DNA of 64,000 nucleotides, taken from contig NC_054743.1 of the NCBI RefSeq assembly GCF_018143015.1, forward strand, positions 30,963,934-31,027,933. The letters run 5' to 3'. The position numbers and the translations under genes are program-made. Position 1 is the stretch's first letter. Every line of letters begins with the position of its first letter. The notes beneath the pieces were generated by a model. It searched no databases. It had not been told where the DNA came from and was given only the letters and a program-made list of their open reading frames with translations. Below, one piece after another: positions 1-64,000 of this stretch. This DNA comes from Lytechinus variegatus. Lineage: Eukaryota; Echinodermata; Echinoidea; Temnopleuroida; Toxopneustidae.

Positions 1-964
1 TACTCCAAAACAAAGGCTTGCAATCATCCCAAAATTATATTTTCTGTTCGAACCGCAAATAAATAGGTACTTTTCATTCACCTTTTAAGAAATAGAGCAA
101 AAATTGTGAACAAATCATAAGAAGCATAAATATGTACCCAAGATACATGCACATCTACAGTACATGTAGGTACATAAAGTAGAAATCTCTTGATACATTA
201 CAGTTAGGTTAACTTTGGTGCCACTATTTCAAACAGACATGTACATGTATGTATTTCAAAGAGACAAATGTATGTTTCTTGGAAAAATACATACAATAGT
301 GATGTTGAATTATGGAGAGACAATACATGTACAATGTAGCTCCACAAAAAACCAAGACCACCAGATTCAAAAGAAACCCCAACAAGAATGAACTGGGATG
401 GGGACCATAATAGCTCTTTTGACATTACAAGACACAACTAAAACTTCAATAATGACAATACAAATGTACAAAATTACAATTTTTCTTTCAGTACAAAATT
501 TATCTTGGTACGCCTTGTCTTTGAAAACCAAATGAATAATTGGTTCCTCCACCCCTACCCCCCCCCCAAAAAAATAATAATGAACATAAAATTTAAAAAA
601 ATATATTAAGTATTCAACGGCAAATATAGGGTGTTAAGACAATGAAAACAAAACGTTAATGAACGCCAAACACTCAAAGACCAACAATTCACTAAATAGT
701 ATTACACAGTAGACAAAAAGCTTTTTTGTAATTTTTGTTTTTACTGAAAAATAATCTTGAAAAATCACAAGTAAATATTGCACGATAAAGAGTACAAAAT
801 CAAAGTTAAACAAAGAATCTTTTTAAATAAAGAAAACTACATGTAATGACAATGGCAGATTGTGTATAGATCCATTGGACAATGCCAAGATGGGACTTAA
901 AGCATTTCGTTGTCAATGGTTTTTAATAATACAAATATGCAATGAAAGATGTACATGCACTCAC
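1..964. other. GOPC intron, no further exon seen
   Basis: AT-rich sequence with acatgtacatgta words typical of echinoderm DNA. No open frame continues the GOPC product. It is read as the intron after exon 3. Confidence 0.6.
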
Positions 965-1140
965 CTGCCAGCTAGCTCCTTATCCAGGTACTTGGCTGCC
1001 AGCCTGGCTCCATACACCTCCCCCTGGAGACCAAGGATATGCTGACGGAGCTCGGCGTTCTCCTTCCTCATGACATCGAGCTCGGCTTCTAATCTGACCT
1101 GCTTGAAGGAGTCTGCCTTGAAGGTCTCCATCTCACCTTC
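965..1140 (-). CDS. GOPC: GOPC coding exon 3 (coiled coil)
   Basis: This exon has 58 codons plus two bases. The acceptor is TGTTCAG ending at 1141 and the donor GTGAG starts at 964. The peptide begins [12 protein letters not shown] and continues with [20 protein letters not shown] and [18 protein letters not shown], almost the vertebrate GOPC coiled-coil sequence just before the region leading to PDZ. It ends in phase 2 with AG, so the next exon (outside the window) should complete an arginine. A MITE begins only about 25 bases upstream of the acceptor, so the branch-point region probably lies in or against transposon sequence. Confidence 0.93.
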
Positions 1141-1165
1141 CTGAACAGACAAGGAAACAAAGAGA

Positions 1166-1613
1166 CTGTTCTCACTACATTCCTAAAACTAGTTTACTGG
1201 AAACTAGTTTAACTCGTAGTGAGAATGGTCAAAGCGGTCTTGAAAACAATCTTCCAAACCAGTTTGGAAAACCACCTCGCGATGTAGTTTTCAAGATCGC
1301 TTTGCCTCGTTAAACTGGTTTTAGCGTAAGTGAGGACACAACCATTCTCCGGGAAGCGATCTTCGCACATTTTGAGCGCGCTACTCCACACGACAGATGT
1401 ACATGTAGAACACGTATGCTGCAGTTTCGAATTTCTCACGAAACATGTCACCCCACTGAGAGCGTTTCAATAGCAACAAGAGCGCTTTACGTGAAGTGAT
1501 TTTGAAAACCACTTTCGTGTGATCAAGTGAGAACGCTAGCAAAGTGATCTTCCAAAGTGGTTTCCTGAATCGGTTTCCAGTAAAGTAGTTTTAGGAACGT
1601 AGTGAAAACAGCC
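1166..1613. mobile_element. MITE with about 40-bp terminal inverted repeats
   Basis: The left end (CTGTTCTCACTACATTCC, then AAAACTAGTTTACTGGAAAC) and the right end read in reverse complement (CTGTTTTCACTACGTTCC, then AAAACTACTTTACTGGAAAC) match with few differences. The interior has degenerate internal repeats of the same words and no transposase frame. Target duplication is unclear. It lies in the GOPC intron close to the exon 3 acceptor. Confidence 0.75.
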
Positions 1614-3004
1614 TCAAAATTATCAAAACCTGTTTACAAAGGCCACTACAGTGAGAACTTGGGAGTCACTTCTAGCAGTAATTACTAACTTGTCTTGGGT
1701 TTAAAAGATCATACATCTGAACCCCTTGCAACAGAGCTAATGACGAAGTCTGAATTATTGAATGCAGACTCTTTTTATTATTCAAGTTTTGTATCCCTTT
1801 AGGGGAATTTTTTTTACTAGAAAACAAATTGGGTGGATGGTCAAAGCATCCTAAAAAAAAATAATTCTATAATTCTACATATAATTCTTTAAAGATTAGT
1901 ACACTGCACAAGCATAATGTAGATAATGGGCAATCAAGTTGAACCAATTGATACATATATTTTTGTTCGATAGAACTGTGATTTGTTTTATAACACATCA
2001 CTTGTGTAACTTATTACTCATGCCCTGCTCTTGTTAAGTGAAATTCGCTGACAATTCACTTTGTTACAGGCTCCTCCAAACTTTTAGGAAGGGCTTGACA
2101 TAAGCAGTGGTCCCTTGACCCGAGGCAACCAAAATTGAGAGTCGGCCACAAAAATTCTATAAAATGCAACACTTGGTGGCCCGGTTGGGCTACCAAATTT
2201 TTGATAAATTCTGTTGTTTTCTTTTGTTTTAGAACCACTAAATTTGCTTTACGGGCCACCAAAAATATGAAATTGATGATTCATTTTCAACATCATCCCA
2301 AAGTACAAAATATTTGGTCGCATGATGCTATTTGATACAATCAGCATACAGGATTTAATTTATGTACTATATACATGTAATACAGTCGAAACAATAGTTG
2401 ACTGTTCAAAGTAACACCTTCAAAGTTTATGTGAAATAAAGCTCTTACACTGTACTATTAAAGAAATGATCAGAGTTTAATCCATTACAGAGACAGGAAA
2501 TTCTACATTTACACCTTATTACCTCCGTAGGAAGTTTGTGTAATTACCCTATTTTTTTACTCGGTTGCACATACCCATTGAATTACAAATAATTCACACA
2601 TGCAGGTACCATTATTTTGTAGCACTACATCTATGCACAACTTAAAGTCCATTGTTGAGTCACAGAAACGCAAGTCAGGTCTGAGCACAAACCACAAACA
2701 ACACCCTATTAAGCAGGGGAGTCGGGGGACTCTAACCACCACCCCCCCCCCACCTCCACCCACAAAGGAGGGCACTGAATGAATAAATGAACCATCAAAT
2801 GACCAATGAATGAACCAATTAATCATTGAAGGAACAAAAGAAATGAATATCAAATTTGTTTACAATATTCAATCAAATTATCAATCCCCGTCAACATGTC
2901 CTTTTTTGGTACTCTTAACCTTTTTCCCCCCCCAAAAAAAAATAAGTGACAAACTTTCCTGGAACATACTTTTTTTTAATTCCTCAAAAATTCCTATTGT
3001 TATT
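1614..3004. other. GOPC intron 2 sequence without recognised elements
   Basis: AT-rich intron with homopolymer runs (C runs near 2741-2760 and 2930) and a short local inverted repeat around 2170-2200. The open frames here are short and unlike any protein. Confidence 0.5.
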
Positions 3005-3603
3005 GAAAGGTCAAGTCCATCCATGAATACTAAATAGAGAAAAATCAAACAAGAATAGTGCTGAAAACTTCATTAAAATTGGATGGAAAATAAGAAAGTT
3101 ATGACACTTTAAAGCATCGCTTATTTTTCCCAGAAAAGTTCTATACTCAACTCAGTGGTATGCAAATGAGAGAGTTGATGATGTCACTCACTCACTATTT
3201 CTTTTCTTTTTTATTGTTTGAATTATACAATATTTCATTTTTTACGGATCTGACAATTATTACCATCTTGTTTGAACCACAAAATGTTAAAACAATCAAA
3301 TTCCAAATACATTTAGAGGGAGGAATGAATCTTTGCTCACATGACAATGAGGAGAAAATTCAAATATTTCATATTTCATATAATAAAATACAAAAGAAAT
3401 AGTGAGTGGGTGATGTCATCAGTCCTCTCACTTGCATACTGACAAAGATGTGCATATAATGTAACTGTTTGGTGAAATTTAGCAAAACTTTAAAATGTCA
3501 TAACTTTCATAATCTGATATTGATGAAATTTTCAGTGTTATTCTTGTTTGAGTTTCCTCTTTCTATTCAAATCATCTTTTTGTTTGGGTGGACTTGTCCT
3601 TTA
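3005..3603. mobile_element. Long foldback element, arms about 200 bp
   Basis: The left end AAAGGTCAAGTCCATCC is matched by the reverse complement of the right end, TAAAGGACAAGTCCACCC. Matching continues inward: AACAAGAATA, AGTTATGACA, then GTATGCAAATGAGAGAG against CTCTCACTTGCATAC, and GATGTCA/TGACATC with the shared CTCACTATTTC block. A perfect match would make most of the 600 bp a hairpin. There is no coding capacity. Confidence 0.75.
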
Positions 3604-3656
3604 AATGTTGCCATTGACCACCCATTCAAATTTCCTGAGCTTCCCAAAGTACATAC

Positions 3657-3821
3657 CAATTTCTTCTTGATCGCCTCCGAGTCAACATTCTGTCCAAGGT
3701 TGGAATGAAGCTGGAGCTGCACTGCATGGAGTTGAAGAAGTTGATTGTGTAATTCCTTCTCCATTATCACTTTGCTTGCTTTGGAGTCACACAGGTCTGC
3801 TCTCATATTCAAAATATGTGC
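3657..3821 (-). CDS. GOPC: GOPC coding exon 2 (coiled coil)
   Basis: This exon has 55 codons, phase 0 at both ends. The acceptor is ATTTCAG at about 3828-3822 and the donor GTATGT starts at 3656. The peptide runs from AHILNMRADL through EKELHNQLLQLHAVQLQLHS to IKKKL. It corresponds to the first coiled-coil stretch of vertebrate GOPC, which has the same QLLQLHxxQLQLH pattern. A long foldback repeat (3005-3603) ends about 53 bases past the donor, and a short duplicated block (3859-3915) lies just upstream of the acceptor. Confidence 0.92.
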
Positions 3822-3858
3822 CTGAAATATTTCAGAAAAAATAGAAGAATACAATTAA

Positions 3859-4299
3859 CAGTTCGATCCCACTCCCAATTCACTGTTATTTTATCTTGAG
3901 CAAGAGAAATTCACTAGTTATTTTAGTTAGTGTTACAATTTAGGGAATGACAATGTTGCTGCCATCTTTCAGAAACCTGGAAACTTGGAAAGCTAAAATA
4001 ACTTAGAAAATGCCAAAGACTAGAATAACTCATTAAGACAGAGTGTACTTGTCAATTTAAGACCCAAAGACCAAATCTAAATAGAACTTTCTTGGGTTAA
4101 TGATGTGACCAAGTTTTTGTTTTTTTTTAGAAAAATTAGACATCAAAATAAAGGAACGTCCTGAAAACAAATTAATCAGGATTATTTTCAATTTTAGTAG
4201 GATCATCATAAAGTATTATGATAATCCAACTAAAATTGACAGTTCGATCCCACTCCCAATTCACTTAAATTATTTTATCTTGAGCAAAAGAAATTCACT
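3859..4299 (+). repeat. Direct repeat pair (3859-3915 and 4240-4299)
   Basis: Both copies start CAGTTCGATCCCACTCCCAA, continue through TTTTATCTTGAGCAA and end AGAAATTCACT. The second differs by a few bases and a short insertion. They lie inside GOPC intron 1. Confidence 0.8.
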
Positions 4300-4557
4300 T
4301 TTTACACAATTTAGGATTTAAATAAATCAGGGCTCCGTAACACAAAGGTTTGTGATGAAACGCAAATATGAAAGAACACTTCTGATTGGTTCCTAGTCAG
4401 TATTTTGCGACAAATGCGCGTGCAACATTGATCTTGATTGGTCAGTTCATTTAGCAATTGATCGCTAATCTTTGTGTTACGGAGCCCAGGATTATTTTCA
4501 ATTTTAGTTGGATCATCAATAGTATTATGATAATCCAACTAAAATTAAAAATAATCC
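4179..4557 (+). repeat. Short hairpin repeat present twice (4179-4239 and 4489-4557)
   Basis: Each copy is itself an inverted repeat: GGATTATTTTCAATTTTAGT, a spacer of about 20 bases, then ATAATCCAACTAAAATT. The second copy directly abuts the right end of the GGGCTCCGTAACAC element. Confidence 0.75.
4330..4487. mobile_element. 158-bp MITE with GGGCTCCGTAACACAAAG ends
   Basis: The left end GGGCTCCGTAACACAAAG is an exact inverted match to the right end CTTTGTGTTACGGAGCCC. The interior contains a CTGATTGGTTCC / CTTGATTGGTCAG-like pair. It is non-coding, is inserted in GOPC intron 1 and is flanked by the short hairpin repeat. Confidence 0.85.
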
Positions 4558-4740
4558 CGATTAAAATTAAAAATAATATCAATTACCTGTTTACATGTAC
4601 ATCTCAGTCAACAATCATTCTAATTCTTTCTCAAGTTTCTGTTACATGAAACATGAAATAGACACATGCAATCTCACTCAGTACACAATGTAAGATTTAC
4701 ACTCATAGTAATACATTTTTTGCACATAGATCTACCGTAC

Positions 4741-4944
4741 CTCCAATTTAGCATTATTTTGAAATATTGTCTGTGCTTTGTGGCACAGCTGAGCAAATGC
4801 CGAGCTGAGTGCCGTCATTTTGGCCCTTCCTTCGTAAGTCAGATCACACTGCTCGGGATCTATTTCTCCTAACACCAAATCCAGGTCTACAAATGCCTTG
4901 TCGAATTCCTTTTCAAGGAGATCCAGCCAGTGAAGAGCCGCCAT
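4741..4944 (-). CDS. GOPC: GOPC coding exon 1 (N-terminus)
   Basis: This exon has 68 codons, starts at the ATG at 4944 ([14 protein letters not shown]) and ends KLE before a GT donor at 4740-4739. It holds the N-terminal conserved block of [24 protein letters not shown], then TYEGR, then [12 protein letters not shown]. The start fits because the family begins only a few residues before the W-L-(x)[11 protein letters not shown] motif; vertebrate proteins carry a longer glycine-rich leader that is absent here. The intron follows in phase 0. Sequence upstream to about 5160 on the minus strand is plausible 5' UTR. An overlapping longer open frame there is in a different reading frame and is not taken as coding. 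Confidence 0.93.
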
Positions 4945-6240
4945 GATGATTCTTCCGGTGGCAAACCAAATGGAAATTGAAAATTGATCTGCTCCTGCTT
5001 GGCTGAGTTTTCACGCACAGCAGACACGTAGGCAGTTTCTCGCCGGAACTCCAGGGGATGACTAGGCCTACTACGCCGATACACTGGATGCCCCAGCAGC
5101 AGATACAGAGCGAACACGTAAACACGTACACACTTCAGCAAAACTGTATTTTTCTGAAATGGAAGAGGGCGGTGTTTCAAAATTATTTGACAATCCTTGA
5201 TTTCACACACATAAAAATAAATAAATAAAAAAAGGCCTGACAATTTCCCTGACATATGCTCCTCACTCCGAAACTCGATCAGCACCAACAAAATTTAGAG
5301 TACCGGTAGCTGGTTTTAGCTGACTTATGTCTATAACGAGAATTGACATTTCCTGCTATTGTTAGTAGGCCTATAAGTGACCACTTGTGTGTAAAACTTA
5401 AGGGACACTTGCAGCCCCCAACCCCCCAAAAAAAATAGGACCAAGAGAAACAAAATAAAGAGGAAATGCAAGAAAGTGAAAGGTAATGTGTGATATGATA
5501 TCATTTATTTGCTGAAATATATTTATCCATAACAGTCATCTGAACATTATGTTAAATTAGTCTATCACAAGAGTTTAATTTTAAACAGTAAAAAAAAATC
5601 AGTTTTTTAATAATCATTATGCAACTCTATATGAGTTGGTACTTGAAACAACTTGATAGACCAGAAGTTAAAGGATCGTCATTTCTTAAGGAAACAATCA
5701 AAAGGACGGAAAGGGCTTATTAAATTATATTTCAAAATATAAAAAGAGAGCGCTCATTGATTGCGAGGGATCAAAAATGTATAGGAGAAGACTCAGATAA
5801 CCGACTGGGATGTTTAATGAATGAGGGGAACACATCCGCCGAGGGGGGGGGGGGAACAGGTGCTTACTTGATAAATTATAACCTAACAATTCGGGCCATC
5901 ATTAGCAGAATATTTTTTATCAAATTAGTTATAAGATCTTAAGAATCAATTCGACACACAGTTTGTGCATAAACGCAATTCAAAATTTGTTTCCTTATTT
6001 CTGTAGGTTGCAGTTTCGGATTTGTACTCCTTAAGTCTTTTCGTCAATAGAGAGTTTTGCAGTTTTTTTAATGTCTGTTTAATAATTGATGTCGCATGTT
6101 TCAATCACATTTGCAGTGCCAGTGCATGAATTGATACTATAATGATGATATTTCATAGGGTGCGAAAATAATCAAAACAAATTGTCAAAAAGGCCAACTC
6201 TACCTGCAAAACAACAAGCAGGGTTAAAGAAAATGAAAGA
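4945..6240. other. GOPC upstream region and intergenic sequence
   Basis: The first roughly 200 bases probably contain the GOPC 5' UTR and promoter on the minus strand. No TATA box or clear initiator was identified. The rest has homopolymer runs (A run near 5427, G run near 5840) and no coding signal. Confidence 0.45.
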
Positions 6241-6259
6241 ATGTAGGCCTCCCCCGAAT

Positions 6260-6456
6260 GCAAGATTGATTGATAGATTGATCGACTGATAGATAGATAG
6301 ATTGCTTAAGTTTACTGATTGAATGATTAATCGATTTGATTGATTGATTGATGATTGATTGATTGCTTGCTTGCTTGCTAGCTTGATTATTATTTTGATT
6401 GATTGATTGATTGATGATTGATTGATGATTGCTTGCTTGCTTGATTGATTGATTAA
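6260..6456. repeat. GATT/GCTT tetranucleotide microsatellite
   Basis: Imperfect tandem TTGA/GATT units are mixed with GCTT units. Open frames across it encode only Ile/Asn/Gln/Ser-rich low-complexity peptides and are artefacts. Confidence 0.9.
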
Positions 6457-6790
6457 GCCTTTCGCCAAGTCTCATTATTGCAAAAATGGATTTATAGGCC
6501 CATACATGTAGGGTTGATTAGGACAACCAAAGAAAGCTCAATCGCTAAGTGGGGTCCTCGTCGACATTCGTGTTTTTTTGTACGCTGAAAAATATTTAGC
6601 ATCTATTGATTGATGCCAAACAGGTTTTCCCCCTTGGATGTGGATATATTCCCACTACTACTCAAGTTTATCAGTCTTGATGAAGAATAAGAATTGTGAT
6701 TTTCGAATCCCCATGCATTCACAAACTAGAGGATGAGTTTAGGCCCCTATTTAGACAAAATAACTGAGTGGGCCACACATTGTACCTGAC

Positions 6791-6867
6791 ACTTTTCAGA
6801 GAAAAAAATATCCCATGCAGGGGATACAGTGTATCCCCTGCATGGGATATTTTTTTCTCTGAAAAGT
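6791..6867. repeat. Perfect 38-bp palindrome with a one-base centre
   Basis: The arms at 6791-6828 and 6830-6867 are exact reverse complements around G6829. The outer part is ACTTTTCAGAGAAAAAAATA and the inner part TCCCATGCAGGGGATACA. No flanking duplication was recognised. It could be a recent foldback insertion, a recombination product or a cloning/assembly foldback. Confidence 0.9.
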
Positions 6868-6909
6868 CAACAATTTTGCAATTTCAATATAAAATACTTG
6901 TCCTACACC

Positions 6910-7135
6910 CATTGGCGGCGGAAGCCAAAAATTTTAGGAGGGGACAACCAAAAAATTTTTGACAAGCAAAAAAAAGGGGTTCTCAACCCAAAGATTTTAG
7001 GGGGGACGTAGGAAAATAAATTGACAAGCAAAAAAAAAAAAAAAGGTCATCAACAACAAATTTAGGGGGGGGGGACCGTCCCCCCCCCTCCTCAAATTTA
7101 GGGGGGACACGTCCCCCCCGCTTCCGCCGCCTATG
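6910..7135. mobile_element. MITE with GGCGGCGGAAGC ends and G/A-rich internal repeats
   Basis: The left end ATTGGCGGCGGAAGC pairs with the right end GCTTCCGCCGCCTAT. Inside are repeated units of ATTTTAGGGGGGGAC followed by TTGACAAGCAAAAAAAA. Frames on both strands are low complexity. Confidence 0.75.
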
Positions 7136-9118
7136 CCTACACCCCCCGGCCCCGCCGCCCATGCAGCGTGGATTTTTTTTTTTGTAAGGGGGAAGGGGCC
7201 AGAGAACGTGGGGGTGTCGGGTAAATATGCATAGGTATCGACCCCTTGAATTATGGGGAAAGCGCCGGGAATAGGATTGACAACCCCCCGATGATTTGTA
7301 CAAATCAAAACAAAAGAGGAGAATTAGAAGAGGGAAAACAACGCGGAAAACAAAAGAAAAAGAAAAAAATTATAGCGCTGTATACTAGTAACTCAAATCT
7401 ATATGTTGACGATCGATAGAGGGCGACTCACAATGAAGTTGAAGGTCCGAAGAGAAGGTAGATTTCTTGTGTCTCTCTGGAGCTAGCTGGACCCTGGTAA
7501 ATATATTTATTTATTGACGAATCATTGTATTTATAGCAATTACTGTGTGGATAATTCTGTATGATATATTGTAGTTATATTGTTTATTTTGTCTTCGAAT
7601 TGATGTTGTTATATGTACTTTTGCAAGTGTTTACTGCCGTGGTTACGGACTTGACAACGGACGCCGATTCGCTCAGTGCGTTCTTTACGGAATCTGGAAA
7701 ACTCCCCGAGAGTTGGGGGGCAAAATCAGGCTCATTTCTGAAGGACAATTGAATTGGTGATGGGGCACGGGCAGTATGGGGCACGGGCAGTCGGAAGAGT
7801 GGTATGGTATCATGGCATGGGTAGGGGCAAAAATTACAAGCTTTTTTTGTCTTTCCTTTTATTACGGCAAGACTAAAAAGTTCCATATGCACCCCACTCG
7901 TGACATGGAGAATGTTCAGAAGACTAGTATACTATGGCATTATAGCCCAATAATTTAGTATTACTATAGTATTGGGCTTATAAATTTGAAAGAACATTGT
8001 CATTACCGGTATGGTATGGTGGTAACCCAGGGAGCCTAGGACTTGTCCGTGTAATATGAGGCAGCCATATGCTCTCCAAAATGGGGTAGAAAGGGGTCGC
8101 AATAGCACTCAAAATAAAAGGGGAGCATATGAATTATGCACTTACCGGTACATGTACCTCGATTATATGAATGAAGGTCTATCAGGACACAGAATCCCGA
8201 GTCGACCGACATCAGAGGCAAAAACTGGACCCTCAAAAAAAGGAAAAGTTCTGTCTCGTTCGTTCTCCTGTCAAAATTGAAAACAAAATGGCTGATCGAT
8301 ACCAAGAACGAATGGGACAGAGGTCTAACTTTTTCCTCTTTTTTGAGGGTCCAGAGGAAGAGGGAAAACAATGGCCTGTTCAAACTCAAATTTTGTGTCA
8401 TTTCTGTCCTATTGCAGTTTGATGATTTTATGCCATGATGTTGTCCTGCAAAGAAGCAACAAAATTATTGAGACTGGTGAAGTTTAAAGGTAGGAATTAT
8501 AAAACAAGGTTTCCTCTTGACTTTGAACAGAATATAAATTTCACTTTTGATATGCCTTTAATGGTTCTCCACTTGAAGCTTGTGCATTAATTAAGCTTTA
8601 TTGTGTCTTCATATGATTTTTACATTTACATGTACTTGCATCCTTATGAATTTAGATGATGTTATTTAAGAAAAAATGGAAATGTTCTTATTTCATCTGC
8701 AATAAAACACCAAATAAAAAAAAAAAACAATATTCAGAGTGATTCGAATCTAAATCTCACAGTTAAGTTTTTTTTTACTGATGAAAGATAAGATAATGGG
8801 AGATGAGAATGCTTTGATACATGTAGTTGCCATATATCTTTGACTTTGTTCATTATCATCAATGCCTTGGGTAAAAAGTAAATAGGTTTCTTGTTTACAT
8901 GTATGTCGTGCTGTGCAGCATTTGTGTGTCTGTTTGTGCTGTGAAAATATTCACTTCTATTGTGCATAAAAATATAGCTTGCATCAGTTGTGTTCCCTTC
9001 CTAAACAACACCACTTCCACTCATGCAATTAATATTAATGTTATCTTGTTTCTGTAATAAAACTTTTTTTTCCAAAACTTTCTTGCTCTCACTACTTTCT
9101 TAACGTTCTTGCATTGAG
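7136..9118. other. Region upstream of MFI; possible non-coding 5' exon
   Basis: A stretch around 7440-7496 ends CTG before a good GTAAAT donor and could be an untranslated first exon of MFI. Its only ATG frame stops before the donor. A frame at 7561-7752 is open but has no family resemblance. Tandem GGGGCACGGGCAGT units occur near 7760-7790, and a short inverted repeat (TATAGCCCAATA / TATTGGGCTTATA) near 7940-7983. No start codon with the right phase was confirmed here. Confidence 0.3.
8226..8353. repeat. Imperfect inverted repeat (TGGACCCTC ends)
   Basis: The left arm TGGACCCTCAAAAAAAGGAA, then CTGTCTCGTTCGTTCT, is mirrored by the right arm AGAACGAATGGGACAG, then TTTTTTGAGGGTCCA. The arms are about 45 bases with a loop of about 40. 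A plus-strand frame through it is open but looks non-coding. Confidence 0.65.
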
Positions 9119-9214
9119 CTATCGTCTTGTCATCTTTCTTTTCTTGTCTTTTGTCTCATTATCCTAATCCATTCCTGCACCTCACCGCAATCCCTGCCCC
9201 TTTCACACCACTCC

Positions 9215-9396
9215 ATGACTAAACCCGGGTCGCGCCCAGATGACCCGCCGCCACCGGCCGACCGTCACCTGGCCGCCGCCCCCAAGTCTGTCCGGAGGGC
9301 CCTCATCCTCAATGATAGGGGTGATGCAGAGGACGGGGACAGGCGGAGTGCAGCAACCATTGAACTTCAGAGGATGTGGAGAGGGTTTTGCATCAG
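9215..9396 (+). CDS. MFI: MFI exon 1 (IQ motif 1)
   Basis: The exon has 60 codons plus two bases to the donor GTAGCA. It is proline-rich at first (DDPPPPADR), then carries an IQ-like motif split by the intron: AATIELQRMWRGFCIR continuing into CRLF (residues about 46-66). The ATG at 9215 gives MTKPGSRP. From 9118 to 9238 there is no AG and the sequence is pyrimidine-rich, which is what an acceptor at 9238-9239 would look like. If that site is used, the exon starts at 9240 and the first codons lie elsewhere. Confidence 0.75.
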
Positions 9397-9406
9397 GTAG
9401 CACTCA

Positions 9407-10030
9407 TTAGGTGATTTCATGTTCAGTGTTGACCTTTTGGTGTTGGTGTTATGTCAATTTTTACATGATTATGACACCAAACATGACATGAAAGTGGTCC
9501 TGAAAAGTCACTCACTAGTTGTTGAGATGTCAGTGATGTGATCTGGATTGGTTTTACAAACTTGAATAAGTTTTGGAGCTGAGGGAAGCAATCCAAATTT
9601 CAACACCAACACCAAGGCCAACACTGGACTTGAATTCACCCATTCTTTCCAGAGCCATCTTTATTAAGGGTGATTTCAACTACAGTGTTGAAAGCCGATT
9701 TACCCTACAAGCTGGCAGACATGTGACACTCTCTATTCCTAAAAAAATGCACAAAATAATATGACTGGTGAACTAAATTTAATGCCTTGTTACAAATGTT
9801 GGGAGTATTGGGATTTTATAAAGAAAAGGAAGAAAGATAAAAAAAAAACAGTTCGGCAGCCACAGTATCCAAATTGAAATGAGTCACATGTTGTCATTGA
9901 TACTAAACTGTCTGCAACATGATTCACACTTTTATTTTTATTCCTCGGTATTGTAGCCCAGCCCTGCAGCCTTATTCTTGCTCTGAACATATATGAAACC
10001 AACACTAGCGCTATTCTGGAAATCACCTAA
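9407..10030. mobile_element. Foldback element with TTAGGTGATTTC ends
   Basis: The left end TTAGGTGATTTCATG is inverted at the right end GAAATCACCTAA. Inner parts share AGTGTTG/CAACACT words. It lies in MFI intron 1 and begins 10 bases after the donor. Frames inside are not coding. Confidence 0.65.
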
Positions 10031-10545
10031 TAGATTTTAGCACCCCTTTCCAGATGGTTTGAATATAATCCAAATTGGTTTCTAAACTTTAGATGCCTGA
10101 ATAAATTTAGTCGATGCTTGTCTCCCTTTAATAGAAGCAAGATGAACAAATTTGTGTACTGCATGCACAGCTTTTCAAACCTTTCATACTGCTTTATTAC
10201 TTTATTTGCACTATAACTTTTTATGATCACTGGTGAAAAGCTCTTTCCTGAATTCATTAATTATTCTTATTTCTTGTTCTGTAACCATCCATGTCATGAC
10301 ATACTTTCTATACACTCCAATCATTTGCAACTTTCCCATTTGTGTACATATTAAATCATGTTTTGTGAAACTAATTTTGTACTACTTCATTGCAAACATG
10401 TATTGCTAGTTGTCACACAATACAAATCACCTTCACATTAACAATATCTCAATAACGCCAATGTTTAAAATACTAATTTTGCCACTAAAGTAGATCTTCA
10501 TTTCAGCTACTGTATCATTCTTACCATTCTGTCTAAATCTTGTAG

Positions 10546-10675
10546 GTGTCGTTTATTTGATGTCCTAAATGCTCAGGCCAGCGTTGAGCAAAACAGACCT
10601 GTATCAAGTGTTTACAGCAGGTTTGTTGCCTCAAGGGCTTCCTCCTATCAACATTCAGTTGCTGCTGTCAACCAG
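10546..10675 (+). CDS. MFI: MFI exon 2
   Basis: The acceptor is CTTGTAG and the donor CAG/GTAATG. The phase is 1 in and 0 out. It completes the arginine split from exon 1 and encodes CRLFDVLNAQASVEQNRPVS, then SVYSRFVASRASSYQHSVAA, ending VNQ. It continues the first IQ motif. There is no human counterpart. Confidence 0.85.
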
Positions 10676-11514
10676 GTAATGATCATTATCAACTTTCCTT
10701 GTTAACTACCAGATGGTCTAATTTCAATGTTATGCTTTGTACTTAGACATTGGGGCCATTTCATAAGTTATTTACATAGTCATACTATAAGCTTATGCAT
10801 GACTTGTAGCTGATTCATAAAATTTTATATAGTTAATTTATTATAAAGGCTTTTCTGAGCATCCAAAAAGCTACAGCACTATAGAACTCTCAAAAATGTA
10901 AAAACTTCTGCTTGGTCTAGACCTTTATTAAGGCTTTAACCCTATCTAACGTTGGTTATTTGTGTTGATCAAGCAATTGTGACAAAAATTGGCATGCACC
11001 TCAACCATGATGTAATCTAAAAAATCGGATAGTTCATTCTACCAAACTTATTAAAAATTATACTAATCAATTATTCTAATTCATGTATAAATCATAATTT
11101 TGCTGCTAATCTGAAAATGTAGCTCCAAAATTGCCAATTTTTGGTATGGACACTCTTTTTTTATTAAGATTCTAATCAAATGTATATAAAAAATATGGCC
11201 TTGATTTTTTTCCTTATGTTTTGTATTTGTATTTTTTAAATTACTTATGTATTTATTTTTTACTTAATATATTTTATTGTTTCCTCTGATGGAAATCATT
11301 GACACTATTTCACTCATAAATGATATGAAATCAATTTGTTTTTATCAGAATAAGTAAAAAGAATGATATATATTACACAAGACTGTAAAGGACATGATTC
11401 ATGAAACTTGACAAGATAATTTTGTGTTACAGATTCCAAAAGATATTTGGAAAAGCCTTATATAAGAGTGAGATCTTTAATTAAAAAATTCTTGAACATT
11501 GATATTCCTTTTAG

Positions 11515-11612
11515 TCTAAAGAGCAGGAGTCAAGGGTACGAGAGTCAAGGTTGCAGGAATATCATCAGAACTGTTGTCGGAGAGCAGAGGAGAGAGGGGA
11601 GGAGTGTATCAC
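11515..11612 (+). CDS. MFI: MFI exon 3
   Basis: This is a short exon without a methionine. The acceptor is ATTCCTTTTAG and the donor GTAAGT. It encodes SKEQESRVRESRLQEYHQNC, then CRRAEERGEECI, a charged, probably helical segment, and ends in phase 2 so that the next exon completes a threonine. Support is the phase match on both sides and good splice signals. A foldback element starts 30 bases after the donor. Confidence 0.8.
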
Positions 11613-11642
11613 GTAAGTATATCACGCATTATTTGCCACGCA

Positions 11643-12333
11643 AGTTAACCCTAATTCTCCGGGGGGGGGGGGGGCATAATGGCCCCCTTCGACAATTTTC
11701 ACGATATACATGTATCTGCTGCGCAAAATTTTTTGACCTCACCGCTCACTGACTTTTTGCTTTCAAGTCTCGCACAAATTTTGAGACCAAATTTGGGTAT
11801 GCGGTTACGACATTACGCAACATTATGTAAGTGCATGTCAGACCAAAAATTGCTCATAAACGTGATTTCATGTACAAATCCAATGTAAATTGTGTATTTA
11901 GCCAAAATTCATAAATGTATCATTATTGCTACTTTTATTGATTAAACTTCATTCATTTTGCCTTGCTTATGATCAGAATGAACGATTTCCATCAAAAAAA
12001 CAATAAAAAACAAAAAGTAAAAGAAAGAAATACATAAGTAATTTAAAAAAACAATGAAATACATAAGAAATTGGTCTTGGTACCAGAATTTATTTCATTC
12101 ACAATTTTTAGGAATGCTATAAATAATATTTTCACAAAAAATAGCATTCTAGGAGCTTTATTTTAGTGAATCAGAGCAAAAAGTATGATTTCATGAATAA
12201 ATTAGCATAATTAATTCATATGCACCATCATGCAAATTTTCGTTGTGATCATGTAATCTGCGGCTGAGAACTTAAGGAGGGGGGGGGGGCAGGAATGGCA
12301 AGAATCAAAATACCCCGGGAGATATAGGGTTAA
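11643..12333. mobile_element. Foldback element with GTTAACCCTA ends
   Basis: Left end AGTTAACCCTAATTCTCCGG followed by a G run; the right end is a G run and later CCCCGGGAGATATAGGGTTAA. Inverted matches extend inward with interruptions. It is in MFI intron 3, 30 bases after the donor. Confidence 0.65.
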
Positions 12334-12978
12334 TAAGTAATAGATTAAAATTACTTTATGGGTAAGAGTAGTTGCAGCTTTATTCATATCATACATTTTG
12401 AACAATCAGTTAACTTTTTAATTGTCATATGAGGAAAGGATACAAACTCCTAGCATTGCTTTAGTTTCTTCTTGATACAGCACAAGTCCTTTAAGTCTGA
12501 ACGCTGTTATTACAACAAATATCAGCTGTATCGTGACATCAACTAGGTCTGTACTACAAAGACTGATTAAGATTTTTTTCAATAGCATGTAGGAGTTCTG
12601 ATTATGATTCTAAAGAATAAACAGGGTTAGAAAACAGGAAATTACAAACAAAATTGGTTCATTTTTGGGGAACTAGGAAGTGGTATGTGGTGAGAACCTT
12701 GTTTGTTAAACTATCTAGTGACACCCCCCCCCCAATTTTAATGGACTTTACCCATCTTTCTCAAGAACAAATCAAAATTTTTGAATTAGTGAAATTTATA
12801 CTTCTATGTCCAACCTTAACGACGGCAAATACACCTTCTTTGTGAACTTGCTATTGGTCAGTTGGTAGATTTATTGGCACATAGTTCTTAGGTACTGTAA
12901 TTCTACTGGTTGGCTTAAGATTGAAAAGAGTGTGTCCATTCAATATCTTTTTCCCTATATTCTCTATTTTTGCTTCAG

Positions 12979-13306
12979 ATTTGAAGACTTCTGTGCCCAC
13001 TTCATCCAGAGCTGGTGGCACAAGGTCCACACCAGACGTCAGCTGCGAGGCGTTCCAGACATCATGGCTGCCGTCACACCTCTGAAGAGTGCCTCATCTG
13101 TTGGCAAGTCGGTATCCATCGTCCTGTCACCAGAGACGGGAGTGGTCAGGGGTGAGACCCACACACCGGGGGCACCACCCCCATCAGTCAAAGCACAGTC
13201 GAGGAGGTCGAGGAAGTCGGTGCCGGTCAAGAAGACGAAGAGGACAGAGCCATTGGTGCCCAATGAGGCAGCAGCTATCATTCAACAAGCATGGAGGAGG
13301 CATATT
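12979..13306 (+). CDS. MFI: MFI exon 4 (IQ motifs 2 and 3)
   Basis: This is the largest exon: 109 complete codons, acceptor TTTGCTTCAG, donor GTAAGT, phase 0 out. It starts FEDFCAHFIQSWWHKVHTRR, an IQ-like helix (about residues 141-159). A Ser/Lys/Arg/Pro-rich linker follows (KSVPVKKTKR), and the exon ends EAAAIIQQAWRRHI (residues 233-246). This last IQ motif corresponds to the start of the human protein, which begins close to AARVIQQAW. Frames on the minus strand and in another plus frame are shadows. Confidence 0.9.
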
Positions 13307-13894
13307 GTAAGTTTACTGTGCACAGCAGGTTATGTACATGAGTCACATGAGTAGATGACTGAGGTATTGACTGGTTAGAGCATATCTCTAAAGAAAGCGA
13401 TGTTCAAAATGTAACATCAATCTAAATTGATTTACAGATTCAATCAAACCAACAAAAATGAGAACAATTAAAGGAAAAACAAAATGAATACTTTTAATAA
13501 TTTGTACCATTTTATGAATTAAAAAAAAAATGGGATTACAGCAATAAATAGTTTTTTGTTCAGCACATATATTTTTATATGTTTTTTTAACAGTTGAAAT
13601 GATTTTGCTCTCTGTTCTGCAGAAAATGATGCAATTTGCTAAGTATTACACCAATTAATTGATTGCTATGTGACATTGTTTTTGCATGGTTGGAGTAAAT
13701 GTTTGAAGGGATATCATCTGTGAGTATATGACTGCACAGATAATATATGATATGAATTATATGGGAAAATGTCATCCTTGTTCACACCACGTAGAGATTC
13801 ATATCTTGTCACCCAAATAAAAGAAAAGTGATAAATATCTCACCCTTCCAAAGCAACCCATTCATCATCACTACCCATTCTGTCCCCTTGACAG

Positions 13895-14041
13895 GACGTG
13901 CAGGTGTACCGCTACTACCGAGACCTCATCAACTTCCGTTGCCGTGGTAACCCAGCGATGATGCTGCGCTGCATCAATCCAAAGGAGGCCAGTTTGCTGG
14001 ATGCTGCTGCAGGGATCCACATCAAGTTTAGACTTGCCGGG
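13895..14041 (+). CDS. MFI: MFI exon 5 (conserved core)
   Basis: 49 codons in phase 0, acceptor CCCCTTGACAG, donor GTGAGT. It encodes DVQVYRYYRDLINFRCRGNP, then MLRCINPKEASLLDAAAGIH, ending FRLAG. The INPKEAxLLDAAAGIHxxFRL block is diagnostic for C11orf65. A Tc1-type transposon sits in the following intron. Confidence 0.93.
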
Positions 14042-14464
14042 GTGAGTTTGAAATTAGCAAACTTGATATTTGTTGGATATTTTTTATTCATTTATTTCCT
14101 GCCATGTTGACTGTATTTTTGTTGAACATTTGTCATCAATGCACATGGAAATATATGCACATTTACCAATGATTTTATGTGATTTATTTTCTCTTTATAG
14201 TTTGCTCAAAATTTATTGTATATTGCTCCTTTTCTTCACATAAAGCACCACACTTTTGAATTATTATTAGATAATCATTCATTTTGGTAATGGCAATATT
14301 TTAGGTACTTTAGATTATTGAAATTTCATGAATGATTTATTTTCTTTTTTTTATCATATTAAATATTCTGTTTTTTTTCACTGTGTGCAAAAAAAAAATT
14401 TTTGCCTGATGAAAAAGAGAAGTTTTCATTTATTGATTATCTTTTATTTTACTTTTCCAACATA

Positions 14465-16067
14465 CAGTTGGGGCCAAAAGTTTACATACACCTAGTAGAC
14501 AAACAGTGATCCTCAATTTTTTACACTTTCACTCATTCCTGCCAACATATGATTTCATGGATGCAGACAAGTGTGGTCTTTTCTAAATATATCTGGCATA
14601 TACTTCAAATAAAAACACTTGGAGACATATATATGGTTCATAATAGATATATTTCCACTTTATTGGAGGGTCAAAAGTTTACATACACCAGCCCTAATAC
14701 TTGGTAGCACTGCCTCCATTCGTCTTCACATCTATCAGTCTACGTGGACAATTCGACACTACCTTCTTGCAGACCTCTAATGGGATTTTTTACCACTCCT
14801 CTTGGCAGATGACATTGACTTGAGTCACATTCCTTGGTTTCCTTGACCGAACATGCTTTTTGAGTTCTGTCCATAGGTTCTCAATAGGGTTCAGGTCTGG
14901 ACTCTAGTGTTTCGGGTTAATTGTCATGTTGGAACCCAATTTTGACTAAGATTGAGGTTTTTAGCAGACCTTTTCAGGTTTAGCTGAAGAATTTTCAGGT
15001 AGTCCTCTTTCTTCATGGTGCCATCAATCTTCAGGAGTGAGCCAGTACCACTTGCTGCAAAGCATCCCCACAACATGATGCTGCCACTGCCTAGGTGTTC
15101 ATTCTCATACTTCAGTCTGGCTGTACGGTGTTGGTCCTGGATTTAAGGCTTCTTCCCCGGCCTGCAGCCTCTCAGTCCATGATCATGGAGGACTCGCTTT
15201 ATGGTAGAGAGGAATACCTGGCTTCCTGAAACCTCAAGATCCTGGCAAATCTCTTTTTTGTCATCCATGGGTTAAGCTGAACTGTACGGACAAGCCTGTG
15301 TACTGCTGTCTGGTTGAGTTTTCGCTTTCTCCCTGATCTTGGTAGAGTCTGCACTGTGCCGAGAGTGTTATGCTTGCGTAATATGGTTTGCACAGAAGCA
15401 CGAGGCATGATTAGAGTCTTTGATATGACTCCTAAAGAGGAACCAGACTTGTGTAAATCAACAACACGTTTCCTACGGTCTTCGGTATAATGCTTTGACT
15501 TCTCCATGGTGCTAATGTTGCAGTGCTGATCAACATGGTATTGGTGGTAGCATTTATAGATACCAACACTGAATCACTGCAGGAACATCGGGGCAACATT
15601 TTTTGCCATTAGTCTACTCAAAAGTCAAAAACCTATTCATCGGTCATATTCTAGCTTTGCTTGACAAAGATGGAATATGAATCATGCTTCAAATGTCCAT
15701 AGAAGAGGTATGCATAATTCTGCAGTCATTATTCAATTGACATTATAGCATTATCACATTCCTCAAGTCATTAAAAGGAAACCAAGTCCACTTGAAAGCC
15801 ATGGCACCTCTTTTTAAATGCATTTTATCACTTCAACAGTGAAGTGTATGTAAACTTTTGACCCATTGATTTTTCAGAAATATAGATATTATAAACCATG
15901 TTAAAAATATCTGAGCATTTTATATGGAATATACACCTTGGGCATAAAGTATATGGATAATTCTTCTAATCTAATTGGCAATACAACTGGTTGACGGACA
16001 AAAAATGATGAAAAAATGAAAAAAAATTCTTTTTCACCAGGTGTATGTAAACTTTTGGCCCCAACTG
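14465..16067 (-). mobile_element. Tc1-family DNA transposon, degraded, with paired direct repeats in each end
   Basis: The element is bounded by TA at 14463-14464 and 16068-16069. The ends are CAGTTGGGGCCAAAAGTTTA (left) and its reverse complement (right). Each end has a second, inner copy of the AAAAGTTTACATACAC core, at about 14669-14690 on the left and 15845-15863 on the right. This is the IR/DR arrangement seen in Sleeping-Beauty-type Tc1 elements. At 1603 bp the length suits a full-length Tc1 element. The transposase reads on the minus strand but is broken, so it is not autonomous. It lies in the intron between MFI exons 5 and 6, opposite in orientation to the gene. Confidence 0.93.
15199..15507 (-). 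pseudogene. Tc1 transposase N-terminal fragment, frameshifted
   Basis: This 102-codon frame starts MEKSKHYTEDRRKRVVDLHK and carries the paired-like helix-turn-helix DNA-binding region (SVQTILRKHNTLGTVQ) and the basic GRKRKL motif typical of Tc1 transposases. The frame is lost near 15240: the expected VSxSTIKRVLHDHGLRG continuation is in another frame. Further downstream, near 14997-15080, GTGSLLKIDGTMKKEDYL-like catalytic-domain sequence is still readable. The DDE domain is therefore present in pieces only. Confidence 0.9.
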
Positions 16068-16493
16068 TAGATGTGGTCACTTGTCACAGTAGAAGAGGGA
16101 TACTTAAAAAGAGAATAAATTGATATTTAATATTGGCAAATCACTGAAACAATGGAAATAGAGATTAAGGTTTTGTTCTGGTAGGCATGAATCCTGTTTC
16201 AATGGGTTGTCTCTATGTACCTGCATATTTCTTTCAGGTGTTTATTTCCATAAATTCATCTGAGGCAACCTCTACTTGATTAATTCAAATAATAATGCCA
16301 CCCACCAGTCCATATGCATTACGTTTGGGTTGAATTTGGAAATGAAGATGAATATCTTGCCAACGTACTTCCCTTTTGTGGAAGAATTAGATCCCGGTGA
16401 TCGGCAAATCAGAGAAATATAATATCCACAATACTCATTGCCCAATCTCTGTACCTACCTGTAATAAAACTGATGTCCATTTCCACGTCACAG

Positions 16494-16730
16494 GCCAAGT
16501 TTCCACCGAACATCTACTACAAGATCTTCACCCATCGGACCATCATCGACATGTGCGCCAACAGCCCTAAGGACTACACCAAGGCCAATACCAAACGGTT
16601 CGCTGCCAGGGATGTCCACAATCGTAGGGAGCAGGGCAGTCCAAACCTTGGGCAAGGTGGTGGTGAGGTGGATAGGACAGGATGGTATCAGAGAGAGGAG
16701 AATAATGGATGGAGGCTTGTTTCTGATAGG
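16494..16730 (+). CDS. MFI: MFI exon 6 (conserved core)
   Basis: 79 codons in phase 0, acceptor CACGTCACAG, donor GTGAGT. It begins AKFPPNIYYKIFTHRTIIDM, includes CANSPKDYTKAN, a glycine-rich insert (GSPNLGQGGGEVDRTG) and WYQREENNGWRLVSDR. It matches the human FPPDIYYKIFTHR and GWYHRIENNGWRPVSD segments. The minus-strand frame overlapping it is a shadow. Confidence 0.93.
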
Positions 16731-16799
16731 GTGAGTTGATATATTGTAAAAGATGGGATCTTCTGTCCTTTCAGTTGCATTGTCGCTGATCTCAAATTC

Positions 16800-17075
16800 A
16801 ATCGTGGGCGTCTTATAGAGTCCCGATTGATCCAATCAACCATAACTATGGAAAGCCAGCAATGTCAATATTTATCCTGCATGTTTGTTCAAAATATTTT
16901 CTAAGTATGATGTATATTCATACATTCATTGTTTTCTTGAGAACTCAGTGTGCTTCTCTTTGTTTACAAAGGACATCGTTCTAATTTCTTGTGGAAAATA
17001 TTATGACGATGATGGATTTCCATAGAGATGCGTTTGATCGGATCAATCGTAAATCTTTGTAAGACAGAACCCTGG
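16800..17075. repeat. Probable foldback element (GGATTTCCATAG / GATCAATCG arms)
   Basis: The right arm ATGGATTTCCATAGAGATGC, then GATCGGATCAATCGTAAATC, is mirrored on the left by CGATTGATCCAATCAACCAT, then CTATGGAAAGCCAGCAATG. A related single arm recurs at about 22295-22370 (GGATTTCCATACCTGTGATA, then AATCACAAATCTTTGTAAAA). Exact ends are uncertain. Confidence 0.5.
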
Positions 17076-17477
17076 TGTCACATTGGTTTTGACACAAGCA
17101 GAAAAATGAAAGAGCAATCTATCAAAGGTTGGACTTACATGTAGTTCCATCAGAGAATATGGAATTTTTAGGTTTAATTTATTTTTATTTTTTTGACATC
17201 ACATGAGAGCAGCTCTCAGTCACATATGTAATATGTGATATGAATCCCATAAAAACTGCTTTCCTAAAAAACAAAATTGAAAAATATTCTACCTATGCGT
17301 TCAATGAATTATCAGTGACATTCAATAACAGGCTCTACAATCTCATGGGAATCTTTAAGTTATGAAAAAAAAATCTGAAGTTTTTTTATTTGACTTTTTT
17401 ATGGGATGCACCACTTAATATTTTCAAAATCTGTCCTGGCCTTTGTGCAATTGTTGATGATATCCATGTTACAGGTG

Positions 17478-18301
17478 TACAGTGCGTCCCAGAAAAAACG
17501 AAACCGAGATTAAGCGATGATTTATCATAACTTAATCACAAATACAATAGACAAATGACCTACCAATGTAAAGCTTAGAATCTCCTCTTTCAACTGATTT
17601 TACTTAGATTATTTCTCATTCACGCATGAGTGAGCAAAAAAAATTTGAAGAAAGGATACCAAAAACTCATTTGGCAGGGGGTATCTGAATTTCAAAAAGA
17701 AAATCACATGAGTAAAAAGTTCAATATCTGCTCTTTTATTTGATACCTTGATCACAAAAATGGTTAAGAAGTAAAAAAGTTATGTTCCCTCGAAACAATG
17801 CTTGTATTTCCATAATTTCATTAAATAAACTTGTTTCACCGGTTTCCCACAGAAGCTATTGCATGGTTAATAAAAGACTTAAAGCATGGCTGATCATCAA
17901 TAAAACGGAGTGCCAAGTGAGTTTGAACACTGGCCTGTAGAACCTCTTCATTTTATGCAATTAATGAAATTCAAGCCTTATTTCAAATAACTAGAACTTT
18001 CAGTTATTTCTTGACCATTTTCTGTAATTGAGGTATCAAATTAAAGAGCAGATATTGAACTTTTTGAAAATGTTGTTTTCTTTTTGAAAGCCAGATACAG
18101 CCTGCCAAATGACTTTTTGGTATCCCCTCTTCAAAGTGTTTTTGCTCACTCATGCGTGAATGAGAAATAATCTAAGTAATTTCAGATGAAAGAGGGGATT
18201 CTAAGCTTTACAATGGTAGGTCATTTGTCTATTGTATTTGTGATTAAGTTACAATAAATCATCGTTAAATCTCGGTTTTGTTTTTTGTGGGACGCGCTGT
18301 A
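17478..18301. mobile_element. Long foldback mariner-like MITE flanked by TA
   Basis: The ends read TACAGTGCGTCCCA and, in reverse complement, TACAGCGCGTCCCA. The arms match for over 150 bases (including ATTTCTCATTCACGCATGAG) and continue more loosely to about 330 bases each, with a central loop near 17800-17990. TA at both borders fits a Tc1/mariner target. No transposase frame is present. It lies in the intron before MFI exon 7 and ends 62 bases from its acceptor. Confidence 0.85.
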
Positions 18302-18363
18302 TATTTAATTGACTCTACTCTTTACAATCCCACTCACTTGTTTTTTTTTTTTTTTTGGTGTAG

Positions 18364-18503
18364 TTGATCTTGAGAGCAGACCAGGACCCAATTACATGGG
18401 AGAGTTCCAGGACCAAACAAGATTTCCAACATTCCAAGCTCCTTCGGAAAGAAGATGTTGAGAAGAAAAAGAAGAGGAAAAAGCTAGAATGGATGAAAAA
18501 AAT
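18364..18503 (+). CDS. MFI: MFI exon 7 (basic region)
   Basis: 46 codons plus two bases. The acceptor follows a long T run ending TTGGTGTAG; the donor is GTAAGT. It encodes LILRADQDPITWESSRTKQD, FQHSKLLRKED and a strongly basic KKKKRKKLEWMKK stretch. It is equivalent to the human FHFSKLKRRQDLEKKRKLRK segment. The split last codon is a methionine. Confidence 0.92.
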
Positions 18504-19145
18504 GTAAGTTTGTGATAGATGGTAAACACCACTCTGTGAAATTTTCTAGCAGTTTATATTATTTCTCCAACATAAGCCAAAGAATGGAATAAAGGATAAT
18601 GGAAAAATAACACCAACAAGATGCATGTAGTGTATATAATTCTATAATCAAATACAACTTCCTGCAAAGTAGCATATTTCTTGAATTTTTACTTGACCTG
18701 CATGCATGTAAATTTAGGTATCCATATAAAATGAGTTTGGTTTTGGGTGTGTTTTCTTACTCGAGATGTAAGTAAGACTCAATTCTAAATGGACAACTCA
18801 GATGGAACAATGAAGTATTAGCCATGATTCATCATCCATATGAGTGTTCTTGAATTTGGATTTAAATCATCAACTGTTTTGCATATCTACCCATTATATT
18901 CACTTTTGCATGTCACTTCATGTACATGTAGTATGTCGTGGGGGGGATGGGGCCAAGGGTAAATTGCCCCAATAAAAAAAAGAAGCCCCTAAACTAAGAT
19001 GCAAAGGACACCTGTTATTTTGGTATTAAGTTAGATGCAAAATGCTGCATACATAGGAAGATAAGCTCATGTACAACTATATGATTGCATTAAACTGTGA
19101 GTGTAAAAATAAAGTTAACTCTGTCCTTTGACCTCTGACCTGCAG

Positions 19146-19316
19146 GTACAAAGAAGGCATGCTCCAAGCCCAGGCCGACGATGAGGGTCTGAACACTCTA
19201 GTAGAGGACGCTACTGAGGGTCTCATGGCTCAGATAGAGAACAAGGGACCAGAGTCCGTGGATGACTGGGAGGTCGATGAACTCCTACAATGGACCAGTG
19301 GATTGAACTTTGATGA
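19146..19316 (+). CDS. MFI: MFI exon 8 (acidic WEVDE segment)
   Basis: Acceptor CTGACCTGCAG, donor GTAAGT. It encodes YKEGMLQAQADDEGLNTLVE, DATEGLMAQIENKGPESVDD and WEVDELLQWTSGLNFD. It matches the human MEWEVDEVLNWTNTLNFDEY segment. It ends in phase 2, and the next exon completes an aspartate. A MITE begins about 22 bases after the donor. Confidence 0.93.
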
Positions 19317-19339
19317 GTAAGTAGATGAGAATCCTTCCC

Positions 19340-19500
19340 GGGGTCTGTTTCACAAAGCTGTTCATAAGTTAAGAGCAACTTTAAGATCAACTGGTGATCC
19401 TTTTTTACGTGCTAAACCATCGCCAATGAATGTACCATTTACCACAAGAAAGGATCACCAGTTGCTCTTAACTTACAAACAGCTTTATGAAACAGCCACC
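19340..19500. mobile_element. MITE family A, copy 1 (GTTTCATAAAGCTGTT ends)
   Basis: The left end GTCTGTTTCACAAAGCTGTT and the reverse complement of the right end, GGCTGTTTCATAAAGCTGTT, match. Inner inverted match: AACTGGTGATCCTTT. A second copy lies at 42149-42302. Confidence 0.85.
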
Positions 19501-20262
19501 ATGTTTTTTCTGTGATGATGTCCTTTGGTAAGGCATTTATCTACATTTGCCACTCTCCACCGAGATGTTGTGAATTGGTACTCAGTGGGAAGAAGTTACT
19601 TGCATGCCTCAGCACCTGTAGGGTCCCCATGCTAAAGCTGGGGTACTAATATGCAAACTTAGCAGCATTGTATTAAGAGCTATACTGTATAATTGTGTTG
19701 CATATTGTTATTGTTGTTATTATTATCATGTCTTTAGTTACATGAGGTAATTCAAATGATGAAAATTTCTGAATTTAACGATCAAATGTACTATGATAAT
19801 TGATGTCAAAAGTTACATTTTGATTGGATACATCCATCATCATCAAGTGATCAATGAAGACTACACAATTTTTACATTTGAGTGATGCATGAATTTTGGC
19901 ATCATATGATTTCTGACTTGAGTAAATGATAATACCATTCATACCTATGTTTAAGCATTGAAACTTTCAAAGATCCTTCACGTATGACCGGATAGAACAT
20001 ATTTAGTACCATCCAAATGTTGTAGATTAGCAGTATTCCAAGGGGGAAAAAGGCTAATGTAGCTCTAGACTTTATGTTTTGAATTCTTGAAGATTTACTT
20101 TGAAAGTTTTGATAGTTTATCATTATTTTATTGTTGCCTATTACGGAATGGTACTGATGTGATCTCTATGCCAATTTCTAAAGGTTACAGAGGAAGAAGT
20201 GCAAAAAGGACAAGAACAAGCTGTTATAAGTTGAAACATTTTTCTTTTTCTCTTTCCTACAG

Positions 20263-20318
20263 CTACCAGAAGTCATGGCAGGAGATAGCCACTTCTGCAG
20301 GATCAGAGACATATATAG
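20263..20318 (+). CDS. MFI: MFI exon 9
   Basis: A 56-base exon with acceptor TTTCCTACAG and donor GTAAGT. It encodes YQKSWQEIATSAGSETYI, matching the human IASWKEIATSNSS segment. Phase is 1 in and 1 out. Confidence 0.9.
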
Positions 20319-20760
20319 GTAAGTCTTGACCTTTGACCTCTATACCTAGATCCTAGGCAGTTATTTTTCAAGATATAATCTATTCGGTAAAAGTTAAACA
20401 TTAGAGTCATAGGATATTATGGTGTCATCATATTTTTGATGAATAGAAAAAGAAAGGTGTTTCAATTTTTGTAGCTAGATGGACTTCTGCTCTTTGATTC
20501 TTTAAGAATTTTGTTGATATTTTCAAATGTTGCTCTGATACCAGTGACCTTCCAAGGGATCATATGTTTGTTGTATGGTTAGAGTAAAAAAAGAAAGAAA
20601 AGAAAACTGGGGCTTTAAATTGATGGGACTTGCTTCTCCACATTCGATTTGAAGTGTTTTATGTCACATTTATTGTCATTCTTCACTAAATGAATTTCAA
20701 TTTTAATTCAAGGTGAACAGTTAGTTTGCAAAGAACTTGGTCAGATTAGATTTGTTATTT

Positions 20761-21018
20761 AAAGACCCTGTCACATCATTTTGTGCAAGCCTTGCGGACG
20801 ACTATTTTTTGCTACCCGCAGGTCGCCCGCAAGTTGCCTGCATTGACAGTATCTTTCACACATCTCTCAAGCAGTTGCCCGGGAGCACATGCAAGTCTGC
20901 TTTTTCGCGCAGAAAAGTTTTGAACATGCTCAAAACTTTGTTGCGAATGAGTTGCGTTTGATTGCCCGCAACTCTACTCACCCGCAAGGCTTGAACGAAA
21001 CAATGTGACCAGGGCCTT
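20761..21018. mobile_element. MITE with AAGRCCCTGTCACA ends
   Basis: The left end AAAGACCCTGTCACATCATT pairs with the right end AATGTGACCAGGGCCTT, followed inward by GCAAGCCTTGCGG / CCGCAAGGCTTG. It is in the last MFI intron. The frame at 20737-20961 crosses the element and is not coding. Confidence 0.75.
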
Positions 21019-21397
21019 AAGGGATGTTAACAACTATTATATCTGAAATACATAGTGCAGATGAGAAATATCTGATTAGCAGTTATTTGTAAGATTCCGT
21101 ATAGAGATATTCATTGAACCGTATATCCATTAGTCCATTTATATCAAAAGATCAAGCATAGCACTGTATACGACACCAGTATTTCGGGGAGGAGGGGTGG
21201 GGGGCATTACAGGTATTTCTGTTTTATGTAAGTGTTATGATTGAACAGAACATGAAAATGGTAATTTAGTAAATTGCTGGTATTTACTCCTTGCGTTTTT
21301 AGTGATAGTTACCTTATGCAAATATTAAGATATGTTTCATTTAGGTCATTGCACCTTCTAAATTTGACACTTTCTTAACTCTTTTTTTTTCAATCAG

Positions 21398-21558
21398 ATG
21401 AGAGGCTGCAGTTCAAGACAAGCAAGCAGGATCCTTACGAGTTCACTTTCACCATGAGAGAATCTCTCCCATCCCCACCCTCACCATCCAGAGTCACCAC
21501 GGCCAAGACGAGAAGTGCAACAACAAAACTTCAGATAGAAGACATAGCCGTCAACTGA
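21398..21558 (+). CDS. MFI: MFI exon 10 (C-terminus and stop)
   Basis: Acceptor TTTCAATCAG. It encodes DERLQFKTSKQDPYEFTFTM, then RESLPSPPSPSRVTTAKTRS and a short tail to TGA at 21556-21558. The C-terminal tail is Ser/Pro/Thr-rich and diverges from the human one. The following few hundred bases are presumably 3' UTR; no clear AATAAA was found close by. Confidence 0.88.
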
Positions 21559-22666
21559 TATAGAAAGAGAAAAGACTCTCACTCTGCAATTAGAAGACAT
21601 GATTGTTAATTGAGATTGAAAGAGAAAAGACTTTCATGCTGCAAAATGGGAAGAGAGACAAAAACAACTACAATTTGCATTTACTGTCCATGGAAGCAGC
21701 CAAAATGGCATGGAAATGGTAATTTTTTACACTCTAAGATGTTGCTTTAATAATCCTGTCTAGTTCTGAAGGAGTGAGCACAGAGATACAGGTATAGTGT
21801 CAGCCAGCAAGCTTCACCTCTTTCGTTATGTCTAAGTGCACCAACACAGCTGATAAATGACCTAGCAGTCAGCTGCAATAGTCAGTGAAACCCATTCAAA
21901 GTATATTATAAAAGTCTTCATCAAATGTTCACCTATAAGTATTTCTGACATTGCAATGGCAGGAGCCAGTGGTGCTGGACTGTCTGATCTAACATGCTTT
22001 TGAGGTTGATCTTGGGGAACCATGGCAAAGCACACTATGGTTTAACCCACCAAACTTTTCTCTCATCAGAACAGTTTGACGTCAATGGCAGAGGCGTTAC
22101 TTTTGACTGAATACAATCAAGAATCCTTCTTGTCATGTAATATTCTTTCATTATATTCTTTTCAATCATTTATATATGAATGCTTACAGCATTGCTGCGG
22201 ACCCAAGCACTCAGAATTTAATGAAGTGTTGGGCACTTTTTCCTGCATCATCATTTATTTACACAGAAACAGTGCATTATGTCTCCTGGATGAAGAATTA
22301 TGACATTGTTGGATTTCCATACCTGTGATAAATGTGATTAATCACAAATCTTTGTAAAACAGGGACACGGAATTACATGAACAGTAGTTATAATGAAAGC
22401 AGTGATTTAGGAACATATTACAATCTAAAAATGCCAAAGTTTAAAGCATCCAGGAGAGACTATATTTATGACAAATATACTTTTTTATTAGAATCTGAGA
22501 AATTTATTGATATATAAATAATGCTCAATCCCAAAGTAATTTCCAAGGCTGCAGAAATAATCCAAATTAGCACTATATTAAAGGGTATAAAATCATCTCC
22601 CATTTATGAACCCTTTGGCAGTGATATAATTGTTAAAGTTGGTGGGTAAACACATTGACATGCCAT
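21559..22666. other. MFI 3' flank, no gene
   Basis: The first part is probably MFI 3' UTR; a block similar to its coding end (AGAAGACATGATTGT after AGAAGACATAGCCGT) repeats at 21592. No clear polyadenylation signal and no further exon were found. A short frame at 22076-22303 is not recognisable. Confidence 0.4.
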
Positions 22667-23336
22667 GAGTAGCCCCCGGTGGGGTCACTCAATATGACTT
22701 GGGGACCGCATGACCATTACCAAAATCGCGGGAAAAGGGGTCAATTTCATGGAACGTCCGTGGACAGACCACTCCTTGAAGTTGTGGAAATAAGGGTGCT
22801 CACCGTCCTCGATCTGATGGAAAAAGGGGTCAGGAAAAGGGGGAGAAACACGATCACGGGAAGTCTGAAGTAAAATCATGGTCTGACAAAATGCTAACTG
22901 ATCATGCTCTGTATCTTTATGTCGACAACTATACATTTATTTTTACAAAGAAATTCTACTTTTCTTCATTTTCAAGAAAAATAAAAGTTCTTTTGGATTA
23001 TTGTATCAGTATGAATTGGTCATCTTTAAGGACTGAGCACTCTCGTGCCTGTGTTGCAATTTCCTCTGATGAGGAAAGGGTATAAATGCCCTGTCCTTGA
23101 AATATGGTAAATAGGGGTAAGTTTGCGAAATGGGCAAAAGTGTCCTTACAATCTTATAATTAGGGGTGTTTCAAGGTACCATTTTACCGCAATTTTGTCC
23201 TTGTTTTGAGTGAAAATAGGGGGGTAAATTTCACAAAATGTCCTTGAAATTGACTGCAATAGGGGGTTACTTGCATTTGTGGTAATGGTCATACGCGTCC
23301 CCTCTGCGGGTTAGTGACCCCACCGGGGAGTAGCCC
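22667..23336. mobile_element. Foldback element with CCCCGGTGGGGTCACT ends
   Basis: The left AGTAGCCCCCGGTGGGGTCA and the right end in reverse complement, GCTACTCCCCGGTGGGGTCA, match. A second inverted block (TATGACCATTACCA) lies inward. It is non-coding; target duplication is not resolved. Confidence 0.8.
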
Positions 23337-23736
23337 TATTCCATTCTTCCAATTATCTGCTGTCCTGCATCTTTATTGCATCAACGTTTTTCTTATATAT
23401 ATACATAATTATATTAATTTTGATGTATTTACACTTGCATATTGCAATAAAATTTGTAAGCCATTTATATTATTGTATGGTGTTCATACTGTATGGATTC
23501 TTTTTATTAATCAGTAATTATTACCCCAGGTACAACTCCATCTTTAAAAAGAAATTTGTAGACATTTATTTTTGTTGTAGTGTAACTGTAGTATTGGAGA
23601 GCAATTTGTACAAAGCCCATAGAGCAATTTTAATTGATTATGCACTATATTAGTACTAATTATTATTATTAATTTATTATTCCATACAGCAGCATCCAAG
23701 CCCTCTCTCTTTTCATAACCACTTCCCCAATCCTTA

Positions 23737-24148
23737 AGGCCACCGCACACCTTACAACCTGACCGGTCGCCGACTGACTTGCGACTGGGTCAGGGGAGAT
23801 GTGACGTCACAGCTCTTGTCAGCTTGAGGGTCGCAGACCAGTCAGAGACAAGTCGCAAGGAAAATCGGAAGGATTTGACATGTCAAATCCTTATGACTGG
23901 ATCGCAAGCTCAATCCAACCCCCAGCCAATCAGACAGCAGAGTTGCATTACGCGTATTATGATAAACAACGCGCATACGCAGTAGTAAGCGCAATTTCTC
24001 AGATACTATGCCAAAAAGCAAACTGAGCGCATGCATGATTCGCAGATCGGATCGCAAGGTGTGAGGTGTCGAGGCTTATGACTGCCTTGCGATTCATCTC
24101 CCCTCACTCAGTCGCCGACCAGTCGGGTCGTAAGGTGTGCGGTGGCCT
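23737..24148. mobile_element. PIF/Harbinger-type MITE with TTA target duplication
   Basis: The termini AGGCCACCGCACACCTTAC and GTAAGGTGTGCGGTGGCCT are inverted copies, and the match continues to GGGGAGATG. The element is flanked by TTA at 23734-23736 and TTA at 24149-24151, the 3-bp duplication usual for PIF/Harbinger. A central hairpin AAGGATTTGACATGTCAAAT near 23870 adds secondary structure. Confidence 0.88.
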
Positions 24149-24159
24149 TTACATTTCAA

Positions 24160-25030
24160 TGCCCAGCATCCCCGCCCCAGCCCACCCCTCTTCTCTTATG
24201 GTGTCCCCATCTTGCCTATTCTCACCTGTCCTTCCACTTCCCCTCATTATTGACCCATCCTAACCTTTCCATGACATCAACCTGGCAACATCTCATTTCA
24301 TATTTTCCATCTTGCTCCCCCCCCCCAATCCCCTTCCCTCCTTTTCCTCATTCTCATCTCAGTTTGAGAAAAGTCTTGTTTCATTCCCTATATCCTCTTC
24401 CATCTAGTTTTTCTTCCATCCATTTTCCTTCCCCCCAGTTCCCCCACCCTCACATCAATCTGAGCAACCTCTCATTTCATTTATTTCCTTATTTTGCCCC
24501 CCATCTCTCTTCTCTCCACACCTTTCCCAATCCCTGCCTACCCCTCTCCCCCTCCTCTCCCTCTCCCCCTCCATCTTCTACCTGTCCTCCTCTAGACTTG
24601 CCCCTTCCCATCCCCGTCCCATCCCATTCCTATCCTTTCCAATCCCTTGTAACTCACCCCCCCCCCCTTCCCCAATCCCTGCCTACCATTCCATTAATCC
24701 CCTTCCATCTTCCTGTCCTCGAGACCTGCCCCTTCTGTCCCCTCCCACCCCTATCCTTTCCAATTCCTTGTAACTCTCCCCCCTTTACAGCCCCCTTCCC
24801 CAATCCCTGCCTACCCTTCCTTTGACCCCTCCCCTCCATCTTCCTTCCTGTCCTACCCATCTCTGTCCCCTCCCACCACTATCCCTTCCAATTCCTCGTA
24901 TCTCGTCTCCCAACCTCATCCTCCACCGCATCATTCTTGGCATTCCTCTGTATGACTTCATCCGACTTTATAGATATTCTTTCCTTCCACCTTGACCGCA
25001 TTTTCCCCAGGAATATCCAGTTCCTGTCCC
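24160..25030. repeat. Polypyrimidine tract with a minisatellite of about 130 bp
   Basis: The plus strand is almost entirely C and T for roughly 850 bases. At least three long units repeat the order CCCCAATCCCTGCCTACC, CCATCTTCCTGTCC, TGCCCCTTC, ATCCTTTCCAATTCCTTGTA. A 227-codon frame at 24142-24825 is only Pro/Ser/Leu-rich low complexity and is not taken as a gene. Confidence 0.85.
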
Positions 25031-25600
25031 TATAGCTCCATCTGGTTCCTCCTCTGCAACAAACACGTTTGATTATGATCGGCTTATCAGTGTGGTCAAT
25101 GTTTTATTAATAAGGGATGAGTAAATGACAGCGAACAGCAGTTGTGTAGCTCGATCTGTCATGTGATATTCTTTACTGGGACCTACAAGAAGAGTTGGAA
25201 AAAATAGCGAGACTTGATGAATGCCATAGTGCCAAGAAATTCGGTTTTTATTAAAACAATAATAATAATGCATGTAGTTCACTCTAGATTTGAAAATCTT
25301 AAGATTTAAAAATCTAGATTTAAAAGAGTCTGATGACAATATGATTCTCAAACTTTATATTTTATTAGGAAGAAAAGTTTCAGCTTGAAAGCCCGTTTGC
25401 CATACGCTTATCAACTAATAAGACATTAAAGAGAGAGAAAGAGAGATGAGTAATTGGAACAGTAGGTGTAGAGGGGAAGGAAAACCTAAGGGTTGTAATG
25501 CAGGAGTTGCACATTAGGGGTGGGACAAGAAATAAGAAAGTATTTGATAGAGGGGGTGGGGGAGAAATTGGAGAGGCATAGGAAGTGGATACAAGGGGAG

Positions 25601-25743
25601 CTTTTTCCTCAACATTTTTGTCCGACAACTTGTCAGATCTGACAACTGTCCTTGATTGGCTGAGAGGCATTATTACTATGGTAACTGTCGGATAAAATGG
25701 GACTTATCGGATAAAACGTGTGACACGTCCTTTCATGAAATGC
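25601..25743 (-). mobile_element. MITE family C, copy 1 (TTTCATGAAA ... CTTGTCGGA)
   Basis: It contains GTCCGACAACTTGTCAGATC, GATTGGCTGAGAGGCATT, AACTGTCGGATAAAATGG and GTCCTTTCATGAAATGC. This is the reverse complement of the element at 63219-63366, with about 80 percent or better identity by eye. Confidence 0.8.
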
Positions 25744-26826
25744 TTACCTGGAAGATGAACAGATGAGAGAGGGGGCGTATGAGGAACTCTAATACAGTAC
25801 AAAATTATTGAACCAGAGGGAGGGGGTGGGGGCGGTCGGATGGGTGTCAGTGTTCTAGTGTGAAAGGAAAGAAAAAGCTTGAAGGATTTACGACAACTAA
25901 CAATGATGCTTTTTGTTGCAAGTTTTGACAATGTTGACTGATTTACGAATACCCAACGAGTTTGGTTACCCCCCCCCATGTATCCCTTCTGTTAAGTTAG
26001 TTAATTTGTAGTGGTTTCGTGTAAGATAGGCCACTCAGCACTTAATCCTGACTTGGATTGTTAAAATATTACATGCTTCCAATCGAATGTTACATACATC
26101 GCTTGGTGATCATCAGGATTATGTCAGGAGGAGGAGGGATAGGGGGGGGTGGGTGTGTTCTTCGCCGTAATTATTTCCTAGACGTTTTTATTTCTGCCAG
26201 GAGGGCGGGGTCAGATTCAATGACAATTTCATCCGAAACACTGGCTTACTAATGGGGGCTAGCTTTGGGAGCCATGGCCCGAAAATATATCTTGATCAAG
26301 CTCCCCCCCCAAAAAAAAAAGAGAGAAAAAGATAAGAAAATGCGAAGAGTGAAATATGATATGAATTTTTAAATATTATTTTGAAATTCATCACCAAATC
26401 AGAGTTTTGTATAATAAAGGTAAAAAAATTCATGCTCGTTTCGATCGCTCGCTCGCAGCTTTGTAGAGGATTTGCCTCGTATGCCATGCCTGACCCCTCA
26501 TTTTTTGTGTCAGGGGAGAAGTGTGATTACGATGTGCAGCTGAGATCAAAAGATGAACGGAATCCCAAACATTTGGCTCGCTACTAACCCCAGGGAAGGA
26601 CGACTCATGTGAAAGTCTCGTAGAGAATGTGAGCTGAGGAATTTAGGAACCGAGCATACATCATGTTCACGTAAAGCGCGAGTATAATAGCCAACTAATT
26701 GGCTGGTGTGAAATTATCTTGATTTAATGATATTTTCAGGCAGTCTTACGGCCTAATATACATGCACAATGTTGAACATTATTAAAGAAATTTTACTTCC
26801 AGTTTGTCCCCTACCATCATCCAATC
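25744..26826. other. Intergenic, no gene seen
   Basis: G- and C-run-rich sequence with GATCGCTCGCTCGC near 26440, a word common in repeats. Frames here are short and unconvincing. Confidence 0.4.
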
Positions 26827-27046
26827 CAGTGGCATAAAGAGCCCCAACCCCCCAAAAAAAAATAATAAATAACAATAGAAATAAAAATAAATGATAAGAA
26901 GTCCAGCAAAAATGTCAACCTTTTAAATGAAAAAAAAAAGAAATTGATATGATATTTCACTCTTTCTATTTCCTGTCCTTTATGTCATTCCATTTTTGGG
27001 GCCACGGCCCCTATAAGCTAGGCCCTACCCCATCTCTACGCCAGTG
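26827..27046. mobile_element. Probable MITE with CACTGGCGTAGAG-type ends
   Basis: The left end CCAGTGGCATAAAGAGCCCC and the right end in reverse complement, CACTGGCGTAGAGATGGGG, match. A C run and a poly-A run follow the left end. Confidence 0.55.
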
Positions 27047-27634
27047 ATTGAATCCATGAAATAAAAAAAAAGATCTAAAAGAAACCAAATAATAATCATG
27101 TTTGGGGTCGGTAACCAAGGCTGAAATTAAAATGGGAAATGAAAGATCAGGTGGAGGCAGAGAAGAATAGTTTTTAAGCTGAATATTGTAAGGGATGATA
27201 CAGACGTTTTTATCTAAAACCGTGACGGTTCCAAGGAATTTTGATAGGGGGCGGGACTATCCAGTATATTATGTCTCGAATTACGGGGGTAATGCGAATG
27301 TGAAATTTACAGGAGACACATCATGCTTTTGATGCCCTTCTTTTTTTTATTATTTCCTTTTCTTCTTCTTTCCGTCGTTTTTCTTCTCTTTTTTATTCTT
27401 TGAAAATGGATGTGCCTGACCTGGCCCCTGTAACTTCACGCCTCATTTCTTATAGTATTTTGATTAACTATGGTAAATGATACTCATAATTTTTTAATGA
27501 TCATTTAAAGAGAACTGTTACTGTTTCTTCGCAAGGGTTATAACAGGCATGGTGTCTTTAGCATGTCTGTTGGCACCTTGGCATGTTCATAAATTGAAGT
27601 TGAACACAACTTCAACTTCAACCACACGACCCAC

Positions 27635-27905
27635 GGGTCGTGTGGTCCAGTGGTTTGAGCATTTGACTCATAATTGCAAGTTTGTGAGTTCGAATCCCAA
27701 CTCTGCCATTGTCTCCACTTTGATAAAAAGGCCCAAGAGTGATATTAACCTAGACGTAAAATGTTTCCAAGGTAATTGGTTATATACCAGCTTGGCGTTT
27801 ACCAGCAAAAAATGCTGTCCTGCCGAGTTCCTACGGGAGTTACCACAACAGAAACAGAAACAGAAACAACCACTCTGCGATTCCTATCGTGGGTTTGGAC
27901 AAGGG
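27635..27905 (+). repeat. tRNA-derived SINE, copy 1
   Basis: The head GGGTCGTGTGGTCCAGTGG resembles a tRNA A-box region, and GAGTTCGAATCCC at 27686-27698 a B box. The acceptor arms do not pair, so it is not a working tRNA. A non-tRNA body follows. Confidence 0.75.
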
Positions 27906-28177
27906 CCACTCGGTTCCAGGAGGCAGAGAAAAACTATACATAATTTACCAATATTTCATTGTAATTCCTTTACAACTAATTGATTTTAATAATTACCAAA
28001 AATAGACACAACAGCGCCAATTGTGTGGCTTATTACGTCACTGGTGCTTCGGTTTTGTATTAATATTTCAAATTGAAAATCTTTAATAAAAAAAAAATGA
28101 TAAAAGTGGTTACAAGGGATCGTGTATGACCTCCCAGCTTCTTGATTTCCTCATGCGATCAAAATGCCTGGGGATCC

Positions 28178-28255
28178 TGCCAGCCAATACCTGGGGATCA
28201 CCTAAAAGGATTTTCAATTCTCTTAGGTGATCTCCATATAGGCATTGGCTGGTGC
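28178..28255. repeat. Hairpin of about 78 bases (GCCAGCCAAT ... ATTGGCTGG)
   Basis: The left arm GCCAGCCAATACCTGGGGAT, then CACCTAA, pairs with the right arm TTAGGTGATCTCC, then GGCATTGGCTGG, around a loop of about 17 bases with bulges. The size resembles a pre-miRNA, but a small MITE is as likely. Confidence 0.6.
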
Positions 28256-28856
28256 TCAATTTTTATATTTCTTTTGTAATGTTTCTATTGTTGTCATTCT
28301 TTCTTGCCTGGAAATAAATAAATAAATGAATAAATATATATATACATGTAAATAAATGAATGAATAAATAAATGCAGAATGACCTGAGACCTAGATAGTT
28401 GTCTCGGGCAGACATATGGTTGCAGTTGAGGAGAGATAAAGGTAACAAGATAGCTGCAAAGAGAGATGATGTTGAAGAGGAACAAAACATGTTTCGTCTA
28501 GAGTTAGGAGAGAAGTGAAGATCCCATCAAATAGTGTTGGCTCACCCAACTGTTTATCAGATTTTATTAGAAAAAAGAAGAAGTTAGAAGTATTTCAAAA
28601 TGAGTGCTAGACAAGTAACACCAGCTTGTAAGAATAGGTCATGACGCTGACATTTTGAATAATCTAGTGCTGTGAAAAAGTCCATTCTAAAAAAAAGAAA
28701 TTGGTTTGCTAACCTTTTGGAAATATCAAGTAATTATTGTTTTACCCTTTTTTTTCACTCAAGTAATTAAGAGTTGGCATACCGTACAAAATTATGTTTA
28801 GATGAGTCAAATACAATAATAAATTATATTCAAACATATCGCCAAGCTCCCAACCC

Positions 28857-28925
28857 CCCCTCTCTCTCTCTCCCTCTCTCACACACATGCAAACACACAC
28901 ACACGCACACACCATAACACACATA
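28857..28925. repeat. CT/CA microsatellite
   Basis: A CTCTCT tract runs into CACACA with a few interruptions. Confidence 0.85.
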
Positions 28926-30470
28926 TATCTAATCTTCCTCCCCTCTCTCTATCTCTCTTTCTTAGCCAATCCCCTGCCTCTTTAAAGTTTCCGAATAGCC
29001 CTCATCCATAATTCCACATTAATCCTATCAGACATAATAATTGCAACGTAGGCAAATGACCACGAAGTTTCTATCCTTTGTGGAGACGTCCATGTCCATG
29101 CCCGATACATAACCCATGTGAGATCACGTGATATACTCTATTTTGCTCAGCCATCCTTGTTACCGCAATAGTATTGGCACACAGTCCTTGGCCGGAAAAC
29201 ATATAATACTTTCATATCTAATGTAGACAGAAATGTTTAAAAATTGTAATTTTTGTTCTAATTTTCATTTGACGTCTAAAGAAAGGGATTTTATTTTTAA
29301 TCATTTTTTTCATCGTTTGACTTTTCTCGTCTGCTCACTCCGATCGAGTAATACACAAGCAGGAGTTTCATATTAACAGTTATTAAAGAATGGCGCTATA
29401 GGAGTTTGAAAATAGGGCTACCGATCCCTATCGTTGATCAAAATAATGAAGACCATCTAAACAAATAAAATAAATTGGTGAAGAGAAAAAAAGGATAAAA
29501 AGCAAGACAAATTGTATGATAACCTTTGTGTTTCATTCAAATGACAGAACAAATTAACAATCAATTCATATTTCCTTCTTGTCCAATCAATGTATACTGA
29601 CGCCATTCCCTTTCTTTATTCTGTCATCAATATCATCTCAATACAACGATTATCTCCAAGCAAAACAGCAACATAAAAATCGCATTTTTAGATGTTGAAA
29701 TCTAAACCAGCTACATCGATTTAATTGATTTTCCTACAAAAATAGATTTTAAGAAATAATATGTTATAGCGTTGCATAAAATGTTTTCTTTCTAAAGTAC
29801 TCGTCAAAGACAAAATAGTATTGGATAATTCGAAGCTGTGTAAGGTTAGTTGTGACACGGCCTCAAGAATATTTTATGTCTTCGTTTAATCTTTAATAAC
29901 GTACAATATCATATTATTCTTGGCCCTGGGAAGCGAGGGTGAAGCACCCCTGAGATTTTCCTGGCGGTGTTTCGTATGTTAAACACCATAGGCAGCACCC
30001 CTGGAATTCAGGTTTATACGTGTATACAAAAATGTAGAAATTTAACCCAAATCACGTTCATTTTTTTCTTATCATTTTTCGTTCGTATTATTTCTTGAAA
30101 AAATAGCATTTTTTATAAAGCAGTAAATCTTACCACCAATTCATGCGATGGTACGGGATTTCTCCCCGTCTGAAGAGCGCATCTATTGACCTGAGAGGCC
30201 ACGATCAACATCCAAGGAATGCGTCTGTCTAGGGGCCCGTTTAAACTGGCACCCTAAATACGGGCATCAGATTGGCTCAGAATCGGACTACGTTTGATTG
30301 TAAGAGTTGTGTTTGATTGCAACTCTTTCTACAACTCGTTCCTGATAAGGGGAATCAATCGATCGTCTGTCAAAAATGGTTGTATTCATATTCACTTCCA
30401 ATACATGTTAAAATCTACAGTTCAAAATTTTAGCCAATATGACATGTTTATCATGCGGATATCTCTACTG
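28926..30470. other. Intergenic, nothing recognised
   Basis: AT-rich sequence with stops in all frames. A local repeat of GCACCCCTG occurs at about 29944 and 29996. Confidence 0.4.
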
Positions 30471-30473
30471 GAA

Positions 30474-30776
30474 AGAACACAATGCCTCATAGTGTGTGCC
30501 ACAGTGTTCACAGTGTGGAATGCAGTGTGAAATCACCTCCACACTGTTAAATTTGAGCGCTTCAACAGTGTGAATCACACATTCACATAATATAATCGAC
30601 TGTCATGACTATGTGAACATGCTGCGAACAGTCACACTGTCGAGGTGTCCACAGTGTTAAAATGTATTCACACTGCTGAATTTAAGCATTTTAACAGTGT
30701 GAATAATATGTTCACAGAATTCACTATGTGAAGACACTGTGATCACACTGTATGACACAGTGTTCTTTCCAGTAGA
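30474..30776. mobile_element. MITE rich in CACAGTGT/ACACTGT words
   Basis: The ends TCTACTGGAAAGAACAC and GTGTTCTTTCCAGTAGA are exact inverted copies. Inside, about a dozen ACAGTGTG, CACACTGT and TTCACA words form nested inverted repeats. There is no coding sequence. Confidence 0.85.
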
Positions 30777-31610
30777 TATATTCCTTTTTATTATTTTATA
30801 CTTCTGGTATCATGGTTCCATGATTAAGAGATGTGCAGGCATAATCATCAGTCATTTAAATCTCTATGGCGTTTCCTATTTACGGCTGTGCATAATCTTA
30901 CGATCAACTCATGATGATTGAATATGGTAAGCCAAATGAACTTAGATGAATAAATTGGTTCAGTTATAGTTAAAACCCATTGATGCAGTTAAAAATAAAA
31001 TTTATCTCAAATATCTAGTGCAAAGGTAGGCATATACATAATATATGATAATTTTTGCCATAATCAGATAATTTGAATATAATTTTGAAACACAATAATT
31101 TTGAAATAAGATATCTGAAAAAAAACATAAATATATATACATAAATTGAATAGCCTATTATCGCTGATCATCATATCTTTGGGCGCTGATGTTGAAATTT
31201 TACAAATTCGTACAATTAAATTCAACAAATTTAATAATTAGTTTCCTCCCCTTCCTTCAAATAAGATGAGCTAATAAAGTGCAATAAATCTTGGATGACA
31301 TCTATATAATAATAATGAATATAAATGGTGCAATATGGATATATCAAATTAAAGAAAATAACGTGGAAACAATTGTCATTAGTAGCCCCCCAAAAAAAAT
31401 CAATTCAGCGTGCTAAGAGTTAAAGGAGCACGATAATAAGTAAAATATCTCCTCTCAAATATAAAGTTTGGGGAATGTTCTGCTTGGTTATGATCACGTA
31501 TTTTTGTTTGTACCGATATATAAACGAAAATAATATACTAATGCTCGAATTTTCCTTGAAAACCAACCAATCTTGACCAAGCATGCATGACAACAGGCCT
31601 TTAATGCAAT

Positions 31611-31912
31611 ACATCATTCCATCCTGAAAGAGGGCTGTTGTGTTTGATACATCAAAACGGCCATCCTATCTATCTTTAATGTGATATTGTTATACACATA
31701 CAACCCTTCTGGTGGAATGCTCCAGAATTCCTCCCATATTTCCCTTCGCGTAAGGACAACACATGTTCCCCTCATCTTGTCACAGTCATCTATGTTGTAT
31801 GTTGTATGAAGGCCATCGCGTCCCCTCCTGCCAGCACCATCTATCTCTTTGACCTCTATTTGATCGCTCCCCAAGGAATAAGTTATGCGGATAGCATTCA
31901 CGAGGATGCCAT
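31611..31912 (-). CDS. Possible exon of an unrecognised gene
   Basis: A frame open from an acceptor-like TTCTCATCAG (ending 31913) to a stop at 31614. The peptide includes HGILVNAIRITYSLGSDQIE, VKEIDGAGRRGRDG, DDCDKMRGTCVVLTR and WSIPPEGLYVYNNITLKID. It looks protein-like, with mixed secondary-structure propensity and two Cys in DDCDKMRGTC, but I do not recognise a family. It might follow the candidate exon at 32289-32366. Confidence 0.35.
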
Positions 31913-32288
31913 GCTGATGAGAAGAATGAACTAGAAGTATAGATCTACTATGTATGGGAACTTTAAAGAGTTTTCTACCAGACGAAATGGCGACAGAATT
32001 CTTGCTTTGTTCACTTAATTATAGCTAATAGCGTACTTATATCGACATAGGCCTGCTTTACATTGCCAAATCAATTTTTTTATGTGTCGTCATGGCGTAT
32101 TATGACTCGTTTAAATATCACTATGTCGTCGAGTAGATGGTATCTTCAAGTTATCGTAATTATGTAATTAAAAAGCATATGATGTGTAATGGCAAGGGTA
32201 ATGTGTGACGGGTGCCAATTTGGGGAGGGATGGGAAGGGAGAAAGTTAAAGAAAATAATATATAGTAAAAAAAAACACAAAATGACCT

Positions 32289-32366
32289 TACAGGAATAGT
32301 CTAAAGCAAACGGTTTGAGATGTTGGATCATTTTGGGAGGAACGCAATTTTGGCGTGTAGGATCTA
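32289..32366 (-). CDS. Possible exon of an unrecognised gene
   Basis: After an acceptor-like CATAATCTCAG the frame reads EDMVDPTRQNCVPPKMIQHL, then KPFALDYSC. A GTAAGG donor-like site is near 32289. A join to the 31912 candidate in phase needs a weaker donor, AAG/GTCATT. Support is modest. Confidence 0.25.
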
Positions 32367-32938
32367 CCATGTCTTCCACTGAGATTATGCATGATTACTG
32401 GGGACTGTTCCTAGATACGGCACTAATGAAGTGTCCGATCCTAAAAAGCTCCAAAGTTGTGTATAATCCTCAGAGTGAATTCATTTTCATTTAAACGATT
32501 GGACTGATAATTCAATCTTTATTGCATGAATTTCTAAAACCTGCATCCTGCCCTTTGCTTATTCAAGCATTTCAGGTTTGGAATGTTAAAGGCTTGTTGG
32601 GAAGTTTCAATACTGTAAGTACAATTTTTGGCTTTCAACCCAGTAAATAAGGTCGCATTGATCGATCTATCTGATATGTCAGAAAAAAATCCAGGAGCCA
32701 GCAGGATTTCAGGTTTATTTGAGATATTGACCATCGATCGTATCATATTCGGAATTTAACGGGCTATGATGTATTTTAATTCGCTTAGATTTAGAAAAAT
32801 GCCAAAGTATAATCTTATCCTTGACATAATTGTCAAAAGGATTCATTTAGATTTTCCACCAATTACATTTAACAGTTTCAAACTTTTCATTAATGTCCCT
32901 GACTGAACCAAAGATTTTTCACAACAGCTACGCAGACG

Positions 32939-33205
32939 CTATCTGGGACATAGAGGATCTATTGTCAAAAGCCCTTCATGACAATGAAATCTTTGTCGGT
33001 TGCCGGTGAATCGAAACAGCAGTTTCGTCCGTGACTCTGGACACATAATATATTTGCGGTTTTTCGTTAACTTCGAAACGTCGGACAAAAGCTGCTGTTC
33101 CGATTCCCGACCCTCGACAAAGACTTCATGTGAGTTGACTTGCATTTTCAGTGCATTTGCTGCATTGTAGGATTCATTCCTTCCTCCTTGCTGAGTCGCT
33201 TAAGC
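32939..33205 (-). CDS. Possible terminal exon of an unrecognised gene
   Basis: After an acceptor-like AAGCGACTCAG the frame reads QGGRNESYNAANALKMQVNS, HEVFVEGRESEQQLLSDVSK and CPESRTKLLFRFTGNRQRF, with a stop at 32939. Phase 0 would join the candidate at 34877-34930. Composition is protein-like. No family is recognised, and I cannot exclude chance. Confidence 0.3.
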
Positions 33206-33235
33206 AAACGATATCATCCATTTGCATTCCCTATG

Positions 33236-34111
33236 CACTGTAAAAAAATATGAATCAGTAGTTAATACTCAATGAATATAAGTAGAATTTATTATTTGTA
33301 ATTATTTTTCTTTTTTTAAGTAGTTTTAACTTGTCTTTTAATTTACTTGATTTATTTGGGTTCAATATGCATTTAAAAAAATTCACGTATTGCTGATTTG
33401 CTTTGATTGAGTAAATCTAACTCAATTAGGCTAAGATGATTATTACTTATAAATTCTTGTTGAATGTACTTATATTTTTCAATCAACGCCTTATTTAGAT
33501 AATGCATAAATATTCATTAAACATGTTAGAGCAAGTAAATGTTTGGATTTTTTAAAATAACTGTCATATCTATTGATTTTTTGTGTTTTAATTTTTTCGG
33601 ATAAGGGTGTGCTAACTATTCTATTTTTTTCTTGAATCAAAGAAAGAGCAACATTAAATAGTCATTAGGCAGAAAATTTCAGATGTCTTTTTAGGTTTTC
33701 GGAAAATGATGATATTGTTCTCACTGTTTTATCTGTAAGAATGAAACGATCGCGTATAATATCAATGTAAGTACCTATATTATGTAACAAGTAAGTGAAA
33801 GTGCAGAAAGTCAAATATTTGGATGAAAGATGTCTAAGATGAAAATGATGCTACTAAAGTAAAAGTGGGACGATGGGGGAGCGGACTTTCGAATAACGAA
33901 AGTCCACTCCCCCCTTTGATTTTTTCATACATTTTAGTGATTGTTTTACTAAATTGAATTAGGTTATTGTAATTTAATTTTCTTGAGTGAAATGGATGCA
34001 AAGAAAATAAGTAAAGTTGACTTAAAACTGCCAAACTCATAATACTTAAAAATTAAGGCAATCTGTTGAAACAATTTTATTGAGCAATTTCAACTATTTT
34101 TTTTTACAGTG
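33236..34111. mobile_element. MITE with CACTGTAAAAAAA ends
   Basis: The left CACTGTAAAAAAATATG and the right end TTTTTTTTTACAGTG are inverted copies. Flanking matches are looser (AGTAGTTTTAACTT against AAGTTGACTTAAAACT). It is non-coding, about 876 bp. Confidence 0.7.
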
Positions 34112-34876
34112 TGGTCTACCGATTTATGATCCTTTCACCATCAGTGTCGAATCAAATTCCTGCTTAAGCCTCATGTCGCAGTCAGACAGGCAAAACCGAT
34201 CAGACATATTGATATTGAGTAATAGAAAATTCCGCAATCGTTTCGATCGATCAGGGTTCGGTTTAGGGGATGGGACTGTATTATATAAAATCTAGGGTTG
34301 ATAAATGTCCCAATCGAGAAACACCCACATCTATAGTACTCGAACCAACCACATCATACCATCCCAACCCGGTCATTTACCTCATAAGTTATTAGTTTAG
34401 CCATCACTTATTCGATTGTATATTTTCTTGAAAGAGTGTCACATATCTTTCGTCACCTATAAGATGCCATCTATTAGGTTGTTGATGGAATAAATGCATA
34501 GAGCCAAAGTCGAGACTGCCAGAGCAAGCCTAGAGTAATATCACATACATATATATGTTTGTTCTGAAGACAGTAGCTGAGAAGGGAGATGGGGAGGTAC
34601 AAGAAGGAGGAGGGAATAAAGAAATGAAGACAATTATGGCAAAAAAGTAGAACTAAAATTAAAGTGAAATTGTAGAAAATAGTGAAAAGACAAATTAATC
34701 AAAATGTGGAGAAGAAATGACACTAAGACATCTTTTTGGAATCGTTCAAAGAATTAAATTCAATATGTTTTTTTTAAATCAATCTAAATGTATTAATTTA
34801 TATCACTTTTCATCGAGCCTAGGAGAGAAGACAAGTTGTAAATCGGCAACACACCCATATCCTGCCCAGATCAATA

Positions 34877-34930
34877 GACCAATAGCCACCTTGAGCGTCA
34901 GCGGTACTAGTTACTGTCACGGTGAGTGGT
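34877..34930 (-). CDS. Possible exon, weakly discoidin-like (limits approximate)
   Basis: The open frame extends to about 34965. After an acceptor-like TTCTTTCCACAG it reads TTGDKLPLTVTVTSTADAQG, then GYWSIDLGRIW, before a GTGTGT donor-like site. YWSIDLG recalls the WW-x-VDLG core of F5/8 (discoidin) and fucolectin domains, but the rest of that fold was not found. The exon ends in phase 0. Confidence 0.25.
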
Positions 34931-35559
34931 AATTTGTCTCCTGTCGTCTCTGTGGAAAGAATGCAAACTGTTATGACACGGTTAGTTACCCCAGGAAGAA
35001 AGGGGGTCCTCTGACTGAATACCAACACAGGATAACTTTTGCCATTTATGTCTATTCATTCTAATACACCATGTTGTTGTTGCGTTTCTGTGTTGGTTGA
35101 GTGTGCAGTGCAAACTCTAAGAATTATCGCATTAAGTTCAGAAAAGACTAAACCCTATACGAACTGGTTTGTATTTGTATTTTATTCATTCAATCACAGT
35201 TAAAAAGCCTTCTTTCAGCTAAAAGCTACTTTTTAGCAAGGCCGTGAATAATGCAATATATTACAAAAATGAAGATGCGTTTACAGAAATCATAACAACG
35301 AAAACATAATACAACAAAACATGAAAATGGGGCAACAATTAGCAAAAGCAAACTTGAAGTGAACAAGAATGAAAACTAAAGGAGCGAAATAATATAGTAA
35401 GTAATATCCTATTCATATTTAATGAAAACATCAATAATGATGAATGATCTGTACACAAAAAAGAAAGAAAAAAAAGAGAGAGAACAGAATGGAAAGCCCA
35501 AACGAATGATTATACAAAATTTCGGAGCCTTTTAACCACTGAGTAGTTCAGGGCCGTAT

Positions 35560-35990
35560 TTGGGAAAATTGACCTTAAACAGGTAAATTGACAATTCGTC
35601 TACTGCTAATTCGATAAACCACCACATGGTCAACATTCATTTAATCCACCATTCGGTCCAATCATCACTTTGTCGAATCACCATTTCGTCTGACCATATC
35701 GTCTCATTACCATGTGGTCTAATATCCCTTTCATGTTTGCACAATTAACACTTAGTCTAATGCAATTAGACCAAATGGTATATAGACTTAATGGCTATTG
35801 GACCTACTGGTTATTATGCAAAATGGTGATTTGACGAGTTGGCAATATTTCATGTGGATGGTGGACGAATGATGGTAGGAACAATTATAGTAGAAGAGTT
35901 GGCGATTGGATGAATTGACCATTGTTGACATTATACGAATTGGAAATAAACCGTTGGGTAAAATGTAAGTGGAAAAGTTCAAGCGACCGA
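35560..35990. repeat. Degenerate palindrome built of TTCGTCTAAT / ACCATTTGGTC words
   Basis: The first half repeats short words such as ACCATTTCGTCTGACCA, AATTCGTCTA and CATGTGGTCTAAT. The second half holds their complements (AGACCAAATGGT, GACGAGTTGG, GGTGGACGAATGATGG). The centre is near 35770-35790. It has no coding sense. Confidence 0.65.
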
Positions 35991-35999
35991 GCTAAAAAT

Positions 36000-37290
36000 A
36001 AGGTTTGTAAATTAATTAGTGCGATTGCCTCGCTGTCCTAGAGTTTTTAGTTCATACGACTTTCTGATGACTATTACTGAAGGTCAAATCTGATCTGATT
36101 TGAGAACGAAGAAAGCGAGAAACACTTATTCGTCCAATAGCAGGTGTATCATATGCCAATAATTGAGTAAGAAAATGATTGCCTCTAAGTCAAAACTTCT
36201 CTTCTCTATTCAATAAATCAACCTGATAAATGATCGTCGGAACCAGGAGTTATTTAATTTCTTTTTTGTACTTTTATTTGGGTTTATTCGATGGAGGGGG
36301 TGGTCTCCTGTTGAGAATTTAAGACGATTAGCGTTTTCTTCAAAATACAGGCATGGCAGATAATCTTAATCTTTCAAAGTGCATATTAAATATTTTGATT
36401 TGATAAAGGGACAATGTTTACTATAGGTTGTTTTCTATCATCGGATGGTATCGCAGATGGTCCATACATATAAGTGGACGATTCAACCATTCATGCAAAA
36501 AACCCATAGTTTATATTTGACTTCTATGTGATGTGTGGTTATGCTTCGTAATGAGTTATTCGATTGCTATCGAGCGACTTTATTAGTTTATCTAAAATTA
36601 TACACCCTTCATTGTCTTACTCAATCGCAGACACTTCATTCACTGAAATTTGATTATGGAGTTCCGCATCAATAGAGAGGAAAGATGTAACGTATCGATT
36701 TGATGCTGCAGTAAAGCATTTAATTCTATATGACCCCAACATAATGTAATGTTGATAAATCTTATTTATGCAAAATATGATGAATGGTCAAATCTGTGCT
36801 ATCAAGCCAAAATCTTAGTCTTGGGATAGAAATTAAAGAATATTATATGTATATCATACAGAGGGTAATTAAGAATGGTTGTTGAGTGTTTTAGAGGAGA
36901 GGGAAGAGCATGGAGAGAGATAAAAGTAGAGAATTAGAGGGAGGGGAGAGAAGGGAGGGGGGGGGGATGAATATGAACCTGGGGGGAGAAAGAGAGTGAG
37001 ATAGACAGGATGTGCAAATGTGAGTTTATAATGTCGTACATCTGGGGACATTTTCTTATACTCTACCCATCTAATGCGGACGTCCTAGAACCGGAGTCAT
37101 CACCGGCCCAGATAACTATGCCAATAAATTCCTCAATTCAATTTCAATTCAAATAGTCTCATATAGTCAGTAAATGATTTGTAAAAAAAATGTTTGGGTC
37201 AAATAGACACAAATTATGTATGTGTGTGTGTTTAGGCCGGTAGGAAGTCTCCCGGCGTGTGAGCGAACTATTAACTATGCTCACACATTT
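36000..37290. other. Intergenic, no gene seen
   Basis: AT-rich; a G-rich purine tract lies at about 36893-36995 and a short TG run near 37220. No exon signal was found. Confidence 0.4.
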
Positions 37291-37295
37291 CTCCC

Positions 37296-38071
37296 AAAAT
37301 TAGGCATGTTAGGCATTTCAGGGCTCCGTCGCACCAAATTACTCACTTTTTTTCTTTAATGAGTTATATTAAGAGATAAATATAATTGTTTAAAAAGAAA
37401 ACAATGAGTGCATTTAGATTTTCAATATCCCTTCCCCATCAAACGATACTAAAATTCACAAATATGGTATGTGGGCTATCAGATTAATTTGTATGAGGTC
37501 GTAGACACACGTATCCACTATGGCGATTAATGATTAGCGAGTCTTGTGATTTCAAATTACAAGACTGCGTTAGGGTGTGTGTGTGGGTGGGTGTTGTGTG
37601 TATGTGTATGGGTGAGATGGAGATAGATGGATAATACAAGGTAAGCGAAGAAAAGGATGCAATAACTGGAGATACCAGCAGAAATGCTAATCAAGGGCTG
37701 TTCATGTCTTTTTTTTAAGCGTTTGCAGATCATGCCAATGTATGACAAAAACTTCATAGCGTTTCTTGCATTCTGGAAAATTGTGATTTTACGAATTGAT
37801 TTTGATGTTATACCGTTCTAGGGTTGTTCTCTTCACATAAAATGCGCGTCATCCAGAAATATGCCGATTGACGAAACTTTAATCTGATAGCCCACATACC
37901 ATATTTGTGAATTTCAGTATCGTTTGATGGGGAAGGGATATTGAAAAATTAAATGCACTCATTGTTTTCTTTTAAACAATTATATTTATCTCTTAATTAA
38001 CTAATTAAAGAAAGAATAAGTGTGTAATTTGGTGCGACGGAGCCCTGAAATGCCTAACATGCCTAATTTTG
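37296..38071. mobile_element. Foldback element with arms of about 190 bp
   Basis: The left arm 37296-37486 and right arm 37880-38071 match closely along their length: AAAATTAGGCATGTTAGGCA, GGGCTCCGTCGCACCAAATT, TATTTATCTCTTAA-type sequence, CATTGTTTTC, ATCCCTTCCCCATCAAACGA, CATATTTGTGAATTT, GGGCTATCAGATTA. The loop of about 390 bases contains a TG microsatellite near 37575-37610. Confidence 0.88.
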
Positions 38072-39139
38072 AGCCATGAAATGCATAACACGCCTAATTT
38101 TGATAAATTTATTTTTTTTTCAATGAGGAAACTTGCACCCGTGTCCAAACAAACGGTTCATTGATGTTTCGAGACAAGTCAGGTAGTTTTTTTTCTTCAT
38201 GACCTAACGAAAATGTGACACCTAACAGCATCAAAACGATAAGCGAGAAATAATTTATATTCGCATGTTTCTATGAATTTAGTTGATGTGCCTCACATTA
38301 TCGCAACGAATATCTGATTAAATATCCCCCGCCCGATTTTATGCACCTAGTATGTAAATTATGTTCCACTGTTAATTCAGGTATTTAAACAAAACATTAA
38401 AATAGGTGATGGAATATATGGAAGGGCCATAGGGAAATTTTTAGTATCATATCGAGTGAAATTGTTTTTTGAGAGAGATATTCTTATAAAAAGTCAGAAA
38501 GCGTGAAATCTTTCTCCTCTCTTTAAAGATGATCCTTATGTTATAGGATATGATATTGTAAGTTATCTTTAGCATCGGATGCCGTATCCTCTCGAATGGT
38601 ACAGATGAAAATGTCAATGCTACATTTCAGTTTATTGTAGTGGCAAGAGTTTTTCGATTAAATTCCCAAGGCGATCTGAACCCGCAGTTCATTATTTTCA
38701 TAAGAATCCTGTATCTGTTCATGTTTGCATCTTTTATTTCGAATTCGTCTGCCAGTCCTTGGAACCGCATGGCTGCAACCAAAATACTCTAATTTTTATC
38801 AGGATTCGGAGATTCATCTCAAACGAAAACATTTTACATCGACGTTGTAAGGACAGCCAAGATAAAAGCGAGTTAATACTGCCATACATGCTTTTCAATC
38901 ATCACTTCAACATGTCTGTTCACCTCAACACCAGGGCTAGAATAACTGTAGGGGCACGGTATAGACACTGATGACGACTGGCAAATCGTTCTCAATAACA
39001 GTCAGAGCAAATTAATGTTCCTGACCGACCGAGGCGATTGTCTGACTCCTAAATGGTCTATGATACACGCCGTGCTGCATCTCAAGCGCAAAAAGTACAC
39101 GTTGACTGTTCCGCGTGGTTGAAATAGTTTGATTGTCTT

Positions 39140-39215
39140 CTATAAGCCAATCACAACGCAGCATTAATCATAATTGTTTGCATATTAATTCCCATGGGGT
39201 TAATTAGCCAATCAG
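39140..39215 (+). promoter_or_regulatory. Two CCAAT boxes upstream of the first calponin-type exon
   Basis: GCCAATCA at 39146-39153 and again at 39207-39214, about 250-320 bases before the exon. Function is inferred from position only. Confidence 0.35.
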
Positions 39216-39464
39216 AGAACACCTTTCATTGACCTCCAACGAGGGTGTAATTAGAACTCACAGCTTGCTATTGATCGGGGGCCTCCACGAACCCTAGGAA
39301 GCGTATGCAGAGGAGACACAAGTGTGCGTGTTATTGCGGTCACTCAAGAAAAATCTCATCTTTGTTGTGAAAACAATTAAAAGCACATTCCATAGGGTGT
39401 GTGTGGGAGGGAGTGCGAGAACAAGAGGGGCACTACCAAAAATAGACGACATTCCAAGTGAGCT

Positions 39465-39527
39465 ATGGCGATGTGTATGGCAAACAGGGGCCCCTCCTAT
39501 GGACTTTCACGTGCTATTGCATACAAG
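39465..39527 (+). CDS. Calponin/transgelin-like first exon 1 (canonical NRGPSYGLSR)
   Basis: The frame from the third ATG (39477) gives MANRGPSYGLSRAIAYK, 17 residues like the other variants. An upstream in-frame ATG at 39465 would add MAMC. The peptide is nearly the vertebrate transgelin N-terminus (NRGPxYGLSRExxxK). The donor is AAG/GTAGGT at 39528. As I recall, vertebrate calponin genes also split the coding region just after the lysine that follows this motif, which supports the phase. A longer frame in another register overlaps it and is a shadow. Confidence 0.85.
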
Positions 39528-40439
39528 GTAGGTTCATCATCTCATAATTTGTGCCAATTTTAGATTTTTAATTGACCCTTGACCCATCTTATAGGTGTAA
39601 CGTGACAGCGATAGTCTTGTTAAGATCTAGAACTTCTTTTAGACCCTTGCAATACGATACTTTCTAAAGTGCATGCTCCGAAAAGAAGTTACCATTACAG
39701 CATGGGACAGCAGCGTTAAACGTTCTCGCCTTTCACCACCGAGCTGTCATAATTATCGAATGCTCGAGAACTAGAACGATCTGGAAGTGTTTTTCTGGAA
39801 GAAGGTTGGAAAATGTTCCTTTGACCCCGATAAGGACACGCTTCGATTCACATCAGCCTGGGGCACGCTTCATATCACACCACTTATCGTCGACTCGAGC
39901 AGGGTCGACAGGCTTGAAGTGATACCAATCATGCGATATCTATTGGCTACCCTGGATATAAGAAGAACACTGTGCCTGACAGACCATTCATTATTGTATA
40001 CCAATGATAATATAAACATTCATTATTCTATGAAGCTTTTTGAGACATTTTTAAATGATTATAGATATCTTTGTGAAGTATCAAAGTAATTCGTACCATC
40101 CCTCAATTAGTTGATAACCTCTTGCCTGATCTTATTGACGATTACAAGATTTGTTTTGCATCAGACTAGATAATCCCACAGTAACTTTGAAAATGTGGAA
40201 AATAATGGATTAGAACGTATGTATGCATTCTAGAGTGATAATGCATTATGATAGAGCCAATAAGAATGAGAATATCACAATCACACACTGATATCTAGAA
40301 TATAGTCCTTAATATATTACTGACGTATGATAAAAGAGAAATGCAGCTGAAAATTAATGCATTGCGTGAACCCTTTGATCAGGCGCATTACAGCTTCTAC
40401 AACGGTACTCACGCCAGCCAGCACAAATATGGCTTCCAA

Positions 40440-40610
40440 GACATTTGCTCCGGCGATAATTGGTCCGCTATAACTTCCACACGCAAATGGAATCACCAAC
40501 TTCAACCGTGGATTTAAACCTATACCCTATTCTAAACCTAACTCTACTAACATAAACCCCTATATATATAGACGAAATGAAGTTCGGAGCAATTGTCGCC
40601 GGAGGAAATA
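40440..40610. repeat. Repeat with GGAGCAAATGT / GGAGCAATTGTCGCCGGAG
   Basis: GGAGCAATTGTCGCCGGAGG (plus, near 40588) and the inverted ATTATCGCCGGAGCAAATGT (minus, near 40450) form an imperfect inverted repeat around TAGGTTTAG-like words. A minus-strand frame here (40317-40505) is therefore not considered a gene. Confidence 0.5.
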
Positions 40611-42148
40611 TCGTTTCAACCCACCAGCACACACACACACACTCGATACCTCCACACAAACTACAAAGCAATACCCACCATTATATACACACATGCATTC
40701 TCAGCAATTGAAAATCATACATTTCACCCGAATTCCCGAACCTTATTCATTTTGCTTTCTAATGAAGATGTGAAACTATCAAAACTATTTTTTTTAGAAA
40801 GTCTTCCAATTTTTTTTTATGATCACCTTTCACCTACTTGCTATATCTCAGTAGGGAATCTAATTAGAAGTGACATGCTACTTCACATACAATATTTCTG
40901 TAGGCCTGTAATTTTATGTGTGATATATTCACTTTTAAATTGGGCAAAATAAGAATTTTATCATGTAATTAATATTCTTCCCCTCATTTCCCGAACTTAG
41001 ATACAAATGTCGAACATGGATGACGGGATTTTGTCTCGAAACTTAAACAATATTGATATCCTAATGAAAGGCCTCATAATATTTGGACGCCTTTGCAGAC
41101 TGTACTGTTGGTTCTGCAATGCAAATGTCACAGTGCACGCCAGTTTTGTTAAATCAATTACCAGTAGGACAAAGAGTCGAGTGTAAAATATATCAAGTAA
41201 TATTTAAGGGGCGACAGTATTAATGTTATTTTCTTTGAAAATACCTTTTATATAAGCATATATATATATATATATAATACGTGTAAGCAGACTAATAAAG
41301 TAACATCTAAGGTATACAATCCAGTTTAAAGTGAACAATCCTTATTAAACATAACCATGAAAAAAAATTAATAGAGATATATGTTAGGAATATTACTGAA
41401 TGAAAGAGTATACTTTTCGGATATCTGTAAATCAAAACTTGTTAAAGCGCTCACACCCACACATACCTACATCCACGAGGTCTAATTATATTATATCACC
41501 AAAATAACAATAGCTCTTATATGAAGATTCAATTTTCACAGAAATATATAAATATTTCTACACGATATTCACGATAGAATTTTCGATATTTTCCACTGGT
41601 GACCCTTCTTGTGCTGAATGATATCCATACATATATAACTTCATGAGCACCCAGACTAGCGTAAAGTCAAAAAGTACTTGCAATTAATAAAGACAAAACT
41701 TTCTGCCCGAACCCCCGTGAAACAATGGATCAAATGTTTTGGGCCTCGGCACGGTGACCGTGAGAACCCGAGTATTCATCTCGGAATGAATTAGAGAGAT
41801 ATTCTTTGAAAGAACGTTAACATTATTCTTTCATGTCTGCGTGTAAGGGTGTGCGTGTGTGTGTATTTTGTGTGTGTGGGGCGGAGTATCTGCAGTATTT
41901 TAAATTTTAAGTCGGGAAATGTAATGTTAACCATATTTTGAAGTGTGTAAATCCATACACACACTATAAAACTTATTATAAATTACCATTGCACTTTGAT
42001 ATCAGTAATGTTTGGCGATGGTTCACACATCAATCAACATTTGTAGTTAACTAAGAAAGAAAGAATCACTGGTTTAATATGACATTTATTCTGTTGAAAA
42101 TAGGAGAATATTCTGCAGATTAAAGCTTAGGCACATTTAATATCCAGG
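40611..42148. other. Calponin-type intron, no gene seen
   Basis: AT-rich; a short (AT)n run at about 41257-41276 and a TG run near 41845-41877. No exon of a CH domain was found. Confidence 0.4.
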
Positions 42149-42302
42149 TGGACATTTCCTAAAGCTGTTCGAAAGTTAAGAACGACTGGTGGACCTTTCT
42201 TACGCACTTATCCATCGCCAATGAATACACCACTTGCCACAAGAAAGGATCACCAGTCGTTCTTAGAGTCACTCGTAACTCACGAACAGCTTTATGAAAC
42301 AT
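42149..42302. mobile_element. MITE family A, copy 2
   Basis: The left end GGACATTTCCTAAAGCTGTT and the right end AACAGCTTTATGAAACATC are inverted. It shares ATCGCCAATGAAT and CCACAAGAAAGGATCACCAG with copy 1 at 19340-19500. Confidence 0.85.
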
Positions 42303-42919
42303 CAAACAGGTCAGGTAACCCAATAGACAAGTATTCTCCCATCTCATGGTGTTCTGCTTAGGATTATTGCTTGCAGACGCTCACACCCTCACGCCCGCTC
42401 CCACGCACATCCTTGCGCGCACACTTCAGCATCTACTTTACAACGTCTAATTAGCCTGCAGGCACAGACCTTGGTTTTTGCAATTCGCATTGTACATAAC
42501 GCAGAGTCTGAAGTAGTGAGTCTAGATTCACTATGTACTGCTGCTGGCTCTACGATATTTATTATTTGAAACAGAGATGTTGACGTCTAGTCTTCACTGT
42601 AGACATGGTATAATATTGGTTATAGTGTGAAATATGAGTCTGTGCTTATAGAGACAACTGTCTACTTTCGACAGGAGCGTACTCAACAAGTAGTTTGTTA
42701 AACGACACAACATATACTGGAATATGATATTACAACCCCTAATTAAGTAAGCAACATAAAGGGCCACACACTGTAAATGTTTAGACACACGTACTCTACA
42801 CATTGTTAGCGCATGATGTCATGAGCATTATAGGTAAGCATTCATTGTGGGTGACCCAAATATCTCCTCAGCTTACCAGGCTAAAACGTTTCACAATGTA
42901 ATCCATTAACTTTCCTATT

Positions 42920-43205
42920 CAGTGGCATGATGGGCCAAAAATTTGTAAGGGCTTTATATGGCGTATCGGGCAATTTATTTTAAAAGTTACGAGTGAGCGA
43001 AGCGAGTGAGCATATATTTTGACATTTGTATTTCAAATTTCCAATTTTGTGATAGCTTTCGACATAATATTCAGAGTTCTTTCTTTCCTTTCTTATTGTT
43101 CTCTTATTTCTTGGTCGTGAAAAACTGAGGGGGGGGGGTGCAAACGCCCCTAAGGCCCCCAATCTGTTCGCGTAACTGTTCCTCCTACAAAATAACGAGG
43201 CCTAC
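42920..43205. repeat. Probable MITE containing GAGCGAAGCGAG
   Basis: It begins TTCAGTGGCATGATGG, has GTGAGCGAAGCGAGTGAG at about 42991-43009 and a G-run segment near 43129 followed by CAAACGCCCC. It resembles CAGTGGC-ended elements. Ends are approximate. Confidence 0.45.
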
Positions 43206-44460
43206 GAGTTAAAATGTCAATAATATACAATCCAATCATTTTTTTTCTTAACTTCTTTATTTCACATCTTAAAATTCAAACAAAATATAAGATTTATATG
43301 ATTAATTCAAAGACCAACAAGACTGAAAATATGGTCTCCAAGTCAAGGGCATCACCCTTTTATTGTAATTTGTAAAAGATTAAAACCTGAAAATCTGCTT
43401 GGCTTTTATCTTTTCGAAATTAATGGCGAAATCGTTATAATGTGATTTCTTAAATTCAATGTAATAATGTAGTTTCTTAAATGTTTGTATTTATTCGCTA
43501 GTAGTCACTGCGAACACTATAGAAACAAAATATCATACTTCATATGTTTATATACATCCATTATGAATAATAGTATACAAACTGAAAATGATATAGAGTA
43601 ACCAGGTCAATTGAATTATAAGGAGCTGAAAAACAATTTTAATACAAATTGATCATGCAGGTGTAAGGGGATGATTAATAATCTTGCTCTGGGCAGTTAA
43701 TCAAAGTATCTGAACGAATTCCCAGTTTGTACATTTCGACTAACATATAACTTTATCATGGTCTTTGTGAGAAAGTTGAAAACAGTATGAATAATCATGT
43801 TTATAAAGCGAATAAATACGCTATAAGACACGTGACATGTAGATTGGCCCCAATTTACAAAAGTACTATTATAGTAGCATTGTCATCAAATGGTAACTTT
43901 GAAAAATAATCTTCAGTTTGTTTGGAATTTATGTATAGTTTCTATATTTTGTTTGGAATTTTATGTACAGTTACCATAATAATTAATGACTGCAAAGTTG
44001 CCATAAAATCAACGTTATGTCCAACGGCGCAATGATAATTTGCGTTCATTAGATTTTAGTTTTAGATATTATAATCATTCCTGAAACATATCGGAAGTAG
44101 GTTTTTGGAGGATTTCCGAATAATTAAAATGTATTCATTTTAAATATAAACATTTCACACCAAAATTTTAAATTAAAATAGCATGACATTAACAAAGTTA
44201 TTTGACTAAAATAACTTAACCTTGTGTAAAAACTACTATTGATCCTACAAGTTTTGAATAAGCACATCATAGCCAATTTTTTCATTATTCAAGGTTCTTA
44301 TGTGCAACCACAGCAGTTACCGCAATGTGTGCTTACTCAACAATATCATACGATTCCTCTTGTGTTTCACGAAACAATTAACAATGCCCCTTTGTAGCAA
44401 AATCTGAGTATGCTACCTCTGAATCCATTTTCAGATTTAAGAGAGCTTATTAACGACTGT
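43206..44460. other. Calponin-type intron, no gene seen
   Basis: AT-rich with a local direct repeat (TTGTTTGGAATTTATGTA near 43919 and 43950). No exon signal. Confidence 0.4.
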
Positions 44461-44588
44461 TATTCCCCCCCCCCAGAAAAGAAGTTCGTCGAGTGGAAAA
44501 CATGACAAGTGTCAATACCTGCCTAGTGAAAAACATTAAACAAAGGCTCCATTTTAACATTCAAACATTGAACAGAAAACAACTTTAT

Positions 44589-44821
44589 CGTCGGCCTTAT
44601 GCCAAAAGGGCCTTAACTGCTTTTGTTCATTCCGAGATAATGGCGTTTATAAAGGTTTTGGCCTCTCTAATAATCAAAAGTTTGTGGTCGTTTTTTGCTT
44701 TTGAAGCCAATTTCGATAAACGTGTTAAGTTATTAAGTTTTACATGAAATGTGTTAAATTTATTATAAAATATTCAGAACCCCTAAACTCGGGTTAAGGC
44801 CCTTTTGGCATAAGGCCGACG
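44589..44821. mobile_element. MITE with perfect 29-bp terminal inverted repeats
   Basis: CGTCGGCCTTATGCCAAAAG, then GGCCTTAAC, at 44589-44617 is exactly inverted at 44793-44821. TTAT borders both ends, a possible target duplication. The frame crossing it (44493-44747) is not coding. Confidence 0.88.
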
Positions 44822-45349
44822 TTATATAGATATACCACATTTATTCTGACCTTTGACGGAAGAAATATTGTGCTTGGATGCATATCGGGATTGTTTTCAT
44901 TTTTCCCCGTTTACGCCGAAATTATGTAATTGGTTTAAAATTATCCTTACCAAGCCACACTGCCCTAAGCTTTTAGTTACATTTTTTTAATAAATCGCAT
45001 TTTGCTTTTAATGTATTCCAAGAAGTAAAATTATTTTATTTGAAGTTTGGCATAACGTTAGGAATAACAAAATCGTAATTTGGTTTCGCATCAACACCTG
45101 TGGGCGGAGTGAAGTCTAAATCTGCTTCAAGGCGCAGCCGATGATGACGTCATTACGATTTGGAATTGAATTTGGTTTTATTTCTACAGTGTGGCTCGAA
45201 CTCGACTGAAGTTCGACTTGAGTAGTCCTACCACCATCCTGAACTCTGATCGCTAAGATTTCATTGGTTGGAATGTACATATCAAATTTTATTGTAATTT
45301 CTTTAAAAACGATGTTGCAACGAATCGTATAGTATGCACGGGACTTTAG

Positions 45350-45510
45350 GCAGCACCATTAGCTCAGTCGGTAAAGAGCGAGGGGTTCGTATTCCGGTGT
45401 TTCGGGTTCGATTCCCACATGCACTAGTGCACTCTGGTAGGGCATCTAGCTTCGTCACTGGGCCCCTCTGGTAGAATCTTCTGTTTCTGTGTACACGCAT
45501 TCTTACTTGT
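45350..45510 (+). repeat. tRNA-derived SINE, copy 2
   Basis: A-box-like TAGCTCAGTCGGTAAAGAG at about 45360 and B box GGGTTCGATTCCC at 45404-45416. The ends do not fold into an acceptor stem; a non-tRNA tail follows. Confidence 0.75.
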
Positions 45511-46344
45511 TTAGCAATAAACCAATCAGGTATGACAAAACACTACCACAAACCTAGTCCACCATCATATTACGAAATAATAACAATACAAAAATCTACC
45601 ATGATGATTATTGAAATATCTAACATTGAGTAGTTCAACATCTTCCTAAGATAAACGTTTCTTCTCTCTTTGCGTGTAAGATTCCCAGATTGTGAATATA
45701 GGAATGAGGTGAAATCTTATTTGAGAACTGGCTGTCCTCTTCGACAGAAATTAGACTTAAATTCCATCTTTGAGTTAAAGTCTATCTGTACTATTTAGCA
45801 TGTGCCACGATCAACACGTAATCAACCCGCTGGAATTCTTTTGGGAAACTTGCCTCCGACTAAAATTTCACACCATCAACATGTTGATTTCATTGAGACA
45901 ATATTAGACACCCTTTCCCCGGTGGAAGCTTATCATGTTATAATTTATTGTAATGAAGACGTTTACTTAATAATTGAAGAGGTGTAATTAACACTTCTGG
46001 TGATATTTGTAGCAGGTCTCGGCCAGGCGGGGTTGGGTAGGAGCAGAGATCCTACACATTTAACTTTCCTCGAATCGGTCACAGCTGATATTCATCATCT
46101 CTCAACATTTTTCTGTCCTAATATTCTACGATCCCGTGCGTGGTTTCGTCATTTCGAACGGAATTTACGTTTCGGTGAGAACGTTTTAAGGATTATTCAC
46201 TCATCAGTATTTGATATATATCTGAGTATTAAGGGGAGAGTGGTGACTTATCTTGGCTAGTAAGTGCAGCGATTTCTGGGAAGGTTTGACATTGGAGATC
46301 GTAATTTGGTTCATTCCTCGTTTCTTAGTCATCTATCTATCAGC

Positions 46345-46413
46345 ATGTCTTATCAAACACAAAGAGCTAACCGCGGTCCGCTACTTGGAATGTGGCGGGC
46401 GATTCACGCGAAG
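46345..46413 (+). CDS. Calponin/transgelin-like first exon 2 (divergent)
   Basis: 23 codons: MSYQTQR followed by ANRGPLLGMWRAIHAK, then AAG/GTAAGC. ANRGP, the G two residues on, R-A-I and the final K align with first exon 1, while SYGLS has become LLGMW. Support is the shared motif, length, phase and donor. It lies about 6.9 kb after exon 1 and 8.6 kb before exon 3. Confidence 0.7.
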
Positions 46414-47104
46414 GTAAGCCAATGATCATAAATAATAAAAATCAGAATCATTCCAAACCATCATCGTTCATATCAGATCATCGCACCAATTGATTTTAAC
46501 CACCCATTTCCGTTTGTACAGTGACAACGGCGAACGTGGCGTTTTCACACCTAGATATTTGGAGTAATTAATGTACTATATTTTTTAAGTAAGATCATTA
46601 TCGTATTTTAAATGTTCTTTGGGCTATTCAAGGAAAGGACAAATCGAATTTTCATCCGATATCCGAAAAAGTCGGTTTCATCGACAGCATCACAGTCGGA
46701 CACCTGTGCTTTTCATCCAGTGGCATGCTAGGGAAGTTTTCATATCTGATAATTTGTCAAATGGACGACAAATGCTGAGTCATGGTTGATGAAGCAAGCT
46801 TCCCTGAAGTAACAATTGTTTGAAATATTTCATATGCTAATGCTTTTTTTTCAAGACAAGTCCCTATCTCTGAACAGCATTGCGGACCGGATAAAAGCTT
46901 ATTATTAAAATCTACTAATCGAAATTCTCGCTTGATTTCTAATTTTGTCAGATAGATAGACCAATCGCTCTCCATGTTTCCTTGTCTCTGTTTTCTAGTG
47001 CTGTTGCCATATTACCATCGGTTGATTTGTTTAACCTTGATGCTACCATAGGATGGTCACTGATATCATTGACCACTTTTCCTCGGACACGACTTGTACC
47101 TCAG

Positions 47105-47201
47105 GGACCTATCCACAGAGCATTAGTCTATTGTTACTGGGGGTGCTGAGCATTGTCACAGCACCCCCAGTAACAATATATAATCCTCTGTGGATAGGTC
47201 C
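47105..47201. mobile_element. 97-bp hairpin element, family B copy 1
   Basis: GGACCTATCCACAGAG and CTCTGTGGATAGGTCC are inverted ends. Inner arms CTATTGTTACTGGGGGTGCT and AGCACCCCCAGTAACAATA surround a small loop. Copy 2 is at 61078-61167. Confidence 0.85.
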
Positions 47202-48726
47202 ATGTTGTACCTTTCAATTACATTCTGTGCATACACATTACGATTCTAGACCTAACTCTTAAATGAAATTACAAGACATGTTAACCCAAAGGCATCTCAT
47301 TCAGCATTCTGTTCAATAATGATAAGACACGCAAGGGCTTAATCACACTAAGATGCGGTAGGCCTACAAGTTGCTCATTCAATGGCGACTTCTTTCTTAT
47401 GTCACTATACATAACACCATTCGAATTCTTCTGAAATTCTTCCAGGCCGTAGTTCTAGCCTCTTGTCCATGTGTCCCCTCCCTTGCCTGCCATCTTTCCT
47501 CCACCCCTCTTGCATTTCTACTTGCGTATCAAAGGCACAAGATTCTCAAATGTCAGTCTGGTCTAGCGAATTGGCGCCATTGAGGTTTGCCCGGATCAGG
47601 TTTTTGAAATATAAACCAAAGCCGCTAAGGAACTTATGACATGCCCCCTTTTTTGTACTTACGCCCAGCCCTCCCCTCCTTGACACGGCTGGTTTCATTT
47701 TCAACCAACCCCTTCTCATATTACGTTTAAATTTATAGAAATATTAAATATCCGAGGCTAGATGGTAGATTCATTTCTAACTACCATTTCAAGGTCAATG
47801 ACACAACTAATTCATAGATATTTCCACTTCTTTAATTATGCTTGTCCTCTTTCCTATACTCTGACAAGTATCAGTCTACATGGTCCTAGCCAGAGCAATC
47901 TTTACCTTCAGAACCTGATGCCATGCCTTCATTCTTTATCCAAATTACCAACGCAGTTTGTTATATCGACTCATAAAGAAGATTTCCAATTTGTGTAATT
48001 GGAATATGTTGGCATATTCTTAAGCCATAAATACACTTTATAATGCTGCCTTCACACCAAAAAGGCTGATTCGAAAACCGTACAAGCCAATACTGAAAAT
48101 AATTTAATAGTTTTAGTCTATATAGTCGATTTTACCTCAGTTACATTGACATAATGGTCGATTCCTTATACTTAACTATCGCTTTCATGTTGTATTTCAA
48201 TTACAGAAATGGTGATAATTTTAGTGACACATTTCAAATGTGCATATCTCGATACTATCTGCCTTTCCATTGTTTTTCATTCATACTTTCAAATTGTCAA
48301 GCCCCTTTCCCATCAAAGAGAGTCTGGGAGTAAATTCACAATTCCTATACTGATTCTTCAGCAATACAGCAGTCTCCTGTACTTACTCGACCTTTAGGTA
48401 ACGAAACACTTAATTCCAAGTGGTATAGAGACTGTTCCAAGGCGAAACCAACACCGCAGGTAAAAAACGAGAAGTAAAGTCATGCGACTAGTGGAATTCT
48501 AACTTTAACTGTGTTTGGTTAAATGTTGGTGTTTCAAATCATGGCATTCGTGCCAAATCGGGTTTGGCATTGTAACCGATCTAACATAAAGAACATTCGA
48601 TGTTTAAGAATCATACGTTCAGAATTAGAGATTAGAAATATATAGCATTTTTCATAATCATATCAATCTATAGTGGCAATAAATATGTTACACATCTGGT
48701 ATTGTTGTTCCGACCATTTGTTCTTG

Positions 48727-48935
48727 GAAGGCGCCGTTTTCTAGTGGTTCTGACTCTTTTCTTAAATCGGAGGGTCATGGGTTCGAATTCCAAAGCGTGT
48801 TTTCCTTCAGCAAGAAATTTGCCTACAGTGTGTAGTACTCTACCCAGGTGAGATGAATGGGTACCGGGTAGGATTCAAAACTCTTTGAATGCATTGAACG
48901 CTGGAAGGCAGCTCGAGCTAAAGCCATGGTATTCA
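48727..48935 (+). repeat. tRNA-derived SINE, copy 3
   Basis: The head AAGGCGCCGTTTTCTAGTGG is followed by B box GGGTTCGAATTCC (48779-48791) and a body with ACCCAGGTGAGATGAATGGG and GGTAGGATTC. The pattern is common among echinoderm SINEs. Confidence 0.7.
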
Positions 48936-49611
48936 CTCTTTATCGCTAAAAATGATATCACATTATTTTGTATATTATTTTGAGAAGTATATGGCCAGAG
49001 TTTAAGACCGAGGTTTCACAAAATGAGGTACAAGTTGTAACTTAGTACATTATTCCGATAAGCTAGGAAAATTTCAATTATTTTCTGGATACAGACACAA
49101 TTATAGTACGATTTAATGACAATGGAACTGCATGGGTCTACTGGTAGAGTCAATGGCGTAGAAATGACTCACAGATGAGTTACACCCCCTCCCCCTTTTA
49201 CGCACAAAGAAGAAGATGAATTAGATTTTTTTTTAAAGAGAGAAAAGAAAACCAAAGGGGAATGGAACTAAGGAAAATATTTCTAACTTGGTCCCCAAAA
49301 CAATTCCTTTTAGACTACAATACCACCCTTTCATTTCAATGCATGCCTTATGGTTATCTCATTATTGTCCTACTGATATTAAGTGACATGACCGGCGAGA
49401 CTGTTCTTGCTCAGTTGCCATGGTGTCTTGCGGGTCGCAGTAGACGCCATCTATCATGGTTTCCTATATCGTGTTCCTAATATTAACCATAATCACTAAC
49501 TTTACTAATAAGTGCGGCGAAATGAAAAAAAGTCCATAACGAACGATGAACAAAATCGTAGGATTAAGACCTACTTCTTCCGCTCCCTTCCCTTGGTCGA
49601 TTACTGAGGGG

Positions 49612-49720
49612 CCATGTGGTCTCGTTTCTGAAGGCATTGGACTCAAGATTGTGAGGTTCTGAGTTCGACCCTTGCTCGGCCATTTTCTCCACTTAAACAA
49701 AAAAGGCCGAGAGTAATTTT
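49612..49720 (+). repeat. tRNA-derived SINE, copy 4
   Basis: GGGGCCATGTGGTCTCG and GAGTTCGACCCTT (49661-49673) are A- and B-box-like. The following CCATTTTCTCCACTT resembles the body of copy 1 (CCATTGTCTCCACTT). The element runs into the TA repeat. Confidence 0.65.
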
Positions 49721-49724
49721 ATTG

Positions 49725-49728
<4 letters not shown>

Positions 49729-49785
<57 letters not shown>
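49729..49785. repeat. (TA)n microsatellite
   Basis: About 28 uninterrupted TA units. Confidence 0.95.
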
Positions 49786-49789
<4 letters not shown>

Positions 49790-50483
49790 TATCCATTATG
49801 GCTGATTAATCAAACCTAAAATAGTTTCCTATTAAATTGAATATATATTTGATTTTTATAAGAAATCCCATGGAAGATTTTTCAACATAAACTTTGTTCC
49901 CTGGACTACCCCCACCCCCATTTAACATTCCTAGCTACGCTTGTAGGCAGGGTAGATCCTGTCAACAGCACTTAGTACATTCCTGAGGGAAACCCGAAGA
50001 GCTTCTAGAATGTGCTTTCTGCATGTGATGTGAACTTATAGGATGCGTGACAGCCACGTGTTCCGCCGCTATAGTCAGGCAGTCGTTATGTATTACGTCC
50101 CACCAGAATGATCTACAACTGTTGCTTCTCCGGACACTTGCTCTCGTAGTCACGTGTTATGTATACTCTGATGAATGATGTGTTGAACAATTATTATTCA
50201 AGGAGGGGCACTGTGGCCCCCTGGGAGAATAAAATCAAAATATCACCGGACATTTCTGAGGTATAGAGGGATGAGAGAGTGGGTTGAATGTTTGATTTTC
50301 GTTTCATGATAATATTAAGGCACATTAGAAATCTAATGAAGATTATTACCCCGGTCAGATTCAATCAGTCATTCCCGAACACACACCTTCCACTCCCTCG
50401 AGATATGACTACTCCGGCCAGTCGTTCAAATCCTTCCGGGTATCCATTTCCACCTTGGTAGAGAGGGAGAGACATGCAAAAGT

Positions 50484-50590
50484 GTGGATTGGCGCCTTGC
50501 TAAAGGACACAAGACCAAGGTGGGATTCGAACACACAATCCTGTGATTGCAATGCGAGAGTCCGAACCATTACACCACATTAAACCACTT
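50484..50590 (-). repeat. tRNA-derived SINE, copy 5
   Basis: On the minus strand: TAATGTGGTGTAATGGTTCG, then the B box GTGTTCGAATCCC, then CTTGGTCTTGTGTCCTTTAG and GCAAGGCGCC. It is a decayed tRNA-like head with a SINE body. Confidence 0.7.
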
Positions 50591-50599
50591 GATTTTCCA

Positions 50600-53560
50600 T
50601 TACTCATGTCATGACTTTTTTGTGTGCCTATGACCCCCCCCCCGTAATTTAAGCCAATGTAAATTTAAATCTAGAACTAAAATTGCACCAGTGAATATCA
50701 CCATATACATAATATAGTGATAAATGCGAAATTGGATGGATTGTAGAAAAAGTTTTCATCTATAATTTGTAATTTTGGTTTTTACAGAGGTCTCATCTTT
50801 CAAAGGTTTTTCAACTGTAAATTTTTAAATATCGTATATTGATAATCGAACTTGGAAATTCACAATGCAAATGGCAAAATTCCCATATGGAAATAGAACT
50901 ATCACAGCATACAAATATTTTCTATATTGAAAATCGGTTTTATATAAACTTTTTTCTCTACAGGTTTGTTAGTTTGTTTAAAAAAATGATTTGGAAATCA
51001 TTCCACTCCAAGGTCACGATGCATAAAACTTAGAATGTATGGTACTTAAACTTTAAATTTGCCCAACCGTGAAATATGCTAATGTATATAAATTACGACT
51101 AATATATGCATACATCAATAATTCAATGTAAAGAAGAATATAACAGTAAAGAACCGGATTTAATCTTGTTTGCATAGTGTCAGATCAACACCTTCAAGTT
51201 TCCTCCAAAATATTCTTTTTAAGACCAGGCATAAAAATTTTAGTTCATGTAAATGAGCAGTTATTTATGCATACATGTAAATCAGCATCTATAGTTTGTC
51301 AAGTACACAAAACCCATATCATTATCTGATTGAATATTTTGATTCCTTCAACAGAAAATGCAATGGAAATCACAAATTAATACCTAAATAAGTTTGTAAA
51401 TTTACGTAATTCATGCACAAAGCAGTATCACAATGTCTATAGAAGTGCGCAACCTTTTAAATATCTTTGTAAGATAAAGAACGGCATTTCTGTTACATAC
51501 CACACTAATGAAACTCACATTTTTATGTAAAAAAGGTATGCTAATTTATTTATTCAAATGACCAGAAAAAATATATGATTGTATTACCCTGCATTTCAAT
51601 GGAATGAAACAAGTTAAGCTTTCTAGAACGAGACAAGGACTTCTTAGAGCAGGATGAGTTGAATAACTCCTTGGATCTTGCTAGGATTTAGTATAACTGC
51701 TAATCATTTCATCCGTGTTAAAGAGGTATTCACAATTTCTGCTACCAAATATATCTTTTTAATGGGAACAGGTCATGGTCACGTAGAAGCAGATACCAGA
51801 GTACTTGCTCACTGCGATGATGATGTAGAATAGTTACACTAAATACAGGTTCAATGGGGGCTGCTGAAATATGTGACATTATTCTCATTTAGTTTCATGT
51901 GAATGCAATTTTGATGAGATTTGCATAAATCTAAACTAAAAAATTGGGTCCCAGTCACTATTTTCATCAAATCCTAACCAAAGTTAATGTTCTAATCAAA
52001 AGTGATTGGTAGACGAGGACATTGCCCTTTTTAAATGTTATCCCATTAATATGTTTTTCTTTTACCTTTTTAAAATTTGATTTCCATGTTACTTTGTATA
52101 AAACTTTCATTTTCATGGAATCCTATTTGCCATTGATGCTTTAACTAGAAATTACGTACATGCAGAAATTTGTCTTTTATTATGTATTAGGTTTTTGTAA
52201 ACAAGGGCCATTATATCGCTTTTGGCACCCTATGTAGGATTAATGCTTCATCGGAAAAGAAAGGGCAAAACACAAATTGCTTTTTGTTCAGCCCTATACC
52301 AAATTTTTGTGTTCTAGCATTTACATGAACATGTAAATTTGATATAATTTCCATAGATTTTAACATGTAGATTCTTATAGTCACTAATTTAATTCAAAAC
52401 TAATGAAATATTAAAATTGATAAATTTGCAAAGGAATTATCCCTTTTAAGTGTTACATGAGATTTGGTTCACCCTAAAAACTTTTTTTTTTAATTTCAAG
52501 CAGGTTGTTTAAGCCCGTCAATCATAAATCATAAATAGTTGAAAGTTTGAATGAAGTTTAAGTTGTTGAAAACGTTTTCATTATTTAAAAAGAGTTAAAA
52601 CAGTTGTGTAAAAGTTTAAACAACTTGTTGTTAGTGTGACGGGTTTAAACAGCGTGATATATTTTTTACCGTGTTGATTTTGCGCTTTTGCAGATTAGCA
52701 TATATTTAGCATATAATTTAATTTTTTAATATAATCTTTGTCAAACACCAATGGAATGCTATCTAAATTTGATGCTTAGTCTGAAAATGACCCATATGTA
52801 AAGAATTAGGCGTTTGCCTTTTCTCTACAGTGAAATAATATATTTTGATGAGTATGCATGCCACGTGCATTTCCATAAAGAGAAAAGTAGGCCGACCAAG
52901 AAAGATGCATAGTTAAAATCACATTTTGAAGAAGATGTTCATAAATCAAACTGATCTCTTTACAGTTCGTAAAGCATGTTAGGTGTCAGCTGAAAAGAAC
53001 TTTCAACTATACTAGCTTTTTGTACAAACAAACAGCTTTCGGGATCTTTTACACTTTCGCGAGTTTTTGCTATCAAGTCTCAAAAAATCCTTTTCTCTAT
53101 TCATCTATTTATTATTATTATTAATTTTATTATTGTAATTTATTTTATTTATTTTTCAGTTTTGGGGGAGGGGTCACAAAACTGCAATATGAATGTCATA
53201 TCTAATATCCTAATCATACAGGCAGCCGATTACTTCATAACTCTGCCTGGATGTGTGGGCTGATGTATATGCATGCCTAAGACACGTGAACAACTGACGA
53301 AGAATGCTTGCTGGAATTGACCTTGACGTGCTTGAGTTCAAATGGCTACATCTTCTTCATTTTCAATATCATGAGATAATTCTATGGTATGACCATTTCA
53401 ATCTTTAGTAGAGGAAAAACGTGACATTTTCTTTTTAAAGTCTATAAATATATTTTTTTCTTTATTAAAATTGTTATCATTTTGACGAACGCAGCCTTCT
53501 GCCTGGTACCATGGGAATTTTGATTAGGACATAATTTGAAGCATTCGATACAATACATGA
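50600..53560. other. Calponin-type intron, no gene seen
   Basis: AT-rich sequence without protein-like frames or clear inverted-repeat elements. Confidence 0.4.
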
Positions 53561-53562
53561 AC

Positions 53563-53567
<5 letters not shown>

Positions 53568-53646
<79 letters not shown>

Positions 53647-53655
53647 TGTGTGTGT
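53568..53655. repeat. (TA)n(TG)n compound microsatellite
   Basis: About 22 TA units run into a TG tract with two interruptions. Frames across it are artefacts. Confidence 0.95.
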
Positions 53656-55035
53656 CCACTATCACTCTCTCTATATATGGCCTTCTCCGGTATGTTGAGG
53701 AATAAATCAATCAGTTTGCTGAGAAAAATGCCGTGGAAATAATATCGTAGTTTTGTAAGGAGCGAAGTTATCAAAAATAAAAGGTAAAATCACACTCTTT
53801 GTCAGTGCCCATGATGTGACAAAAAGGAGAAGTCGTGAAAACACGTCTGTTCACGGGCATACAGATTGTGAAACCCACTTTTTGTGAAAATTAACCAAAT
53901 AAATCAGACACTATCTAAATGTAGAACTCATATATAATAAGTGATACAGGTGGCTAGATAATGATCGAGTAGAAATTTAAACTTGATTGAAATCACAGTT
54001 ATATCTCCGCCTGAAAGTGCAGATAACCTATGAATGATTGACCATTCAATTAACTGTAATTCAAAACGTGTAAATGTGTACTGTATAGTTAAAACTATCA
54101 ATTACATTATCCTTCCATATTATGTAAGAATTAATTAATGTAAAACCTGTGCATGTGTCTATAGATAAAACTATCAACGTCATTAGCCTTGCATATATGG
54201 GAATAAAAAACTGTAATGAACATCTCAAACAACTTCCTACATCTGATTTAACCCTTCATACAAATATTTTATGGAAAATTATATCTTTAAAAAATAGTTT
54301 GTGTTCTTTTTGTCTTCCGTTAAAAGCAATACAAAATCCAAATCGATTATTTTGTTGACTTGCTCAAAGCTTCTCTAACTAGTCCGTTCGAAATGGCTGG
54401 TCTAGCATGTGAAGTTCAAAAGAAAAGGGAGGATATAATAGTTCATGATTTAGGCTAATTTGTAGAAGTTTCTGGGTTTATTGGTATGAGGCTATGACTC
54501 TGCCAGAGAATGGGGTACAAAATGTTCCTATGGACAAACATTGACGTTAATTAATACTGCATCTATTCTTAATGATGTTTCCATCATCCCAACTGTCTCG
54601 TTACTCAATTTATGGAGACACCCCTAAAATGGCGGGGTCAATTGAAATACCACTGAGTAAAGGGGTCTAGAGGTCAATTAATGACTCACCGAGAAGACCA
54701 GCATCTGATAAGCACATACAATTTCGATCGCGCGTGCGTGCGTAATCGAAAACGAAGGTTCTCTGTATGAACGCCCCTTATGCATATCAGCACGTCCCCT
54801 TTGGAGTTTTAGGCCATTTTCATGAGCGCGCGCGTTGTACCTCAAACTAGGGACTCCGATTACCTGGTCAGAGCCTAAAAGGTAAATAAACTTTCCGGCT
54901 GGTTATTTGAATTCAGTCGGCATACTGGGTTTCGCTAGAATAGTGTCAGTGTCGTCTGTGTGGATTCGGTACACAATCCGATCAGCCATTTAACATTCTT
55001 TACTCCCCTTGGATAAATACACATAAATAACCAAC

Positions 55036-55086
55036 ATGGCCGCGCAAGTTGCACCAATGGGCGATCAGCGAGCCATCAGAAGGAAG
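55036..55086 (+). CDS. Calponin/transgelin-like first exon 3 (MGDQR type)
   Basis: 17 codons: MAAQVAPMGDQRAIRRK, donor GTAAGA. The ATG is in good context (CAACATGG). Upstream sequence (54720-55035) has GC-rich and CG-containing words (CGCGCGTGCGTGCG, GCGCGCGCG), unusual in this AT-rich interval and compatible with a promoter. Confidence 0.85.
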
Positions 55087-56576
55087 GTAAGACTAACAAA
55101 GGCTCATTTTCTTTAACAACAGTTCAAATTTATAGGATTGTAAAACCGAAGGTCACGTGCCACAAGAAGTCTAGTTATCCCATAATGTCTTTTTAAGGAC
55201 CGTAACACCCGCTTGGACGTACACATACAAAACCTTTACCCCCTTGCACACGGCACCAAAGTAGGTAGCTATTAAACCCTCGCGTACTTACACAAACTGG
55301 ACAAAACGGAGGGTGATCATCAAAGTTATTATCAAACTGAGATAACCAGATTGAGTCTTGATATATTCTTAGTGATGACACACCTGTCCTTGTCTGGTTT
55401 GCACCTACATATGAGTTCACAAGCAACAAATCTGTGCACACGGGTGCATTCCTTGCGCTCCGAGTATCCTTAGCTGATACTGATATCAAACCATTATATT
55501 ATTTTCACATCTTCATTAGATTGATGTCATGGGCGAGACATTTTATTTGTTCATCAAACCTATGAACATAACTCGTTTCTTTTTGTATTTTTGCTTTCAA
55601 TATCGCATATCGGGTTCAGCATGTTTATTTATAAACAATATATGAAACATACACCTGTAGACAACAATCGAAAGAAGATGTCATTTTCTGCTGATACTGT
55701 CTTGGCCTTTTCATGTTTAGAAAGGGTGATCACTGTGGACCACCATCCACCGAGATTGTTTATTTGTATTATTCTTGTTCTGGAAACATCGCCCCTTCAT
55801 TTGTTTTTTTTTAACGCATTCCATCCGTGGTGCCGTGACTTGAAAGCCTTTCTTCAACAGAGGCCGATATTCATGATATCCAAACTGATTTGAGACTTTT
55901 AAATCGAAACCTCGTAGGTTTCGTTGAAACATAAAATATAGAAATAGAATGAGAAAATTTATCGATTTACAAATGTTGATACTGTTAATAATCTTTATCA
56001 TGAAATATACTCTTAAAAATAGTAAGGATAATAATGCTTGTAATGACAATGGATTGTTGGAAATTAGTTTATTGACAGCGATGAAAGCATATACACTAAT
56101 ACGCAATTAGTTAACGAAATACAATGTGCGACAGATTTGCCATTTCTATCAATTATTTTTACGATATTTTGCAATACTTAACATGTTTTTCCAAGTATAT
56201 ATAACCACAGTTCATTCCCCTCAAAACGAATAAATTAATAAATACAATATTTACGAAAATTATATTTAACTGCATCCTCCCACAGTACTTAATTTAAACA
56301 ACGTATTCTGTAAGACCCTGTGAGTTTCAGTGCACTAAGGAATGAAACTCTATATAGTTTGATATAAACAAAATATCGGCAGATATTAACAAAAACCCCG
56401 TCAATTGTAAACATATATTCAAAATATAGTCCTATACCAGCATTATAGCATTGTATGTTTACAAGAAAATATTCCATGAAAGAAGGTGTGTGAATTATTT
56501 GGACCTACAAAGGTAAGAAATTAGAAAATTATAAACATTCACTAGATTAATAAGATATTTGAAGAGTAAATTTATT

Positions 56577-56616
56577 TTATTTATTTATTTATTTATTTTT
56601 TTTTTGGGGGGGGGGA
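56577..56616. repeat. TTTA repeat with T and G runs
   Basis: TTTATTTATTTATTTA followed by a T run and a G run. Confidence 0.8.
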
Positions 56617-57218
56617 TAAGCCATAACAGTCTTGTTGGTTTTCGCTCAAGGCCTGTTTGCTTTTAAGTTGTTTGAAATGTTATATACATGTACATATTTC
56701 ATTCATGCAATGTTACACGATTGTGTTATACTGCCCAAATAGCCTGTATTGCAAGAATGATATCGGGCCTTTAAGGGAGAGTGGTTTAGTCAGAGATTTA
56801 TGGAGGATAACAATTGGAATGTTATTGAATTAATGATTTAATACCTTCTGAATACCTTTTGCGTCCATGATGTTCTTGAGGAGGGGCTGTATTCTACTGA
56901 ACATTCTACATTGTGTGTGCGTGTGGGTGCCTTGGAAAAGCGAGACGTGTGTGTGTGTGTTGAAGATGTGCAATTTGGATAGACAGGGAATGGGTAAGAA
57001 ATGCTGGGCTGGAGGGGTCGCACTGTTGAATGGATCCGCATGATTGATTGAAGATTTCATCAAGTGATGCGTCTTAATACTAAACTTCTGGTGAGTGCCA
57101 GATAATTGGGGTTTGGGTAATAACTTTACAAGGAGCAACTGTCTGGGAGAATGTCGCATGCCTAAATGTGGAAACCCCTCCCTCTCTCCAAGGAACTTTC
57201 TTCCATCTTCTGTTAACC

Positions 57219-57228
57219 CCATAAAAGG
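57219..57228 (+). promoter_or_regulatory. Perfect CArG box (SRF site) with nearby CATTCCT
   Basis: CCATAAAAGG matches CC(A/T)6GG exactly, and CATTCCT (MCAT-like) follows at 57235-57241. It is about 410 bases before first exon 4. CArG boxes drive vertebrate transgelin and calponin in smooth muscle, so the placement is suggestive. Confidence 0.45.
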
Positions 57229-57369
57229 TCGTTGCATTCCTATCGAGTATGAATTCCTATCCTCCCGATACCAGATGCCCTAGATTTGTTACCCGCCCAT
57301 CCGCCCGCTTCCACATCCTTCCAGCATCTAGGAAGCACGCGCGGAACCAGAGGGAGTGGATCTAACTGG

Positions 57370-57374
57370 CCAAT
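57370..57374 (+). promoter_or_regulatory. CCAAT box upstream of first exon 4
   Basis: GGCCAATGAG, about 260 bases before the ATG. Position only. Confidence 0.3.
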
Positions 57375-57635
57375 GAGATTTCAGAACTACCTGCGAGTAC
57401 CTGTTTTTTGCGCGCTTGCTACCTTCTAATTAAAGACATCAAGGAGGACACGTGCGTACTAACCCACCAGAGCGTACGATTTATTTACGAATTGTAATTG
57501 CTGAAGTAGTACTACTTCATCTTACTTCCAGTTATCACTGTTGCTGTGACTGTCGTAGTGGATAAAGCCATATCCTCGCCTCTCCTTTACTGACTCATTT
57601 AGCCTTGGTATAAGGATACACGCTAATCTATCAAG

Positions 57636-57686
57636 ATGGCGACACAGGCTGCACCTATGGGCGACCAGCGTAAACACGCTGCAAAG
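57636..57686 (+). CDS. Calponin/transgelin-like first exon 4 (MGDQR type)
   Basis: 17 codons: MATQAAPMGDQRKHAAK, donor GTAAGC, start context CAAGATGG. It is only 359 bases from the next variant. A consensus CArG box, a CATTCCT motif and a CCAAT box lie 260-420 bases upstream. Confidence 0.87.
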
Positions 57687-58045
57687 GTAAGCCGAAACTT
57701 TAGGAAAACAACCGAAAACCTGATAGGAAATGAAAACACTTTGAAATTATTTTGACATCATTGGCGCGCGTCCGTTTGTGCGCAGAAAGATTATACGTTT
57801 ATCCCTGATGGAACACGCATGTAGATTCATCCTCCAATAATACTTCCATCTTTGTCCACTTGGAGGATATGGGATTCATGAATTCTATTGCATAAAAGAG
57901 CCCCTATCTGTGAACGCGCCTCGTCACTCCTATTCCGTCATTGTCCGGGCTTTCTGGTTCAACGTGGTAGTAGCTTTGGTGAAGCTCATTTCAAACATTC
58001 TTAATATCCCCTTCTCGGTGGTTACAGACAAGAAGATTAATTGAA

Positions 58046-58096
58046 ATGGCCGTTCAGGCAGCACCTATGGGCGACCAGCGCCAACATTCTCTTAAG
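58046..58096 (+). CDS. Calponin/transgelin-like first exon 5 (MGDQR type)
   Basis: 17 codons: MAVQAAPMGDQRQHSLK, donor GTAAGC, start context GAAATGG. It shares CAGCACCTATGGGCGACCAG with exon 4. It lies so close to exon 4 that its promoter must fall within the intron that follows exon 4. Confidence 0.87.
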
Positions 58097-59042
58097 GTAA
58101 GCTTGATCATAAAAAGAATTAAGGGCGACTTCGGATATATGCCAGTTCAAGGTTCCTAATCATACAACATTCCCTTGGTAAAAAAAAGTTTTGCATCATA
58201 CCGCAACACCAGGGTGTAAGCTTCATTTATCTTTGTATGGGCATTGCAAATTAGTGAAGAATTAATTGGATAATTAATTGATGTCTGACATTCCTCGGGT
58301 ATTAGCTACTTGCCAGAGACGCGCAGCGTAGCGGCTAAATAATTGTTCTTTAGTATGTCCATTTGAGTTCGATAATAAATTATCATGAATCACAATATAA
58401 TGCGTTTGCTCTTTTGGCTTTATCAAATTCTCTTTATGAAATATTGAATTTTCCCTCTGCAAGATGACACACCTTGAAAGATTTAAATGTCAAATTTTGG
58501 GTCATCAATTACCCACAATCTTAATCACTGTGAATACTTTTCACACTTCATTAATAATTGTCGAATCCTACAATCTATTGTCATTTAATCTGAAAGTTGA
58601 ATATCCCCATGCTTCGTTTCGCTGAACTTCTTATTCATTTATCATCATCTTCTAAACACTTTTATATCCATATTAACTGATGTGAATATATTATATTCAT
58701 GCTTGCTCGAATGGTTTCAAGTGTCATTTTCATCATCTATGACGATAAATGCTATTGTTTGTTGGAGTTCATCTTCTTTGTATATATTTTTCAATATTAT
58801 AATCATTCCGTTTTGAGGATTATTTTTTTATATTATTGTCAGTTCTTTTTGCCCAATTCTTTTTAGGTCATAGGACATGCTTCCGCGTTATTCCACTACT
58901 ATGAGTATGCTCTTCAGAATGTAGTGACGGATGACTCTTTGTAATACATCTGTACTTTGTGATATTAGCTTGGCAAAGATTGTATTAAGTTGTCGTGGTA
59001 TGCATGTTCAATTATTGAAACGCATCGATATTGTTCGTCTTT

Positions 59043-59275
59043 TTTCAAGAAAATAATCTCGGAGATAATGATTTAATTCTGAAATTCATATGCTTCCTTC
59101 GAATAGATACTCGTATACTCCTAGAGGAGATAGGCCTCTGAAGTGAGATCATTTTTCTTTTCGTCTTCTTTTCAAGAAGACTTTCAGAAATGATGATTGA
59201 ATTCCGTAATTCAAATGCTTCGTTCGAATGAATACTCCGACACTCCAAGATGAGTTAGGCGTCTGAAGAGAGATT
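59043..59275 (+). repeat. Tandem duplication of about 120 bp
   Basis: 59043-59155 and 59170-59275 share TTTTCAAGAA, AATGAT-type sequence, TTCAAATGCTTC / TTCATATGCTTC, TTCGAAT, ATACTC and GGCGTCTGAAG / GGCCTCTGAAG in the same order. It is diverged but unmistakable. Confidence 0.75.
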
Positions 59276-59814
59276 GCTATAACTTTTTGTTCAAGGATTG
59301 CAAATAGCAGTCGATTTTCTTCTTTTTGCGATGATGCATCTAAATTTTACGCGTGTCAGTGCATGCGTCGATAAAAGTGCGTCACTTTTACAATCCTACT
59401 AAAAATAACTTCGATCATTGTCGACCGATCATCTGCAATGTTCTGCATTTCTTAACCAGCTCTATTTACCATTTTACAGTACTCTAGAACCCCAATCATT
59501 ACCATTGGATGTACCCCTCCTGAAACTAATCGAAATTCTTGGCGATGTTGGAATAGCTTTGGTAAATCCCAGGGGCGTTACATCGTAAGCCCGAAAGCGA
59601 TTCGTTTCCGGCGACGACGTGTCCTAGATCTCATCTCTATCATCTGTGACTGCCAAATGCAGTTTACCATTGTCATGATTGTCGTTTATTTTTGTTTCTC
59701 GGAATGCTGGGTGTAATTGGATCTGACTTTTGATAGACGACTCCTCCGCATTTAAGTGATGAATTCATCTTATACTTTACTTCATTCTGTATTCTAGTTA
59801 ATGATCATAGGTCC

Positions 59815-60313
59815 CGGTCCTGGTTTATAAACTTCAAAATAACGAATGCAAACACAACCGTACAATGGCAGTTTGTCCTAAGGACCTATAGCAACGGGTA
59901 CGATTTTATTTATTGGAATGCATGAAGAAGGCGATAACTTCTTACATTCACATTATAAGTATTATACTTTTACCTTCTTCAAGACCAAAAGTGGTTGAAG
60001 AATCAAACCATTAGTTTTCCTTGGTAGTATAAACTCTAGTTCTTGAGGAATCAATCCGGACATTGTCCTGGTTTATAAAATTTAAAATAACGAATGCAAA
60101 CACAGCTGCACAATGCCAATTTATTCTAATGGTCTATAGCAACGAGTACGATTTTCTTCTTTGAATCCAAGTGGAAGGCGATAACTTCTTACATTCACAT
60201 TTTAAGTATTATACTTTTACCTTTCTCAAGACCAAAAGGGGTTTGAAGAATCAAAACCATTAGTTATTCTTGGCAATATAGTTTCTAGTGATTGAGGATT
60301 CAACCCCGACATG
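59815..60313 (+). repeat. Tandem duplication of about 245 bp
   Basis: 59815-60058 and 60065-60313 share GTCCTGGTTTATAAA, AATAACGAATGCAAACACA, CTATAGCAACG, GGCGATAACTTCTTACATTC and AAGTATTATACTTTTACC, and end in the same TTGAGGAATC / TTGAGGATTC words. It lies in the intron between first exons 5 and 6. Confidence 0.88.
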
Positions 60314-60669
60314 GTTTAGGCAATCAGCAATGTGAAATGTTGTTGCAAAACATAGACCACCCGAAATGCACACCATCATCTTCAGGGGGTGCAATGAAAT
60401 GAGAAATATGTCTAATATTTTTCCATCCTCACTAGATTTACAGTGTCAGTTCTATCTATATCGCAACTGTTGACTAAAGAGAGAAAAAAATCAGATGACA
60501 TTTTTTCAATACATTGTTATTGTTCTCTTTCTTAAAATAACGTGATTCGTAAAAAAAGCGATATAATGATAACACCAATTAGGTTTTTTTTTTTTACAAA
60601 TTATACTAAACTCATATACTAAGCATAATACAATACGAATGCAGATGACTCCTTATACAGTTATAATAA

Positions 60670-60725
60670 TAATAATTGGATTTATATAGCACTTTTCCAG
60701 AGGATACCGAGCGCTGTACAAGGAC
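60670..60725. repeat. AATTGGATTTATATAGCAC repeat fragment
   Basis: AATAATTGGATTTATATAGC, then GAGCGCTGTACAAGGAC. This word pair resembles the 3' part of common invertebrate interspersed repeats. Confidence 0.5.
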
Positions 60726-61077
60726 TGTTTATGAGGACCGTCTGCAAAAAAATCATAAAAATCAAATATTGGGCCTAAAGGAATGGTTAATGAATAACTT
60801 AAAGCTGTCCGAAGACATCCAGTATTGATATTTCTGAATAAAGATAATTATTTGCGCTAAAAGTATTTTGATACCGTGCAGTGCAAAAATTAGCTGTGAG
60901 CAGCATTTGAATAGGGTAAATATATAATGTCCTCTTTTAAGTTGTTTATGAAAAAGTAAAATTGGAAAAAAAGTTACCTTCATCACCAATCAAGAGTATA
61001 ACATGAAGGAGTAAAAGTGGAAAATGAAATTAACCCTCAAATAATTGGATTACATTATGATATCTAATGATAATCTG

Positions 61078-61167
61078 GCCAAGGAGGATTGTCTATTGTT
61101 ACTGGGAGTACTGTGACAATGCTCATCACCCCCAGTAACAATAGACTAATCCCCAGTGGATAGGTCC
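61078..61167. mobile_element. Hairpin element, family B copy 2
   Basis: TCTATTGTTACTGGGAGTAC and CACCCCCAGTAACAATAGAC, then CAGTGGATAGGTCC. The outer left arm is eroded. The loop GTGACAATGCTCA is the inverse of the loop in copy 1. Confidence 0.8.
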
Positions 61168-61484
61168 CGGGTGATAGTATACAGAAGATGCAAAGAATTG
61201 GTGAAATAAACACAGAAATCTATCTCCTTCAACATTTAGAAACATGCTGCAAAATAATTAGATAAATGCAACGAAGAAAACGTCTTTTAGAATCATTTTC
61301 AAAAAGTAACGATAAATAGCAAAGTAAATTCAATCGTTGATAGACCGAGCTGTGCAAACGACTAAATAAAAATGTAGAAAATGAAATTTTAAAAAAAAAT
61401 CGAAATGTCGAAAACGAAGCTGAAAATCATGTTATTGAAAATGCATTTTTCACAGAATGTGTATAAACTTCGGAAAAAAATGAA

Positions 61485-61525
61485 AGAATGAACGAAAGAA
61501 AGAACGAAAGAAAGAAAGAACGAGT
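61485..61525. repeat. GAAA/GAAC short tandem repeat
   Basis: GAAAGAAAGAACGAAAGAAAG type units. Confidence 0.8.
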
Positions 61526-62552
61526 TATATTTAAATATTTCAAATGGAACTCAAAATTGTACAGAAACTCATTAAGGAATGGTACCACCGGAAACACGTC
61601 GGGTACTGCCCCGAAGATTTTCAACTAGTATAAAATTAAATAGTAAATAGTAAAGAAAAGGAGAAAAAAAAGGAAGAAGAAACAAAAGTATGAAAAAGAA
61701 ATGTCTGGTTATGAAATTCCAGATTAACAACATAAGTAAAAATTACTTTGTATTAAAGCTTAGGTCAGCTCACCCCTAACAAAATTCCCCGGCGCCGCCC
61801 GTGCAGATCATATTCGAGTAAATAGGTTTGATTAGAGGATCCGACCCCCCCCCCATAAAAAGGCACAAAAATAATGCCAACTTGAGTATAAGCATATTAC
61901 ATTGAAAAAGGAGGACAAAAAAGTAATCATAATGGTTGAAGAATTCCAAATACTAAATTATTATCATTTCTAATCCATAAATTTACAAATGCAATTTGCA
62001 ATTTAAAACTTCCTCAAAATTTGGGAAGCAGAGAAAATTCAACTTATCATTTTTCTTAGTATTCACGAGGGCGGACCGTCAAAAGATTAATAAATTACAG
62101 TCATGTGACCAATAGGAAAGTGACAGGTTTTGTTAATAAAATTTGAGAGTTTGAGTTAGGAAAAAAACAATGCAACGTGTGCAATGTTACAGTATTTGAT
62201 TAAAAAAAAACAAGAGACATCACTGGTGCAAACTGAGTGCATCCACGTTGTTGGAGAACGCTTCCGATCGTATCAAAACATATTCACAAAACAATCTGGG
62301 TCTATCATCTTTGTCGTGACTCATATATTAAATCACTCAAATTATTTGGTAATTGGCATCAGCCTTGTCGTGAAATCAATATCAGACGATACTTGTCACC
62401 TTTCTCCTACATCTGTCTTACATTTGCTCGCTAGTCATAAAATTAGATTCCTCTCCCGGTCATCTTCGATAAGATGTCATACAGGCCTTGCGCATCGCTG
62501 TGTTTCGTGACTCGGTCTTTCCAACTTGTCCCCACTTTCTAAAAATATTCCG

Positions 62553-62557
62553 CCAAT
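62553..62557 (+). promoter_or_regulatory. CCAAT box upstream of first exon 6
   Basis: CCGCCAATCAGC, about 330 bases before the ATG. Position only. Confidence 0.3.
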
Positions 62558-62887
62558 CAGCAAGCAGCATTAAGAGTGGCGGAGACACATTCCTGGCATT
62601 CGCGTTGTCTAAACCAATGCATATGTCACATCCCCGAGGAGAAGAAGGAGAAAAAAAAGAAAGAAGACAACGTCGAAAATCTAATTATATACCTCCACTC
62701 CCACAAAAGGGTGAAAACGCATTCTAAGAGTGTGCTGGTCGAGATGCACTTGCCATTGTCAGGGGTGACCGCGTAGCCAGTGACATCAGTCTCAATATTC
62801 CAGTTCCTACTCCTCGCCGGCGCCATTTTTACATAGGCTTAATACATTCTTTTTGTTTCCTGGACGTGTGTTTTAGTAACCTTAATT

Positions 62888-62938
62888 ATGGCGACCAAAG
62901 CAGCCCCTATGGGAGACCAACGTTATAATCAGATGAAG
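62888..62938 (+). CDS. Calponin/transgelin-like first exon 6 (MGDQR type)
   Basis: 17 codons: MATKAAPMGDQRYNQMK, donor GTAAGG, start context ATTATGG. At the DNA level it is less like exons 4 and 5 (GGGAGACCAACG in place of GGGCGACCAGCG), so it is probably an older copy. The intron runs beyond the right edge. Confidence 0.85.
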
Positions 62939-63218
62939 GTAAGGTATTTAGGTAAAATTCTCTGGTAATAGCTATAGACCTTCGAAGAAATTGCCTGCCA
63001 TTGCAACAAATACTACAATGTTTTACATTTAGTGGTATACGGTGACAATGGGGGGAAAGATTCTTAATAAATTATTTAAACTTTTAAAGGCATTATTAAA
63101 ATCAAATCATTTTTGGCCAAATTCTCATTCATTTACTTAATTGCGAAGTACAATTATTATCTGCCGCGTGATATATTTTTTGCTGCAAACAACTGGAGGC
63201 AAATCCAGGGGGGGGGGG

Positions 63219-63366
63219 GCGTTTCATGAAAGGACTTGTCGGACATTTTATCCGACAAGTACCAGTTTATCCGACAGTTATCATAGGAACAGTGCCTCTC
63301 AGCCAATCAGAATCAAGGAAAGATGTCAGATCTGACAACTTGTCGGATGAAAATATTGATGAAACG
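63219..63366 (+). mobile_element. MITE family C, copy 2
   Basis: The ends GCGTTTCAT and ATGAAACGC are inverted, followed inward by CTTGTCGGACATTTTATCCG and CTTGTCGGATGAAAAT. It includes TCAGCCAATCAGAATCAAGG as in copy 1 on the other strand (25601-25743). It lies in the intron after first exon 6. Confidence 0.85.
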
Positions 63367-64000
63367 CTCCCCAGATGTAGCTTTTACTCCTATGAAATGC
63401 TACGCAGGTTTCATGAATTATCTCTTTTTTTAGAAATTCGTTTTTACTATTTTTTTTTTAATTTTGTAATACTTCTCATTTCAGTGCAAAAATCAATAGA
63501 ATCTGCGTTTGAGTACTTTGGAAACTGGCAGTCATTAGAGGATGGTATAGATTTAATTGATTACCGCTAAAATAAAAAAAATTGTCGATAATTTTTGTCT
63601 TCCAGACAAGAGAGTAAACGAATCAATTTCCATATTATTGCGGTCAACGGCAAGCAGAAGTTTCTTTTTCTTTTCCAGTTTTAAGTGAATTGACTTAAAG
63701 GTTGTCAAGTGGGTTATGTAGAAAAAGTATCTTTCATTGACTTCGAAAGGAATGTAGCAAGGTTGAATCAGTGTCGCACTGATGAGGGTTTGCGGTCTGC
63801 ATGGAATCCCTTAAAAATCGTGTTGTTTTTGTTACTATATGGATTGACTTTTTGAACACCAAAATTAACATCAATTTCCTTTAATATGGAATCAATTCGA
63901 CCTATTCAGTCAAAATATAGATTATAGAATTAATAATGTAAGAAATGTTGATCTCGCAATTTTTGCTTGCTTTCTTGGCTTGCTCGCAAATTTGCAATAC
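63367..64000. other. Right edge of window, intron, no exon seen
   Basis: No CH-domain exon or acceptor followed by coding sequence was recognised before the window ends. Confidence 0.4.

Follow-up and report, generated by a model that had tools for sequence, protein, structure and literature searches.

Alternative first exons in a probable array at a calponin-family gene of the sea urchin Lytechinus variegatus

Calponin and transgelin are standard markers of smooth muscle, and it is usual to regard their N-termini as invariant. The variable exons of the protocadherin and UGT1 clusters each specify a large domain. These clusters are described as tandem paralogous first exons that all join a single shared set of downstream exons, with a promoter of its own ascribed to each UGT1 first exon (PMC3325998, PMC1885805). 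The sea urchin gene analysed here is laid out likewise, but it belongs to a different gene family with a different protein role, varies only a leader of 17-23 residues, has extra alternatives towards the 3' end, and its separate promoters are putative. Drosophila Dscam similarly has several exon positions with duplicated alternatives that can be combined in frame (PMC1397879); by comparison, the alternatives here are few (7 x 3 x 2), and their exclusivity and independence are putative. The product, a small actin-binding protein of muscle type, resembles myophilin, transgelin and Mp20: a single CH domain and a single calponin repeat make up about 190 residues, and the N-terminus is of the NRGPSYG type, here in first exons e1 and e7. 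The 3' alternatives have a parallel in the myophilin-like isoforms of Antedon (X1/X2) and Amphiura (X1/X5), which are the same to the end of exon 4 and differ in the repeat-bearing exon 5; the N-terminus is common to both isoforms seen of each. Among the matches listed, no title or abstract opening mentions an array of this kind for a calponin-family gene. Other genes are known to follow this design, which is unexpected in this family.

We analysed a 64-kb stretch of DNA (the window), in which the initial annotation had reported six short phase-0 exons, each starting with ATG and ending AAG/GTAAG or GTAGG, as alternative starts of one calponin/transgelin-like gene. All six were found (Table 1), each running from ATG to AAG on one strand with its donor in phase 0. 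A scan of both strands of the 64 kb for ATG, 12 to 50 open codons and AAG/GT[AG][AG]G returned these six and zero other frames; relaxing the last codon to AAG or AGG added one unrelated frame on the minus strand, at 24961. First-order Markov sequences of the same composition held 0.34 such exons per 64 kb on one strand, with a maximum of three.

Table 1. First exons within the 64-kb window
Feature	Position	Strand	Codons	Peptide	Donor
e1, first exon	39465..39527	+	21	MAMCMANRGPSYGLSRAIAYK	GTAGGT
e2, first exon	46345..46413	+	23	MSYQTQRANRGPLLGMWRAIHAK	GTAAGC
e3, first exon	55036..55086	+	17	MAAQVAPMGDQRAIRRK	GTAAGA
e4, first exon	57636..57686	+	17	MATQAAPMGDQRKHAAK	GTAAGC
e5, first exon	58046..58096	+	17	MAVQAAPMGDQRQHSLK	GTAAGC
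e6, first exon	62888..62938	+	17	MATKAAPMGDQRYNQMK	GTAAGG

The DNA encoding PMGDQR is common to four first exons of the window. Across the genome (869.6 Mb), APMGDQR occurs at eight sites, four at this locus and four in a second copy of it, and the reversed APMGDQR control at none; all four NRGPSYG sites (4/4) likewise lie within the locus and its copy, at e1 and e7. We therefore rejected a chance origin of e1-e6, since APMGDQR is confined in this way and six or more such exons arose in 0/200 Markov sequences. Against a transgelin N-terminus probe, e1 gave a 61% match with E=0.002; PDB searches with the e1 and e2 peptides alone returned no matches. Transgelin, Mp20 and calponin probes and the protein P0001 had convincing matches in the window at N-terminal exons only, and no CH-domain/CLIK exon was found there, so the earlier statement that no second exon occurs up to the right edge is right. 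Even e4 and e5, spaced 410 bp apart, have no body exon between them.

Beyond the right edge, a seventh first exon (e7) lies at 1.7 kb, and the original count of six was thus low: there are at least seven paralogous first exons, spread over 26 kb. They are followed by one common exon 2, 7.96 kb past the window (continued coordinate 71963), which is single in the 144 kb read; a genome-wide search with P0001 gave two exon 2 matches, one per locus copy. That the six window exons could instead begin six separate calponin genes with far-off bodies has in its favour the absence of a second exon from the window and nothing more. We rejected this barely conceivable reading on the strength of the single exon 2 downstream, and it is contradicted for e6 and e7 by the NCBI products of L. 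pictus and L. variegatus described below. A candidate eighth first exon at continued coordinate 66555 was rejected, as it reads MVNQQPSYGLSK and then an in-frame stop in both copies (possibly a broken relic), and a weak match at 69068 was rejected as a short frame without ATG.

Outside the view of the initial annotation, to the right of the window, exon 3 occurs in three versions (3gamma, 3A and 3B) and exons 4-5 in two (4A/5A and 4B/5B). Exon 2 starts the CH domain, exon 3 encodes part of the CH core, and exons 4-5 complete the CH domain and add the calponin repeat. The frame stays open to one terminal stop in 42/42 exon combinations (7 x 3 x 2).

The assignment to the calponin/transgelin family gained support from domain searches. 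In a protein joined in silico from e4+2+3A+4A+5A, the CH domain is present (PF00307, E=5e-17, 62.5 bits against a cut-off of 26) and is followed by a single calponin repeat (PF00402, residues 160-183; 38-43 bits in three proteins, cut-off 21.1). The nearest solved structure is the CH domain of calponin-1 (1wyp, E=2.4e-18). The expectation that genes of this family normally have one such first exon held in one paralogue, on C11, where the 17.9 kb upstream of exon 2 contain one recognisable first exon (MANRPKGFGMTAELA), unlike the at least seven found here; the same 17.9 kb at the C4 gene would include five of its seven. The C11 control spans these 17.9 kb, and first exons farther off are possible there.

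Products that join first exons to the body cover e4, e6 and e7 or their counterparts. The NCBI L. variegatus myophilin-like isoform X1, a gene model, equals e7+2+3gamma+4A+5A letter for letter. The L. pictus myophilin-like isoform X4 (P0002, also an NCBI model) corresponds to e6 counterpart+2+3A+4A+5A, and its start agrees with e6 at 16/17 residues. Two transcript-like proteins, P0001 and P0003, open with the 17 residues of e4 and continue into such a body; both are unbroken at 188 residues, and the contigs they come from do not exceed 1,529 and 1,786 bp. Exon 3 is used as 3gamma in the X1 model and as the 3A counterpart in the X4 model. The proposed shared downstream body is therefore supported for e7 in L. 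variegatus and for the e6 counterpart in L. pictus, both joined to the one exon 2 in NCBI models; e1, e2, e3 and e5 would join it too, judging by homology, phase and constraint.

The second copy of the locus is inverted, lies at C4:40.07-40.15 Mb and contains all seven first exons. We lean towards unmerged haplotypes over an inverted duplication as its origin, because similar pairs occur on C6 and C11. Between the copies, e1 is identical whilst its flanks differ at 19/598 aligned sites, and e2 has one replacement in the second copy that changes the motif glycine (NRGP to NRAP). The comparison bears on whether the array is partly dead, with e2, e3, e5 and perhaps e1 as unused relics of duplication and only e4, e6 and e7 working. 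Product evidence exists solely for the latter three or their counterparts, the sequence at 66555 may be a relic of this kind, and the six window exons alone give no significant constraint (2/336 differences against 64/3591 in flanking sequence, P = 0.07; with e7 included, 2/393 against 71/4024, P = 0.036). However, ATG, frame and donor are intact in all seven first exons of either copy, and over all 15 exons there are 3/1379 differences against 178/8679 at aligned flanking sites (Fisher one-sided 9e-9). We regard a partly dead array as distinctly unlikely.

Set B (3B-4B-5B) might alternatively belong to a second, separate gene that has putative first exons of its own, or represent a tandem copy in decay. 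Its L. pictus counterpart, P0012, is listed by NCBI as a separate 'partial' protein, and a similar Diadema setosum protein (P0013), not labelled partial, is B-like at 8/10 exon-5 sites although not in exons 3 and 4. The 3B donor (GTTCGT) and the 4B acceptor are poor, and none of the products compared joins exon 2 to 3B of this genome. Against separation, no exon 2 was found between sets A and B, 3B is entered in the same phase as 3A, and the set B exons are nearly unchanged between the copies (1/400 sites, a silent change, against 95/1665 flanking; P = 1.6e-8). Of 133 codons, 28 show a silent and 18 a replacement difference between the two sets. Exon 5 of P0001 is B-like at 7/10 diagnostic sites and A-like at 3/10; exon 5 also leans B in P0004 (B:A 6:2), P0005 (5:2) and P0007 (6:3), and is undecided in P0010 (4:5). 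Only exon 5 is informative here, since the sites in exon 3 (P0001, 3 A/1 B of 5; P0003, 2 A/1 B of 5) and exon 4 (1 A/0 B of 3; 2 A/1 B of 3) fail to separate A from B. On balance, a separate or dying set B seems unlikely.

A motif scan upstream of the seven first exons found no consistent core-promoter motif and no consistent TATA element. Perfect CArG boxes lie at -413 (e3) and -417 (e4), with none within 600 bp of the other five; two boxes are too few to support a claim. The exons could be mutually exclusive second exons behind a common upstream untranslated exon and one promoter, which would suit the lack of a consistent TATA element and the acceptor-like sites before the ATG, with crude scores of 14 at e2 (16 nt upstream) and of 14 and 12 at e4 (104 and 33 nt upstream, respectively); the eight real acceptors of the gene score 9-15. 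The best upstream scores at e1, e3, e5, e6 and e7 are 9-11, a range compatible with an acceptor as well as with none. Sites scoring >=13 are expected at 0.16 per 150 nt, or about 1.1 in seven stretches, against two seen, which may be chance, and we read the 26-kb spread as the usual shape of a variable-first-exon cluster. A single promoter with exclusive second exons is possible but on the unlikely side, and separate promoters would be the likelier, putative arrangement.

We are confident that this is one echinoid myophilin/transgelin-like gene, with a clustered array of alternative first exons and further alternatives downstream. Each first exon would supply the ATG and a leader of 17-23 residues, and its phase-0 donor would fit the common exon 2. 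Most likely, the site where transcription starts decides which leader is used: the donor nearest the 5' end of the transcript would join exon 2, and later first exons would leave with the intron. A structure prediction for P0002 (mean pLDDT 77), used solely to locate the variable parts, has the leader forming the N-terminal tail together with the larger part of the first helix. As this lies directly before the CH core, the body would be constant whilst its lead-in varies. The design would be repeated downstream by a choice among the exon 3 versions and then between those of exons 4-5. With these alternatives, one gene can probably yield many versions of the protein. The 5' and 3' choices may combine freely, and the leader may affect binding to actin or to partners. 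More tentatively, and with the odds against it, the locus may be a three-tier combinatorial device, in which seven leaders, three CH-core exons and two actin-binding tails give up to 42 proteins and cell-type-specific promoter use steers the downstream splicing (muscle classes, tube feet, coelomocytes).

With leader, part of the CH core and actin-binding repeat swapped around a fixed exon 2, the gene offers natural domain swaps for assigning function part by part. It is also a compact invertebrate case of variable first exons, suited to testing the coupling of promoter and splicing. The separate listing of P0012 suggests that annotation may split such genes. Another L. pictus entry, P0006 (212 aa), was taken as a faulty gene model: its start peptide corresponds to antisense sequence at 62826-62755, after which the model continues into the exon 2 acceptor.

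The initial annotation had placed six short first coding exons in the window (e1–e6, starting at 39465, 46345, 55036, 57636, 58046 and 62888, all on the plus strand), and we confirmed their coordinates on the sequence. A neutral scan of both window strands for ATG, 12 to 50 open codons and AAG/GT[AG][AG]G returned exactly these six; none of 200 Markov sequences reached that number (mean 0.34, one strand). The leaders fall into two types, ANRGP (e1 and e2) and APMGDQR (e3–e6). In the assembly (869.6 Mb, 33 contigs), where the window occupies C4:30963934-31027933, the APMGDQR DNA pattern occurs at 8 sites, four in the window and four in a second, inverted copy of the locus (reversed control, 0). 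NRGPSYG occurs at four sites, these being e1 and a seventh first exon, e7, in each of the two copies (control, 0).

Searching 80 kb beyond the window (144 kb with the window) located e7 and a downstream gene body with alternative versions of exons 3, 4 and 5 (Table). A single exon 2 was found in the 144 kb, and a genome-wide search with the 188-residue protein P0001 (24 candidates scored) placed exon 2 at two places, the C4 locus and the second copy. Exon 2 starts in phase 0 and ends in phase 2, and all 42 combinations of seven first exons, three exon 3s and two exon 4–5 sets are open to one terminal stop. In both copies, MVNQQPSYGLSK runs directly into a stop and may be a broken first exon (L009 2555-2590; continued coordinate 66555-66590).

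Table. Features of the window and of the gene body to its right (window numbering prolonged rightward; 1 = C4:30963934)
Feature	Position	Strand	Remark
Possible IQ-motif protein exon, IIQQAWRRH	12869-13351	+	IQ_SCN5A_C, E=0.00085, below Pfam cut-off
Tc1/mariner-type transposase fragment	15202-15573	-	Sleeping Beauty HTH domain, E=1.1e-16
Inverted-repeat pair, ~90 nt	47104-47193 and 61079-61168		89% complementary
Perfect CArG box	54623-54632		at -413 of e3
Perfect CArG box	57219-57228		at -417 of e4
e7, MCEANRGPSYGDLRQRQMK	65675-65731	+	seventh first exon; found via P0008
Exon 2	71963-72078	+	in the 80 kb right of the window
Exon 3gamma	74185-74254	+	third exon 3; found via P0008
Exon 3A	75320-75386	+	
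Exon 4A	77953-78090	+	
Exon 5A	78742-78936	+	ends in stop
Exon 3B	85344-85410	+	
Exon 4B	87003-87140	+	
Exon 5B	88347-88541	+	ends in stop

The initial annotation also proposed one shared body for all first exons, and this is supported in part. P0008, the NCBI database model of L. variegatus myophilin-like isoform X1, uses e7 together with 3gamma-4A-5A and is letter-for-letter identical to five exons of the C4 locus; it represents a cluster of 10 sequences, with 'isoform X4' in one source name. In P0002, the L. pictus isoform X4 model, the e6 counterpart (16/17 residues) occurs together with the counterparts of 3A-4A-5A. Two JGI proteins, P0001 and P0003, open with the 17 residues of e4 and continue without a break into a body of this kind; their contigs are no longer than 1,529 and 1,786 bp, respectively. 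Because the same coding sequence is scattered across 21 kb in the L. variegatus genome, from e4 to the 5A stop, both are probably spliced transcripts. Of the 10 diagnostic sites in exon 5, P0001 has 7 that are B-like and 3 that are A-like, and P0003 has 6 that are A-like and 1 that is B-like; the sites in their exons 3 and 4 do not settle A versus B. P0007 and P0010 begin MGDQRKHAAK, the final ten residues of e4. Among the database proteins compared, e1, e2, e3 and e5 were seen in no product.

The second copy (C4:40070001-40150000, loci L029-L036, minus strand) includes the whole locus, 9 Mb away, with e1–e6 in the same order and e7 unchanged. Collinear pieces of at least 150 bp are 80-99.5% identical, with many indels. 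Other CH or calponin exons form similar duplicate pairs on C6 and C11, which suggests that haplotypes were left unmerged in the assembly. Between the copies (flanks of 300 nt per side, gapped sites excluded), the 15 exons differ at 3/1379 sites versus 178/8679 aligned flanking sites (P = 9e-9), the differences comprising a replacement in e2 and a silent change in each of e5 and 4B. For set B (3B/4B/5B) the counts were 1/400 versus 95/1665 (P = 1.6e-8). The six window exons alone gave 2/336 versus 64/3591, which is not significant (P = 0.07); adding e7 gave P = 0.036. Of 133 codons compared between sets A and B, 28 differ silently and 18 by replacement, so set B seems unlikely to be a dead copy.

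The joined exons encode a CH domain and a single calponin repeat, and calponin and transgelin CH domains make up the five best solved structure matches. As a control, a C11 paralogue, whose exon 2 ends at the same place and phase, has one recognisable first exon, MANRPKGFGMTAELA, within 17.9 kb upstream; the same distance would take in five of the seven in the C4 gene. In protein terms, the first intron of the C11 gene sits some two residues nearer the N-terminus than that of the C4 gene.

In the predicted structure of P0002 (mean pLDDT 77), the variable leader forms a tail and first helix (10-20) ahead of the CH core, exon 3 lies mid-CH domain, and exon 5 lies in a low-confidence tail bearing the calponin repeat. 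Transcription start choice would probably select the leader, and splicing the CH-core and tail variants. A motif scan of 600 bp upstream found perfect CArG boxes for e3 and e4 and none for the other five first exons. Acceptor-like sites before e2 and e4 leave room for an untranslated exon upstream of the first exons, but their number is about that expected by chance. At 62755-62826 (minus strand), 61 bp upstream of e6, an antisense peptide is 96% identical to residues 1-24 of P0006, an odd 212-residue L. pictus model; this reflects either a faulty gene model or a conserved upstream element.

Variable first exons arranged in clusters are an established design (PMC3325998, PMC1885805); going by titles and abstract openings, the literature searched describes no first-exon array in a calponin-family gene. 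NCBI models several isoforms, so the databases already include some parts. Judged by the N-terminus of P0009 (Diadema antillarum), MAFQAAPMGDARKTAMK, the APMGD-type leader is common to that species and L. variegatus. Antedon X1/X2 and Amphiura X1/X5 isoforms differ only from exon 5 onward, so an early origin of the alternative tail within echinoderms is likely. P0012 (L. pictus) is a set B counterpart lacking exon 2, entered as a separate partial protein; P0013 (Diadema setosum) is a comparable short protein, with exon 5 B-like at 8/10 sites and exons 3 and 4 not B-like. The 3gamma exon (KNTFAKR) is similar to that of P0020, from the sea cucumber Apostichopus, and to that of P0016 (KNKFAKR).

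Elsewhere in the window, exons at 3570-5010 (minus strand), which look GOPC (Golgi PDZ coiled-coil protein)-like, had no Pfam support as a run-together query. The frame at 9104-9397, which had no Pfam match, closes with a stretch that looks similar to the possible IQ-motif exon. The repeats at 47104 and 61079 also match directly, so each is roughly palindromic; the pair is probably a small mobile element.
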